The position numbers and the translations under genes are program-made. From Paramacrobiotus metropolitanus (lineage: Eukaryota; Tardigrada; Eutardigrada; Parachela; Macrobiotidae), in the NCBI RefSeq assembly GCF_019649055.1, contig NW_026570433.1:1-64000 (forward strand): a DNA stretch of 64,000 nt, written 5' to 3'. Shown piece by piece: positions 1 through 64,000 of the stretch; position 1 is the first letter of the stretch; each line of letters begins with the position of its first letter. Under the pieces are notes generated by a model. It had not been told where the DNA came from. It was given only the letters and a program-made list of their open reading frames with translations, and ran no database searches.

Positions 1-208
1 AAGAACCGAATCTCGTAAATCTGAGGAGCATTTACCATATGTTAGTACAAACTCTTTTATCAGTAACTCATATTAGATTACTACTAGCTGAAATTGTAAC
101 TCATTCACCATTAGCTTGAAAGGTAGCGTACATAAACTTACTGTTTGGTAAAACAACGGCCGACGTTGCAGCCACTGAAGCAGCGATGATGTAAAAATAA
201 AACCACAT
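1..208 (-). CDS. Bulb-type lectin paralog, 5' end only (partial)
   Basis: Exon 1 runs 208 to 142: 22 codons plus one base, starting MWFYFYIIAASVAATSAVV, a hydrophobic signal peptide, followed by a GTAAGT donor. The next exon appears to start at position 20 after a CAG acceptor and leaves the window at base 1. No lectin domain is visible here. The assignment rests on exon 1 having the same length (67 nt), the same phase and a closely similar sequence to exon 1 of the two lectin copies at 4306-4240 and 8056-7990, and on the second exon opening with the same NLRD-like residues as the middle copy. A secreted carbohydrate-binding protein is inferred. A 958-bp transposable element lies 46 bp upstream of the ATG. 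Confidence 0.6.
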
Positions 209-254
209 TTCGAGCGGTCGGAGGATTTCTTGTGCAAGAGAAATGTATTTAATA

Positions 255-1212
255 CCGGGTGGCTGAACAAAATGGCCGTCTCCTGTTTTCGTTTGTTTTT
301 CGCATACCCTTTGTCGCATCGTAAACTGTTTAGGCTCATTCGATAGAGAATTTTATTAGCCACAAAACGTAAAACGAGGTTTTTAAAAAAATTAAGCCGT
401 CTTCGTTTGCAATGATGCCAAATGAAACTGTCTGAAAATTGTTTGTGTCCCAGCTCGCAAAACATAAAATCTTGTGCCATTTCTTCCCCTTACGGACCTT
501 TTGAATATTTATAACTGTTTCATTTAGCAAAATACGTTTTCTTTCAATAGAAAAAAAGTCTTGGTCATGCTGCATACGCTGAACGAGTTATGCAGTCAAG
601 ACACATTGTGACTTTTTCGAAAAATGCCGGTTTTTTATTTAGTATTTTCGAGTATTTTCTGTTACAATTTTTGGCTGCATGACAGGTTGCACCAAAAAAT
701 GAAGATTTGACTTTAAAATGTAGCTGACACATTGCCCTTTCTGAAACAAAATTGAGTCGGGTAAGCTGTTAAAACGTTGCTTTGAAATTTGCTCTCAAAG
801 ACTTTGTTTGCCGGTTTCCCGGGAATTACTTGTGCAAAGTCTCAGTTCTTCAGCGCACTGGCCAAGCACGGTTGCTAGAATACTGCAATTCCTTACAGTA
901 AAAAAACGAGAAACAACTTCCCTACCAGAAAAAATGAAATAAGCTACATTAATGTCGTTAGTTGAATAGCAAGAGTTTTTAATTTAGAAACGGGTAATTT
1001 CAGATTTTCGCTTCCAGGACATCATCCAAACCCAGCCAGTTTTACAAAACAATTCATAAAAAATTTCAGCCTTATGGAAATTTTGATTTAACTTAACTTT
1101 TTAATGTTAAAAGCATTGCTCTATCGAATGAAACTAAGATAACGTCAATTCAGTGTTAGACGGATCCAGCGCACCATGACAAAACAGACGGCCATTTTGT
1201 TCAGCCACCCGG
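255..1212 (-). mobile_element. 958-bp TA-flanked MITE, copy 1
   Basis: Non-autonomous DNA transposon with perfect 27-bp terminal inverted repeats beginning CCGGGTGGCTGAACAAAATG and a TA target duplication at 253-254 and 1213-1214, as for Tc1/mariner-type elements. A second copy of exactly the same length lies inverted at 46686-47643, roughly 90% identical where compared by eye. No transposase is encoded. It sits between the lectin ATG at 208 and that gene's duplicated upstream block at about 1376-1640. Confidence 0.9.
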
Positions 1213-1375
1213 TAGAATAAATCATAAATGGTACTTTTGCTAAATCAGGCAAGCAGAAATACTTATATACAATACCACCTTCATGATTCAATAGCTATAA
1301 CGTAATTTGAGTTTAGATAACAGTGATAAATATCGAATGAATACTATAAACCGGAATGTGGAAATGCTGTAACTA

Positions 1376-1640
1376 CGATGCGCGTGTTGCAAAGCAGACT
1401 ACTCTGTACAGTTCCGGCTCAGTTCTAACTGTACTGCCTGCCTGTACATGAGTACAGATATTAATCGTTCATCTCCAGCGCGTCATATGCCTATCAATTC
1501 CCCAAAATGTCAGTACGACTTACAATTGTTAGTCGTTCCTGCCCATTTGCACGTGTGGACGTTTCGGGCATCTGACGGAAGTTTTTTTGGATACAGTCAT
1601 CTCTTACAGAAAAACTGTAAAGTGTTTTAGTGGAAACTAG
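1376..1640 (-). promoter_or_regulatory. Duplicated upstream block of lectin copy 1
   Basis: This stretch shares short blocks with 4520-4740 and 8230-8500: a GTACAGTTCCGGCTC-like block, a CCCCAAAATGTC-like block and a T-run followed by GATACAGTCA. Each lies a few hundred bases upstream of a lectin signal exon once the MITE is discounted. It is most likely the duplicated promoter or 5' flank. From here to 2532 I see no gene. Confidence 0.4.
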
Positions 1641-2532
1641 TTTATAGTTCAGACGTCGACAGGCAACTGACTATTGACTAGAACCAACTATTGTCATAAC
1701 GCCACACTAAGGTGCAGCAGTTGTACAGAGTATTTGCACGTAATAAAGCTTCATAACAAAGTACTGATCCTTTAATAAAAGACCTTAATGAATTGGTATA
1801 CCATCAGCATCCTAGCGAAGGATACTATTCAAGGCAATGGCGCAGACAACAGTAATAACGATATAAGTATTTGATGTCAAACTACTAATTTTTTGCTAAA
1901 CTACTGTACACACGGTATGTTTAATTAAGGCTCGCACCTAAGACTGTGCTCGTATATACTTGTATTGTAAAATAAATTATTTGTATGCTAATTAATCACA
2001 AAAATAATCGTGAATTTGGTGTGAAACCAAAAATTATGGAAAATGCTGGGCGTTTATCTGAATTCCTTTGAGAAAAGATAAAGCGACATGTATATGTACG
2101 CTCGGCCGTGCTGTGGCGCGCCAATGGTTTTCTAAACATTTTTTTCTGTATTGTTTCATCGCAATACCGCTTTGATGACCTTTGAAGAGAGCGGCCTTTG
2201 AATATACGTAGAAATCCTAGTAAGACAGTGACCTTTCCCGTCACTGGCTTGTCCTTTTGGGATGCTACGCACTCATTAAATACGGCGACAAATAATGTGA
2301 AAAGTGATATGCAGGAGGCCCAGACATCTGCCAGAAACCAAGTACACCGGATGAAGGATATTATTTCTCGCACGCGCTCAACAGTACAGCCTTCCCTTGG
2401 TTTTTAATAATTTTATTTAGCATCTACAGTAGTTTGCGGTGTACACAACATGCAATTGGAAGTCGATATATAGACGGACACTTCTTCGCTCTCTGTTTGT
2501 ATTTTGACAGGAAATTCGTGTTAGCTCGCATA

Positions 2533-2729
2533 TAGGGGGGAAAACCATGTCAGTCGAACCAGTTCACGGCACTGCTGCCGTCACCCGGCTGGAGTTTGAC
2601 GTTACGGCAGTACATGCGGCTAAACCAGGCGCGGTACATAAGCACCATGTTTAGCCACAACGTAAAACTCCAGCCGGCTGACGGCAGCAGTACAGGGGAA
2701 TGGTTCGGCTAGACTGCTTTTTCCCCCTA
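2533..2729. mobile_element. 197-bp foldback MITE
   Basis: Two arms of about 75 bp (2533-2610 and 2655-2729) are inverted copies of each other, both starting TAGGGGG plus an A-run, around a short spacer. TA lies on both sides (2531-2532 and 2730-2731). It has no coding capacity. From 2730 to 3330 I see nothing else. Confidence 0.75.
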
Positions 2730-3329
2730 TATTAATATAATAAATACGGTAGATTTTTTTATCTAATTAGAAAGTCGTTCTGTGGAGGGCAAAGATTAAA
2801 AAAGGGATTGACGTGCGCACCGCACGGCACAAACGACATCCAGTGTTTCCCTTCTAGCGTTTTGATCGTCTTCAGCAGTCGTCAAGATTTTTTTGCCGAC
2901 GACATCCGGTTATGTATTATCTCGAAGCAAATGCCTTACTGTAGCTGCAGAGCGAACACCCTCAACAGATAACTGCCGAATTACCAGTGGGGAGCATTAT
3001 GCGAGAACATGAAGAAGCAAAGTTTGGATACGAGTAGTGCTTTTAGTCAGAACAACAGTAATCTGGGCAAAGCATAGCTAGTGTGTACTATCAGGTGGCT
3101 GCTGCCACCGCTCACGACAGAACACAACCCGGAAGTATCGACTTTATGGAGATACGGCACAAAAACCAAAACCAATCAACTGACAAGAAACGGATCCTGC
3201 AGCCAGCGCCTGTGTGCTGCAGATCCGGAAAAGCGATGCTGGTGGACACGGCTGTTTAAGATCCAAGCCGTAAAAAATTGCAGAACACTGTCAGCTTGAC
3301 TAGACAACTACAATTAACAATTTATCAAA

Positions 3330-4306
3330 GTTAATCAAGTGATTCGCTTGACTGCCAGTAACATCCACGAGAGCCACATAGATAAAGAAAATCATCGTCG
3401 TATAGACGCAGTTCCCACTCGTCATAGGTCAGAACATTTTTTATGGAGGAACCAAGGGCGCGATTATCGATGCTGTACGCCACTAGATTCCCGTCCTGCT
3501 GCGGTCGGACGCTGTTGATGCGTTCCTATGTCGCCGCCTTGAAACTTATTCGATTGTCTTGCCGGCGCACTACCATTAATTGCCTGTTGAAACGGGATGG
3601 TCCCAACGTGAATTTGCTGTTTGGAGAACTGTACAAAGTATCCAGATCCATACTGTTTCCCATTTCGACAAGAATTGAAAATGCAAATTAAAATTCCAAT
3701 TAATATTACATAAGAGGTCTTCGTAAGACCAAACAACTTGTCTTAGTAATCGTACGATTCTGATGGAGCAAGATTGACCGGACCACCGCACTGCCAGCCT
3801 TGGGATCCGGAAGAGCGAGAGGATCGCCAATAGACTCCTTTATTGTTAAACAAATAGTAACCTAGATGCGACAGCAGCAGTCTCGATTCGCCGTATCACC
3901 AGGTTTCGGTAAACCAGTAAGATGTCTCGATGCTGTCACCGGTCCCCCACGATCCGACGATAAAATGGCCATCGCTACCGAGTACGCGCGTAAAGGAGGA
4001 ATCCAACTAATTACAATCAACCGGCTGTTCACCAACCGTTTCATGCGAATGGGGGATTTTTAACTGAAGTTGTAGGTCACGAAAAGCCGCTGCAATCGAG
4101 TCGAGATCAGTGAGCCACGGCGGTGCCCCGGTATTCACGCTTCTTGCGCGAGTAAAATCCCGTAAATCTAAGAAAGAAGCAAAACGGGGTGCTTTTAACT
4201 ATTTTCGGCATCAATTTTGTGGTCAAGTTGGACACTTACTGCTTGGTAAGGCAGCGGTTAGCGTGGCAACTGCATAAGCAGCAATAATACAGAAGTAAAG
4301 CCACAT
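3330..4306 (-). pseudogene. Bulb-type lectin pseudogene (middle copy)
   Basis: Exon 1 (4306-4240) is an intact signal-peptide exon with a good donor. Exon 2 starts near 4167. Two lectin domains follow, clearly homologous to the intact neighbour at 6345-8056, including a QQDGNLVAY match to the QxDxNxVxY mannose-binding motif in domain 2. The reading frame is broken by at least three in-frame stops relative to the neighbour: a TAG where domain 1 begins to align (about 4008), a TGA replacing a Gly after the SYWFTETW segment (about 3903), and a TAG at 3528-3526 replacing a Gln in domain 2. One Trp-region residue is also deleted in domain 2. The first half of domain 1 is no longer recognisable. 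It is a dead tandem duplicate. Confidence 0.85.
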
Positions 4307-4519
4307 TTTGCACAATCAGTTGGTTTTGCTCTTATTAGAACGTGATTGACCTTAATGAGTTAATGTAACTTGTTTTGAAGCAAAAACCGCGAACAGCTTT
4401 ATTTATATGCATCGGTGTCTAGTACATACCCGCAGATCGATACATACTCGAGCATAACTCGAGTCTCGATAGCGTTGATAAATATCGAAGGAATAATCTT
4501 GATTGCTGATATCTGCCAT

Positions 4520-4740
4520 TTTATGTGGTACACTGCACATGTACAAAGCGTCATTCGGTTCCGGCTTTGTTTTAGCAGTGCATGCGTTCTAATCGTTCAA
4601 TCTTCTGGCTCGTCACTGTTTTATCCGTTCCCCGAAATACCAGCTACTTCTTACCGATCCCGACGCGTGGACGTCTTACGACGTCTGACGGACTTTTTTT
4701 ATAGTTACAGTCAGTGTTTCAGGAAAACTGGATCATTTCA
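4520..4740 (-). promoter_or_regulatory. Duplicated upstream block of lectin pseudogene
   Basis: This is the counterpart of the blocks at 1376-1640 and 8230-8500: a TTCCGGCTTTGTT stretch, CCCCGAAAT, and a T-run followed by TAGTTACAGTCA. It lies upstream of the pseudogene's signal exon. Confidence 0.4.
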
Positions 4741-5005
4741 GAATAACCCGGTAAATGTGTTCGGGAATTTTGTAGGATCAATCGTTCAAAAGCCGACGGG
4801 CATGTGACTGCCACGCATGACAACTGATTCGAACATAATATTATTGTTATACCAGAGAGTTCGTGTATGGGAAAATAGCGCTTGCTGGTTGCACTGGGAA
4901 AATATGTGTTGGTGTATGCGGGCAGTGCACACTTTGCAAGCTCTTTTTTCTTGTACTCGAACATTGTGATATAACTTCATTACGAAGATTACTTCAGTGC
5001 AGTTA

Positions 5006-5147
5006 CGGTAGTGACGCGAAATTAAGTGGCAGAGAAATCCCCTGGACCGCCCTCACTAGGCGTCGGCTTCATTGATGTCAAAGGAACCGACAGCTAGTGC
5101 GGGTGGTCCTGGCGATTTCTTTGTCCCTTAATTTCGCGTCACCACAG
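5006..5147. mobile_element. 142-bp foldback MITE
   Basis: Arms of about 53-57 bp are inverted copies (both contain GTGACGCGAAATTAAG) around a spacer of about 34 bp. TA occurs at 5004-5005 and 5148-5149. It is a non-coding MITE. From 5150 to 6344 there is no convincing gene or RNA. The small reading frames there lack homology or codon bias. Confidence 0.75.
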
Positions 5148-6344
5148 TACAAAAGCGCAGTTGTACTGGCAACAGTTGTAAATTTATGTGGCCCCTCACA
5201 ACCCTCACGACACTTTCGGTACAGGGTTATTTTCAAGGCTCCGAGACATTCAGGGATAAGAAATATTGCTCGTGGGGACAGTTACGCCTCCAGGAGCCCA
5301 AACATACTCCCGGGCGGAGTATTGTATTAAACGTAAACATCTACAGATGGACAGAGAACATTGTACAGAGTACTATACTCAGTACTGTACGGTTTACGGC
5401 ATAGTTTATTAGTAGAGTTTATCCATACCTGCTAATGCAGCAACAGATGCACAACGCAACACGGTTAGCAACTTAGCATTGCTTATCAGTGAAATATGGA
5501 ATGACCTTTATGTAGCAATCGAGCAGCAGCAGCGTCTTAACGAACGTCGACAAATTCTATCGCGAAAAAAACGTTTGGAACTTTGCAACGTTTCTAGGCT
5601 CAATAACAAGCGTTATTCTCTGTAAATTTGATTGCAAGGAGATCTAAATGATACTTTTTGTGGCTCAGAACATACTTTCACATGGTGACGGAAGTTAATA
5701 GTGTTCTTGTAAAGATGCTGAAGGAAAAAGAACCGAATCTGACGGAACCCGATAAAGTAATTATTATTATGTATTTCCCACACATGCATCTCTCGCCTCA
5801 TATCTAGCTTCTTATGAGTTTTACCTAATATTAATTTGATGGAAATATTGTTATGATTCACGTAATAAATAATTTTCTGTAATGATATCAGGTGAAAAAA
5901 ATAAAGTTCATGCCCTTTTTTTGCGCTGGACATAGGATTATAATCTTTTGCCGAATTACAGTATTCAGCTATTTATGGAGACATGAATCAGATGATAGCC
6001 AAAGCAAGCTGGCTGATATACAACAGCCGCATTGCGAACGTTTTGGAAATGTGGCTGTTGACCGCTAGAGCAGTTGCAGGTAGGTGATAGCTGGAGCAAG
6101 ATACAAGCGGCTTTTAATAGTGCCATATCTTCCTGGACTCCATCAAACATCACCGCGCAAAAAAATAGATTGAATTGTAAAAACAACCAATCAATCTTTA
6201 CTTAGTTACAATAACGATCGACGTTGCAAAAAAGCACAGACTTCGTAAACTAGATTTGCTGAAATAAAACCAAGACAGAAACAGGCACAAGACACGAAAT
6301 CATGTTTTTCGCCAATAATATTCTTTTATAATTTGGTTTCAGTG

Positions 6345-8056
6345 CTATCCAATATTTCTGAGCAGAAAACTTAAGCGTTTATCAATGTTCGCGTTTACAA
6401 CATCAAGAAATCCGCTTGACTGCCAATAACATCCGCGGTTGTCACACAGATAGAGGAAACCATCATCGTACAGCCGCAACTCGGGATTTTCGTACTCGTA
6501 GTTCGGTGCGTTCGTTATGGAGGACCACAGCGGCTGATTTTCCAAGCTGTATATGACGAGATTCCCGTCTTCCTGCAGTCGAATGTGGCTAATGTTTTTC
6601 TGTGCGGCAGCCTTAAAAGTAATTCGACTATCCTGTCCGCGCCACACCACCAGTTGCTGTTTGTTGTAACGGGATAATGCCAAGCTAAATTTTCTATTAG
6701 GAGAGTCGTGTGAAATATTTAATTCCATATCATTTCCCACTTTGACTATCACTGAAGAGCAGAAAAACAGATTTTAATAGATGACGGAGTGACTTAAACT
6801 TTAAAGTCCTTTCGTTTGTTAGATTAATAGTATCGCCATATTTCGTAGCTTACCTCGGTAATGGAGCGATTCTGCTGGAACAATGCTGACCCACCCACCA
6901 CACTGCCAACTTTCAGTGCCCGTGGACCGTGAGGAGCGCCAGTAGCATCCTTTCTCATCGTTACAGAGGTAGAAGTAGCCCTGATCCGACAGCAGGAGTC
7001 TCGATTCGCCATACCCCCAGGTTTCGGTGGACCAGTAGGATCTCTCGAGATGGTCGCTGTTATTGCCCCATGACCCGAGGACAAAATGTCCATCACTATT
7101 CAGTACGGCGCGTAGCGGAGGCAGTCCAACCGTCTCCGAGGCCCACACCGCACGCCCATCGCATTTCCGGTACAGGACTAGATTCTGGTCGGTCTGCAGG
7201 ATTAATCGGTACGTTCGTGATGGAGAATAGTAGCTTGTGTTAGCCGCAAGGAATTGACCGGCTCGTAGTATCACTGCAGAAACCGATCGATCTGTTATAT
7301 GGATAGCTGCACTGGTAAGAACTGGTATCGTAGCGTTCTGACTTACCGCTGCCATTGCCCCACTGCTGATTCAGTGTTTCGTTTTTGCCAATTGCAGCGT
7401 TGGCCGGCTGCCTAGGCGATTTCACCTCTGAGGTTGGAACAATCACTGTGTGTTCCGTCACATTGCTCGTTGTATTATTTTCCGCTGGCTTCCCAGTTCT
7501 GCTTAGCTCTGCAGTGCGGGTCGCGGCGGTTTCCTGATCTTCTAAACCAACAGCAACGGAGCATTTTGCTTTGGTAAACTCATTATACAATTTCCTTGCA
7601 CTCGTATTCTTGACACTTACCAAACTGTGCAACTTGTTTCTTTTTCCTCTCATTGGATGCATTGTTGTTGAGCCAAAGCGGTTCGTCCTGAACGCTCGTC
7701 GTTTCCGCTTCTGGCAGCGGCTATTTTACAGGCAAAACCAAGCGACGACAAAACGATTAACTGCTCAATTTAAACATGGTATTCTTACCAACAGTTCGGT
7801 GTCACCATTTTCTTCTTCCATCAATTCACTGTCATAGCGCAGCGGTTTTTCCTGTCGATATCTGCTCCCGCAAGAATGTTACGATAATTATTACTCGTAC
7901 CTTGCCAACTTAACAAAATATTCAAATGCACTATATTAACTAGATTAATTCTTCTCGAAGGTTAGCAGACTTTGTTTTTACACACTTACTGTTTGGTATA
8001 GCAACTGCTGATACGACAGCCGCACAAATAGCGAGGATTCCGAAAGCAAGCCACAT
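6345..8056 (-). CDS. Secreted two-domain bulb-type lectin
   Basis: Six exons: 8056-7990, 7861-7789, 7720-7621, 7541-7347, 7273-6854, 6751-6345, giving about 420 residues. Exon 1 is a signal peptide (MWLAFGILAICAAVVSAVA). Exons 2-4 encode a Ser/Thr/Asn-rich spacer. Exon 5 holds lectin domain 1 with LQTDQNLVLY and exon 6 domain 2 with LQEDGNLVIY; both match the QxDxNxVxY mannose-binding signature of bulb-type (B_lectin) domains. Each domain ends with a paired-Cys YLCxxxGCYW segment. It is probably a secreted mannose-type lectin. Phases agree across exons 2-6, but exon 1 ends in phase 1 and exon 2 is open only if entered in phase 2, so a one-base indel in exon 2 (an A5 run lies there), a sequence error or a different exon 2 must be assumed. 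Confidence 0.8.
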
Positions 8057-8229
8057 TGCGAATGGTCGCACGAAATTGATTCAAGAATGATTAGTCCAAT
8101 ACTACCTAATTTTCCTCGATTAACAAGAACAACTTTTATATGTGTTTTCCGTACATGCTGTGTACGGAGAGCGCAATTTGATTGCCGATAGGCATGAATA
8201 TGATCATGATTAATATCAGATTAACGATC

Positions 8230-8500
8230 TTGATGACAAATACTTCGTAGTTGATACACAGTGCACATTTGCAAAAGCGGAATATCTGTACAGTTCCGGC
8301 TTCGCTCTAGCATTGCACGGCGGTACGCATATTATTGGCACAATACGTTAAAAATGCGTCATATGTAGTGGTTGTTTCCCGAAATGTCAAACGTTCGTAA
8401 ATGTGTGAACTTCTTAATGCGTCTGGTGTATACATTTTCGGATACAGTCATATTGTTTCCAGGAACGTTTCATAAGAATTTTGAAAATGGCCGGCAGCCG
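8230..8500 (-). promoter_or_regulatory. Duplicated upstream block of intact lectin gene
   Basis: Contains GTACAGTTCCGGCTTC, CCCGAAATGTCAAACG and TCGGATACAGTCAT, shared with the flanks of the other two lectin copies. It is the likely promoter-proximal region. From 8500 to 9370 I see no gene. Confidence 0.4.
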
Positions 8501-9580
8501 GGTCCAGTAATTTTTCAAAGCCCAAATGCCGGTAGGGGATTGACTATCTGATTATCCTCACGCTTGACTGCGGCATAGCCGCTGCTATCAATAATGAATA
8601 AAGTAACACCAGTAACGGTTGTTAATCGTAGCATCTGCGTAGAGCAAATTTTCATGCCGGTGTACAATTGAAAATTGTGCAGCTAATACACTGATTTGTG
8701 GGACTACGTTTAGTCGTACTGTACTATTATCACACTACATACACTCTTCGTGGCGCCGCCACGGTGGCGGCAGACAAAAGTTTCCGAAAGCTTACACAAA
8801 CACCTACCGAGTAGCGTTTTCTGCTTGGTTAAGAGCATTATTTATTACCTAGACAATTTTTGGAGTTGGGAATAAATAAGCGAAGCTCGCCTGTATAAGT
8901 ATCAACTATCAAGTACTTGATCTGAATAAAGCACATCGGATGACTGTGATGCTCGTCCGTATGCAGCACTGTAATTCTTTTGGCAATACAGAAATTTATC
9001 GCTCGGATAAAACATAACACTTTACAAATACAAAGTGTTATATTGTACTGAAAATGATGGATGAGTAAAGTGCCGTAATTTGAATGGCGAATACGTAACA
9101 ACAATTAAAAACATCATGATTATTTCAGTTATGCGTTGCAGTTTGCAGATCACGATAGTGCTTCATTTATTCGTGACTGAACCGTGAGCTGATGAGACCT
9201 ACAGCGAAATCAACGTCTCCCATTTCGCAACACAAACATGACAAGGCATCGGTTTACGTTACACCACGAAACCTTAACGGGATGGCCGAGTTGTTTACAT
9301 TGTAAAACCAAGTAGGAACAAGTTAACCATATTTTGAATCCCGGGGTCAAAACAAAACACTTTTATGGACAGTGAATTTTCCTTTGATCGTGTTGGCAGA
9401 TGAGTTTTATACTCGACTGAGCCGTTTCATTACAACTACGCGTAAACGTACATTCCGTCGCATAGTACTGAAAACGTTACTGTTAGTCACAATAGTTTTG
9501 ACAGCACTAATAATTTTGATATTATGTACGTATGTGTGTCATTCTACTGACGTAATAAATTTAATAATTGTAAGGTTAAA

Positions 9581-11171
9581 ATGCATGGGTTTGGCAAAAG
9601 CTTGACGGCGCCGACATCACTTATTACGGCCGTTTTAATCTGCATGTTTATTTTACTGCATCTCAGCGGTTACTTTCTCTGTCCAATCCAAACAGTTTCC
9701 AACAAGAACGTTTTAAATATATTGGTGACAGTGGCACTATGCAGCTACATCGCTGTGCAGATGACGGCCGACGCCATCTTCGTCAAATACTTTTGGGACA
9801 AATTCTCCAGCTTCTCCAGCATGGCTGACCTTTTGCTATCTATTCGCCACTACCTATACCATCCGTTAACGTTGGTCTACGTCTCATCGCTGTGGCGCGC
9901 TCACGGCTTTCTTCTGCAGCTGCACAGAACGGTACTGGTGACCTTTGGGCATGTGACAACGCTCGGTGATGGAATAATCTTGGCCGTCGTTGCTGTCTCA
10001 TTTCTGGCATCCTACCCGTTCTTCATGATGGCTACCAATCTGATGAGCGATTTAAAAGAAGTCGCTGAGATTCATGAGAAACCAATCACACCTGACGAAG
10101 AAAACTATGTATTACACACACATCTGTCGTTCCACATGCACAGCGCCCTAACGGTATTCCATATGATTGGATATTTTGGTCGAAAGGTTACCCAGTGCTT
10201 GCTGATTATATTTCCTTTATTAATCAGTATGTTATACCGACATTTGGTGCGAAAGATTGCTGAGTGCATTTTTCACGGAGAGAGGAAAACGGACGAGCAA
10301 GAAACCGCAGAATGGATAGCTAAACATAATGTACTTTGCCTGGCGATCAAGCAGTTCGATAGGTTCTTTCGCTGGACAAATGTGTTAGCCTATGTGGAAG
10401 TTTTGTCGGTATTGTTATCATATATTTATGGCGCCTGTAAGGATTTTCAAGCGCATAACCCTGTCAATATAGCGCAGACGGTGCGCATCTCAGTATCTAT
10501 GGCGCTGCTCCTGGCACATACTTTGGTTCTCATCTACCTCACCGAAAAGGTCACAATTCGGAACATTTTATTTTTACTTATTTAAATAACCTTGTTGCTT
10601 TTCTGCAGTATTACTGCCACTTTATCGCAGTGTTATGAGTGCATACCAATCATTTTTCCAAATTGGCATTTGTTTTTTACGGTTTTAACAGCTCATCGTA
10701 ACGGCTTAGTTGGTTGTTTTTTTGGAATGCAAATTTTCTGTGCGTATTGCTCTCGCATGGATATGTGATACTCACAACAGAGGTAATATTATTTTTGGGT
10801 TTTGTAGAAATCCGAGACAGTTCAGCTGTTCCAGCACACGCTTATTGTCAGTGACCTGTCACCATCCGGCAAACAACGCTTGGTTCACTACCTCAGCGCT
10901 TTGAAAGTGATGAATCCAGGCATCACAATGGCAGGCATGGAAATTACCCGCGAAGTGGGCGTTGCGGTACGCGACACTTCATTTTTATGTTTAGAAAAAT
11001 TTAGTACATGTCTTGCTTTTGTAGGTGGCGGTGGCAGTACTTGGATACACTATTATTTTCGCTGAACTGAGCGAGCGCAATGCAATGTCCAAGAGCAACT
11101 GGATTGCAACTATGTCTGGGACAAACTGCAGCGAAGTATTTGAACAATACAACAAATGTATGCTTGGATAG
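9581..11171 (+). CDS. Gustatory-receptor-like 7-TM chemoreceptor
   Basis: Three exons, all phase 0: 9581-10549, 10808-10966, 11025-11171 (424 residues from the ATG at 9581). Hydrophobic segments lie near residues 5-27, 42-65, 85-105, 127-150, 195-220, 265-285 and 298-320. A last one crosses the final splice junction and ends in LGYTIIFAEL, where insect gustatory receptors carry their C-terminal TYxxxxxQF motif. Length, even spacing of helices and the short C-terminal exons fit the Gr/GRL family of ligand-gated channels; family membership is inferred from topology and the terminal motif. An open stretch at 9372-9605 with one more hydrophobic segment overlaps the start and could be an extra 5' exon, but no phase-compatible splice was found. 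Confidence 0.65.
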
Positions 11172-11612
11172 CGGCTGCGTACAATGTCTTGAAGAATAAT
11201 ATTAAACGAATCTAATAAAAGTGTACGAAATCTTGAAACTGCAAATTCCAAACCGTAGAGGAATGATGTATGTACGAGAGGCGAATACTAGCTAGTGAAT
11301 GTGTGGTTTGTGTAAGTGTAGTATCGTCTTAATTCGTGACTCGAACCCGTAAAATTGCACCCCTGCTGACACTTTTTGTTAGGGAGATCTGAGTGGCGGT
11401 CACAAACCAATAACTACATAAAATGGTACGGTAGAATAAAGATGTAAGGAAATGTAAGATGGCTGGACGGAGTCACGGAGGTACATTTGGTCGGTTAGCC
11501 AGCCAGCGGTATGCAGGGTATTTGAGTTACAGTAAACAATAACTTTTATTGTAGTGCCTTTGCTATCCTGTCTGGAAGCTGCTGCTTTCACTTCATGCCT
11601 TGAGCCACATAG
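11172..11612. other. Intergenic, no feature seen
   Basis: Between the convergent ends of the chemoreceptor and the first astacin gene. It presumably holds both 3' UTRs. No repeats or RNA genes were recognised. Confidence 0.5.
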
Positions 11613-13946
11613 TTACATAGTTTCGTTGTGCGCGGAAGGAGCGCCGCTGTTGTTAGAAAATGTCATTCTGGAAAAACTACTTCTACTATCCGGAAAAGGA
11701 TCTAGTTGCATCTGCTGAGAGAAGAAGCTACGTCCATCTGGCGAAAAGCTGCTTTGAGTCATAACGCTTCCACCGACGCCGAAAGAAAGGTTAGGCATAT
11801 GGGATGCGCCAAAATTGGGAAACGGACTGAATCCACCAGATGCAGGAAAAGCGCTGAATATCGGGAGCATGTTCATTTTCATCTGGGTCAGTTGGCTGTT
11901 GATTCGAGATGTAAATTCGTTGATTGTGGCGTCCATATCGAAGGCATTGTCGCTCCGTGCCCATCCTCTTAATCCAGTGGTCGTTGCGGCATCAGCTAAA
12001 AAAAACCAAGACGATTATACGTGGTGCATATTGAAAATCCTGCGACATATTTCAGAGTTTTTGGAATAATTTTGGCTATTATTTTGCAGTAGATTTTACT
12101 TTTAATCAGTGTGACGGAACTACTATATGAAGATGTCACCTTTAAATGTAGAAGTAGCTAAGGTTGTAGTTTGCTGCACGGAAAGTTCAGTCGTCGCCGT
12201 TGAATTATGTTCCGAATCTTCCAGTTCATTGGTCGTGGTTGATTACGGTACTGGCGATGATCCACGGGGAACAAGTTCTGTAAGTAACAATATGAGACCA
12301 TTTGTAGAAGACAATAATTAAAATTACAGTTTTATTACCCGTGGAAGGGTTTTCCGCCTCTGTTGTGGTGGTGCGTACTGCAGTCGCAAAGGGCAAACGA
12401 GTGGTGCGTTTACTTGTCGTTGTAGAAGGCCGTCGGCTGGTGGCAGCACTGGGAAGGGTGGCTGGTGGCAACACTTGTTTCAAGACGATCTCATGATTTT
12501 TCGCAACTGTTCTTAGCTTTAATGGAGATCTGCCCGGGCAATACGCCCGTCGGATTCGTTCGACATCCAATGGAGGAAGTCGTTTTTGTTGCCCAATCGG
12601 TGCTTTCTCTTGTTTCGGCAGGATAGTGGGTTTCGTTGGGTCTTTAGCAAAGGCGTTCATAGGGTAATGCGTAATGGATTTGTAATCATATGGCAGTCCT
12701 TGCATGTCACCACGATATTTGCCAAATTGTTCCCTGCTAACTGCAATATCGGTCTTGAAGATTTTTAGGCAAAACCTCTTATTGCTCTACGATTCTTACA
12801 TCTGTCTACATTGCTCCAGATGATGGTGACATAGTCATCGCGGTCGCTTCTCGACATCTCGTGAAAGAAGCCCAAAGAATGCATAATCTCGTGTTGAACG
12901 ATGCCGATTTCCGCCAGACATGAGGCCGATAGCTCAATCTTCTGGTCAGCCTCGGTTTGACGCCCGATGTGGGAACTGCATCTGGAGTTCAACGGGGCGC
13001 TAGTTAAAAATTAAAATGACGACTGGCAAATACTCCATTTCGCTTACTGAACGCCACGAACGAAGTGAATAAAGGGATCATCCCCATCTGCATCGGTGCG
13101 ACCGGTGAATCTGATGCAATCGCTGCCGGCTTCTGTGGACAGATTCTGCATGGCATTCAGAATCATAATTTGTTCTGTAAGACCTAAAAATGATGACATG
13201 CTGTAATCAATATAAAAAAATTTGGTTGCCCAACAAGGAAAGCCTGGGAAGCTTCCGCATTTAGGGAAGTGATTCGGTACATGGCACCAAATTCGTGCAC
13301 TTGCGCAACAAGTTCCGTTGTTACACATTCTCAAAAACTCTGAATCGTGAAGCTGCGTTTTCAGTTTTGCTTTTAATTTAAAAGAATAATTTTTAAATTC
13401 TTTAATTTGAAAAGAGGATTGGAGAAAATAGCAGCATCTTCTCAAGTGGTATGCACCGACCCATCTGTATTCACTGAAAAGGTGCAATAGAAAAGTTTGC
13501 TCATAGCGCGCGTTATGGTTTGTGGCGGAAAGATCAGAAAAGCGACACGCTACTGTATCTGGTTACTGTTTGTCAGCGTAAGAACGCACCAAAATTTGGA
13601 CTGATTACGAAAGGTACTCGCCTATCCGGCCAGAGCAGCTCGCTGTCAGTTACGACATCCAGAGCCATTTGCTAACCCTGTGAAACATAGATGGTGATCG
13701 AATGGTAACGCGGTGAACAGGCAAACAAATTATTTTAACAGTATGAATAAAATGAACTTGTGAAAGAAAGATACTTGTACGCGCGGGCAAAATCAAACTG
13801 ATAATAATTCTGCTTGCATACAAAACATCCACACGCAAAATTCTGTAAGCTACCACTGACTCACTGAGTATTACGCTTGTTACGGAATCTGCGTCGATGC
13901 CGGCAATATCCCCCTCAAATAATGTGCTTTTTGATGTCCATTGTGT
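11613..13946 (-). pseudogene. Astacin metalloprotease 1, main part (split by retrotransposon)
   Basis: Exons: second part of exon 2 13946-13875, then 13671-13590, 13183-13048, 12981-12800, 12740-12339, 12277-12140 and 11995-11613. The first part lies at 38805-38597, beyond the LTR element. All phases agree once one 4-bp target copy is removed. The prodomain carries the FEGD aspartate-switch motif and the zinc site HEIMHSLGFFHE is intact. The Met-turn reads SITHY instead of SxMHY, so its methionine is lost. Exon 7 carries an in-frame TAA (12245-12243) inside a Thr-rich linker, and exon 2 another one. The tail is Ser/Phe/Gly-rich without a recognised domain. This M12A protease copy was decaying before the element landed, or has decayed since. 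Confidence 0.85.
13943..13946. repeat. Target-site duplication, left copy (GTGT)
   Basis: GTGT immediately left of the 5' LTR, repeated at 38597-38600 immediately right of the 3' LTR. Removing one copy restores exon 2 of the astacin gene to 125 nt, exactly the exon 2 length in the third astacin gene. Confidence 0.9.
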
Positions 13947-14299
13947 TGTGAGACCGGGATCACTAGCGTTCACGTCAGTGGCGCTAGGCGCTACGCCTTT
14001 GGATTATGGCCTGTGTTGTGTCTCGCTTCTGATTGGCTTGTGTTTTGTTAGTGGGCGCGGCATAGCACGTGCTGCACAGCGTTGCACGCTGTTGAATGGG
14101 CTCCACGCTTTACGATCGAGCTGCGCCGATCAGTGTTGATTTTCTGTTGTCGGAATTTTCAATATTATTAAAAGTCAGCGATTACGGTGCGACGTTTTGT
14201 GTTTCCGCATAGCTCGCGACCCAGATCGTGTCGCTCACTCCACGGGATAGATTCCGTTTCTGTCTCCGTCTGTGGATCCATTCTGGATCTACCATTAGA
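13947..14299 (+). repeat. 5' LTR
   Basis: 353 bp, starting TGTGAGACCGGGATCACTAG and ending CCATTAGA, so the 3' end is not the canonical CA. It matches the 3' LTR without a difference that I could find, which implies a very recent insertion or recent conversion. Promoter and polyadenylation signals are expected here; AATATTATTAAAA near 14162 is the only A/T-rich block. Confidence 0.95.
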
Positions 14300-14316
14300 T
14301 GGTAGCAGAGCCGACA
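14300..14316 (+). promoter_or_regulatory. Primer binding site, tRNA-iMet
   Basis: TGGTAGCAGAG directly follows the 5' LTR. Its first 11 bases are complementary to the 3' end of metazoan initiator-Met tRNA including CCA. It sets the 3' boundary of the 5' LTR at 14299. Confidence 0.8.
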
Positions 14317-14474
14317 GCGGTTCTCTGAATTTGATTTGATTTGTGTCAGGCAAAGTTGGCCTGTTATCTGATGTGAAACCCGACCAGTAAGGCACAGGTC
14401 TGTACCACAGCAAAGCGCAACACCACAAGCGGTGCAAGTTCCTCATCGGACGTGGATTTCCAGCCTTGTTTTCG

Positions 14475-14619
14475 GTGCAGCGTCTTCAGCGAAGACCTGT
14501 ACTGTTGCAGGGACTGTGCAAGAGTTCAAGAGAGCAGTCGCCAGTGTTCCTCGGTGTAGAGTCTTCAGCGAAGACCTACACTGGTGTCACTGGTACTCGG
14601 CAAGGATTCAGCGAATCCT
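14475..14619 (+). promoter_or_regulatory. Three stem-loops with TTCAGCGAA core in the leader
   Basis: Hairpin 1 (14475-14502) and hairpin 2 (14554-14581) each have a GTCTTC/GAAGAC stem around AGC, extended by six further pairs after a one-base bulge. The flanking pairs differ but compensate (GTGCAG/CTGTAC versus GTGTAG/CTACAC). Hairpin 3 (14603-14619) has a different stem, AGGATTC/GAATCCT, around the same AGC. Their place just after the primer site suggests a packaging or dimerisation signal; that role is inferred. Confidence 0.65.
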
Positions 14620-15177
14620 AAGCCGTGGGGCAGAAGCGCCGAAACGCCGAAAGGGGCGTACGGAAAAGACAGATCAGACTCCGCAAATTGGTGTAGAGCG
14701 TACCACTACTGTTGCTACGGCAGTCAGCCGGCACAGTAACCTATCAAAAGCGTGCGGCACCACCGTTACGGTAAAACCGGCGGCAGCGCGGGAACGGACA
14801 GTGGAGAAGAATCTGGATCATCTGGATCGTTTTCCCGTGGAACGGACGGTTAACAGGTAGAAAACCGTTATTAATTACGAGATTGGTTAGACGGTAAAAT
14901 TGTCAATTTTATTGGTCCGTTCTGAGCTGAGCGTAAAAATAGGCGGAGTTTTGCACACGGCGCGCATGTCTGGCCGTTGACCGTGACGTCAGGCAGATAT
15001 AAATTTTAGAGGAGCAACGTGATTGGTCAGTTATCTGAGCTGTGATTGGTTGAAATTTGAACTGAATGATTTTGCTAGCTGACCAATAGAATGAAGTAAA
15101 CAACCCGAATGGGGATTTTCCGTTGAACTCGAGTCGTAATGGGAAATTTGATTTGAGATGAGATAATTGAGCGGAAA

Positions 15178-15445
15178 AGTGACCTTTAACTTGAATTGAG
15201 TTGAGAAGTGACCTTTTGAGTTGAAACAAAGGAAAAGTGACCTTTGAGTTAATTGAGCTAGAAAGTGACCTTTTAGCTTAAATCGAGTTGAGAAGTGACC
15301 TTTTGAGTTGAGACAAAGGAAAAGTGACCTTTGATTAAAATTGAGCTGGAAAGTGACCTTTTAACCAGTTAGTACTGAGTTGAGACGAGCAGGAAAGTGA
15401 CCTTTGAGATCAGAAGTTGACCTTTGACATCGGAAAGTGACCTTT
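15178..15445 (+). repeat. 29-bp-spaced TGACCTTT array in leader
   Basis: TGACCTTT starts at 15180, 15209, 15238, 15266, 15296, 15325 and 15354 (spacing 28-30 bp), then 15398, 15418 and 15438. A higher-order unit of about 87 bp (GAGTTGAGAAGTGACCTTTT-type) is repeated about twice. Further copies follow to 15960, all in this orientation. There is no coding frame. The rest of 14620-15790 is leader without another recognised feature. Confidence 0.85.
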
Positions 15446-15809
15446 ACCGAAAGTTAACTTCCGATCTGAATTGACGAACGGTGACCTTTATCGAAGCGAA
15501 ATTGAACTGAATAGTGGTACAGCGATATCAGCAGCTGTAGGATTTCATTCACTAACGTGTTTGGAACCGTAAAAGCCGTTTCGAAGTTTTGTCCGAAAGT
15601 GACCTTTTAGGGCAAACCTCTCGAACTTTTTCCGAAAAAAGTGACCTTTATAAGGGACTTAGTCGAAATTTTTCAATCGAAAAGTGACCTTTACAAAAGG
15701 ACTTAGAAAAATTTCGAAGTACGAAGTGACCTTTAGGACAACTGAATAAACCATACAATAACGTGTGTGTGAGAACAATTGGCAGGAGCGTCCAAGTTAT
15801 CCGATCAAC

Positions 15810-18024
15810 ATGGACAAAGAGGAACCGACATCCACTAGCAGTCAGGGAAGCAGGAGCTCCCGGGGATCACAACAAGGCACAGTTGATCCTCATAAGAAGG
15901 AATACAAGTCGCTCGCGCGTCCAGTCGGACATGATAGACAGACCCGAGCGGCTGTGACCTTTGCAAGAAAGGACAGCAAAGGCAGTGATAACACATACCA
16001 AGTGGCGCTTGGAGCTATACAGAACGAAGAGAGCTCCAGCGGTGACGGAAAGGAAACTCCCGCGTCTACGGCGGGAGGCAATCCGATGAACCAGATAAAG
16101 GTCACCGGGGAGGAAAAACCCACAGAAAGGGGAGCGGAACCAGTTGGTACATCACAGTCGGATGCCACCACTGGCGGAATGAATGAGCAGGATACAAATG
16201 TGAACCTGGCTCAAGGGAAAATGAACAAGACAAAGGCCACGGAAGAGGAATTGGTTGAATTGGGATTGAGTGACATTTCACTGAATGACAAGGCGGCAGA
16301 AGATGACCTTTGGTCAACTCCAATGGTCTCAGATGAATCGAATGAGTCTTACTTCACGGATGACGAAGCGACGATGAATATGTCCTTTCAAACCGCGATG
16401 AAGGAGGCTGACCGTGCTGAAGGGATAACACCTTTCAAAGATATACCGGAGCACCTAATCGAACGGACACAAACAGGAAGGTCATCAATGTACGACCACC
16501 GTCACCTAACAGTCCACGTCAACTCTGAAGAGACGCGTGAAGGAGTTGGAAGAGGAACTCGAAGCCAAGGAAGGCCTGGTGACGAAAAGGAAACAGGAAT
16601 ATCAAAATCGGATAGGAACTCTGGATGCTCGTATCTATGAACTGGAGCAACAACAGGCCGACTTGGAAAGCGCAGCGGATGAATGGAAGATTAAATACGA
16701 GCGTCAAAGAACTCGCTGAAGAGTTACCTCAAAATGGTAGATGACAGAGAAATGGAAGGTCATCTTGCGGTTAGCGAGTTGAACGAGTATGTCAGAAGAA
16801 TCAGCTGAAAGGTCACGGCACTTAGCCGAATTGAAGGACGAGTGTGACCAGTTGCGTCAAAAGGTCACTGAAGCTGAAACTAAACGGGACGAATACGCGA
16901 CCAAATTCGCAGAGGTCAGCAGTTAACGACATTGCAACGGAGACGTTCAAACTAAGGAATGACCTGAAGCTACGGGAGGAGGCTGTCAGTACTCTGCAAC
17001 TAGAATCAAAGGTCATCAGGAACGGGTGGACGAAGCTGAGAAGTTGCGCAATGATGCAATCAAAGCGATGCGAGAGGCAAGAGACATCACAGCTACTGAA
17101 GGAGAACGCCTGAAAGAAGAAATCAAAAGGTCAACCAGGAGAATGAAAAGGTCACAGAAGACATTGAAAAGGTCACTAAGGAAGGACTCAAATGGCAGAA
17201 GGAAGCACGGCGACTGGACATAATGGTCACAACATTGGAGCTGAAGGACAAAGAGTGGCAACAACAGGTCGCTCAAAAGAGTCAGGAGATTGCAAAGCTG
17301 AACACTGACCTCGTCGAGATGACCACCACAGCATTGGCAAAAGATGATGAGTTGATCGCAATCAAGGATCAGCTGAGATCAGCCGCTGGGCAGTATCAGC
17401 AACTCGAAAATGAAACGAGTGAGCTGGTCGAGCACATCAAAAAGATGGAACAGGAAAATGAAAAGGTCACCCAGCAGGAGTCTTTTAAACTGCAGGAACA
17501 CTTACGAAAGGTCAACCTGGAAAATTCTGATCTAAAGAGAGAAAGAGAAGAACTTCAACTGAGAACTAAACGATTGGAAGATGAGAACAAGGCGCTCCAG
17601 GCGTCTAACAAGCACAAAGATGAACAACTCCTACAATACGGAGTTAAAACGGCAACAGTGGAGTCCCCCCCGCCCAGTTACAGCAAGGCGCATGAAACGG
17701 GCACGGGCAAAAGCTTCCACTTTGAGATGCCGCTACGAACCGGCACCGGTAAGGGGAGTGTTAAAAATGAAAGAGATGGCGAAAAGGTCAAAGACGACAA
17801 AGAGCCACCTTCGGAAAGTTACCCGCATATGAGTCGAGGTGATCCTTCACAATTTCCCCCGCACATTGAAACGAATGTGTTTATCGACGAAGGACGACGA
17901 GACAGACCCCCCAGCCGGCAGGAACGTCCAAGGAAGTCTCGTTATGGGAAGGCGCAACGAACTCACAATGATGAGAGTAGCGAAGAAGACGAGACCAGAG
18001 AGCAGCCAACACAGCGGTACAATT
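15810..18024 (+). CDS. Pre-gag ORF: long coiled-coil protein, frameshifted
   Basis: The protein starts MDKEEPTSTSSQGSRSSRGS. Its first about 240 codons are Ser/Thr/acidic-rich. From about 16530 to 17640 all the convincing sequence is heptad-like coiled coil (Glu, Lys, Gln, Leu rich), but it moves between frames near 16530, 16725, 16920, 17030 and 17220. The last long open part, 17223-18026, ends in a Pro/Arg/Glu-rich tail. It reads as one protein of about 730 residues broken by several one-base shifts. No enzyme motif is seen; a structural or scaffold role is a guess. Ty3/Gypsy elements normally have nothing here. AAAGGTCA motifs fall in it in all three frames. Confidence 0.6.
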
Positions 18025-18062
18025 AACAAAGGCACTCAATTCGATGGCTCGGAAAACACCTC

Positions 18063-19560
18063 ATGACCTTTGACGGCAGCCGCGACACTGTGAGTGGATG
18101 GACACGGTTGGTAAAAGAAACCCAAAGGACGTACCAGCTGACGGACGACCAAATTATGATTGAGATTGCTAGTGCGGTGAAAGGTCCTGCTAAAACTTGG
18201 TTTGAAGGCGAAAAGACATCGCAGCAGAAGACGGAATTGAATATTCAATAACTGAATGGATGGAGAAATTCAAAGATGAATATGGCGATAGAGACGAAGA
18301 AGTCTTAGGCTTACGTGAGGCCTATGCAAGGAAATTCGAACTCGGGAAAGAATCGCTTGATCAGTATTACCAGGCGATGATGCGATTTAAAGCAAAACGG
18401 ATCATCACAGAGAAACAAGCTGTGGGTTTCCTAATTGAAGGATGTAGAGGGGATAACGAACTCTACAAGGCATTGCGCATACAGAAGTGCAAGACGCCAA
18501 CAGACGTGAAAGACTTCTTCCGACATTGGGCCACTGGCGAAGAGAAATACAAGGCGCCAAAAGGTCAACGCACCCAGGATTACGCGACGATCCGCCAAGG
18601 TCAAGTTGAAAACGTGCCGCAACAGAGAATGGCAGCTGCGCCAGCCCAGCAGCCGGTTGAGTACCGCGTGGAGACTCCGGTCAGAGAGGTCACCGAAAAG
18701 GTGACCTTTATCGACAGTCAGACGGGGCAACCGATAACATACGCGATGGTGGCGGCGATACAGGCAGCAGCTCAAGTGAGACCAGTAGCCCAGAATGTGG
18801 CTCCACAGAATGTGGCTCCACAGAATGTGGCCCCACCTGCACCACAGAATATGGTCCCCATGAATGTCGGGTTACCACAACAAGGAGGGGGTAACGGTAA
18901 CTTTGGCGGAAATGGATATGGGAATGGAAACTGGAATGGAGGCCAAGGAAACTTTCAGAATCAAGGTCAAGGTCAAGGCAACTTTCAGCCAAATAGAGGA
19001 AACCAGAACTACCAGCAGAATCAAGGGTCACGGACAGAATTCAAGTTCCAAATGATTGACGGATGGGTGGCGAACAACGTTCAGATGTGCCAATACTGTA
19101 TGTATGGCAACCACCAGACCCAGGGATGCAAATTCGCCAACACACCACCGGAACAGAACCCAAACCTGTTTGCCTTCAACGAGTGGCAACGACTGCGCGG
19201 GCTCGGTGGTTGGCGCCAAGCGGTCGCAAATGGATATGACCTGATTACGCAATGGTACCAGGCGAAAGCGAACTTCCAGAATCAGCAAGGTAACGGAAAC
19301 TATGGAAATGGAAATGGGGCGGCCAAGGCGGCGGCTATCGCGGCGGTGGCTTCGGTCGCGGCGGCTTCAGAGGAAGAAACAGAGGCTTTGGCCGCGGAAA
19401 CTTCAGGGGAGGCCAGAACAATGGCGGCGGCCAAGGAAACTACCAACAGGGTGGTGGCCAGCCAAACGGAGGTGGCCCGGTGAACGAGCAAACACAAGGA
19501 CATGTGCAGGGCGCGCAACAAGGTGGAGCGCCGGTTCAGGGAAACGGGCAAGATCAGTAG
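18063..19560 (+). CDS. Gag: capsid plus CCHC zinc knuckle, frameshifted
   Basis: The N-terminal half has the Ty3/Gypsy capsid pattern: FDGSRDTVSGW, then a GPAKTWFEG segment and an ESLDQYYQAM segment. A one-base shift near 18250 separates the first 60 codons from the rest. After a Gln/Asn/Gly-rich linker with three tandem APQNV repeats, a CCHC knuckle (CQYCMYGNHQTQGC) is encoded at 19088-19129. A second shift near 19315, in a G run, moves the frame to an RGG-rich tail that stops at 19558-19560. Gag would form the particle and bind RNA. Both shifts lie in otherwise well-kept sequence, so sequencing error is a serious alternative to real decay. Confidence 0.8.
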
Positions 19561-19599
19561 GCACCGGTGAGCCTACTGATCGACCCGACCCTAAACCAC

Positions 19600-20951
19600 C
19601 GGATAAAAGGGAAAGGTCACCACTGCAGAATGGTACTGCAGTGAACGTGACCACTGCGACGGCTATATGGATGCCGTCAGCGAAAAAGCAAAGTGGACCG
19701 GCTATATGGATGCCGCAACCACAAGGAACGGCTAGATGGATGCCGCCACAGCAAAGAGAAACGGCTATATGGATGCCGTCATCACAAAAAGGAAATGGAG
19801 CGGCTATAGGGATGCCGTCACAGCAGCAGAATCAAAGGTCACCGCAGAATGGTACTGCGAGTGGAAATGTTCAAGTGGACAAAAGGTCACCGCAGAATGG
19901 TACTGCGAGTGGAAACGCGCAACGGGACCAAAGGTCACCGCAGAATGGTACTGCGAGTGGAAATTGTCGTGACGGTAGCGCGACACTGCGAACAGCGCAG
20001 CAAAATGAAAGGTCACCGTATTGCAGCGAAGAAGTGTTAGCGCAACGACGCGCACAACGAAATGCAAAGATTCGCCAGGCGCTACTGAATCAAAGGTCAC
20101 CACCGCAGAATGATACTGCAAGTGGAAACGGATGTCAAAAGACAAAATGTAATTGCGAACCAGTAGAAGTGGATGAGGAGCAACATGCGAAATTTCGCAA
20201 ATATCTGGCAGAGAAGGAGCCACGTTGCAGCTGCCACGTAACGGGGACAGGATATACGGAAACAGACATCCGACCCAGATTTTGCAGTTGCTTGGAAGAA
20301 GAAAGGTCACCTTCCGTAGGAAAAGTCCAAGTGAAAGGTCAAGGTGCAAGTGCGAACGCTAAAAGTCACGACGACAGCGTCATGTTGAAAGGTCAAGAAA
20401 CAGACTTGACACTGCGAACAGCGCAGCAAAAGAATAAGGAAATGGCACAAAATTCCGACGACTCACTTGTGGACGCAGTAACACTACAACAGAAAGAGAA
20501 GTGGCAAAAAGTGGCCTACAGACCGAACGGCAATCACGGGATGTGGGTACCCGTGACACCAAAAGCGAAACAGAAAGCGCGAATGTCACAAGAGGACTAC
20601 TGGGACATGCAACAGTTGCGAACGCAATGTGAAAGAAAGCGACTGGAAGAGTTGGTTACCGGGAAACCAGCGCAAGGGTCATCGAACCCAGTCCCAGTAT
20701 TCAATCCAGAGGAATATAAGAAGACATCTGCTGACTGGAATCATTCACGTAATGCTCCACCACAGGATAAACCGCCGAATTATGGAGAAAAAGTCCCCAT
20801 ACAAAAGCTGACAGGTGGCGGATTTGTCATGAAGCGCAACGAAAGGTCACAGGACTTAGCGCAAAATGAACAAAAGGACGGTCAAATGAAATGGCGCAAA
20901 CGAAACAGAGTAACGCAGTTGAAAGGTCACGGGACTTATCGGAGGCGCTGA
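19600..20951 (+). CDS. Repeat-rich ORF between gag and protease
   Basis: An open frame continues to 20951. It encodes about five AIWMP-type repeats, then four copies of RSPQNGTASGN (about 19830-19970 and 20095-20130), then a Cys-containing stretch (CNCEPV, CSCHVTG, CSCLEEE) and a Lys/Gln-rich end. The RSP in each repeat is the translation of AAAGGTCACC in one frame. Because the 45-bp repeat has no stop in any frame, it reads through as different peptides in the other two. No known domain was recognised. It may be part of a long Gag-Pol precursor. The start is uncertain. Confidence 0.5.
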
Positions 20952-20991
20952 AAAGGATGCCAATGACAAGTCACCAGCCCGAACAGACGGA

Positions 20992-23166
20992 ATGTCTTCA
21001 CAAATTGATCAGACGAAAACGAACAATGAAGTCTCCGCGAAGGTGATCGAATGGATGACCGAAAAAGGATATGACATGGTTACATATGAAAGGTCACCAG
21101 ATGAGATGAAAGATAGCGAAGAAGACGAATTGAAGCGAGCTGACCAAATAACAAGCGAAGTCATTCAGAAGCTGAGAGATAAGCGAAATGAAAACCGTAA
21201 AGAGGAATTGATCCATCAGACGATAAATGAAGTGACTAAAGGTCACATGAAGAGCACAAAAGCAAATGAGCAAGTGCAGAACGTGGAAAAGGTCATCGGT
21301 GATAAAATGGCTACAGAGAAGCAAACAAATAAAGAAAAGCCGCGAAAATATTACGACGTTCGGACCAACGTTCCACATAGGATTGATAAGCTGAGCGAGA
21401 TACTGAAAGGTCATAGCACTCCAGCAAAAGGACAAGTGCTTTCCGATATGGATCCGGGACCAGTATCGCTCATCCCTGTGAAATGTAAGATTCACACATT
21501 GAAGATTCAAAACGGAAAATTGCCTAAAAGAATTGAAGCATACACTCACGAAGTGAAAGTGGGAGACATAAAGGTCAACGCAATGTTGGACACCGGCGCT
21601 GAGACGTCGCTGATCAGCAAACCGTTCTGCGAGAAGAATGGACTCCACATGCTCCCATTGCCACCAGATAGACTGGTGAAGATTAACGGAATTAGCGGAA
21701 CGTCAGGATTCCTGGTGACGCACTACTGTGTAGCACCAGTGACCTTACGAAAGAAGACAAGCGAACATTCCTTCTACGTCCGACCGAAGTGTGACGACGT
21801 ACAAGTGTTACTGGGATTCGACTTCTTGGAAAAGAAATTTGTACTGTTGGATAATGAAGGTGAAGAAGAAAAAGAAGATGACCCAAAACCAGTTGCCAAA
21901 GTACAAGTCGGAAAGGTCACCGAACTTGCAAAACAGGAAAGGGCTCAAACTGTTAATAAAGCGCTAATCCCAGTACCAGAGGCACCGGGAAACGAAAAGA
22001 AAAAGATGACGCGAAAAGAATTGTCACCATTTGAGCAGTTGCAAGTAATCCAGCAGGAGATCGAAAAGACATTAAATCGGACCTTGCTGACACAGAAGGG
22101 AAGAGAAAAGGTCATCCCAGTACCAGAGGCACCGGGAATGACAAAAGTGCAGCAGGAAGAAACTATCCCAGTACCAGAGGCACTGGAAACGGAAAAAGAT
22201 AATGGAAATGTCGAAAAAGTTATCCCAGTACCAGAGGCACTGGGAAAGGAAGACAAAAGGTCACCAGCAACTGAGAACTTGGAACGAGAGCGTAATTCGA
22301 ACCTTTTCGAACCACGATCTGCTATCCAAAATGAAAGGCTACCAGATGAAGCCAAAGAGGAAGTAACAGAACGTGATTCTCAAAAGGAACCCTTTTTCGA
22401 ACCACGACCTGCTACCGAAAGGTCACCAACACTTGAAGAGATAATTGCCACACAGAAAGAAGCGGCAGTTACAGCGAAACAATCGCTTGTGCCAGACATG
22501 GAGTGGGCAAAGTCTATCCCAGTACCAGAGGCACTGGAAATAAAGACGGCTAAAGTGGGGAAGGATAAAAAGAGTGAAAGGTTACGAGTTTTGAAACGAA
22601 TAGTTGAAGAGGAGCAGATGTTTACAAGCGAAATCCGCGACAAGGCACTCGAACAATTGAAAGGTCACCGAACAGAAAAAGAACCAGAGGTCATTGAAAT
22701 ATCCTCTGAGGATAAAAGCGTGACTCCAATCGAATGTGAGGAAGATACCACAGTACAGGAACAGGTTAAACCTGAAGCGAGTCAGAGGACATTAACTCCA
22801 GAAGAACGAGCCGGGAGTTGTCACCACGGTTACTTTGAGGATCCGTGCAGGGTGCAACCACAATGGGAATGCGCGGAATGTTTTGAAAATGCCTCTCAAG
22901 ATGACCCTTCAGAATGGCCAAGATGTAATACCGCATTAGCAGACCTTAAAGGTCATGCCCAAAAGAAAGCGAAAAGCATCATGCGGACAAACGAAATGTG
23001 GAAACCACACATCGAACGGTATCATTGGAATAGATATCGAACGTGGTTGTCATGTGTGGAAAGTTTTATAATTGGAAGAGGCAGATGGCTAAACCATTGG
23101 TTGCAACGTGTCGGAGAAAGGAATCCAAGATCCTCTCGATCCGGTAGCAACAGAAAAGAGATTTGA
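20992..23166 (+). CDS. Aspartic protease-containing ORF (retropepsin)
   Basis: 724 codons from the ATG at 20992. A retropepsin-like domain lies at about residues 185-290: catalytic Asp-Thr-Gly with MLDTGAETSLIS (DTG codons 21589-21597) and the C-terminal LLGFDFL segment. The protease would process the Gag-Pol polyprotein. Residues 1-180 are charged and helical. After the protease comes a long tail with five IPVPEA repeats and two FEPR(P/S)A repeats, of a kind that recurs near 28070-28460. The tail ends in a short Cys/His/Trp-rich segment. The next ORF overlaps this one in another frame from 23108. Confidence 0.75.
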   Translation: MSSQIDQTKTNNEVSAKVIEWMTEKGYDMVTYERSPDEMKDSEEDELKRADQITSEVIQKLRDKRNENRKEELIHQTINEVTKGHMKSTKANEQVQNVEKVIGDKMATEKQTNKEKPRKYYDVRTNVPHRIDKLSEILKGHSTPAKGQVLSDMDPGPVSLIPVKCKIHTLKIQNGKLPKRIEAYTHEVKVGDIKVNAMLDTGAETSLISKPFCEKNGLHMLPLPPDRLVKINGISGTSGFLVTHYCVAPVTLRKKTSEHSFYVRPKCDDVQVLLGFDFLEKKFVLLDNEGEEEKEDDPKPVAKVQVGKVTELAKQERAQTVNKALIPVPEAPGNEKKKMTRKELSPFEQLQVIQQEIEKTLNRTLLTQKGREKVIPVPEAPGMTKVQQEETIPVPEALETEKDNGNVEKVIPVPEALGKEDKRSPATENLERERNSNLFEPRSAIQNERLPDEAKEEVTERDSQKEPFFEPRPATERSPTLEEIIATQKEAAVTAKQSLVPDMEWAKSIPVPEALEIKTAKVGKDKKSERLRVLKRIVEEEQMFTSEIRDKALEQLKGHRTEKEPEVIEISSEDKSVTPIECEEDTTVQEQVKPEASQRTLTPEERAGSCHHGYFEDPCRVQPQWECAECFENASQDDPSEWPRCNTALADLKGHAQKKAKSIMRTNEMWKPHIERYHWNRYRTWLSCVESFIIGRGRWLNHWLQRVGERNPRSSRSGSNRKEI

Positions 23167-24640
23167 ACGAGAGATAGAAGAGATGACCGAAGAAGGAGAA
23201 ATGTGGGAAGAAGCGAGAGTTGACCTTTTCTGGGACTTCCGTGTGAACCACATGTACAAAGGTGAAGGGAGAACGATCATCTTCCCGGCAGGACTTGGTA
23301 CACCTGTCTACGAATCACTTGAAGTGTACTACAACGCGCTAAAAGAGGGAAACGAAAAAGCATTCGAGAAATACTGGGATAAATTTGAAAGAGAAATTCC
23401 CACATTTGATGTCAAAGACATGAGAGAATTACAAGTAACCCGGAGAAGAAGGTCACCGGGACTGATGCAAAAGAAAAAGGTGACCTTTGCACCAGATCCA
23501 GATGGAGTGGACTACCCAGAACGAGGTGGTGATACGTGGTGCATGTATGAAACGATTCCGAATGATGAATGGGTCACCGAAGAACTGATGGCAAACTGCA
23601 TCTTTGTTGGTCCTAAACGACCTAAAGGTTACGAAACAGTTCAACAGGATGAAGCCGATAAAGGGACTGTCAAAGAAGCAGAGAAAGAGGAACCAGTTCA
23701 AGAGATAGCCGAAGGACAATCGAATGAAACAGAAGAAAGTTCAAAGTCGGCTTTCGATATTGCGCAGATGTTAACGGACAGAGGTGAAATGTGGAAAAGG
23801 TTTAAAGAGGAAGTTGAAAGGATATCGAACGAACAACAAAACCCAGTAACTGAGGCAAAAAACGGGGAAAGGTCACTCGATAACGGTGAGGAATGTCCGC
23901 CGGTCGAGTTGACCGAAAAGCCATTAACGAGCCGCGAAGAAATAAATGAACTGGAAAAGTCAAAATCGGACGAAGAAAGGTCAAACTCCGACCAATCAGA
24001 AAGGTCACCAACGAGAATTCGGGTAGCAAGGAGTCACCCAAGAGTCGCCGCACGAAACGGACGAAAAGCAAAAGAAGGGGACAAACCCCTGCTCAAAAAT
24101 TCGAAAGCGAAAAAACTTAGCGATTCGCGAGAAAACGAAAGTGACCTTTCATCGGAAGACGAAGGAGTTGATGAGCGCCCACTTGAAAAGGCTGACAAAG
24201 GTCAAGCCACTGCACAGGAATATGAGAGCAGTAATTCGGATTCAGAGTGGACGAGTTCAAGTGATAACTCAACAACTTCGGAAGATTCAGGTGTAAGTGA
24301 CCTTTCAGAACAAGAGGATTTAATGGACTTGGATGAAGATGACGAAGTAGATGAGGAAAAAGAAAAGGATATTAAAGTCAGAAGATTGAAAGTGGAAAAA
24401 GCTAGAATGTCGAAGGACGTGATCAAAGTTTACAGCGATCAGCGAATCAAATTGAAACCGTCAAACTGCACACGTGTAAAGGTCAAGATGGGAAAATATG
24501 CACCGGCTCAAAACAAGCTGATGTTTACACCGGTCCCACAAGTGGAAACTGAAGTGCAACCGTTGGCAGGAGTGACGGACCACAGGGAAAATACTTCGAA
24601 ATCGTCATCGCAAATCACAGTAGCAAATACCGAATCGTGA
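23108..24640 (+). CDS. Acidic/charged ORF upstream of reverse transcriptase
   Basis: About 500 codons, overlapping the end of the protease ORF. The sequence is highly charged, with a Ser/Asp/Glu-only stretch around residues 375-425 and KxxK-rich ends. The last part (residues about 430-510) resembles the structured connector that precedes RT in Gypsy Pol. Frames shift near 24640 and 24775, so this is probably continuous with Pol. No catalytic motif was seen. Function unknown. Confidence 0.5.
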   Translation: MSEKGIQDPLDPVATEKRFEREIEEMTEEGEMWEEARVDLFWDFRVNHMYKGEGRTIIFPAGLGTPVYESLEVYYNALKEGNEKAFEKYWDKFEREIPTFDVKDMRELQVTRRRRSPGLMQKKKVTFAPDPDGVDYPERGGDTWCMYETIPNDEWVTEELMANCIFVGPKRPKGYETVQQDEADKGTVKEAEKEEPVQEIAEGQSNETEESSKSAFDIAQMLTDRGEMWKRFKEEVERISNEQQNPVTEAKNGERSLDNGEECPPVELTEKPLTSREEINELEKSKSDEERSNSDQSERSPTRIRVARSHPRVAARNGRKAKEGDKPLLKNSKAKKLSDSRENESDLSSEDEGVDERPLEKADKGQATAQEYESSNSDSEWTSSSDNSTTSEDSGVSDLSEQEDLMDLDEDDEVDEEKEKDIKVRRLKVEKARMSKDVIKVYSDQRIKLKPSNCTRVKVKMGKYAPAQNKLMFTPVPQVETEVQPLAGVTDHRENTSKSSSQITVANTES

Positions 24641-24784
24641 AGAAAAATCAGCTTCTCGGCTACGTTGAGCCGTATGAACATATGGAGAATGTAAAGGTCA
24701 ACGCAGGGACAGTAAAGAACGTACTCGAAGACCCTGAGGTGGATGAGACAACGAAAGCTGAACTTAAAAGATAATCGAAAACCT

Positions 24785-27770
24785 GAAATTGGGACCTGAC
24801 CTTACCCAAGAGCAGAAAAACGACGTGTACAACGCGTTTTGGGAATTCTGGAAAGTCTTACCCACATCAAAGAAACCGTATGGAGATGTGAAAGGGGTCA
24901 CCCACGTAATTGATACGGGAGATGCGAAACCAGTAAATGTAACCCGGCCAGAACGAGTTGGACAGGCCGCGAGTTTATAACAAAGCATATCGAAGAGATG
25001 TTGGCACAAGATGTAATTGAACCGTCAGACGCCGAGTGGAGTTTCCCAGTCGTATTGGCAGTAAAGAAAAATGGCGACGGAACAATGGGAACAAGATTTT
25101 GCGTCAATTACATCATGCTTAACAAGCTGACGAGAAAGAATAATTACCCGTTACCAAATCCGGATGAGTTGCTCGACGCGTGCGCAGGCAACAAATATTA
25201 CGGAAAAATGGACTTACAAAGTGGATTCTGGCAGATCCCAATGGATCCAGCGTCAATCAACAAGACGACCTTTGTAACACAAGATGGAATGTACCGATTT
25301 AAAAGAATGCCATTTGGCGTATGCAACGGACCAGCAACGTTTCAATTGTGTATGGATAAAGTACTTTCGAAAGCGAAAAGAAAGGGTTGCGTTTTCGGGT
25401 ATATCGACGACGTGATCTTCGCCGGAAAAACTTGGGAAATTTTCATGCAGAATCTGCGAAATGTTTTAATGAGTCTGGTGGAAGCGGGATTCACGATTAA
25501 GCCAACGAAATGCGAATTTGGAATGAGACAAATGGGATTTCTGGGTCATATACTCAGCGAGGACGGAATTCGTATGGACCCGGAAAAGGTCACCGCGGTC
25601 TCAGAGTTCAAACGGCCTCAAACAGAAAGGCAGTTAAGGTCATTCCTTGGACTGGCGAATTATTATCGCAAGTTCATAATGGGATACGCACAGAAGACTT
25701 GCCACTTGTATGAGTTGCTGAGACAAGATAAACACGTGAAAAAGGACTGGACTGCAGTACATGAAGAAGAGTTCAATAGTTTGAAGAAGTTGTTGTGTGA
25801 AGGTCCAGTACTGGCAAAGTTTGACCCCGCGAAACCGACCGTTATTGAATGCGACGCGAGCAAAGAGGGAATCGGAGCCGTACTGTCACAAGATGGACAT
25901 CCGATCGCGTACGCCAGTCGTGTCCTACATGGAGCGGAGAAGAATTACGGTGTAACAGAATGGGAATGTCTGGCAGTCGTGTTTGCTGTCAGAAAATTCA
26001 AGCCGTACATTGATTATGCTGAATTCACCGTAAGGACGGATCATCAGGCGCTCACCAATTTGTTAAGGTCAGAGACGAATAAAGTCGGAATGAACCCACG
26101 CCTGACAAGATGGGCAATGGCATTACAAGGTCACCAATTTAAAATCGAATACAAACCGGGAAAATATTGTGACAACGCGGACGCGTTATCAAGAGCGCCA
26201 ATTGAAGGTCCGACGTGTCACGAAGAAGAATTTGACGAGATTCCGAACTTCGAGGATTACAAGAAGGAGTTTGATACGAAGGAACCAGCAATTGAAATTG
26301 GACAGCTGTTCCTGCAGATGGTGGAACAGAGAGAGAAGCGATTAAAGGTCACTTCAGCTACGGCGAACGAGTCGGCTGAAAACGAAGCGAAAGTGAACCG
26401 AGTGAAAAGCTGGTTGCCCGCCGTTAGTGACTTAAAGGTCACCGGACTTGACGCGGAATCTCAAATGCAGAATGGAAAGGTCACGGGACTTGATGATAGA
26501 GCGGAGAATAGAGATGACCTTTGGGAAACGGACAAAGTGGCACAAGCGTTGAACGAATGCCCAATCAAACTGTTGAGATTCCCAAAACAGGCGAAAAAGC
26601 GGTATAAACCGTTACCACGATGCAAGGTCATCAAGGATTGGAATGAACTCAGTACAGCGACAGTTCGCATTGTCAACCTGCAAGGTGACGAAGAAGAGGT
26701 TGATGACTCAAACTTGCAATTGCGGAATAAACAGTTGAAAGATCCCCATCTGGCAATGATCATAGACGAATTGGAACACCTACCAGACGCGGAAACAAGA
26801 TCGAAATTTGAAGTGCATTACCAGTTATGGAACGGCATATTATACCGAGTAAAGGATAAAAATGGGAGACTTGAAAGGTCATATGTGGTACCGTTGTCAA
26901 TGCGAAGAGCGATAATCCACGCATTGCACGACGAGAAAGCAGCGGGACATCTGGGATTTGAGAAAACATTGTCAGCAATAAGACTCCGATATTACTGGGA
27001 CAGGATGAGTACAGACGTGAAGAATTACATACTCGCCTGTCAAGGATGTCAGTTCCGTAAAACACCGAGGAAATGTCCACCTGGAAAATTGCAAGAGATT
27101 AAAGTGGGACATCCGTTCTTCCGAGTGTACGCTGATCTGAAAGGACCTTTGTTACCGACGAAGAAACGTGGATACAAATACATAGCGGTATTTATCGATC
27201 AACTGACGAAATACGTGATTGCGGTACCGATGAAAACGGCAACGGCTAAAGAATTCGCTAAAGTGTTCGTGAAGCACGTGATATTGGTACACGGAGCACC
27301 GCACATCCTACATACGGATCGCGGACGACACTTTACAGCTGAAGTATTGGCAAGGTCACCAATGTGTTTAAGATTAAACACACATTTGGAACGGCGTATC
27401 ACCCAGAAGGTCAAGGCCAAGTGGAGAGACAGATGCAGACGATTGCTGATGGCTTGGCGCAATACCTAAAAGCGGGAAATGAGCGAAAGTTTAACAAGTA
27501 TCTCCCATATGTTATTTCGGCGATGAACAGAGTCGTGCACGCCACAACGGGATATTCAGCATACTATATGCTACACGGCAGAGAAATGACAATGCCGGAA
27601 GATGTGGTTACAAAAACGAATATACCCGATGATTACGGAACTCCAGACGAATGGGTGGAGACCATGAAAAAGAACTTGACCTTTGCCGAAGAAGTGGCGA
27701 GATGTAACATCAAAGACGCATATGAGAAAAATGCGGAAATTTATAATAAGAAGAAATCAGACCGAATTTC
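24785..27770 (+). CDS. Pol: reverse transcriptase, RNase H, integrase core
   Basis: RT carries the catalytic YIDD (25400-25411) and conserved LNKLT and PFGVCNGPATFQ segments. RNase H shows the CDASKEGIGAVLSQ block and a TDHQALTNLL block. Integrase has an H2C2 zinc finger (HLGF...CQGC, about 26945-27050), the first core Asp in YADLKG, the second in HTDRGRHF, and the core Glu only after a frame change near 27360. A shift near 24980 separates the first RT residues from the rest, and another near 27770 precedes the integrase C-terminus. Domain order places it in Ty3/Gypsy. This chain makes cDNA and inserts it; as read here it is interrupted, so this copy needs either corrected sequence or help in trans. 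Confidence 0.9.
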
Positions 27771-27773
27771 AAA

Positions 27774-28169
27774 GTGGGCGATTTGGTACTTATACGACTT
27801 CCAAAAGATACTAAACAGGGGAAGAAAGAAAACCAGTCGGATTTCAAGTCGAAGTACGATAAAGTGTGGAAAATTCTTAGCTTCCCGCGAACAAACGAAG
27901 CGGAGGTCATCGAGCAGAATCCGAAGAAGGAAGCGGATCTAAAAGTGGTTTCCATTGATCGGTTAAAGCCGTGGCATCCGCCATTACCCGACGAGAAAGA
28001 TTCGCAACGAACGTTGAACGAAAAAGAAACGGAAGAAGCCGAGCTTGCTTCGAAAAATGGTACCAATCAATTTTTCGAACCACCTCTGCTACCTGAAAGG
28101 GAAAAAGTGGATAAGGGCGCAGAGCATACTCCTCAAAAGAACCTTTTTCGAACCACCTCCGCTACCTGA
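27774..28169 (+). CDS. Integrase C-terminal region and tail
   Basis: The frame continues integrase with the MGDLVLIRLP segment and a DRLKPWHPP ending, the usual SH3-like C-terminal module. After that come acidic residues and FFEPPLLPE-type repeats related to those behind the protease. Near 28130-28170 the frame is lost. From 28170 to 28818 four more TTTTCGAACCAC-type repeats are seen but no continuous frame of good quality. Confidence 0.65.
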   Translation: MGDLVLIRLPKDTKQGKKENQSDFKSKYDKVWKILSFPRTNEAEVIEQNPKKEADLKVVSIDRLKPWHPPLPDEKDSQRTLNEKETEEAELASKNGTNQFFEPPLLPEREKVDKGAEHTPQKNLFRTTSAT

Positions 28170-28818
28170 AATGGAAAAGAAAACAAATCTACAAAGAAAA
28201 GAGGAAGAAAGAAGAAAGAGGATAAGGATTTCGAAACAGCAGTCACAATCAAGTTGAACGCGGAGGCTGGTAATTTGGCAGAAAGGTCACTGGAACAAGA
28301 CAACGAACCGACCTCTAAAGTACCAGAGCGTACTTCCAAAAGGACCTGCAACAATCCTTTTCGAACCACGCACTGCTACCGAAGATAAGGATGACCTTTC
28401 GAAACAGCGTACGGACGCTGAGATGTCAGAGCGTGACCCGAATTTTTTCGAACCACGCACTGTTACCGGTAATGAGAATGACCTCATAAAAAGAGAGAAG
28501 AGGAGATAGAAGCGGTCAAATCAAAAGCTGAACAATTGGGCCGTGATATAGCGAAAGCAATTAACGAGCGGAAAGCCAAACAGAAGAAAAAGAAACCGAC
28601 CCCTACGGACTTATTGACCCAAAAGGCGAACCTGAGGATGCAGCCGAGAAAGAACTTCTTGATCGGATAACTAAAGGACGAGAGAACAAATAACCACATA
28701 GACATAAATAAGGGGTCACAATAAATTAAAAATAGGAGTCGAAAAGGAAAAAGAAAGGTCACCACTGTGCAAAAAGTTAACCTTTATTGTTTCGTTTTAT
28801 AGAAGGTAAGCACAGTTA

Positions 28819-30372
28819 ATGGACAGATTGGAACGACAAAACTCGGATAATTCAGACTCGGAAAGTATTGGAAACCCACTAAAAGCATCTACACCTATAA
28901 GAATGGAAGGTGAATACGGTTATGACACCTCATATGGTGAAGGATCAACGTCGTCAGTGGGAACGGCTCAGAATGAACCTGGAACAAGTCAAGGAGGTTA
29001 CTATGGCGGCCAGGGATATTACGTGTATCACGATCCAGGACAGCAGACGAGTTATCAGGACACGGTTAACTGGGTGCACCACGGCTCACCTGCCGGAACC
29101 CAGTATTCGGGACAAGCAACGGGCGCCCCTTATCAACCGTATCCAGGATCGTATACCCCACCGATGGGACCACCACAAGTAATGATGGGACCGGCAAGAA
29201 TGTTGATGCCGCCACCGCAACAGACCACACCGAGTCGATTTATGGGACATGGTGGATTCAGCGGAACTCCACCGCGATCACAAAGGTCATCTCCGATACT
29301 ACCGCCTTTTCCGGAGACGGGAGGCTTGGCACTATCGGACATAGGAGCGCCTCGTATGAGGACACCGCAGCAACTGGGTGTGCAGCGTCTACATCGCAAT
29401 TCGCCAAACAGAGGAAATAGGCGACCGAGAGGAATTTTACCGTCACTGGGACCTAACTTGGACGAGACTGGACCAGATGGTTTACGGCTTACGCCTCCAG
29501 GTGAACCGTCGATACATGCATACGCACCGAAGCTTCCTTTGGATCTGAGAGAGGACGATGCACGCTTAAATATCATTCCGGATAAGAACGACAAACTGAC
29601 AGAAAAGGATTTAGAAGCTATCCGGGAATTAAACCGAAAGTGTCGTGAACTTTACCGAATTCATATGCGAGTTGAAGATGAACACGCATGGTATGGAAAG
29701 CTGATTAGCCTGGAAGCTGTCATCAAACCATGTCATATCGCGCTGAAGGAAAAAACGAAACTGATCGAAAAAGAGCGCAGGGAATACGCGATAAAAGTTG
29801 CATCGATGTGGCAATACCACCCGTCGCTAAACGGTAGACCATGGCCTTCGACTATCGAGAAGATTCTTAGGTACCTTAAAGTGTTCCCGGAGGCGAGACA
29901 GATGCCGACTACCAGCGCCGAGGGACCATCTAAATCCATGGTTGAAAAAGACGCCCCAGTCGACGAAATGACGGACGAGGACCTTTTGGCCACAAAGCAG
30001 AAGATTGATGCCGTATTAACGGAACGAGCAGAAAGGTCAAGGGCCAGCTCGGTTGCAGGATCAGGACGTGGACGTACTAGTTCGGTCACAGAACCATCCA
30101 GTGGCACCACGAAGAGTGGAAAAAGAGTGAGATCACCGACGACAAGCCCAAAAGAAACTGATAAGAAAGGGCAGCGAACAAAGAAGACCACAGAAAGCAA
30201 AGCAACGCCAGCTGAGCCGGCAAAGCCACAGGCCCCGATTCCAGTGGGTAGAAAGAGTGTACCACCCACGCCGAAAGGAACGGAAGGTCAGATTCGATTC
30301 CCGAAGTGTAGAAGTTTCACGGCCAAGTACACTGGGAAGATCATAGAGAACGAAAGGTCACTGCACGAATAG
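28819..30372 (+). CDS. Accessory ORF A (post-pol), low-complexity N-terminus
   Basis: 517 codons with an intact frame. Residues 1-150 are Gly/Tyr/Gln/Pro/Met-rich and prion-like. Residues 235-345 are a predicted helical, charged domain. The C-terminal 130 residues are Ser/Thr/Lys/Pro-rich and basic. No signal peptide, membrane segment or recognised enzyme motif. The position is where errantiviruses carry env, but this protein is not an envelope. A low-complexity plus basic architecture suggests condensate-forming or nucleic-acid binding behaviour; that is inference. The ORF ends in another frame from the next ORF, 25 bp on. Confidence 0.7.
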   Translation: MDRLERQNSDNSDSESIGNPLKASTPIRMEGEYGYDTSYGEGSTSSVGTAQNEPGTSQGGYYGGQGYYVYHDPGQQTSYQDTVNWVHHGSPAGTQYSGQATGAPYQPYPGSYTPPMGPPQVMMGPARMLMPPPQQTTPSRFMGHGGFSGTPPRSQRSSPILPPFPETGGLALSDIGAPRMRTPQQLGVQRLHRNSPNRGNRRPRGILPSLGPNLDETGPDGLRLTPPGEPSIHAYAPKLPLDLREDDARLNIIPDKNDKLTEKDLEAIRELNRKCRELYRIHMRVEDEHAWYGKLISLEAVIKPCHIALKEKTKLIEKERREYAIKVASMWQYHPSLNGRPWPSTIEKILRYLKVFPEARQMPTTSAEGPSKSMVEKDAPVDEMTDEDLLATKQKIDAVLTERAERSRASSVAGSGRGRTSSVTEPSSGTTKSGKRVRSPTTSPKETDKKGQRTKKTTESKATPAEPAKPQAPIPVGRKSVPPTPKGTEGQIRFPKCRSFTAKYTGKIIENERSLHE

Positions 30373-30396
30373 TCGATAAGAAAACGAACAAAGAGA

Positions 30397-31200
30397 TTGA
30401 CTCGTATAATCCCCTCGCGGATAGGTCAGTCAAGGATGCCATTGGAAAGAGTCAAAACGATAGTCAATGAGGCGCTACAGTTTATTCCTCCAGAAGAACG
30501 TCATAACCCAAGAGTTATCGTTCAGATGATGAAGCACGTGGTATCTAAAGTCGCAACCGAAGAGGATGCATGGATCCGTATCAAAGTGGGCACAGATGAT
30601 GACCACTTGGCATATACATATACAACGGATGGCAAACTGTTGATCAAAGAGAGAACTCGCTCAAAACCGACGGCGGATCCAGACCCGAAGAAACGATCGT
30701 CAGATGATTATGAGTCGGTCCTGAGATATACAGATGCGACAAGCAGAAAGGTCACCCTCAGACTTTTCGGTGGTAATGGAGAAGCTGTGGAAACCATAAC
30801 TGCAGTGATAGTCGATCCAATAACAGGAGACCCGGTTCCATATGCCCCATGGGATGTGTCAGAAGAGAGCGCCCGAAACGCGAATCAGGCAGCGATTGAG
30901 CAGTTATGGGATCTGATACCTGAGAGCGACCGAACAGACGCTGTGGTTCAAGCGAGTACACTGATCAGCATGATGCGGCATCGAGCGGAAATCGATGGAG
31001 CACATTTCCGACTCACAAGACGAATGGAAGACGGATCGTACAAAACGGTATTTTACGACGCTAAGAAGAACCCTTTGTGGGAGGTCGCCTCACAGGGATC
31101 TCCGAAAGAGACAAGACACTTGGAAATTCATCCCCCGGCACAAGAAGGCGGAGCCGGAGAGACGGAAGAGGCGCCAGGGCACGTCGGCAAATCTAACTGA
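30397..31200 (+). CDS. Accessory ORF B (post-pol)
   Basis: 267 codons with an intact frame. Two related halves are visible: each has an LIPE/FIPPEER-like helix pair followed by a strand pattern with a W/FR segment and Lys at the end (around residues 25-75 and 175-220), suggesting an internal duplication. No known domain. Just beyond its stop, another frame carries a Cys/His cluster (CPGSHEHLQC and CGYC, 31235-31300) and acidic residues that run into the next ORF, so B and C may be one gene broken by frame shifts. Confidence 0.55.
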   Translation: MTRIIPSRIGQSRMPLERVKTIVNEALQFIPPEERHNPRVIVQMMKHVVSKVATEEDAWIRIKVGTDDDHLAYTYTTDGKLLIKERTRSKPTADPDPKKRSSDDYESVLRYTDATSRKVTLRLFGGNGEAVETITAVIVDPITGDPVPYAPWDVSEESARNANQAAIEQLWDLIPESDRTDAVVQASTLISMMRHRAEIDGAHFRLTRRMEDGSYKTVFYDAKKNPLWEVASQGSPKETRHLEIHPPAQEGGAGETEEAPGHVGKSN

Positions 31201-31229
31201 AACCGGAGGGGCCAGACGTTCTCTACAAA

Positions 31230-33718
31230 GAGTGTTAGAGATTGCCCAGGAAGTCATGAGCACCTTCAGTGTGATGAACCAAACTGTGGCTATTGTAATC
31301 CACCTGGTGACGACGAACCAGAGTCGGAAGACGAGGACCCACCTGAGGAAGAAGGCTCAGACGAAGAAACGGCCGACAAGCATAAAAAGCCCTTAAAGGT
31401 CAAGCCCTCAAAAGTCAAACCGAGAAAAGCGCCCAGATTGGAAGAGGCCATGAACCGCGACAAGGTTAAGAAAGGCGATTTTCTCAAGAAACGACGGGAG
31501 GAAGAAGATAAGAAGAAACAACAGGAGGAAGAAGATAAGAAGAAAAAGAGCGGTGATGAAAGCGATAGCACAAGCACCGGAAAGAAGAAAAAAGATGGAC
31601 CAGCGTCTCATGATGTCGAGATATTGGACGAGTCAGTTGGCGAAGTTGAAGAAAGGTCATCGACACCTACGAAGTCAAAGAAAGTCATCCAATCAGCTAC
31701 ATCAAAAGCAAAGGTCACTGAGCCCGAGTCGCCAAAACCCCCAAAACAAGCCGAAACAAGCTGTCCCCATTGTAATGTCCGCATCCACGATAAAAGAGCG
31801 TAAGGCCAAGCAAGGTCGTGAGAAAGCGAAACGGGAGACGTCGCTTGAATCGGAGGAATCGGAAGCGAGTCTACCGAGCACTTCGACAGTCAGTGCGAGG
31901 TCGTATACGGATTCGAAGACAACCCGGTCAAGGACCACAGAACCAAGAAGCCTAGCGGAGGCCTTGGATAAAGGGCAAAAAGCAAAGAGCGAGCCCGTTA
32001 AGACGAAAGGGAAGGTCAAAACAGCCATGAAAGTTGATGCAATGGCAATGATCAATTACGCTGAACCAGATGGAGAGAGTGAATTGGACTTTACAGAAGA
32101 CGAGGAATTTGATGATCCGGACGATGACAGTTTGAACACGGTCGATGAAATAATCAAAGCGTATAACGGAGCGGAGAAGAATTTCACACGAATAAGAACA
32201 GCATCGGTGACATCCAAATTTAAATCAGGCCTGAAGACATATCTCAAGAAACAGCGTCGTAGCTTTACTAAACAGAAGTTTGACGTCGTACTGGAATTCG
32301 CACGGAACGCAGGAAAACTTATCCAGAAGCACCCGAGTTTCTCGTATGAGGCCAAGTTGTTCAGACCAGCCAGTTCGGATAAGGCGCTGACAACTCCGAA
32401 TGAAGCGGTCCCAATGCGAGTGGAAAGGGCAATCGCGGGAATGACAAGCCCATTAGGATCAACGAGTCACCGGATTAGCCAATACATCAACGCAGTTTGG
32501 AACGACGGAAATGGAATGATAAAGGAGATCGACACGGCAACCGAACGCGTATTGCCAAAGTTGATTAAACAGAACGTCCTTGCCACGACAAACGCAAATA
32601 AAGGACACCCGATCCGATACACGAGAGTTGGTCTAATACCACCGGAAAGACAGATCCACTGTAATATGTCCGACAGTCAGGATATGGAAAAGGTCACAGT
32701 TTCATCGAAGACAAAAGGCCCAATGGACTCGGAATCGGGAAGTGATGACGATACTACAACAACGGCTCCTTCTGGACCTGCGACAGAAAAAGACGAACAG
32801 CCGAAAGGTCAAGAGACATCTGGAACTACCGCAGAAGATCAACCGAAAGGTCATGAGACTTCAGATAAACGGGAGAAAGAAAAGGTCATGCTCCCGATGG
32901 ATAAGGCAGCGGCAGAAGCTGAAGCGGATTCGGCGCGCCAGGTGTTTCACAAATCACTGTTCATACCATTAAAGGACGTCTTTGAGAAGGAACGATCGAA
33001 GTCGGTCGGCGATTTAAAAGGTCAAGAGACTTTGCCACAGGAGGAGAAGAAGACAGCCGAACCAAAATCGGCGGGGTCATCATCAGGATCACTGGCAAAG
33101 CTGAGGATCGACGAGACAGCGACGGCTGACCCAACGGACTCGACATCCTCCCAGAAAAGTAGCGGTACACCGGCTAAGGAGGCTACAGATTACATGTTAG
33201 GGCCGGCATTGGACGTGAATAATCGTACATGGAACGAAGTCCAAGCTGCACTCCAGATTATTCGGGAAAAAGAAATGCTTGGGACAGACCTAAAAAGACA
33301 AGTGGCAATAAATACGAACGGAAGGTCGTCACTCAACATGACTGAACGAGCTCTGAAACGAGCATATAAAGAAGGAAAGCTGGGATGTAAATACAACAAA
33401 GACAACAAAGTCGTCTACTACCTTCCGAAACAGGGCACGGAACGAACGCCCAGACTGAAAATGGAATTGGAGGCCTGGAAGATAGCCATCACAGACGTGG
33501 CTTTGGACGCCATTGGCGGTACCAATGGAGCGTCATGGAATGACCTTTCAAACTTCATGGCCGTCAATTACGAATTGGGAGATTTGAATATTGAAAGCGA
33601 TAAAGAGTGGATTAAGAACGCCGTTGAAGCCTTGATCGCGGACGAAGTGCTTCATATTAAGCCAGATGGCCGAATCGATTTCAAGCCGTATAAACCATCG
33701 ATGAAAGAATCCGAGTGA
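31230..33718 (+). CDS. Accessory ORF C (post-pol), winged-helix-like C-terminus
   Basis: The open sequence runs in one frame to about 31800, through a Lys/Glu repeat EEEDKKK and a CPHC zinc-like motif, then in a second frame to the stop at 33718. Long Ser/Glu/Lys-rich linkers follow. Around 32140-32650 is a folded-looking charged domain. At 33180-33700 are two consecutive helical modules, each with a LKRQV- or WNDLSNFM-type helix followed by a basic strand turn, resembling winged-helix or linker-histone-type modules; this assignment is tentative. Function unknown; DNA binding is a reasonable guess. AAAGGTCA motifs appear as KGH, KGQ, KVT and ERS. Confidence 0.55.
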
Positions 33719-34057
33719 ACTAATCGAGTGTAATATGCAGCGAGTAATGAACCCTGCATATTACAGAAAAAGCATAAAACAGTTTAAAACGAAAGCGAAA
33801 AGTGTTACGAAAGGTCAACTGAAAGCAGTACTAGGACTAATAGAAAAGGTCACAGTAGTCAGAAAGTGCTGATAACGTGAGAAAGGTCACCACGTTACAG
33901 TGATAGAAAAGGCAGCAGGAGCTAGGAAAGTCTCAGCTCAGTAACGGAATAGGCGTAAAAATGATAGAAAAGCCTTGATATGGATAGGAAATGGAAGGAT
34001 TAACGTGGAAAAGTTAATATGACGGATTGTTTTATAATTACAGATTGAAGCGGAAAA
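33719..34057 (+). other. Non-coding gap between accessory ORFs
   Basis: 339 bp without a reading frame. Rich in GATAGAAAAGG and AGAAAGGTCA-type words; three AAAGGTCA copies (about 33809, 33846, 33881) lie in it. It could be a promoter or splice region for the last ORF. Confidence 0.5.
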
Positions 34058-36799
34058 ATGGCACAGAAAGGTCAAGCCACTCCTAAACGTACGGGAACGG
34101 CGGCAGACATCGACCAGTTTACGGGCTACAATCCGAAATGTCCGGACTGCTTAAGGAACAACAAAAAGGTTGACAAGAAATTCCCTTGCTACACTTGTAT
34201 TCACAAGCTGGAAGACCCACATGCCGTCACGCTTGTTGGGATCATGGAAGCGAAACGAGGGAACTTGGACGTTTTTCGAAATCTCATAAGCGCAAGAAAT
34301 TACGGCAGCATCCCAGTGGAAGAGCGAATGCTACTCGAGGATCGCTACCGGGAAGCGATCCGGAACAACGAACCGGGTTGGGATGACACCTTGGAGCCGT
34401 TGAAGTGTCCACATACAGACGCGTATCGGAAGAAATTCGCAGAGGACCAGGAGAAGATGCGAGTTCAGCAAATGGAAGACGAACTCCGCGCGAAAATTAA
34501 TGCGGAAAATAAGAGGGCAAGTGAACAGGCCGCACGAGAGGCGTTGCCCAGTACGTCGGGTTTAGCTGCACCCACGGGCATGGCCAGCCTTAAGGAAGAT
34601 GAAATGCAACTCGTACGACAGTCGCTTATCATTCAAATTGAAACGTTAACGAAAGATCCAGCTGCTATGTCAGACGAGGTATTCAAAATGCTGTTGCGGG
34701 AGAAGAAACGACTTCAAGACGGGTTCGCGCCGGCACCTTACATAAAGAAGGAAGTCGAAAGACGTATGGATGACCTACGTAGATCTCGCCGAACCGAAAG
34801 CGATGTACTGCAAGCACTCAGAAGCTTCAAACGGGATGAAGGTTTCATCCGACCTCGATCGCCTCCGCATAGAGAAAGGTCACGCGGACATTCACGTGAA
34901 CATGAACGGACTTCTGAACGACAGAGAGAAAGGTCACGCGAACACTCTCGTGAAAGGACACGTGACTACCGTAATGAAAGGTCACGTGAACGTTCTCGCG
35001 ATCGAGATTACCGCGGCGGACGAGGATGGGTGCGCCATGGAGACGAAGTTACAGAAATGAGTATTCAAAGGAAAATCGATACGGCAAAGATCTTGGCAGC
35101 CACAAGAGGACGTGAAGAGAAACGGCGTGCGGAGACATTCCGTACAGAACCTGAAAAGGAAGGGCATCAGGTGCCGATGGGAGTCGCATTCCGGAATCGC
35201 AACGTCAGGATGTCAACACCCGAAAGGTCATGGGATAAGAGACGTGAACATACGCGAAACCGAACGCCTGACCCACAGGATAAAAGATGGCAACAGAGAG
35301 CCGCATTTTATGCGACCTTTGACTCGGGCGCAAGCAAAAGGTCATCAAGCACTGAACGGGAAGATTCACCTCCAAAATATCAGCGGGTGGAGTCAGTGGT
35401 TCACGTTGTGGATCCAATTGTGAGCGCCGTACAAGAAGATGACGCGATGGAAGGCACCAGCTCGATTGCGGAAACGTCTCAAGAGAACGTGACCCATCGA
35501 CGAAATGTAATTCTGGATAGTGACCTCCAACTGGAACAACCGGCGAGTAACGAACCGTTGCAGCCTGAGTCAGGAGAACAACGTGAACCAGAAGGTCAAC
35601 GAGAACCGGATAATCATCGCCGGGCTGATCAGCGACAGAACTCCAGATTTGACAACCGACGTCCTGAAAGTATCGACATGGAATACAAGACGACTGATAT
35701 TGATGAGCAAACGGTCGAAATTTGTCGATACTTTGGACTTGAGCCGGATTCGGTTGAAGCCAACAAAATTGGCACAATTCTGAGACAGTTGAGCCAATTC
35801 CTACTTGACTCGGGTTATGCGAGAGAGATTAAACAAGGAGTGGAACAAGGACTTTTCCGTCAGTTATTCATCCACCGCGATTCAGTACGGGACTGTTATC
35901 TCCCTATCCGACGGAATGGGCTACACAGCCTGGTGGATTTGAGTTTATTGGATGTACCGCTGGATACAACTGACCCAATCGGGATGACACAGTTCTATTA
36001 CAGAGACTATCCCGAACGACAAGAATATGTGGCTCAGTTTGTCTTACGACATGTGAATCCAGCTTTCAAGTTGCTTGCAGCAAGGGCATCGATAGGACTA
36101 CAGGTGGATCCTAAGGACTATGCCGCAAAAAGGATGGGGCAAAAGGTCTTTGCTGCGAGACTGGCACATTACAAGACACAGAATCAATTGGTGTCTAATA
36201 CCATGAAGGACGACATTCCACCGTTCTTCCGAGCTCATGTCGCTAAATTGGGACAACCGATGGAACATATCAGCATAGCGCATACGGCTCGAAAGGCGCT
36301 GAAAAAGTGTAAGACACGAATGGAAAAGGGCAACTTGACACAGCGCCACGCATCCCAAGTAGAAGAAAGGATTAATAAGATTAAAGATTCTCTGGGAAGC
36401 GACTACGTCGAACCGGTGGACGGAATCGAAACTTACATTGATGAATTCTTAGTGAAGAAAAGTGACCGTCGTCCAGACCGTGCGCCTAACCAGATGGGAC
36501 GACGCGGCATCCGAAACCAACAGCTGCGGGATAATCTCGCCGACGTGCGGCGTCGATTGGCGGAAGACCCTGATAACCGAAGACTGCGACTCGAAGGAAA
36601 CGACGCACGCCATCGACTTGAGGCGGTTAAGCGAAGTCGCCAAGGTAAAGGTCGGGGCCAGCGCGAAGTTGACCCGACAAAGGTCATGGAAGTTGACTCG
36701 ACGGAACCAGTTGACCGCACTTCCGACCAAAATCAACCGAAAAGCGCTAAAAAACGCCCGCCGAGAGATGGCGAGGGCGATTCAAATGAAATGGAATAG
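34058..36799 (+). CDS. Accessory ORF D (post-pol), zinc-ribbon plus RS-rich protein
   Basis: 913 codons, the longest intact frame of the element. Residues 20-60 contain CPDC and CYTC, a likely zinc ribbon. Residues 260-330 are an arginine/serine-rich stretch with RERSR and REHSRE repeats, like SR splicing factors. The middle is acidic, and residues 540-800 form a large, probably folded helical domain. The tail is very basic (RRGIRNQQLRDN and further Arg/Lys). No enzyme motif recognised. The RS-like part partly arises from AAAGGTCACG motifs translated as ERSR, so it should not be over-read. Possible RNA-binding or splicing-related role; inferred only. Confidence 0.65.
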   Translation: MAQKGQATPKRTGTAADIDQFTGYNPKCPDCLRNNKKVDKKFPCYTCIHKLEDPHAVTLVGIMEAKRGNLDVFRNLISARNYGSIPVEERMLLEDRYREAIRNNEPGWDDTLEPLKCPHTDAYRKKFAEDQEKMRVQQMEDELRAKINAENKRASEQAAREALPSTSGLAAPTGMASLKEDEMQLVRQSLIIQIETLTKDPAAMSDEVFKMLLREKKRLQDGFAPAPYIKKEVERRMDDLRRSRRTESDVLQALRSFKRDEGFIRPRSPPHRERSRGHSREHERTSERQRERSREHSRERTRDYRNERSRERSRDRDYRGGRGWVRHGDEVTEMSIQRKIDTAKILAATRGREEKRRAETFRTEPEKEGHQVPMGVAFRNRNVRMSTPERSWDKRREHTRNRTPDPQDKRWQQRAAFYATFDSGASKRSSSTEREDSPPKYQRVESVVHVVDPIVSAVQEDDAMEGTSSIAETSQENVTHRRNVILDSDLQLEQPASNEPLQPESGEQREPEGQREPDNHRRADQRQNSRFDNRRPESIDMEYKTTDIDEQTVEICRYFGLEPDSVEANKIGTILRQLSQFLLDSGYAREIKQGVEQGLFRQLFIHRDSVRDCYLPIRRNGLHSLVDLSLLDVPLDTTDPIGMTQFYYRDYPERQEYVAQFVLRHVNPAFKLLAARASIGLQVDPKDYAAKRMGQKVFAARLAHYKTQNQLVSNTMKDDIPPFFRAHVAKLGQPMEHISIAHTARKALKKCKTRMEKGNLTQRHASQVEERINKIKDSLGSDYVEPVDGIETYIDEFLVKKSDRRPDRAPNQMGRRGIRNQQLRDNLADVRRRLAEDPDNRRLRLEGNDARHRLEAVKRSRQGKGRGQREVDPTKVMEVDSTEPVDRTSDQNQPKSAKKRPPRDGEGDSNEME

Positions 36800-36975
36800 T
36801 GCTGATCGTTAGGATCACACTATTAAAAGGACGTCTACGGCATTTGTCGGTACGTCACAAAGATTAAAATGGTGTTGTATAAAGGGCGCGACACGTGACA
36901 TGTTAACATTAACTGTATTTGTGCATTTGTTGTTTGCAGCGTTTATAGCACAGAATTGCCTAAAAGAAATCATGT

Positions 36976-37438
36976 GGAATATCTATTGGGGTTGAAATTG
37001 ATTCGGTCTATAAAGCCGGCCCCAAGGGAGTTGCTACGGCAGTTAGCCGGCCCTCCTCTCTAAGCGACTCAGTGTTATAAATGCACAAGAGAGACGACGG
37101 TAATCAAGCCGGATCTCTTGAATACGAAACGGGGCCACAAGCGGCGAAAAAGAGAAAGACAACAGGTGGAATATTGATGAGGTTAACTTAATGCGGCAAT
37201 TAGCCGGCCTCATTAGAGTTGTTACGGTAAACTATGCCGGCACTCTTTTCAAGCGATTCAGTGTTATAATTAAAACGAGAAAAACTACGGTAATCAAGCC
37301 GGATTTCTCGTACTAACGTAAGCCACAAGCGGCGAACAAGAGTAAAAGATTAAATGTGGAAATTTCATGGGGTAAACTTAATGCGGTAACTAGCCGGCCC
37401 CATCAGAGATGTTACGGTAAACTTGCCGGCACTCTGGC
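36976..37438 (+). repeat. About 190-bp tandem repeat, 2.4 copies, in 3' tail
   Basis: Units begin at about 36976, 37168 and 37358. Each contains AGCCGGCC, a GTTACGGTAAACT- or GTTGCTACGGCAG-like block, a CAGTGTTATAA block, GGTAATCAAGCCGGAT and GCCACAAGCGGCGAA. Inverted GCCGGC pairs within a unit could fold. It is untranslated; the role may be 3' RNA structure or export, unknown. Confidence 0.8.
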
Positions 37439-38243
37439 CGCTCGAGGCATACTGAAGTTGGATGTGCGACGGAAAGGTCAAACTGCAAGTTTTACCAGGG
37501 AGGCAAGCGAAGAAGTGCTTGAAAGCCGCAGAAAATTGGCTAAGTTCCTCCATGACCTTTAATGGAAGTTTTGACGAGTGGGATGACCTTTGGGATCATC
37601 AATTGCCCACTAGAGTCACCGTATCGGAATTTAAGTCGCATGACCTTTGGGACCATTAACCCAAAACGAGTCGCACATCTCAACGGATCATCTCAACAAA
37701 GGATGACCTTTACTAGGGAGGAAGCGAACTACGCTTGTCTTCATTGACGTCCCTCCATGACCTTTATTGGATCTCATTTTGAAGTCGTACAATTGATACG
37801 CACCATATTCCAAAGATGAAGCAGTATTTCTAAGTCGTACTTGATACGCACCTGATTCTCAAAGCGGATTGTGATGAAAGTCGCATTACGGATGCGCGAA
37901 ATTGCTCAACAGAGCGGAATGGATTAAAAGTGCGGAAAACGGTGGACAGGACCTGTGACCTTTGCGAGTCAGAAATGGAGGATCCTAGTCTACAATTTGA
38001 TTAATACTTTTGTTGATCTGTTACTGTTGATCTGTTCCTAACGATTTGATAGTATTTTTATAATTGGATCTCTTTATTTCACATTGTATTAAATGGAATT
38101 GTGCCTTTATGGAATTGATGTGATAAAATGGATTAAGAGAATTTGATGTTTTTGAGCACACACAGACACTCGGCGACCGTCGTCTTCTCGTGGATTCGGG
38201 AGTGTGTCCAGCCTCACAGGAGCTCGGCATCCCCCCAGAGGCA
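37439..38243 (+). other. 3' untranslated tail of the giant element
   Basis: No convincing reading frame. It contains six TGACCTTT copies (37554-37965), all in leader orientation, and a direct repeat AAGTCGTAC..TGATACGCACC at about 37782 and 37832. No clear polypurine tract was found before the 3' LTR; CCCCCCAGAGGCA precedes it. Confidence 0.6.
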
Positions 38244-38596
38244 TGTGAGACCGGGATCACTAGCGTTCACGTCAGTGGCGCTAGGCGCTACGCCTTTGGA
38301 TTATGGCCTGTGTTGTGTCTCGCTTCTGATTGGCTTGTGTTTTGTTAGTGGGCGCGGCATAGCACGTGCTGCACAGCGTTGCACGCTGTTGAATGGGCTC
38401 CACGCTTTACGATCGAGCTGCGCCGATCAGTGTTGATTTTCTGTTGTCGGAATTTTCAATATTATTAAAAGTCAGCGATTACGGTGCGACGTTTTGTGTT
38501 TCCGCATAGCTCGCGACCCAGATCGTGTCGCTCACTCCACGGGATAGATTCCGTTTCTGTCTCCGTCTGTGGATCCATTCTGGATCTACCATTAGA
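38244..38596 (+). repeat. 3' LTR
   Basis: 353 bp, same sequence as 13947-14299 as far as could be read base by base. It is followed at once by the GTGT target copy. Confidence 0.95.
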
Positions 38597-38805
38597 GTGT
38601 GCTACTTTGTAAAGATGTTCTTAAAACTTCCGGATCAATTTATTTTTTCCAGTCTACAAAGAGACACTGTTGAACAATCTATTGTACTGCTGAACGTCAA
38701 GCCAAAATGTAACCATGTACCCCAGGGTATTTCTTGGGAAACAGTTGGCGCTAACAACACGCATATTGTGGTAATAGCATATTTTCGAACTGGGAATGTG
38801 GCCAT
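38597..38805 (-). pseudogene. Astacin metalloprotease 1, 5' end beyond the retrotransposon
   Basis: Exon 1 (38805-38721) encodes a signal peptide starting MATFPVRKYAITTICVLL and ends IPW plus one base, where the sister genes end LPD. The first part of exon 2 is 38653-38597 and continues at 13946 across the 24.65-kb insertion. In exon 2 a TAA (38642-38640) replaces the Tyr codon found in astacin 3. Both sides are homologous to the same continuous prodomain exon in the sister genes. Confidence 0.85.
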
Positions 38806-39402
38806 TTCGACGCATTTGCGCTTTTTAAAACATATCACTTTCAATCAGTTTTGCTGTAACAAACCACGTACGGCAGTGTCGTTAAAAAAGCGGGTTCGTG
38901 CACGACGCAGTTTGTAGTGCAAACCTAAAATTATTTTGCAAAAAGATGCATATGGTAGATAACGTTGCTGAGTATTTTCTGGGACCGGTTCCTCTCCTAC
39001 ACGCCTGAGAACAGGCTGCGCATAAATAATAACCGTATTTACATTAATTTAAAGCTTATTCAAGCTTTTGTATTGCTTTGCTGCATTATTTAACTTCCAC
39101 TGTACGGAATGTTGACCGATTTATATTTCTGGAGAAAAGATTTTTCTTCTGTGTATCACCTATTCCGGAACGGAAAACACGCGATAAGTCAGTTCTCTTT
39201 TGGTTAAATACAGTCAAAACGAGGCCACGTAAAATCAAATTTCTCGACACCTAACATGAAAGACAGTAATTATTAATTACAAAACAAGTAAGATCAATCA
39301 CCAAATTATACAGCTTGGAAAACTGTCAAAGTCTGTCTGGTATATCTTTGCAGAGTGCACACTCCGCACCGGTACTGGCAATGGAAGACTGTACGTGCAC
39401 TA
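38806..39402. other. Intergenic between astacin 1 and 2
   Basis: Would hold the promoter of astacin 1 and the 3' UTR of astacin 2. No element or RNA gene recognised. Confidence 0.4.
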
Positions 39403-42332
39403 TTATCTAAAGGGGCTAAACATCCCCCTGCCTCCCATATTCCCTGATTGAAAACTCTGGTGTGTTTCAAATGAGGAATAGGATGTCCTTGCGCCCGTAG
39501 AAGGGTCCACTCCATCACGACGGTAGTACCTCGTATTACCATCGGGACTTACTCCGCTCTGCACACCGTCCTCACCAGTTCCAAATGTCGTACCAAACGA
39601 TCCAGCGCCTGGCATTCCACTGAAACTGGGTGGAATTCCACCGAATCCGCTCATACTTGAAACTGAACGATCCATTGGACCAATGAGCGTTTGTGCGTTA
39701 CTAAGACTTTGCCGGACCACATTCTGTACGGAAGGCGGAAGCATTCGTAACTCATCATCTGTTAAACCACCGGCAATGCCGAAGTTGTTGTTGCCGTTAA
39801 ACACGGTGTTGGGTCCTGTCATCGTGATGATGCGAGATCCGCCGCGACGCCTATTCGATATCCGGGTAAAAGTACGACGTTGGGTCTGAGGCGCTGGCGT
39901 TGTAACTTCTTCCGGTTCGGACTGATCGTCAGTTATTGTTTGCGGTTCTTCGGTTGTTGCTGCGGTGGATGTGGTTGAAGGTTTGGAGGTAGACCGCGAT
40001 TTCGCAGCCGCTGCGGCGATCTGGTTTCGGACCATGTCGGTCGTATGCCAACTGCCGTCAGGATTCGGGACAGCCCACAGATGAGGGATGTCGGCTTTTA
40101 AGGCCAAGGTGTGGAACTGCTGGGCAACGACGGCCAGGTCGACGTCTGCAGTGGCGGTGCCGTCGACGGTGTAAACTATCTGGTGGATGCTGGTGCCGTC
40201 AGGAGCCGCGGAAGGGTCAAAAGCTATGTCGCTTTTCATCGACAGTGTGAAATCGTCCGCAACGTTGCTGCCTAAATAACGAATTTCGTTACAAAAGTAT
40301 CAAATAAATGCGCCAAAATCCATATGATTCACTACACAAGGATCGTCAAAATCTCAAAATGCTTATAGACCTCACACATCAGATTCTTAAAAGTAGCACA
40401 AAGGTATGCCACATTCATCATTTCGGTATACAAACAGACTCTGCTGTGCTTTGCATTAGCTCCAGCCAGGAAAACAAGCTATTCAAAATTTTTGAAAATT
40501 CATGGTAGTCAGATGAGAGATATCCTGCGCCTTCGAAAGCCTAAATTTTTCCAAATTTACTAGCATGCTTTTCAAGGTGTTGAAAGATCAAAAGTATCTG
40601 GAGATGCATTCAATGATATACTTGTATTCAAAGTTAAGCGCAGCTGCGCTTTTCGATAGGGCTTTGGCCTTTGAGTACCCAGTTGTAAGCGTTTCGAAAA
40701 TTTTGTCCTAGATTATAAAAATAAATGATGAAAAAACGGGAAAACTTGTACGGATAGTGATGTGACAGTTAGCGCCTTTTCGGGCAAAAACAGTCGCTGG
40801 AAGTACCTAGGATTTTTTTCCATATCGGCCTGATTTCGTATTTCAGAACGGTATTCAGCTCTCGCCTGGAGTCGCCCAAGATAGCAACAACATCCGGCAA
40901 GCTAAAGTCTCTGCGGAACACAAATGGCGTAGTCGTTGATGTTGAGCCGACGGTGACGGTACTCATCATTTCCTGGACCGACACTTTAGGCGTTTCCTTT
41001 ATAAACTCGCGTGCGGTGATACAGTATGCCTTGCGGATGCGTTGCACATCCAGTTCGGATAAACCATTCCGCTGGCCGATGGAGGCGCCTAATTTTTTTG
41101 GCAGAACGCTGGGTTTCTTGGTGTCGATGGCAAAAGCATTATAGGGATAGTGCATGAGGGAGGCGTAGTCGTAGGGTAGTCCTTGTTTGTCGCCACGATA
41201 TTGCAGAAACTGGTTTTTATCAGCTGAAATCAAGTGCTGTTAAAGGCCAATAACAGCTTTCACGACGGAAAAGAATCTGTTGAGAACGTACCATCTTTGA
41301 TATTATTCCACATAATCGTTACAAAGTTATCGCGATCGTCTCTGGACATTTCGTGATAGAATCCCAGGGCGTGCATAATTTCGTGCTGGATCCCACCAAT
41401 ACCTTTTAAGCAGGATGTGGTCAACTCCACCAACTGATCGGGGCCTTGGCGTCCAACATATGATTGACAACTGCAAATCAAATATAAAAGCTTTGAAAAT
41501 AGCGCGGAGTCCTGACCAAAATAAAACGATGGTCAGATTAAGCACAGATAAGCACAGATTAGGAATTTTTGCTTCTTCGTACCGCATGCCGCGAACAAAA
41601 CGAATATAGGGAGCATCTTTGCCGGCGTCGGTGCGCTTGGTAAATGTGATACATTTGTCGCCAGTGGCCGCTGAGATGTTCTGCATGGCACCTATAATTA
41701 GTAGCTCCTCGTTCATTTCTGCAAAGAAACGATTATCCCTTTGTAACCAGAGAGAGAGATGCTGATTCCGTACCAAATTTGTCGCTGATGACGTACGGCA
41801 CACGACCATCTGGCCATAGAAAGGTAATATTTGCCACCATATCCTGCGCCTGTTCGCGATTCTGTAAATAAGCACTATTTTCAGTTGAACACAAACATGG
41901 GCATTGGTCAGTATTTAATACGCCATTGATACGGTTCAAATATGTACTGGCGAATTTGGCGCCAGCAACTTTAATCTACTCTAGAGGAAACCGCGAATCC
42001 TGCGAAAATAGTGCTGACAGCACAACTTACGCTGGCCATGGTAATGCGGTCTAACCCGGAAATGTCCCCTTCGAACAGATCATTTCCGGACGTCAGTTCA
42101 GCATTGTCCTCCTTCAGCACTTCAGGGTCGATGAATTTCTGCCAATCTGTTATAGATTCAGAATATAGGCTTGTAAAATGCTACACCGCACCGTATATTT
42201 TGAGTAGGCGCTTTTAAGTTTTTCGCCAATCAGGAAAGCATATTTAGAACACGTACCGTCCGGTAAAACCTGTGCGGCGACCAGGAAACGAGACAGGAAG
42301 ATCAAATTCACATAAACCAGAACTTTCTCCAT
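39403..42332 (-). CDS. Astacin-family zinc metalloprotease 2, intact
   Basis: Seven exons with matching phases: 42332-42257, 42146-42031, 41861-41774, 41718-41583, 41470-41292, 41223-40807, 40271-39403; 626 residues. Signal peptide (MEKVLVYVNLIFLSRFLVAA), then a short prodomain with the FEGD aspartate-switch motif, then the M12A catalytic domain: zinc site HEIMHALGFYHE near residue 168 and Met-turn SLMHY near residue 221. All zinc ligands are present. Exons 6-7 add a long C-terminal extension: a module of about 100 residues of unknown fold (VYTVDGTATADVDL and HLWAVPNPDGSW segments), a Thr/Pro/Glu linker, then a Gly/Ser/Phe-rich tail. No EGF or CUB domains. It is a secreted endopeptidase activated by pro-peptide removal. 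Confidence 0.9.
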
Positions 42333-42675
42333 AACAGCTGATACAGTAGCCTTTTTCCGGAAATTTTAGTACTGTGGCTCAGATTACGGCTGTAAAAACG
42401 GTGATCAAGAATTTAAGTTTTTTGTGATGATTCTTACAGAAAGCGTGATGATAGGTGTGTTGAGTAACGTCACTGCGTAGTGCAGTAGCCGCTGCTGAGA
42501 AGGAATTATCGTCAGCCGGTGTGCATTGCCCAAGGGAATTTTTTTTGAGTGCGTAACTTGCCAGTTAATTAGTGTCTGATTGTCGTATAAACTTTTGTTC
42601 TCCTTATAATGGCCCGGTTTTTAGAAAAGGTAGTTTATTAAGCACGTGCCGTTTTAATTCAACACATACAATGTA

Positions 42676-42828
42676 GGACTAAATGGTCGCATAGCCCCAT
42701 ATCCAGCATTCTGTACGCAAGCGGTGCAGTGCACTTGTACGAAACGGATATTTTGAACTCAGTCGTACAGTGCACTGCGCTGCATTCGTACTGAATGTGG
42801 AGATGTTGGGTATGCGACCATTTTGTCC
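42676..42828. mobile_element. 153-bp foldback MITE
   Basis: Imperfect inverted arms of about 70 bp with ends GGACTAAATGGTCGCATA and GGACAAAATGGTCGCATA, flanked by TA (42674-42675, 42829-42830). The terminal GAACAAAATGGCC-like word resembles the TIR of the 958-bp element, so the families may be related. From 42829 to 43801 I see nothing else. Confidence 0.75.
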
Positions 42829-43801
42829 TAAGCTGTACCACGTGCAAACCTTCCCGCAGCGCCAAACTGCTTAATGAACAGCAGAATTTTCACATTCATT
42901 ATTTTGCACATTTATATGCCGTCGGCAGAGCTTGCCTGCTTTGCGGTTGGGTTTACAGTATAGCCGGCATCCGCGTTTTCTTGCATGCTGCGTTGGTAAA
43001 ATATTAAATCGCGCATGATCCAGCTAAAACTCGAGGGCTTTTACGTTTGCTCTTTGATCTGGCATTCACGGAAAGCAAGCCAAAAGACACGAAACAATAC
43101 AACAATACAACAATATCAAATTATATTATTCGGCTGCTGAGACGACCTACACTTTTTTTAAAATTCGGTGCCGGGATTTCAGTCGGTAATGGCGTAGAAA
43201 CTTGGTCAAGTTATGATAATATGACACCATCAATTTATGTACATGTACTAACAGTTGAAAAGTGTGCTAATGCAAATAGATTACGTGCAGTAATTATTTG
43301 ACAAATTAATACAAGGCTGGTCCGGAAACGCCTGAGGCTTAAACTGCCGCCACATTGTCTCGAAAGTGAAAGGCATTCGCCAGTTGAAAATGGGTGAGTC
43401 AGAGGGAGATGAACAAAAGTGCCTAAAGCGAACTGAGTTTTTCGTGGGATAGACCGGATAGTTAAGTACTATGCAGTAGCCATATGGTACGTACTGTAAT
43501 TCAATCAGGTGTCAGTTAATGTATACATGTACCAGGGAAACCGTTCGGGTGTTTATTGTGCGTTTTTATTTTCAGTTTGTCCGTATGTTTAAATTTAACT
43601 AACGGGGTTATATTATGGAGCACAAACAAAGCTCCAGGAGCGAGATAACCGGCAAAAAATGGATGCAGAGGCAGTTCACCTCGAGATTCTAAAGTTTTCA
43701 ATCACGACTCAAGATGAGATAATCGAAGTAAAATCTAAATTTAACATTATATAGATGCATAATAAGCAGTGGTTTAAACTTCAAACCACCCGGCGTCATC
43801 A

Positions 43802-45610
43802 CTAACGCCGGCCGGGCCACCATCCAGAACCGAAGCCGCCACCACCGAACGACGGTACCCCGCCAAACGACGATCCCCCACCAAACGATGGTCCTCCGCC
43901 AGGAAACAACGGTCCCCCGCCAGACGACCGTCTTCCGCCAGCAATATACGAAAGGCGACCGCCCGGTCCGGGAAATCCATTAGAGAAGCCTGAGCCGCCG
44001 AGTAGGCGCAAAAGGAATCCCATTCCGTCATTGTTTCCCGTGGCGCGATTATCCGTTTCCTCCTCGGTGGATGTCGTCCCTGGGTTCACTCGTTCCGGCT
44101 GCGATGTAACCGCTACCTTTTCTGTTGACTCGGATTCGTCTACTGTCAGCGTGTTTTCGTCGCGGTTGCCTGAGGAGTCTCCACAGGAGTAGGCTTTACG
44201 AATACGGACGACGTCTAATCGCGACAGTCGCTTTCTCTGCCCGATGCGTGCTCCTCGCTTTTTCGGCAGAATGCTGGCTCTGTTGGTGTTGAGGGCGAAG
44301 GCGTTGAAGGGATAATGCATGACACTCTCGTAGTCGTACGGCAAACCTTGTTCATCTCCGCGGTATTTTGCGAACTGGTCTCGGTTATCTATATAAGCAG
44401 CATTTTCATAAGGGTATTGGTAGGGTAATGCAGCCATCAATTCTGAATACACTTTTTACAGAGAAAAGTTATTTCTTAAAAAATGGCTAATATCGTGTAT
44501 CGTGATTTTAATACAGATTAGTCATGATACCATTAATTTTCTGAACTCACACAACAATAGCATCATAATACATAATTATATCGCTTTACGAAGCTTACCG
44601 GGTTCGATATTGCTCCATATAATGTTGATATACTGATCGCGATCGTTCCTGGACATTTCATGGAAGAATCCCAGCGCATGCATAATCTCGTGCTGTATGG
44701 TGCCCATTTCGGTCACACAGCCAGGAGCTAGCTCGATTTTCTGTGGTGAGTTCCATCGGCGACCAATTAACGACTGGCATCTGCGAATCAATCAGCTGAC
44801 ATGCATCCCATGTTCCCTTACGTTGCGGTAATATGCAATGTACGTACTGACTGCCCGGCTGAAAATGAATATAGTTGTCTTCGTTCCGGCGCCGGGAAAA
44901 TTGTATGCATTTTCCGCCGGTTTCTTTTGTCAGGTTGAGCATGGCGTGGATGATCATCCGTTGCTGGTTGCGATCTGTCAACAATGCCAATCATTTACGA
45001 CTATGTCGAACCAGTTTTATTTTAAATTTTATTTCTTTCCTTAAACTTTACCTTTATTGCTTATATAAAAATTAAATTATATGTTTTGATTTAACTTTGT
45101 GATTTCTTTACTAAATATTCGTTGGGAATGATATTTTCGTAACACTCAAATGTAAAAGATAGCTGTACCGAATTGTCCACTGATAACGAAGGCGACACGC
45201 CCATTGGGCCACAAAGCATCGCTGTCCGTGGTGAGATCTTGCGACATGTTCTCGGCCTACAAACAAATTATCCACACTGCAGCTCTCAGCTCTGTACTAA
45301 TTGAAAGCCGAAAGCGGGCAAATTTTTAGACATACCTGCTTAACAGTAGCTTTGTCCAACCCGGCAATATCCCCTTCCAGAAGGTTACTCTTGCCATTCC
45401 ATTGCTCTCCTTTCTGCAGCGTCGTTTCCAGAACTTCCGGGTCGATGTACGACTTCCAGTCTACAAAGGGGCCAGTAAAAACGTAAGAGGCACTGGAAAA
45501 ACATTTGCCTTTCCAGATATGATTACAGTACCATCGGGGAGGTCCTGCTCGCTGGTCACAAAGGACACTGTCGTCAGTGACAGTAGCAAAACAAGCCTTA
45601 TGGCAAACAT
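43802..45610 (-). CDS. Astacin-family zinc metalloprotease 3, intact
   Basis: Six exons with matching phases: 45610-45532, 45460-45336, 45256-45169, 44974-44848, 44780-44599, 44388-43802; 395 residues. Signal peptide (MFAIRLVLLLSLTTVSFVTS), prodomain with LEGD at the aspartate-switch position, zinc site HEIMHALGFFHE near residue 171, Met-turn SVMHY near 224. The tail is Ser/Thr/Glu-rich and then a Gly-rich stretch with repeated GGGPSFGGG-type units ending GSGWWPGRR. Exon 1 could start further upstream in the same frame, but the chosen Met gives the better signal peptide. Exon boundaries are the same as in astacin 2, showing tandem duplication. Confidence 0.9.
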
Positions 45611-45949
45611 GGCGGGAGTTGCAAACGCGCTTAATATTAACCTTCCCGGCAAACGACTGGAACAGAGAATCCATTCTCGCCGCTGTCTTTCTTGACTCTT
45701 ATATCACTGCATAGGAGACGTCATATGCATCGTTTAAAAATTAAACTGAAATCCACCTTAAACTGCCGCAGGATCGATGCATAAAAATGACTTTCGAGGC
45801 ACATTACAGCTCTACCAGGCTGACAAGCAATGAATTTGGCAACTTCGTAATTACCCGCGATTTTAGCTACAGGGACAATGACTTTACGACAATTATTCAC
45901 TTTTGACGTGTGACGCCTGCGATCAAAGTGCATGTATTTTTAGCCGGTG

Positions 45950-46010
45950 TCTCATGCCGGGAATACGAGGTACTGCTTACTAAGCAGTACCTCGTATTCC
46001 CGGCATGAGA
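45950..46010. repeat. Perfect 30-bp palindrome with 1-bp spacer
   Basis: Arms 45950-45979 and 45981-46010 are perfect reverse complements (TCTCATGCCGGGAATACGAG and so on) around a single C at 45980. Pairing stops at both outer ends. No TA or other target duplication was noticed. It could be a cruciform-forming site, a tiny foldback element or an assembly fold-back. Confidence 0.95.
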
Positions 46011-46437
46011 AGTGCTTACGAGGAATTAATTAGTAAATGCGCACGAGCAGGCGGCGATGTGGTTAAACAAGTTTAACACGATACAGTTGTGTCATTCATA
46101 ATTTCGCAGGGTTAATAACGGAAAGAAGCGTAATAAATTTTAACAAGGTGTACTTTTAATCTTATGCACGTTTTCCTAGCAGAGACATACAGCTCGGGCT
46201 CCTCAGCGTGTTAAAGCTGTTTTGGGCATAGCTGGGAGAAAGCAAACGCCCTGGTTGAAATGTTGATTGCTCTAACGGTAATTGTTGGTTACTCGCACGT
46301 CGTCTAAAGATTCAGTATTTTTAAATTTTTTAGTCGATACAGAAAAGTACATGCCATTTTATTTAAAACAGTGCATCGGTTTAGTATTTATTCTGTTTTT
46401 TTTGTTAATCCCACCCAACATCAAGAAAACCCATTCA

Positions 46438-46541
46438 ACATATCGCTCACAAAGGCTTATCGCACATACATATCGCATACATATCGCTCACAAAGGCATA
46501 CATACATATCGCAAACATACATATCGCTCACAAAGGCTTAA
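46438..46541. repeat. Minisatellite with ACATATCGC units
   Basis: CATATCGCTCACAAAGGC occurs three times, with shorter CATATCGCA(T/A)ACA units between. The sequence from 45700 to 46437 otherwise shows nothing recognisable. Confidence 0.8.
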
Positions 46542-46685
46542 AAATAACTTTGATTACTTTGTTTACCGACCGTTATAACTAAACCATTAATTAACTAAAC
46601 ACAACTGGTGCCTGATTTCCGTTTACAGCTTTGATAAAGCTTTCGCGTTATCGGTACCGATACCATCAGTTGCATTATGTACCTA

Positions 46686-47643
46686 CCGGGTGGCCGAACA
46701 AAATGGCCGTCTGTTTTGTCATGGTGCGCTGGATCCGTCCAACACTGAATTGACGATATCCTAGTTTCATTCGATAGAGCAATGCTTTTAACATAAAAAA
46801 GTTAAGTTAAGTCAAAATTTCCATAAGGCTGAAATTTTTTATGAATTGTTTTGTAAAACTGGTTGGGTTTGGATGATGTCCTGGAAGCGAAAATCTGAAA
46901 TTACCCGTTTCTAAATTTAAAATTCTTGCTATTCAACTAACGACATTAATGTAGATTATTTTACTGTTTCTGGTAGAGAGGTTGTTTCTCGTTTTTTTAC
47001 TGTAAGGAACTGCAGTATTCTAGCAACCGTGCTTGGCCAGCGCGCTGAAGAACAGAGACTTTGCACGAGTAATTCTCGTGAAACCGGCAAACAAAGTTTT
47101 TGAGAGAAAATTTCTAACCAACGTTCTAAAAGCTTACCAGATTCAATTTTGTTTCTGAAAGGGCAATGTGTCAGCTACATGTTAAAGGTAAATCTGCATT
47201 TTTTTATGCAACCTGTCATGCAGCCAAAAACTGTAACCGAAAATACTCGAAAATACCAAATAAAAAACCGGCATTTTTCGAAAAGATTACAATGTCTCAT
47301 GACTGCATAACTCGTTCAGCGTATGCAGCATGACCACAACTTTTTTTTCTTTTAGAGAAAACGTACTTTGCTAAATGAAACAGTTAACAATATTCAAAAA
47401 GTCCGTCAGAGGAAGAAATGGCACGAGATTTTATGTTTTGCGAGCTGGGACACGAAAGATTTGCAGACAGTTTCATTTGGCATCATTGCAAACGAAGACG
47501 GCTTAATTTTTTCAAAAACTTTGTTTTAGGTTTTGTGGCTAATAAAATTCTCTATCGAATGGGTCTAAGACGTTTACGGTGCGACAAAGGGTCTGCGAAA
47601 AACAAACGGAAACAGGAGACGGCCATTTTGTTCAGCCACCCGG
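46686..47643 (+). mobile_element. 958-bp TA-flanked MITE, copy 2 (inverted relative to copy 1)
   Basis: Same length as the copy at 255-1212 and reverse-complementary to it, TIR matching at 26 of 27 positions between its own ends, TA at 46684-46685 and 47644-47645. No intact transposase. Confidence 0.9.
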
Positions 47644-48030
47644 TATGTATGTACTTTGTAGCATGGAAAAAATCAGCATCAGTTTACAGCAAACGCTCAT
47701 GCAGTTAAGAAGAAATCCATGTAAGAAACCTGATGATGTACAGCAAACTACTTTTCTAGAACGGCGTCGATAAAAAGCTGTCTGAACAGTACTTTCATGA
47801 CTGTGTAATCTCTAGATCTGGCTGATTTTCTCGCGCGATATACTACTTTTGTGCTTGTGCTACCAATTGAGTACCAAATACCAACTTCAAGGTGCGATTC
47901 CGCTGACAGGCAACCACAGTTGACACAGTATATACCGTTTCCAGTTTGTCAGGCGGCAGAAAACGTTGGTCCAGGACCGTTTAGTTCCGGTTGCTGCTCG
48001 AAACCCAGAAAGTATTCCCACGCAATAAAC

Positions 48031-48578
48031 ATGGCCAAACTCGTGAAATTGGCGTTGTTGTCTCTGGCGGTAGCCTTGTTTGTGGTGTCTAGCGAAGGCA
48101 CGATCTATGCTGGACAGTGCATGGAGTTTGTGCCGATTTTATTGAAAGGCCGCAGTACATCGGGTTACCGCAACGTTCGACCAGTTCCCGGGCCATGCAG
48201 TTGCCAAGAAGCCCTTGAAAAAGCCCAAGCTCATTCAGGCAAGCCAGAATCATAATCTGTAATGATGACCTTTTTAAAGTATCCACAGGTATAGCGTTCA
48301 CGTAATCATAGTCACCGGCATTTGGTACGGGAAGCTGTTAAATGTGCAGATCAGTTTGTTTATGCTACTGTATCATAACGTTACTAACCAGATGGCCGAG
48401 TTCCGTTTCGAAGAGTGTCATTGCAGGTTCTGATCGATGGCTGCCGTCGTGCAAAGCGGATGGCAAGTGGGAGCCTAAGCAGCACGACTCCAAGGGTGCC
48501 TGGTGTGTGGACTCCAACGGCAACCAGATCACCGAGAAGGCCCGTGATACTGCCGCTACCAGTCTTCACTGCGATTAA
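48031..48578 (+). CDS. Secreted thyroglobulin type-1 domain protein
   Basis: Two exons: 48031-48238 and 48427-48578; 119 residues. Signal peptide MAKLVKLALLSLAVALFVVSS, then one thyroglobulin type-1 domain: CSCQEALEKA, LPSC, a GKWEPKQHDSKG stretch, AWCVDSNGNQI and a final HC. The hallmark CWCV is AWCV here, so one Cys is missing and a disulphide must differ from the classic pattern. The intron has a GC donor (TTCAG|GCAAGC) and a normal AG; no GT donor is available before the stop in exon 1. Single-domain secreted proteins of this family often inhibit cysteine or aspartic proteases; that role is inferred. Confidence 0.75.
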
Positions 48579-49252
48579 TTAATCAAAGGCTAAAGCTACC
48601 AATTCTGAAATGTGTTTTGTTTCTTCGACTTAAGTAACGTCATGTTAACTGTCAGCGCAGTAAATATAACTTTGCCGCGTAATTAAAATCTTACCTTCTC
48701 TGAGTAGTCGGCTACAGATACATGGCTTGACCGGCTGTCAGGATGGCGGTATTTCAATAAATACTGCTCGAGTAGTACTTTACTTCAAGTTCAAGCACTG
48801 CTATTATCTATTTTAATATTCATCGCTTACTATAATATACATATACGAGCAATAAATGTACACGGTCATGAGATTTAGACTATGAAGGCCAAAACGATGT
48901 GCTGGTTTAACCTTCAGACATTCCTATGCGGTTCTCAAATGCATGTTGGTGCAGAGCAACATATTTATTGTCTATTAGCACTAGCGGTATTATAGCGACT
49001 TGTGTCAAAACAGCAGTACAGTACAAAATTTTGCATAATGTACCTGGTAAAGTACATGACATGAAAGAAATACCGTGTGCCGTTTGCTAATAAGTGTCAT
49101 CCTCTATTCCACATAAGTCTTTACATTTTATTTAGTCTGCGCTTCACATTTTACTGAGTTCAGTTCAGTTTCGAATCAATTTAACCAAAAAATGTCTTCA
49201 CTAACTGTCGTAGTAAGCAGTTAGAATATGGCGCGACGTAATCCTCATCGGG
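48579..49252. other. Intergenic, nothing recognised
   Basis: A/T-rich sequence between two convergent small secreted-protein genes. No repeats or RNA genes seen. Confidence 0.4.
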
Positions 49253-49691
49253 TCAGCTGGTATATGGATGCGAATAATATTTGGCGTAAATATCCAGGAG
49301 ATCACTGCGGTCTTTTCCAGAAGTGTAGCGCAAGCACAGCTCGAAGGTTCTGTCCATAAGCGTATGGGTGCCCGAGCATGCCGAACTCTTGACACCGTCC
49401 CGATCGTGTGCTGCTTTACAGAGAATCCATACAGTGTAGGCGGAAGTGATGTGCTCTCGACAGGACGACACACGGTCGGCCTCCGTGTCACGCTTGGCTC
49501 GCTTGACATGGAAGCGCTTTAGCGCTGTGTTTGCAGCGTTGACCTCCCTTGCTATCACCTACCGTAAATAACAGTTCGATAACAGAAATTTTCTCATGCT
49601 TTTAACTGTACACAACATGTACTGTACAACGGCATTGGCTGGCAGCTAACATAACAAAGGCAAAGAAACTGATAGCATACCAATTGGCCAT
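49253..49691 (-). CDS. Small secreted Cys-containing protein, possible prohormone
   Basis: Two exons joined in phase 0: 49691-49623 and 49558-49253, 124 residues. Exon 1 encodes MANWYAISFFAFVMLAAS, a signal peptide, ending CRCT. After cleavage a short segment carries the dibasic sites KRAKR, typical of proprotein convertase processing. The mature part has four cysteines spaced about 14, 13 and 13 residues apart in helix-like sequence (SCREHITSAYTVWILC and so on). No database family recognised. Four-cysteine helical hormones or defence peptides would look like this, but that is inference. Confidence 0.6.
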
Positions 49692-50814
49692 GGTAATGTA
49701 AAGCGGCAAATGCGGATGACAGTCTCTTGGTCCAGTCTTACAGATTTGAAATCAATATATGTAGACCTATTGCTCAATACCGCCGCTTTTATAGTTGTTG
49801 AGAAAATAAAGGCTTGTTCATATGGGGTATATCAAACATTCTGTGACGACAGTTTCAAATTTTCTTCCTTTGTTGACCTGTTTTAATTTCCTGTTGTTGT
49901 GAATACGATAGCCATCTTTGGACGCAAATGGTCAAAAGGCAGATACCGAAATTTCCGGTCACGAAGTATGATGACTATAATATTACGACACATTTCTTTA
50001 TGGAAGCCGGTCATGACAAAAGCATTCGCAAATCGACAAATCGACAGTATCCCGTCTTTTGCGTTTGGAACGTCAAGGTGCAAAAGCACGCAGGCTTTAT
50101 AGATATACCGCGCTGAATCATGGATGGCCTATGTTATCGTCGCTTGTTCTAAGTCGAACGTTGAGCTGAACACCAAGTCCATCAGCGGATACTTAATGGA
50201 TGTTGGTTAGGCCGGTTAATGGGTCGAGTCTGAATTCCTAACAAAGGTAATTTAGCTGATCTGTACAATTAAGAATGATGATGGCGCTCGGTACTTGCTT
50301 TCTTAGTGGTTTTGCGCTGTTTCCACTGCCGCTTCGGTGAGATACAACGTGCGGTAACGGATGTGTGAACGAATAAGTTTAATTAGTAATAATTATTTTA
50401 TCCGATACCGGTGTCATGATTTCTGCACAACTGTCAAAACTGTTACCGCTATCGCACAACATGCTCGTATAACCATGTTTTAGCATTATGTATTAATTTG
50501 CACTGGCGCACATGGATGAGCGTTGCCGTCCAACGGTGTCACCACATTTGAAATCAAAATACACAATACACCCGAGAGAATTTAAAACTACTCGTATGAA
50601 GGAGCGGCAAAATTGTGAAACAATGTCATTAGCTTAACTGTTTGCTTTATCAGTGCTCTGTAGGCGCATGACCAATTTAACAAGGTCACAAATTCACCGC
50701 CTATTCCGAGTTACTTCTGGTTTAATATATTAGACTCAGCTTCCGTAAAATTTTTGTGTTTTTTGCATTTGTTAATTCCGCGAACCAGACAAGAAGATTC
50801 TCCGCAGTCTTACA

Positions 50815-51042
50815 ATGAGTGGGAGGCTACCAAAGGCACTTCGCTTCAACGAATGGAAAGCCGATCAGCGGCTACTGTTCTACACTTTATTGTCTTTGCT
50901 CGGCTTGGCTGAACCGGCATCCCGAACAGGTTCCATTGCACACTGGGTTCTCCGAGGCTTCTTAATTGCCGCTGGCAGTGGATTAGGTATAACATCTTTC
51001 ATCTGCTTCGTTCTGTCGTGTATAAGCGTTCACACCGGTTAG
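50815..51042 (+). CDS. Possible hypothetical membrane peptide or exon
   Basis: 75 codons starting MSGRLPKALRFNEWKADQ, with two hydrophobic stretches (LLFYTLLSLLGLA and GFLIAAGSGLGITSFICFVL). No homology recognised and no partner exon found, so it may be chance. From 49692 to 50814 I see no other gene. Confidence 0.2.
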   Translation: MSGRLPKALRFNEWKADQRLLFYTLLSLLGLAEPASRTGSIAHWVLRGFLIAAGSGLGITSFICFVLSCISVHTG

Positions 51043-51099
51043 GGTTCCATGAACAATCTTTACTCTTCCACGCCTGTAATGCTCAATCGGTAGGCAACT

Positions 51100-51600
51100 C
51101 TCATCTCAAACTGTAACAGATCCTTATGGTGGAAACACAACGACTCAGGAACGCGAGAACTCAGGAATCCCTAAGCAGGAACACTCCAATCACAACTTCC
51201 GGTCGTAAGTCCTGTGAGGATCGGCAAGAGCTAGGACGATTGTGTCACGAGCAAACCTGTATACTAAGCGATAATCCGAGAACGACTATGCACTTCCGTA
51301 GGAACAAGTATTGCTGCCTCTTTATCCAATTCACACCACAGTTCACAACGCAAGGAAATCGTAATTAGAAAACAGTCTCAGAAGTCAAGTTCCAGACTAC
51401 TGATCAGTGACTGCTGCCGATATTAGTGACAACCTGAACTTATATAGACTTCGCGTTATGACATCATATACACCGCTAGTAAAGAGAACAGCAAATCACA
51501 GTAGAGATTGACTAGATTATCTGTTATGTTGCAGGTGGAAGGCGGACAGTCAGCATCCGTACGTACATCCCGGCGTGTGATCCTACTCCCACACGTCACC
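51100..51600 (-). repeat. Putative 3' LTR of second element
   Basis: Read on the minus strand, a G-rich run GTGGGGG is followed by TGACGTGTGGGAGTAGG (from 51600), like a polypurine tract next to an LTR start. TATATAAG (51444-51437) sits about 155 bp inside as a TATA box. The far end is not defined, and there is no second copy in the window to confirm it. Confidence 0.35.
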
Positions 51601-52250
51601 CCCACGAACGATGCTTGGCCGTGCCAATATAAACAATCCATCCCGCAACATCCCAGTGCGATTGTGCACTTCCATCCATCCTGATCCCGATCCACCGCAC
51701 AATCCACGTGTCCATCCGATGCCCAATGTGACTGTACGCCGCGATTCCGAGTGAGTTAGTATGTGGAATCCTTGGCGAGATGGCATCCGGAAGTCCACGG
51801 GTTTGGCAGGGCGGAGGTCCAAGGATCCAGGAGGGCGAACTACAAATTACTTGTACTGTGCCGTTTGAGTTTAGATGGTGGTTTTTTGTATGTACAGAAT
51901 ACGGCAGAAAGCTTTTATTGATTGTAAAATCTAAAATCTTAAAATGTAATTATGTGCGATTCTGTAGAACTATGCATTAAACGAGCACCAAACCAACCAA
52001 CCAGTAGTATTCTTACGAATTCTCGAGTACTACATCATCCAGTAACAACAATCAACAATAACAAACAAGCAGAATGTCAGCACTAGCACAAAACTATAGC
52101 TTAACACGCTGTAAAACAAATATCAGTACAAGCAATAAGGCTGTAGTGCCAGCAGTGCATTAAAAGAAATACACCATGTAACACGATAAACGGCAACTCA
52201 GGTGAGATCAAAGGAAAAATAACAACAAGGCATCAACAGGTTATACAAGG
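51601..52250. other. Non-coding stretch left of RGG gene
   Basis: No convincing gene. It presumably contains the 3' UTR of the RGG-rich gene and the sequence leading to the putative LTR. Confidence 0.35.
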
Positions 52251-53036
52251 TTACTTGCCAGCATTAGGAGCCAATGAAAACAGACCAGTCATGCCAGATC
52301 CAGATGCTGCTGCAGCGGCATCTAAACGGCGAGAAACATCAGCAGCCATCTGTCGGCGATGATCCGCATCCAACTCACGCTGCTGTTGCTGGGCCAAATA
52401 ACCAGGCACAAAATTATGCTCAGCTGAACCAACGGGGCCAGAAGGAGCAGAAGGCGCACGAGGACGATCAGCTGGAGAACGGTCGCGGGCATCGCGGACA
52501 ATCGGCACATCGGGTAGCGGCAAAACATTAGGCGGCAAACCCGGAAATTCAGCATTCTGCTGCAGCTGCACTGGCGGAATAACAACCGGAGGAACAACAT
52601 TCAAGGCTGGCGGGCCATGTAGATTGACAGCAGGGTCGACACCATGGGGCTGACCTGCAACCACAGCTCCATTGCCTTGGATCGGATCCTGCGCATGCGG
52701 CGCTTGGTTTCCCGGGGGGTCAACCTCCATGTCTGGGGCGGCAGCTGCCAATGGAGCAACTGGGTGAGGATCTCCATCAGGTATTTCAACAACCTCCGGT
52801 GCGCCCAAATGTCGGCCATTACGACGCCAGGGATCGTTTCCGCGACGGAGATTATTGTCTCCAGAATTCCGATGATTTCCTCGGCCATACGGACGAAAGT
52901 TGCCACGGAAAGAGCCACGGCCTCCACCCCTTCCTCGGTAATTATAACCGGCATTATTCTGCTGCTGGTTGGAAGACGAATGAAAAATGGCGTCTACCAA
53001 CTTGTCAAAAGCACGGTTAGGATCAATAGGCGGCAT
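52251..53036 (-). CDS. RGG/Gly-Arg-rich and Pro-rich protein of second element
   Basis: 261 residues from the ATG at 53036 (MPPIDPNRAFDKLVDAIF). Residues 30-75 contain several RGG/RG repeats and Asn, a common RNA-binding motif. The middle is Pro/Val/Ala-rich. The C-terminus has a Gln/Ala helix (YLAQQQQRELDADHRRQMAA). An AG acceptor precedes the ATG, so a 5' exon may exist. No enzyme motif. Nucleocapsid-like RNA binding is a reasonable inference. Confidence 0.55.
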   Translation of the reverse strand: MPPIDPNRAFDKLVDAIFHSSSNQQQNNAGYNYRGRGGGRGSFRGNFRPYGRGNHRNSGDNNLRRGNDPWRRNGRHLGAPEVVEIPDGDPHPVAPLAAAAPDMEVDPPGNQAPHAQDPIQGNGAVVAGQPHGVDPAVNLHGPPALNVVPPVVIPPVQLQQNAEFPGLPPNVLPLPDVPIVRDARDRSPADRPRAPSAPSGPVGSAEHNFVPGYLAQQQQRELDADHRRQMAADVSRRLDAAAAASGSGMTGLFSLAPNAGK

Positions 53037-53558
53037 GCCCAAACTAAAGAGAACTAATGACCTTTAACACGGAAATAAAAAGCGAACAACGTCAAAATCA
53101 TACACAGAAAAAGCAGAAAATCTAACACGCTACTGCGCCGAAACGAAGAATCCACAATGCCGATTTCTGCACGCTACACGCAAGTGATTTTATACCGATC
53201 TGCCAGAGTGAAAGTTTAAAATGCGGTAAGTTCCACAGGTAAAAGAAACGACCAATCAGCGCTTCGCGCTATATCCTTTAATTCAACTTAATCAGGAGAT
53301 CAGATCAGATCTAGGCACAACGGAAGATTCGGCACTGGCGCTTACACACCGACACAATACACACGACGACCAGTTCATTGACTTGACATATAAAATCGAA
53401 AAATAAAAATAAAGCACGAATTTGCTCATGATTCACAGTACTGAAGATCATTTGTTAGTGTACGAATAACAGCAGCCAGCGTAATACTAAATAAAGGAAC
53501 AAAATATGCAAAAAGTGGCAAAAACAATACCGCACAGTTCTTACGACCAGGAGGGCAA

Positions 53559-55070
53559 TTACAACTCTTCAGAATGCGGCTGCTGTTGGTCGTGAATTGT
53601 TGGTTCCGCGATTTCAGGCGAATCCTCGTGGACAATCACTGGCGGCACAGCAGGCGCAACTGGCTGCAGTGATGGCAGCGGATCTACATCCATCTTCTCC
53701 AAATCAGATCCATCGTTATCATTCTCTTCGTCATAATCGGCTTCATCATCCGCGTTTTCATCAGCGGAGACATCCGCAGCAGGATCATCAGTGTCATCAT
53801 CTTCATCCGAAGAAATGTCGGTCTCAGACGAGGACGGCGAAGACACCTCTTCGTACTTGCGCCTCTGGCCGCGGCTACGCAGATAATACGGTCCCGCAGA
53901 AGTAGACGGTTCAGGTTCGGCATCTTCCATATTTTCAGCCACAACAGCCGCTTGACGCGAAGCCGCATCTGCTCGGTGACGGTTGCCGATTTCTTGAAAC
54001 AAGGCAACAAAAATAGGATTTAGATAAAGATACTGCCGTCGGAGTTCTAAAGCAATAGCTGTAGGTAAACGGCAAGTAATCTGGCACAAATCATAGCGGT
54101 TGATAAGAGATCCATGCATATACAGAAAGCCAGACAAATATAGCTCCGGAAAACGGGGATGAAAGCGATTAAGGCCGGAAAAATAGGCCTGAGAAATAAC
54201 CACATCCTGCTCACCGTTCTTATCGGCTACAACCATTCGTGGAAACACCGCTGAGGACGCACGCTTGCGAGCCGTTTGTTTGGTCTTATAAATCGGCCGC
54301 GATGCGTTTGGATCGTACGGCACATAGAGGATACCGCCTTTGCGCAAGTGCTCTTCATCTACAAAGAGGTAGAATAAGCCTGATACAGGTTGTAAAACCA
54401 TATTGAAAACAACCAAATATGCAAAACGGAGTACAGCATTAAGCAGGAATAGTCTCAATTAAGAACAAGACCTTATTGTAGTACAGGGCTGTATAGCCTT
54501 TATTGAGGGAAACTGGAGAAAGAGTCGCAGAAACATAGCACTGGGCAAACACACAGTAACAACAACAATACCTCGTGCCGCTCGCACTGACGGAGTTTCA
54601 GAGGATGATGGTTCTTCCTCAGTAAGATCCGGAGTACCCAACTGTTTCTCCGCTTTCGTCTGCAGTTTCTTCGGAGCTGGCGGGCGGATCTCAACGTCAG
54701 GATCAGCAGGAAATTTGCCACGACGGCTTCCACGGTTTACAACAGTAGCATTGCGACGAGCAATGGCGCGACGCTTGCTCTCATGATAACGGCGGCGCAA
54801 TGCAGCAGAAACTTCTGCTCCACGACTAGTAGAAGGCCTAGGACTCTTCGTTATGCCAGCAACACGCCCAGATGGTCCGGGAGATTGGGCAGAAAACGCT
54901 GGCTGCGAGGAAGTTCGGCGAGAAACTAGTGATCGAGTCACTCTGCTGGAGGAGCGAGCTTCGTCACTGTCGGGCGAATAACCAAAACCAAGCCCAGACA
55001 AAGCACGACTCGGGCGTGCAACTGGAGTAACTGTCTTACGCGCAGAAGGTTTCTTCGGTGTTAACGACAT
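53559..55070 (-). CDS. Two-exon gene of second element, basic N-terminus, acidic C-terminus
   Basis: Exons 55070-54572 and 54379-53559 join in phase 1; 439 residues. The first exon is Ser/Pro/Arg-rich and basic (MSLTPKKPSARKTVTPVARP). The second starts with a folded-looking region of about 150 residues (LFYLFVDEEHLRKGG, YFSGLNRFHPRFPELYLSGF, YDLCQITCRLPTAIALELRR), then a KR-rich short stretch and a long Asp/Glu/Ser-rich tail. No known family recognised. A basic plus acidic design is common in nuclear or virion proteins. It is divergent with the next gene over a shared 587-bp region. Confidence 0.6.
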
Positions 55071-55657
55071 TTTGAAACTGATAATGGTAAAAATGGAAGA
55101 TGCCAGACAAGAGAAAAAGAAATCCGCGAATACAGACAAAACGAAAAACCACAACAAGGATTGAGAAAATTGAAATGCGGTTAGTGCGGCACCGGCACCG
55201 GAAATGAAAAATGCAGGTAATCAACCACACAGCGGTTGACAGGCGACAAGCCAAATTTTCCGAATTTTTACTGTTTAAGTCGTCGAACACTAATTATAGG
55301 ATTCTTTCCATTCTTTCGTGAAAAGTTAAGGATCCCATTGAGGAAAACTATAATTTTTATCAACATACCGTTTCACGGCAAAAGAGGCAATAAAAACGGG
55401 AGAACAAAACTCAGAACACGCGGCTGGGAAATATTCAGAACACAGACCGGAAACTACTTAGTTTCCGACGAAGTTGCCAGCGCGAGGCGATTGACAGGCG
55501 ACAAAATGCCGCATCGCAAGCACAAGAAATGTCAGCTGTTCACCCATAACACTAAAACGAAGAACCCTACAATATTTATTCTTCTGTGGTGACGGTTTCC
55601 TTTGTTTATTTCTGTTGTTTCTTTATTAGATATTATATTTTAACCACCGGTTTCATA
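55071..55657. promoter_or_regulatory. Bidirectional intergenic region
   Basis: Lies between two divergently transcribed accessory genes and so should hold both promoters. A GTTGACAGGCGACAAGCC-like block near 55232 recurs as TTGACAGGCGACAAAATGCC near 55490. No TATA box was chosen. Confidence 0.4.
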
Positions 55658-56985
55658 ATGTCTGGACAGCCTGGAGAGCCATCGGCAGAAACGGATGCGA
55701 TTGAACACGCCCGCTACTGGAAAGAACGAACGCGGGAATCTGTGCAGTTTGCCATGGCTGAACCATTTACCGAGAATGAAACCGCAGCAAGCCGTCGTCA
55801 ACTGGCTATGCACACAGCCGCACACGCCTGCATTCTCGAAGCGGATATTACAGGGTACTATGTGGATATTGCCCACATCAAGCAGTTCGTACAAGATATG
55901 AACACGGACTTCACCGCGGATCGCGTCGAAGTTTTCCTGGAGGACGCCATTAACGCTGGAATTCTGCTGAAAAAGATGGCGCGCGACGGGCGCTTCGTTC
56001 TAGAAGTCGCTGAAGAAGTCTACAGGGGCCGCGAGGTGAAACTGGTGGACACCTATAGTAAACTCCGATGCATGATTCGCGCGATTCTGTATCACGCGCG
56101 CTACGCCATGAGCCGACCGGAAATTCAGCAATGGGCTACCGGAACATACGATCTTCAGCTCGAGAACTACGAGTACTGGTTCAACCGCGGTCTACATCGG
56201 CTGCTGGAGAAGAAACAAGTCGTGATGGTTTATGGGAATCTGTATGTCCACAGCTGCATTGACCTGTGGCTGCGCAGCATTCGCGGGTGCTGTCTCTGTG
56301 ACACTTTGGCTCAAACAATCAGTGAGTATTTGCTACTTATCCGCATAATTCGAACAAAGTTTAATATGAACACAGCTGAACTTCTCCTTATTCTATGCCG
56401 TAATTAGAGTGATTTGCAGATGTAAAGATGGCAACGCTGAAAATCGAAAAGAATGGACGAGAAGTGGAACAGCAGGTAACCGATGCTAGTTTCGGTTACG
56501 TCGGCAAAGATGTCGAATTAATCGTCGACGGAGTGATGGAGCGCTTGGACGCCATCGAGCCATCGAAAAACAACACTACCGGAGCTAACATGCTTGTTCG
56601 CTCCAACAAGGATGCTCGGATCAAGCGGGAGCCAATTATCACCTTAAGTCAACTGAAGGAGATAAATGCTCGTCCGCGATATGTAGCAACCAAAAAGAAC
56701 GAACAGCGTGAACGGACCAAGAAGAGAAAGGAACATGACGCGACAAAAGCTGAAAAAGCCAAGGCCAAGGCTAAAAAACCAGGCGACGATAACGCCGAAG
56801 ACATCGATAAACTGCTGAAGATGGTCGAGAGCGAGCAGAGCATCATGAAGAACTGTAAGGCGCTAGTGAACACTCTAAAAGCGCGCGTGTACACCGGCAT
56901 CGACCATATCAAGTATGTGCGCGAGGCTTTGGAACAACGCATGGCTAACATCAACAATGCGAAGGAAAATATGGATTTAGATTAA
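55658..56985 (+). CDS. Two-exon plus-strand gene inside second element
   Basis: Exons 55658-56321 and 56420-56985 join in phase 1; 409 residues. Exon 1 encodes two consecutive helical modules (about residues 45-135 and 140-215), each with a helix-turn-helix look and a short basic strand pair; a double winged-helix fold is possible. Exon 2 is a second part with a long Lys/Glu/Ala-rich coil (KKRKEHDATKAEKAKAKAKK) and a helical end. No enzyme motif. It is on the strand opposite to the integrase. It may bind nucleic acid; inferred. The spliced structure argues that the gene is expressed in the nucleus. Confidence 0.6.
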
Positions 56986-57397
56986 GATACGGTGTTTTGT
57001 GCATCTCCGGCGGCTGTTTAAATAGTTTATTGGTAATTCAGCCGGTTGTTTCCTATATCCTGGTTGCTTTTAACTTTTGGATCTGAGTTTAATTCTGGAT
57101 AGCTTCAAGACAGATGCTCATGTAATTTTAATTCTCCTTGTCGTACAGATCTCGTCATTGAGTTTAACTGGCGAATTTTAATAAAACGGCATAACTGCTG
57201 CGCATAATAGTATTACCAGAAACGGATTAAACGAAGATAACCATAGGCATTGAGCATGGTCAAACCGTAATGCACCCACAAGAAAGGCTGTAGTGGATAC
57301 TAATTTAATTTCCCCAAATACTGAACAGCGACATAAATCCACATCAGCAAAGACCAGAAAAGTATAAAAAGAAATTTTTAAACTAACAAAATTGGTC
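56986..57397. other. Spacer before the tRNA-like array
   Basis: No gene recognised. It contains the 3' UTR of the plus-strand gene. Confidence 0.4.
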
Positions 57398-57486
57398 TTA
57401 AGGCGGAATTGAACCTGGAAACTAGCTGCACGGCTGCATCCTGTTCTTGCACCTACGCTAGCGTGACTACGCACATTTCCAAATGG
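57398..57486 (-). tRNA. tRNA-like unit 1
   Basis: B box GGTTCAATTCC; the A box is weak (GTGCGTAGTCACG). No clear cloverleaf and no reliable anticodon. Confidence 0.35.
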
Positions 57487-57609
57487 TTTGCTAAACACCG
57501 GAAGCGCCACATGTCGTGTATAAAATATGACAGTGCGTCGCATGGCTAAATTCAGCATTCAGGCAGAAAAGTATCAAAAAATAAAATTTGTAAGTGTAAA
57601 TTCCAAACA

Positions 57610-57680
57610 TTTCAATTCTAACGTGTAGACTAGCTCCTTCTTGTGACTCGGCAAGTGAGCCACTATACTACGAAATCATC
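57610..57680 (-). tRNA. tRNA-like unit 2, degenerate
   Basis: A box CGTAGTATAGTGGCTC is good; the B-box side is decayed. Weakest unit of the array. Confidence 0.25.
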
Positions 57681-57862
57681 TGACAGAAGACACAGAACTG
57701 GAACACTAGACTTGCAACAAACAGCATAGTGTGCACTTGATTTTATAAAACCGCTCCCTTATAGTAATCACAAAATTCAAATCGCCGCTGCGAACATCTC
57801 AGGTGAGGCACCAACAAAGATACAAAAACCAAAAAGTGAGTTTTCCAAAATTGCAACTTAAC

Positions 57863-57945
57863 TGTAAGGGGTTTCGAACCCGAAACCTTCCGATTAACCA
57901 TTGTCGTAGTTCAACAGGTCAAAGCACTATACTACGGCGTTCTAC
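57863..57945 (-). tRNA. tRNA-like unit 3
   Basis: A box CGTAGTATAGTGC and B box GGGTTCGAAACCCC are both strong. The anticodon arm is not clear. Confidence 0.45.
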
Positions 57946-58075
57946 GATGTTAAATTTGAATTCTTCCATCGGAAATGATCGTAAAATTGTATTCATCAGA
58001 GACAACGCATTTTGTCAGCATTAACGTAAAATATGAAACCCCAAAAAGGAAATTCTCAAAATACGTAATTTAATT

Positions 58076-58154
58076 TTAGAGACTTGAACTCTAGACCTTG
58101 ACACAGCTGATTAGTGTGGATTGTCGGTCTAGCCACTACACCATAGAATATCCT
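58076..58154 (-). tRNA. tRNA-like unit 4
   Basis: A box TGGTGTAGTGGCTAGAC and B box GAGTTCAAGTCTC. Identity unassigned. Confidence 0.45.
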
Positions 58155-58360
58155 CCACTATAAGCAGTTTAAACTTGACACCGGAAATGCGCCATATCGC
58201 GTATATAGTAACAACGCGGCCGTACAGAATTCTTGAATATAACATTATTGCTCATTCATTATGACAGCAAAATTCAAACCAAAAACACCAGGGCATTAAT
58301 ATATTAGACCACAAAAATATAAAATCGAAAAAGAAGATCTAATGAAATATGCTTTATTTA

Positions 58361-58440
58361 TGGGGGTTTGAACCCAAAGCCTTAAATTGACCGGGTGGTT
58401 GCAGAAATTGGCTACTCGACCACTACACTACGGCATCTCC
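58361..58440 (-). tRNA. tRNA-like unit 5
   Basis: A box GTAGTGTAGTGGTCGAGTAG and B box GGGTTCAAACCC, the best-kept pair. Anticodon arm not convincing. Confidence 0.5.
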
Positions 58441-58599
58441 CGACAAAAGGAACAAAAGCAGAGCCATAAGGATTGTACACTCGTACACCGCTCACAAATG
58501 ACTTAAATAAAATTAGTGACACAGTACGGAATACGTAAGGCGTATGGATTTGGAGAATATAAACCCGAAAAGAAGGTTTGTGGAAACGCTTTTAGAATT

Positions 58600-58680
58600 G
58601 TTACAGGTTAGAACCCAGGATCTAGCGGAGAGTCGCCTAATATTGTCCTCTTGTCTAGTCCACTACGCCACCCAGGACAC
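58600..58680 (-). tRNA. tRNA-like unit 6
   Basis: A box TGGCGTAGTGGACTAGAC and B box GGGTTCTAACC. The 3' tail has TTTT. Confidence 0.45.
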
Positions 58681-58860
58681 CGACAAAACTACTGCCAGAT
58701 AATATCGTACGGTTAACACCGTTAAAATTTCCACTTTTGTAGCGATGGCTCTCAACGTAGAGTAACCCATAATTCACAGTATGTGACGCAGTGTACAAAA
58801 ATATGAAAGCATAAATAATAAAAGCAAAAAAGGAAAGTATATTCACAAAATTGCATTTTT

Positions 58861-58930
58861 ATATGGACTAGAACCTCCGACCTGCACGAAGCCAGTAACG
58901 GGAGCCAGTAATATACCAGCGGGGTCGTTC
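58861..58930 (-). tRNA. tRNA-like unit 7
   Basis: A box CTGGTATATTACTGGC and B box GAGGTTCTAGTCC. The tail has T6 and T4 runs. Confidence 0.4.
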
Positions 58931-59472
58931 TACGCAAAAATAGAATTAACAGCAGCGCCAAAGACGTACCACTACACACAACGAGTAATGCATAATCTGC
59001 GTGTAGGTTACCCGCCCGAGTAATATCCTCCGTGCAAATTAGCACGAACATTAACGGAAGTAGTCTGTCGTGTGGTTGCGTGCTACAGAATCTAAAATTC
59101 ATGGACCAACAGCCGAAACGGCACTTACATAGATTTTATTGAATTCGCACATCGCATAATAATCAAACATTCGAACAGACAGAAGAGCAGAACGCAAGAG
59201 CCATATTATTATCCGCACGGAAAACAGCACAGCTAGAACTCACGCAACAAAACTAAAACGGACCCAAACTATATGCACAAACTAAAAGATAAATTTCTAA
59301 AAGAGACCCGAGAAATATGAGATCGTAAGAGAACTTGCAGGCAGACTGCAACTAAACAACGAGACTAGTACGTGCGACAAACCAAGGCAAAAGTACCTAA
59401 CTGATTACCGAAAAATGGAGCAATACAAGGCGGAATCCCGCTCAGAGACTCCATTGAGTCCAAGAACCAGTA

Positions 59473-59655
59473 CTACGGATTCGTCAACGGAAGCTTGGAA
59501 ACGGCCTCCTTGACCGCAATCTTCTTCCGTTCGAAACGGTGTTGAGCCTCAGTGCGTTGAGCCATCTTCTGCGCGACCGATGCTGTCCACTCCGAAACCC
59601 GGTTTTCCAGCGCCTGTTTGGCCGCCTCCTTTGTCTCACGAGCAGGGGGAGTCAT
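59473..59655 (-). CDS. 60-residue helical ORF of second element
   Basis: MTPPARETKEAAKQALENRV and onward: Ala/Glu/Lys/Arg-rich, continuous helix, no Cys or membrane segment. Codon choice resembles the neighbouring element genes. Function unknown; it could be an exon. Confidence 0.35.
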   Translation of the reverse strand: MTPPARETKEAAKQALENRVSEWTASVAQKMAQRTEAQHRFERKKIAVKEAVSKLPLTNP

Positions 59656-60211
59656 CTTATTAGAATAGTATCACGCGCGAGTATTCGACAAGGCACCGTG
59701 GTTTTATCCAAAGGAAGTAGAAAATCAAAGTGGATAAAAAGTAATGACGAGAAAAACTACTGGGATACATTCAGAATACTGGTATAGCTTGCAACCGCCC
59801 ACTTATGGCAGTGACAAATTGTCAGACTTCGCTGGCTGCGAAGTTAACGCCAACGGTATCGCCTCCTCGAGTGGGGAGCACACTAGGAAATTCTACACTA
59901 TCTTACCCGCGGAACCTAATTTACAGTTATTTTATTTGATTTCACATATTTCGAAAAACCATACAAAATTATAGCAGCATCAGGAAAATTGTCGAGCCAC
60001 TATATAATTCACAGAAACAAAAAGCCTTAACAATCAGGCTTATCACAACTTGAAAGAAAACATGATCCGTTTAAAGGGTGAGGTTTAAACGACAAAACAT
60101 ACAGTGCAAAGGGAATCAACTGCACGCCAAAGAACAACACTTAAAAGGCCTGTACAAAATCTATCCACATCGCCGCTTACGAAATACTCAAATGGCCGAT
60201 GGTGCAAAAAA

Positions 60212-60942
60212 TCATTTCCAATAATTATAAGGAATTCCACGCAAGGCATGACGCTGAATGACAAGATGCTTACGCTTTTTCTTCGGAGACTCTGGGATTG
60301 GGGGCTTCACGTTCTCCCAAAGCATATCCACTGGCAGAATCTTAGTTGGGTCCAGCATATGAGCCTTCTCATTCCACCAATCAGCAAAATCAGGATCAGG
60401 CCCTTTCCAATCATCTAGGCTACCAGATCCCCACAATTTCGGGACAGGTTCATCATCAATGGTCTACAGAATACGGCCACAAGAGCCTGGGCCGTTATTA
60501 TTACACTCCACACAACAGAGTTCCTCCTCCAGAATACGGTTGTTTTCCTCGATTTGACGCCTACGACGCGCGCGGGGAGATTCTGGTTTAGGAGGCATCG
60601 GCGAAAGGCCCAGATCTGCACGGATGCGATCTGCTGCAGCGCGAACCACCAGAGTATCGGGTCCAGGCCAAATTCCGCGGCGGACGTAGAAAAATTCCGT
60701 TTGATCCGCACGGATTTCATCCTCCGCGTAATTAACCAACATTTCATACCTTTCAGGGTTTTCCACTGCAATACACATCAGAGAAAGATTTCATCATTAG
60801 AACGAGTATGAAATCCTTCGAAAACCGAGACGTAGAAAAATGTCAACACCAGGAACTTACAACGTAATTTCTCGGCATACTCATCCGAAATGATGCGGCC
60901 GAAACTACCCTTAAAACTAAAGCTGCCTTTGAGAGAATCCAT
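60212..60942 (-). CDS. Two-exon gene with in-frame TAG, second element
   Basis: Exons 60942-60861 and 60765-60464 join in phase 1 (MDSLKGSFSFKGSFGRIISD start) and give 127 residues ending at a TAG (60466-60464). The same frame then stays open for 83 more codons, to a stop at 60212, with sequence of the same style (DDWKGPDPDFADWW, PKKKRKHL). The 43-nt or shorter introns that would skip the TAG do not keep frame. Either the stop is recent, or it is read through, or the base is wrong. PKKKRK is a classic nuclear localisation signal. Family unknown. Confidence 0.5.
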
Positions 60943-61546
60943 CTTTAAAACACGACTGTGCGTATGTGTAGATATAAGTTTAAACCGCCAAATGAAGATT
61001 TTAAATTTAAAGAACCGAGGAAGAAGTCGAAATGACAAGTCTGTGCAGGAAAACTGCTAACACACACTGCAACAGACCGGAAACAGCTGTGCAGCCCCAA
61101 ACTGCCACTGCCCTATCATTCAGCTACATACGGGCGGTTGGTACAGCGACTAGTACTGCGCATGTTACGACGTGAGGATAAGAGCTTTCCGGTTGATTCT
61201 AAATCCGTTACGGCTTCCAACAATATAAACCATATTTCTGTAAAAGTTAGCTTTATTTTGGTTCAGGATTAAACCTTCCGTCATTCTTCATCAATTTTAT
61301 GGATCAGCAACAAGATGTGACTGCCACGGAACCAACGGTAAGCTAATTGCACAAAACAGTGTAACATCGTAAAACTGTGCCAAAAGGCTAGTTGTAAACT
61401 AAAAAGAAAAGTTCTGTACCAGAATTTAAGACTAAGGAAGACCATTTCAGCCAGCAAAATAACGGTACTTAGAATAGCAAGACGTAGCAGCCGAAGGATC
61501 GTAAAACGTAACAGCCAACGTTATGTACTGTATTTACAGACAACAA
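60943..61546. other. Spacer between element genes
   Basis: No gene supported. A short plus-strand start with a GTAAGC donor at 61302-61340 was considered and not accepted. Confidence 0.35.
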
Positions 61547-62350
61547 TTACACAGCAGCGCCCATATCGTCATCATCATCTCGGCCGGGATGGTGGCGTTT
61601 AGCGATCAAGTCATCCAACTTGCCCGGGCCACGTTTCTCCTGTCCCTTCGTCAGCCAACGAGCTTGCTGCAGGTAATCCGAACGACGGTGGGCTGAGTGC
61701 CAGCGTCCCTCAGCTTCCAATTGCAACTCAAAGTCAATATCCGAGACGGGATCGTTGGCATGTTGATTGTAGACATCCACGAGTGTGACGACAGCACCAC
61801 GATCACCAAGTTCACCCGGGGCGTAATTCATCGCTGTGAGCAACTGCACAGGATTCCGAACCACATTGATACCATGGTTCCGGCGGAGTTCACAAATAAT
61901 CTGGCCAAGAAGCCATTCCTGATGGAAGTCCGCGCGCAGGTAACGCAAAAGTGCATAATGGGCTTCACTACGCTGAATGTCCAATGTATGTACAAAACGG
62001 TTGTATTTATCCAGACTCATCTGAGATCCGATGTGGTAAATTCTGCCGCGGTAGCGCAACTTAGTGTCCGGGTGTAACACGATGTACTCGCTGTCCGGGT
62101 CATACGGGCACTGATGTAAACCAGACGGGGGAATATATCCATGTTCTCCACGCGCGTACTCATACGGGGATGGCGGAAGACCGCAATGAACCATTCTGCC
62201 CGTCCATTCAAACGTTTCTGGCCAGCCAACGTGGGGATCATCATTCAGTGGCTGCGGAACATCAGCTATAACTTGCACAGAATCCTCTGAAGAACTCGTA
62301 GTGTCTTCATGCTGAGTTGAACGATGCGGTGGTAATCTCGGACGATGCAT
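61547..62350 (-). CDS. 267-residue protein of second element
   Basis: From the ATG at 62350 (MHRPRLPPHRSTQHEDTTSS); an in-frame upstream Met at 62395 is possible but follows what looks like non-coding sequence. The N-terminus is disordered. The middle has Tyr/Trp/His-rich folded-looking sequence (WTGRMVHCGLPPSPYEYA, YRGRIYHIGSQMSLDKYNRF) with helices after it. The C-terminus ends in five Asp. No known family. It lies just downstream of pol-type sequence, the position of the first accessory ORF in the giant element. Confidence 0.5.
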   Translation of the reverse strand: MHRPRLPPHRSTQHEDTTSSSEDSVQVIADVPQPLNDDPHVGWPETFEWTGRMVHCGLPPSPYEYARGEHGYIPPSGLHQCPYDPDSEYIVLHPDTKLRYRGRIYHIGSQMSLDKYNRFVHTLDIQRSEAHYALLRYLRADFHQEWLLGQIICELRRNHGINVVRNPVQLLTAMNYAPGELGDRGAVVTLVDVYNQHANDPVSDIDFELQLEAEGRWHSAHRRSDYLQQARWLTKGQEKRGPGKLDDLIAKRHHPGRDDDDDMGAAV

Positions 62351-62704
62351 GGTAAGAGACTCCGGTAAATGCCAAGAAAAGAATAGAGAGAACAATCACC
62401 GCACAACGATAGACTCGTAAATGAAAATTTGCAAATTAGGAAGGCTGATAGTGATTTTCGCAGGCAGCGGCTTCAATAGTTTGGCCAAGTTATCCGGCCA
62501 ACCTCGCCCAAACAAGTGCCTGTGTGGGGCGACGAACCCGACGTCATCAGCGAATAGCCAATGGCGAAACTGGACGACCGAACTGTACGTACACTCGAGT
62601 TTTCTGGGAACTTTCCACAATATCCACAGGTAAAATTATAAAGTAAACAATTTAAAATTGAAGATTCAAAGTGAAATACATAATTACACGGCCGCTCGGG
62701 CATT

Positions 62705-63250
62705 TTAATCGATATTACACAAGGTACAAATCCGACTAAATTTCATCACATCGGACTTCATCTCAGGCCAGAAGACCCGAAGACTTTTATATAAGTATTC
62801 ATACGGAGAAATGGCACTGCGATATTTATGTAATAACCGGCGATGCACTGACTCAACAAGAATTTTACGCCACTGATAGGGGATTAATATTCTGGGAATT
62901 CTTTTCGCAACATCCTCTTTCTCTCCATAATGACAGATAACACCGTTGATTTTCAGGACCAAAGGAAGATGCCAGGCCGCATAGGGGGAGTCTTCCAGGG
63001 TGAAATCTCCATCAACCACAGCGTCCTACAACATGGTGTCACTACACTCCATCTGCCGATATTTCCAGAACTCTTGTTTGTCCAAAGCGTCGTCAGTGAC
63101 CACGCCCTGGGGCCAAAACTGTTCAACGGGACATGCCCAGGCTGGGGCTGGAAGAATTCTGTCTTCTACCTTGACCGAGGAAGTTTTCAATGACTGTGCC
63201 GGGCCGATCTCCATTGCATTACAGGTAATTGGCGAGGTGTTACTGGCCAA
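62705..63250 (-). pseudogene. Pol fragment: RNase H-integrase junction with H2C2 zinc finger
   Basis: The part 63019-62705 shows the integrase N-terminal zinc finger (HRRLLH ... CTLC) with the VFWPEM segment between the His and Cys pairs. The upstream part, 63250-63026, in the same frame, resembles the linker that precedes integrase; an in-frame TAG lies between the two parts. No catalytic core (D,D-35-E) follows before 62640. So this is a truncated piece of a retroelement Pol, in the same orientation as the integrase end to its right, but in the wrong order to be the same chain. Confidence 0.6.
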
Positions 63251-63253
63251 CGG

Positions 63254-64000
63254 CTAGACTAATTCAGATTGGCCCCTTCCCGGCTGGGATACATTCAGAA
63301 CAGCCGGGTCTCTATTATTTGTAACCATACGCTTTTTAACATCAACCGACGGGTCTCTCTTGCGTTTTTTGTCGTTGTTCTCATTAATAAATCTTTCTAC
63401 AGGTTTCACCACACGCCCGGAGCGGGTCTTCAACAATGGAACTTTCTCCATCTGATCGTCCAAGTACTTAGCGTATTCCGCGTCCAGCAGTGACGATGCT
63501 GTATCCGGTGATGGTATTACCGGCGGCGGCGCGGGCGCCTCAACGATTTCATCGGGGCATTCCTTCTCAACACAATCCAGTAATTTAGGTAGTTGTTCAT
63601 CTTGTAGGATAGTGTCAACGTCGCGGAAGTTATAAGGCTTTAAACGGCTAACATGAACTGTGTCCGTTTTAACATTCCCGCGCCGATTACTCTTCACAAC
63701 ATAGTGCACTGGCCCTGACGGGCGAACAATTTCCCATCCAGCGGTCCAACGGGGCATAAGCGATGGATTTTTGCCCACTTTCCGGTGTAAGACATACACC
63801 AGCACTTGATCTCCCGGTTTATATGTAGTATATGAAATGTTGGTATCATATCTGATTTTATCTTTCAGCTTATGGCGGAATTCTTCTGCGTTCACCAAAT
63901 CCAAGGCCTCACCAAGACCACGCTGCATCTGTTGCACAAAAACGTGTGCGGGGATTACGAAATCCTCTTCAAACGGAAGAAAGTTATTCACCGGTAAGCG
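63254..64000 (-). CDS. Integrase C-terminal region, partial (5' end outside window)
   Basis: About 245 codons visible. YKPGDQVLVYVLHRKVGK, MPRWTAGWEIV and VHVSRLKPYN form the SH3-like C-terminal module of retroviral-type integrases. Then comes a Pro/Asp/Glu-rich linker, the TRSGRVVKPVERF motif common at the end of Gypsy/BEL Pol, and a Lys/Arg-rich tail ending at 63254. The catalytic core lies right of the window. Confidence 0.8.
   Translation of the reverse strand, partial: RLPVNNFLPFEEDFVIPAHVFVQQMQRGLGEALDLVNAEEFRHKLKDKIRYDTNISYTTYKPGDQVLVYVLHRKVGKNPSLMPRWTAGWEIVRPSGPVHYVVKSNRRGNVKTDTVHVSRLKPYNFRDVDTILQDEQLPKLLDCVEKECPDEIVEAPAPPPVIPSPDTASSLLDAEYAKYLDDQMEKVPLLKTRSGRVVKPVERFINENNDKKRKRDPSVDVKKRMVTNNRDPAVLNVSQPGRGQSELV

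Follow-up and report, generated by a model that had tools for sequence, protein, structure and literature searches.

The 24 650 bp retroelement lying within the window (the whole 64 000 bp stretch of Paramacrobiotus metropolitanus DNA that was analysed) carries an 8 bp word, AAAGGTCA or in the opposite orientation TGACCTTT, and comparison of its copies shows that purifying selection in the replicating lineage preserves this word whichever way it is oriented and whatever the reading frame, with codon choice and peptide sequence giving way to it.

Organization of the element

The element is bounded by two identical long terminal repeats (LTRs) of 353 bp each, at 13947..14299 and 38244..38596 on the forward strand, as are all features given here, and the original prediction of a 24.65 kb element is thereby borne out. 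Its polymerase domains and LTRs make it a giant Ty3/Gypsy-type LTR retrotransposon, and a target-site duplication, GTGT, flanks it on either side. The LTRs start with TGTGAG and end with TTAGA, departing from the TG...CA rule, to which exceptions are known, and membership of Ty3/Gypsy therefore rests on the polymerase. A putative primer-binding site, TGGTAGCAGAG (14300..14310), which we take to fit the initiator tRNA-Met, adjoins the 5′ LTR; no clear purine tract was seen before the 3′ LTR. The sense strand is purine-rich.

The leader contains an array (15165..15764) of 15 sites, every one TGACCTTT, which lie partly within 29/87 bp and 20 bp tandem repeats. The gag-like region that follows (15765..20951; 26 sites) consists of several ORFs, in which a coiled coil and a CX2CX4HX4C knuckle were recognized by eye. 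An aspartic protease (Pfam PF13975/PF13650) with linker ORFs occupies 20952..24997 (21 sites), and reverse transcriptase (RT), RNase H and integrase (PF00078, PF17917, PF17921 and PF00665) occupy 24998..27939 (7 sites), the order PR-RT-RNase H-integrase being that of Ty3/Gypsy. The 3′ accessory ORFs (28819..36799; 23 sites), which span about 8 kb and in which third codon positions are most variable, match no Pfam family above the cut-off; a weak linker-histone-like (winged-helix) match at 31553–33718 falls below it. The 3′ untranslated region (36800..38243) has seven sites, six TGACCTTT and one AAAGGTCA, and a 190 bp tandem repeat.

Abundance of the word

The stretch from 15178 to 37970 contains 89 copies of AGGTCA and 41 of TGACCT, where 85–90 and 35–40 had been predicted, and 69 copies of AAAGGTCA and 33 of TGACCTTT. 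These 102 8-mer sites in an interior of 23.9 kb correspond to 42.6 per 10 kb, against 2.0 per 10 kb in the flanks of the element (8 sites in 39.35 kb). The rest of the window was correctly described as much sparser, but the estimate of about ten hexamers there was too low (5 AGGTCA and 13 TGACCT); likewise, saturation between the LTRs holds for the interior as a whole but not for the leader's first 865 bp, which, like the LTR, have no site. Genome-wide, the word occurs 42 562 times and the reversed word 15 522 times.

In 200 dinucleotide shuffles of the interior the two hexamers averaged 6.6 and 4.3 copies, AAAGGTCA averaged 0.87 (maximum 3) and TGACCTTT 0.34 (maximum 3), and the two 8-mers are the two most over-represented in the interior relative to order-2 and order-3 Markov expectation. 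Sixty-four of the 102 sites fall within 11 ORFs (17 757 nt), and 1000 synonymous-codon shuffles of these ORFs yielded 6.3 copies of AAAGGTCA (maximum 16) and 0.26 of TGACCTTT (maximum 3), so that the observed 55 and 9 lie well above anything seen in the codon-aware shuffles. All three reading frames are used, as had been claimed, AAAGGTCA occurring 14, 24 and 17 times in the frames encoding KGH/KGQ, ERS/QRS/KRS and xKVx respectively. Sites in the leader and 3′ untranslated region are nearly all TGACCTTT (21 of 22), whereas those in the coding region are mostly AAAGGTCA. Sites in the body are randomly spaced and show no 10.5 bp phase (CV 1.0; Rayleigh P 0.20 at 10.5 bp), and helical or regular spacing was rejected.

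Selection on the word

Rather than drifting freely between copies, sites are conserved beyond expectation (744 of 848 site-by-copy cells against 465 expected), which speaks for selection. The per-base difference between copies is 1.4–3.9 % within the 8-mer and 5.4–15.4 % (mean 10.7 %) in the 16 bases flanking it on each side; the constrained unit is exactly these 8 bp. Third codon positions inside the word have changed in 24 of 1439 cases where 243.8 are expected from the same codons outside it, a tenfold reduction, and fourfold-degenerate sites differ at 1.3 % within the word against 17.1 % elsewhere. Synonymous sites are thus conserved between copies, and this constraint, together with the codon-aware shuffles, upholds the proposal that it is the DNA word and not a peptide that is kept.

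Among body sites AAAGGTCA is conserved in 485 of 530 cells and TGACCTTT in 102 of 112 (controls, 0.57 and 0.55), and since the two orientations are equally conserved, the word is probably read as double-stranded DNA. Leader-array sites are conserved in 94 of 136 cells, compared with 0.418 for local 8-mers. When segments from 55 element pairs were binned from young to old, the ratio of motif to flank divergence was 1.19, 0.52, 0.30, 0.29 and 0.31 (the final bin, which had just one site, was left out). Segments less than 2 % divergent, which hold only 16 differences, show no constraint and deeper ones show it about threefold, and selection therefore acts on the replicating lineage.

Copies, relatives and other elements

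Ten further copies of the element have a similar density of sites; copies are mosaics of segments that differ in their identity to the reference element. In relatives at 61 %, 63 % and 80 % identity the word is unchanged, and at 61–63 % it is kept while the positions of the sites turn over. A shorter subfamily is without the 3′ ORFs, of which its members C331 and C143 retain remnants only, yet the interiors of these two have 98 and 103 sites against 102 in the reference element. In this subfamily 16–27 sites are packed into a segment of 1.2–1.5 kb in eight of eight loci (picked from 24), and this array is almost all AAAGGTCA, complementary to the leader array. A fixed number of sites per element is not a rule, since locus L007 has 12 sites where the reference element has 28, and counts in shortened copies are 73 over 18.1 kb and 88 over 19.0 kb.

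The word is not a general Gypsy habit, a possibility that was rejected because in other Gypsy elements, at five loci hand-picked from 150 RT matches, five stretches within or next to pol contain one site in 13.2 kb. A different Gypsy element, L008, has five AAAGGTCA and one TGACCTTT packed into 0.42 kb upstream of an open gag-like frame, and an inverted-repeat element with a word cluster (L005) is present at three loci; these two and L007 came from a scan for pairs of nearby words, and their clustering is thus subject to ascertainment. Saturation over the whole length is seen, among the elements compared, only in this element's family.

Identity of the word and its possible reader

Nuclear receptors differ in the 5′ extension that they prefer, AA being favoured by NR4A, CA by FTZ-F1 and T at position −3 by ERR. 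In 686 distinct contexts A occupies position −2 in 80 % and C in 6 %, and T occupies position −3 in 24 %, a pattern that supports the predicted NR4A/NBRE form of the word rather than that of FTZ-F1 or ERR; sequence by itself leaves room for other receptor specificities. An excerpt of PMC6912296 identifies AAAGGTCA as the NBRE, to which NR4A binds as a monomer or homodimer. A search for a host receptor orthologue, suggested at the outset, did find an NR4A gene in P. metropolitanus (L050, L067), whose DNA-binding domain best matches NR4A1/NGFI-B structures (E-value 2.1e-39). A later exon of this gene encodes the A-box (C-terminal) extension, which contacts the NBRE. The host's nuclear receptors are many (63 zf-C4 matches, exon pieces counted).

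We tentatively favour, as an explanation somewhat short of probable, a dispersed platform for a host receptor of NR4A (HR38/NGFI-B) type, or for a factor with the same specificity, that promotes transcription. The element would have turned its whole interior, genes included, into about 100 monomeric nuclear-receptor sites, and the receptor would bind integrated copies, the sites being densest in the leader, whose array follows the LTR promoter. Through their dose over the full length, the sites could then open chromatin, counter silencing and, in cells with an active receptor, drive or sustain production of the unusually long transcript, and more sites per copy would mean more progeny. That the word is kept even within protein genes suggests an element that lives off a host gene switch. 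Against this, an ordinary enhancer would not need sites throughout 24 kb of coding sequence. We also note, as observations that do not favour a receptor, that the LTR itself is without a site and that spacing in the body is random. An extended version, which we consider possible but rather more doubtful, is that about 100 monomer sites of one host receptor, to which the element's own proteins have been bent to fit, are a dose that was rebuilt in a fresh array once the accessory genes were lost, each copy being a hormone-type-responsive domain of chromatin that resists silencing.

Both a binder encoded by the element and a motif acting in RNA appear less likely than the host receptor. The former, unlikely in our view, would be a gag- or 3′-ORF-derived protein that coats word-bearing copies and removes silencing or marks a replication step, much as VANC21 binds a dense 9-base motif in its own family (PMC5735166, excerpt). 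The roughly 8 kb of accessory ORFs, with their variable third positions and single weak linker-histone match, and the restriction of whole-length saturation to one family when other Gypsy stretches have 1 site in 13.2 kb, are consistent with such a protein; a single-sequence structure prediction for one element protein was of low confidence (mean pLDDT 39). However, the target motifs of VANC6 and VANC21 differ (PMC5735166, excerpt), whereas the word is unchanged at 61–63 % identity and coincides with a known host receptor site, and since C331 and C143 keep their 98 and 103 sites without the 3′ ORFs, the binder would need to be provided in trans or be part of gag-pol. An action in RNA, as a repeated packaging, localization or splicing-control site or through base pairing between untranslated UGACCUUU and coding-region AAAGGUCA that compacts the 24 kb RNA, is less probable still. 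The opposed orientations of untranslated and coding sites (21 of 22 TGACCTTT in the former, mostly AAAGGTCA in the latter) would give many complementary 8-mers, as would the nearly pure AAAGGTCA array of the shorter subfamily. A protein site on single strands would be kept in one orientation, though, and here both are conserved alike in the body and the rarer is at least as enriched (9 against 0.26, compared with 55 against 6.3); pairing would also permit joint drift to other words, yet the word is the same at 61–63 % identity.

Favouring of the word by the element's own copying, through template switching, gene conversion or biased inclusion and by analogy with the uptake words of Neisseria and Haemophilus, seems improbable to us: the mosaic copies make frequent recombination likely and the word is found in every frame and both orientations, but a specificity of 8 bases would point to a sequence-reading protein anyway. 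There is next to no likelihood of an ordinary by-product of strand composition, codon usage or repeated peptides (KGH, ERSP, KVT), to which the purine-rich sense strand and the word copies within tandem repeats might have pointed; it was rejected on the dinucleotide and synonymous shuffles, the use of three frames and the third-position constraint, and other Gypsy elements have almost none of it in their pol stretches.

Comparison with known systems

The Su(Hw) insulator of Drosophila gypsy is located in the leader of that element. It gives a Ty3/Gypsy element an array of host zinc-finger sites, 12 in 460 bp (PMC9576066, excerpt). The element described here has 15 leader sites and a further 87 over the next 22.5 kb, and its word is that of a nuclear receptor, not of Su(Hw). 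The DNA uptake words of Neisseria and Haemophilus are also short words spread over coding sequence irrespective of frame and orientation, but they serve bacterial DNA uptake and not a retroelement. In the Arabidopsis VANDAL21/VANC21 system a protein likewise reads a dense short word that marks one family, with rapid gain and loss of the word, but it lies mainly in non-coding tandem repeats and its reader is an element protein (PMC5735166, excerpt), whereas here the word is in coding sequence too (64 of 102 sites in ORFs) and a host receptor is the leading candidate for its reader. Burro of planarians and Ogre of plants share the giant Ty3/Gypsy size class, the internal region of Burro reaching 25 kb with extra domains, and an excerpt of PMC6431247 mentions no saturating word for them; the extra giant-Gypsy domains that it names (including BIR, MATH, ankyrin and BCL2) were unmatched in the ten ORFs scanned here. 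The NBRE (structure 1cit, NGFI-B) is the same exact 8 bp that is under constraint here, but its known sites have been described from target-gene promoters (PMC6912296, excerpt) and not, as here, about 100 in one mobile element. A literature search, outside which most subscription papers lay, found no retroelement saturated with the AGGTCA half-site: an excerpt of PMC12539977 describes the NBRE and not a word-saturated element, and an excerpt of a tardigrade repeat paper (PMC11071193) concerns two Hypsibiidae and does not name Paramacrobiotus.

Along this whole mobile element a regulatory DNA word appears to outweigh the protein code, and selection on it can be measured site by site. As a clean system the family lets one ask what number of sites for one factor a long element needs, whether silencing is opposed by their dose, and in what way a genome is shaped by an orphan receptor. 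Each full-length copy brings about 100 receptor-type sites to a new locus, and the family could therefore rewire the targets of a host factor.

Structure and copies of the giant element

The element, a Ty3/Gypsy-type LTR retrotransposon of 24,650 bp (13947–38596), has two LTRs of 353 bp, identical to each other, and is flanked by the target-site duplication GTGT; a Pfam search finds aspartic protease, reverse transcriptase, RNase H and integrase domains in Ty3/Gypsy order; elements of this type, giant Ty3/Gypsy, are already known. The ORFs appear to be maintained as proteins, since the third codon position is the one that differs most between the window and other copies in all 11 ORFs tested, and the accessory ORFs 3′ of pol (28819–36799; about 8 kb) match no Pfam family above cut-off. 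Searches of the genome (533 contigs, 169.8 Mb) returned at least 40 LTR matches (the best 40 of 300 candidates scored), many of them paired with 17–24 kb between, and reverse transcriptase–integrase matches that, among those listed (55 of 2,120 candidates scored), share 88–100 % protein identity. Contig 5 of the genome has two DM domains 28 kb apart, which, if contig and scaffold numbers correspond, fits the pair of DMRT paralogs that a study of Paramacrobiotus metropolitanus puts on scaffold 5, in a region of over 30 kb (PMC11191345).

The LTRs (13947–14299 and 38244–38596) end in TTAGA, not CA, and no clear polypurine tract lies ahead of the 3′ copy. Weak linker-histone (winged-helix) matches, below the Pfam cut-off, occur in an ORF inside the element (31553–33718) and in another about 17 kb downstream (55586–56407). 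Astacin protease domains flank the insertion on both sides (12226–12705 and 43802–44452, minus strand), perhaps as a local astacin cluster. At the far end of the window (63254–63991), a weak match to the integrase C-terminal domain possibly marks another LTR element.

Selection on the word

An 8-bp word, AAAGGTCA (TGACCTTT in the opposite orientation), which has the same sequence as the NBRE, the NR4A monomer site, is under selection in this element. The interior contains 69 copies of AAAGGTCA and 33 of TGACCTTT, vs 0.87 and 0.34 expected from dinucleotide shuffles, and the ORFs contain 55 and 9, vs 6.3 and 0.26 from synonymous shuffles; the 24 one-mismatch neighbours total 54 in both orientations, vs 33 expected. 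Ten other copies, represented by 20 stretches, have 28–61 sites (either orientation) per 10 kb, or 932 in 200 kb, a total in which sequence common to overlapping stretches enters twice, and the reversed-word control occurs 0–5 times per stretch.

Alignment of the window to the copies gives 744 exact site-cells out of 848, vs 465 expected from neighbouring 8-mers. The eight bases of the word differ at rates of 1.4–3.9 % and the 16 bases on each side at 5.4–15.4 % (mean 10.7 %), the lone standout among these being the second downstream base (5.4 %). Third codon positions inside the word have changed in 24 of 1439 cases, where the same codons outside the word predict 243.8. Peptides encoded by the word are over-represented (ERS 18 vs 2.7, KGH 8 vs 0.6, KVT 11 vs 1.7) and mostly spelled by the word itself (ERS 16/18, KGH 7/8, KV[TKINM] 17/25), and thus the word bends the proteins.

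Turnover of sites and a shorter subfamily

Sites are both retained and newly placed in diverged relatives. One at 61 % identity has 10 sites vs 12 in the corresponding part of the window, five common and five newly placed, with 4.7 % of other 8-mers shared; one at 80 % shares five of six sites and 15.7 % of other 8-mers. In a third (63 %) site density is lower, with 12 sites vs 28 in the corresponding part of the window, of which eight are common (other 8-mers, 5.9 %).

A shorter subfamily, represented by copies on contigs C331 and C143, has interiors of 17.0 and 17.4 kb, and the 3′ ORFs are gone except for remnants. They are replaced by 1.5-kb segments without a long open frame (L036:7228–8687 in C331, 23 sites; L038:7136–8658 in C143, 27 sites), with one site per ~40–50 bp. 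The ORF loss is drawn from the sequences of these two copies and from C450, where the LTR, reverse transcriptase and segment coordinates leave no space for the 3′ ORFs. Related segments, outside the part common to full-length copies, occur at at least 24 loci (40 of 124 candidates scored), and the eight arrays examined, those of C331 and C143 included, have 16–27 sites each in 1.2–1.5 kb. Whole-copy totals are 98 (C331) and 103 (C143), vs 102 in the longer window element; that shortened copies make up their site number is suggestive only, since two others have 73 and 88.

The word in other elements

Short clusters occur beyond the giant family, although those described here are ascertained, having been found through a search for two nearby words. 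A distinct Gypsy element on C101, whose matched sequence recurs at C141, has six AAAGGTCA and one TGACCTTT within 3 kb; ahead of a gag-like open frame, the first four AAAGGTCA are spaced 32–41 bp from one another. Three loci (C16, about 789.5–792.5 kb; C108; C6) have an inverted-repeat element that BLAST does not match to the giant one; its units are ~100 bp long, several with two TGACCTTT 10–11 bp apart. In other Gypsy elements, sequence within or next to pol, sampled at five loci, has one site in 13.2 kb (none in 2.2 kb for the C101 element), and saturation along the whole length is thus seen only in the giant family.

Across the whole genome AAAGGTCA occurs 42,562 times, vs 15,522 for the reversed word. 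Among 100 sites listed for the first 832 kb of contig 1 (plus strand), 75 fall outside a dense cluster at 202–222 kb, at about twice the genome-wide control rate.

A candidate reader and its possible role

Over 686 distinct contexts, position −2 of the word is A in 80 % and C in 6 %, and position −3 has no T preference. C at −2 is the FTZ-F1 form and T at −3 the ERR preference, and the context appears to favour an NR4A site. NR4A receptors bind AAAGGTCA either as a monomer or as a homodimer (PMC6912296). Counting pieces of exons, there are 63 zf-C4 matches in the genome, and 26 stretches that take in some of them were read. One host gene encodes an NR4A DNA-binding domain split between two exons; its best structure matches are NR4A1 6lc1 and NGFI-B 1cit (E-value 2.1e-39), and the following exon contains VVRTDSLKGRRGRLPTKPK, which we take to be the NR4A A-box extension. 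By our own reading the host also has FTZ-F1, ERR (two), COUP-TF and RXR (two).

Both orientations are kept alike in the element body, where 485 of 530 AAAGGTCA cells (control 0.57) and 102 of 112 TGACCTTT cells (control 0.55) are conserved, so the simplest view is that the word is recognised in double-stranded DNA; TGACCTTT is at least as enriched as AAAGGTCA relative to synonymous expectation, and the preponderance of AAAGGTCA among coding sites reflects the purine-rich strand. There is strong indication that the word acts as DNA, and a role in RNA seems to us improbable. We propose that an NR4A-type receptor would bind along the integrated copy, most densely at a leader array of 15 sites (15165–15764) about 0.9 kb downstream of the LTR, and that binding may raise and sustain transcription of the 24-kb unit and oppose silencing. 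The binder might instead be encoded by the element itself, in the manner of VANC, which is unlikely but deserves consideration, and replication drive favouring the word is a very unlikely explanation. VANDAL21/VANC21 and the gypsy Su(Hw) array are among the nearest systems in mode of action; in the open-access literature we found no description of a giant element saturated through its genes by a selected factor site.

Divergence in the word was compared with that in its flanks for 55 element pairs. With rising segment divergence, the word-to-flank ratio is 1.19 (<2 %; imprecise, with 16 differences in 1270 bases), 0.52, 0.30, 0.29 and 0.31, a last bin with one site being omitted. Inserted copies thus seem to decay neutrally while constraint falls on the replicating lineage, which argues for a role of the word in the element's own life cycle and against its use by the host.
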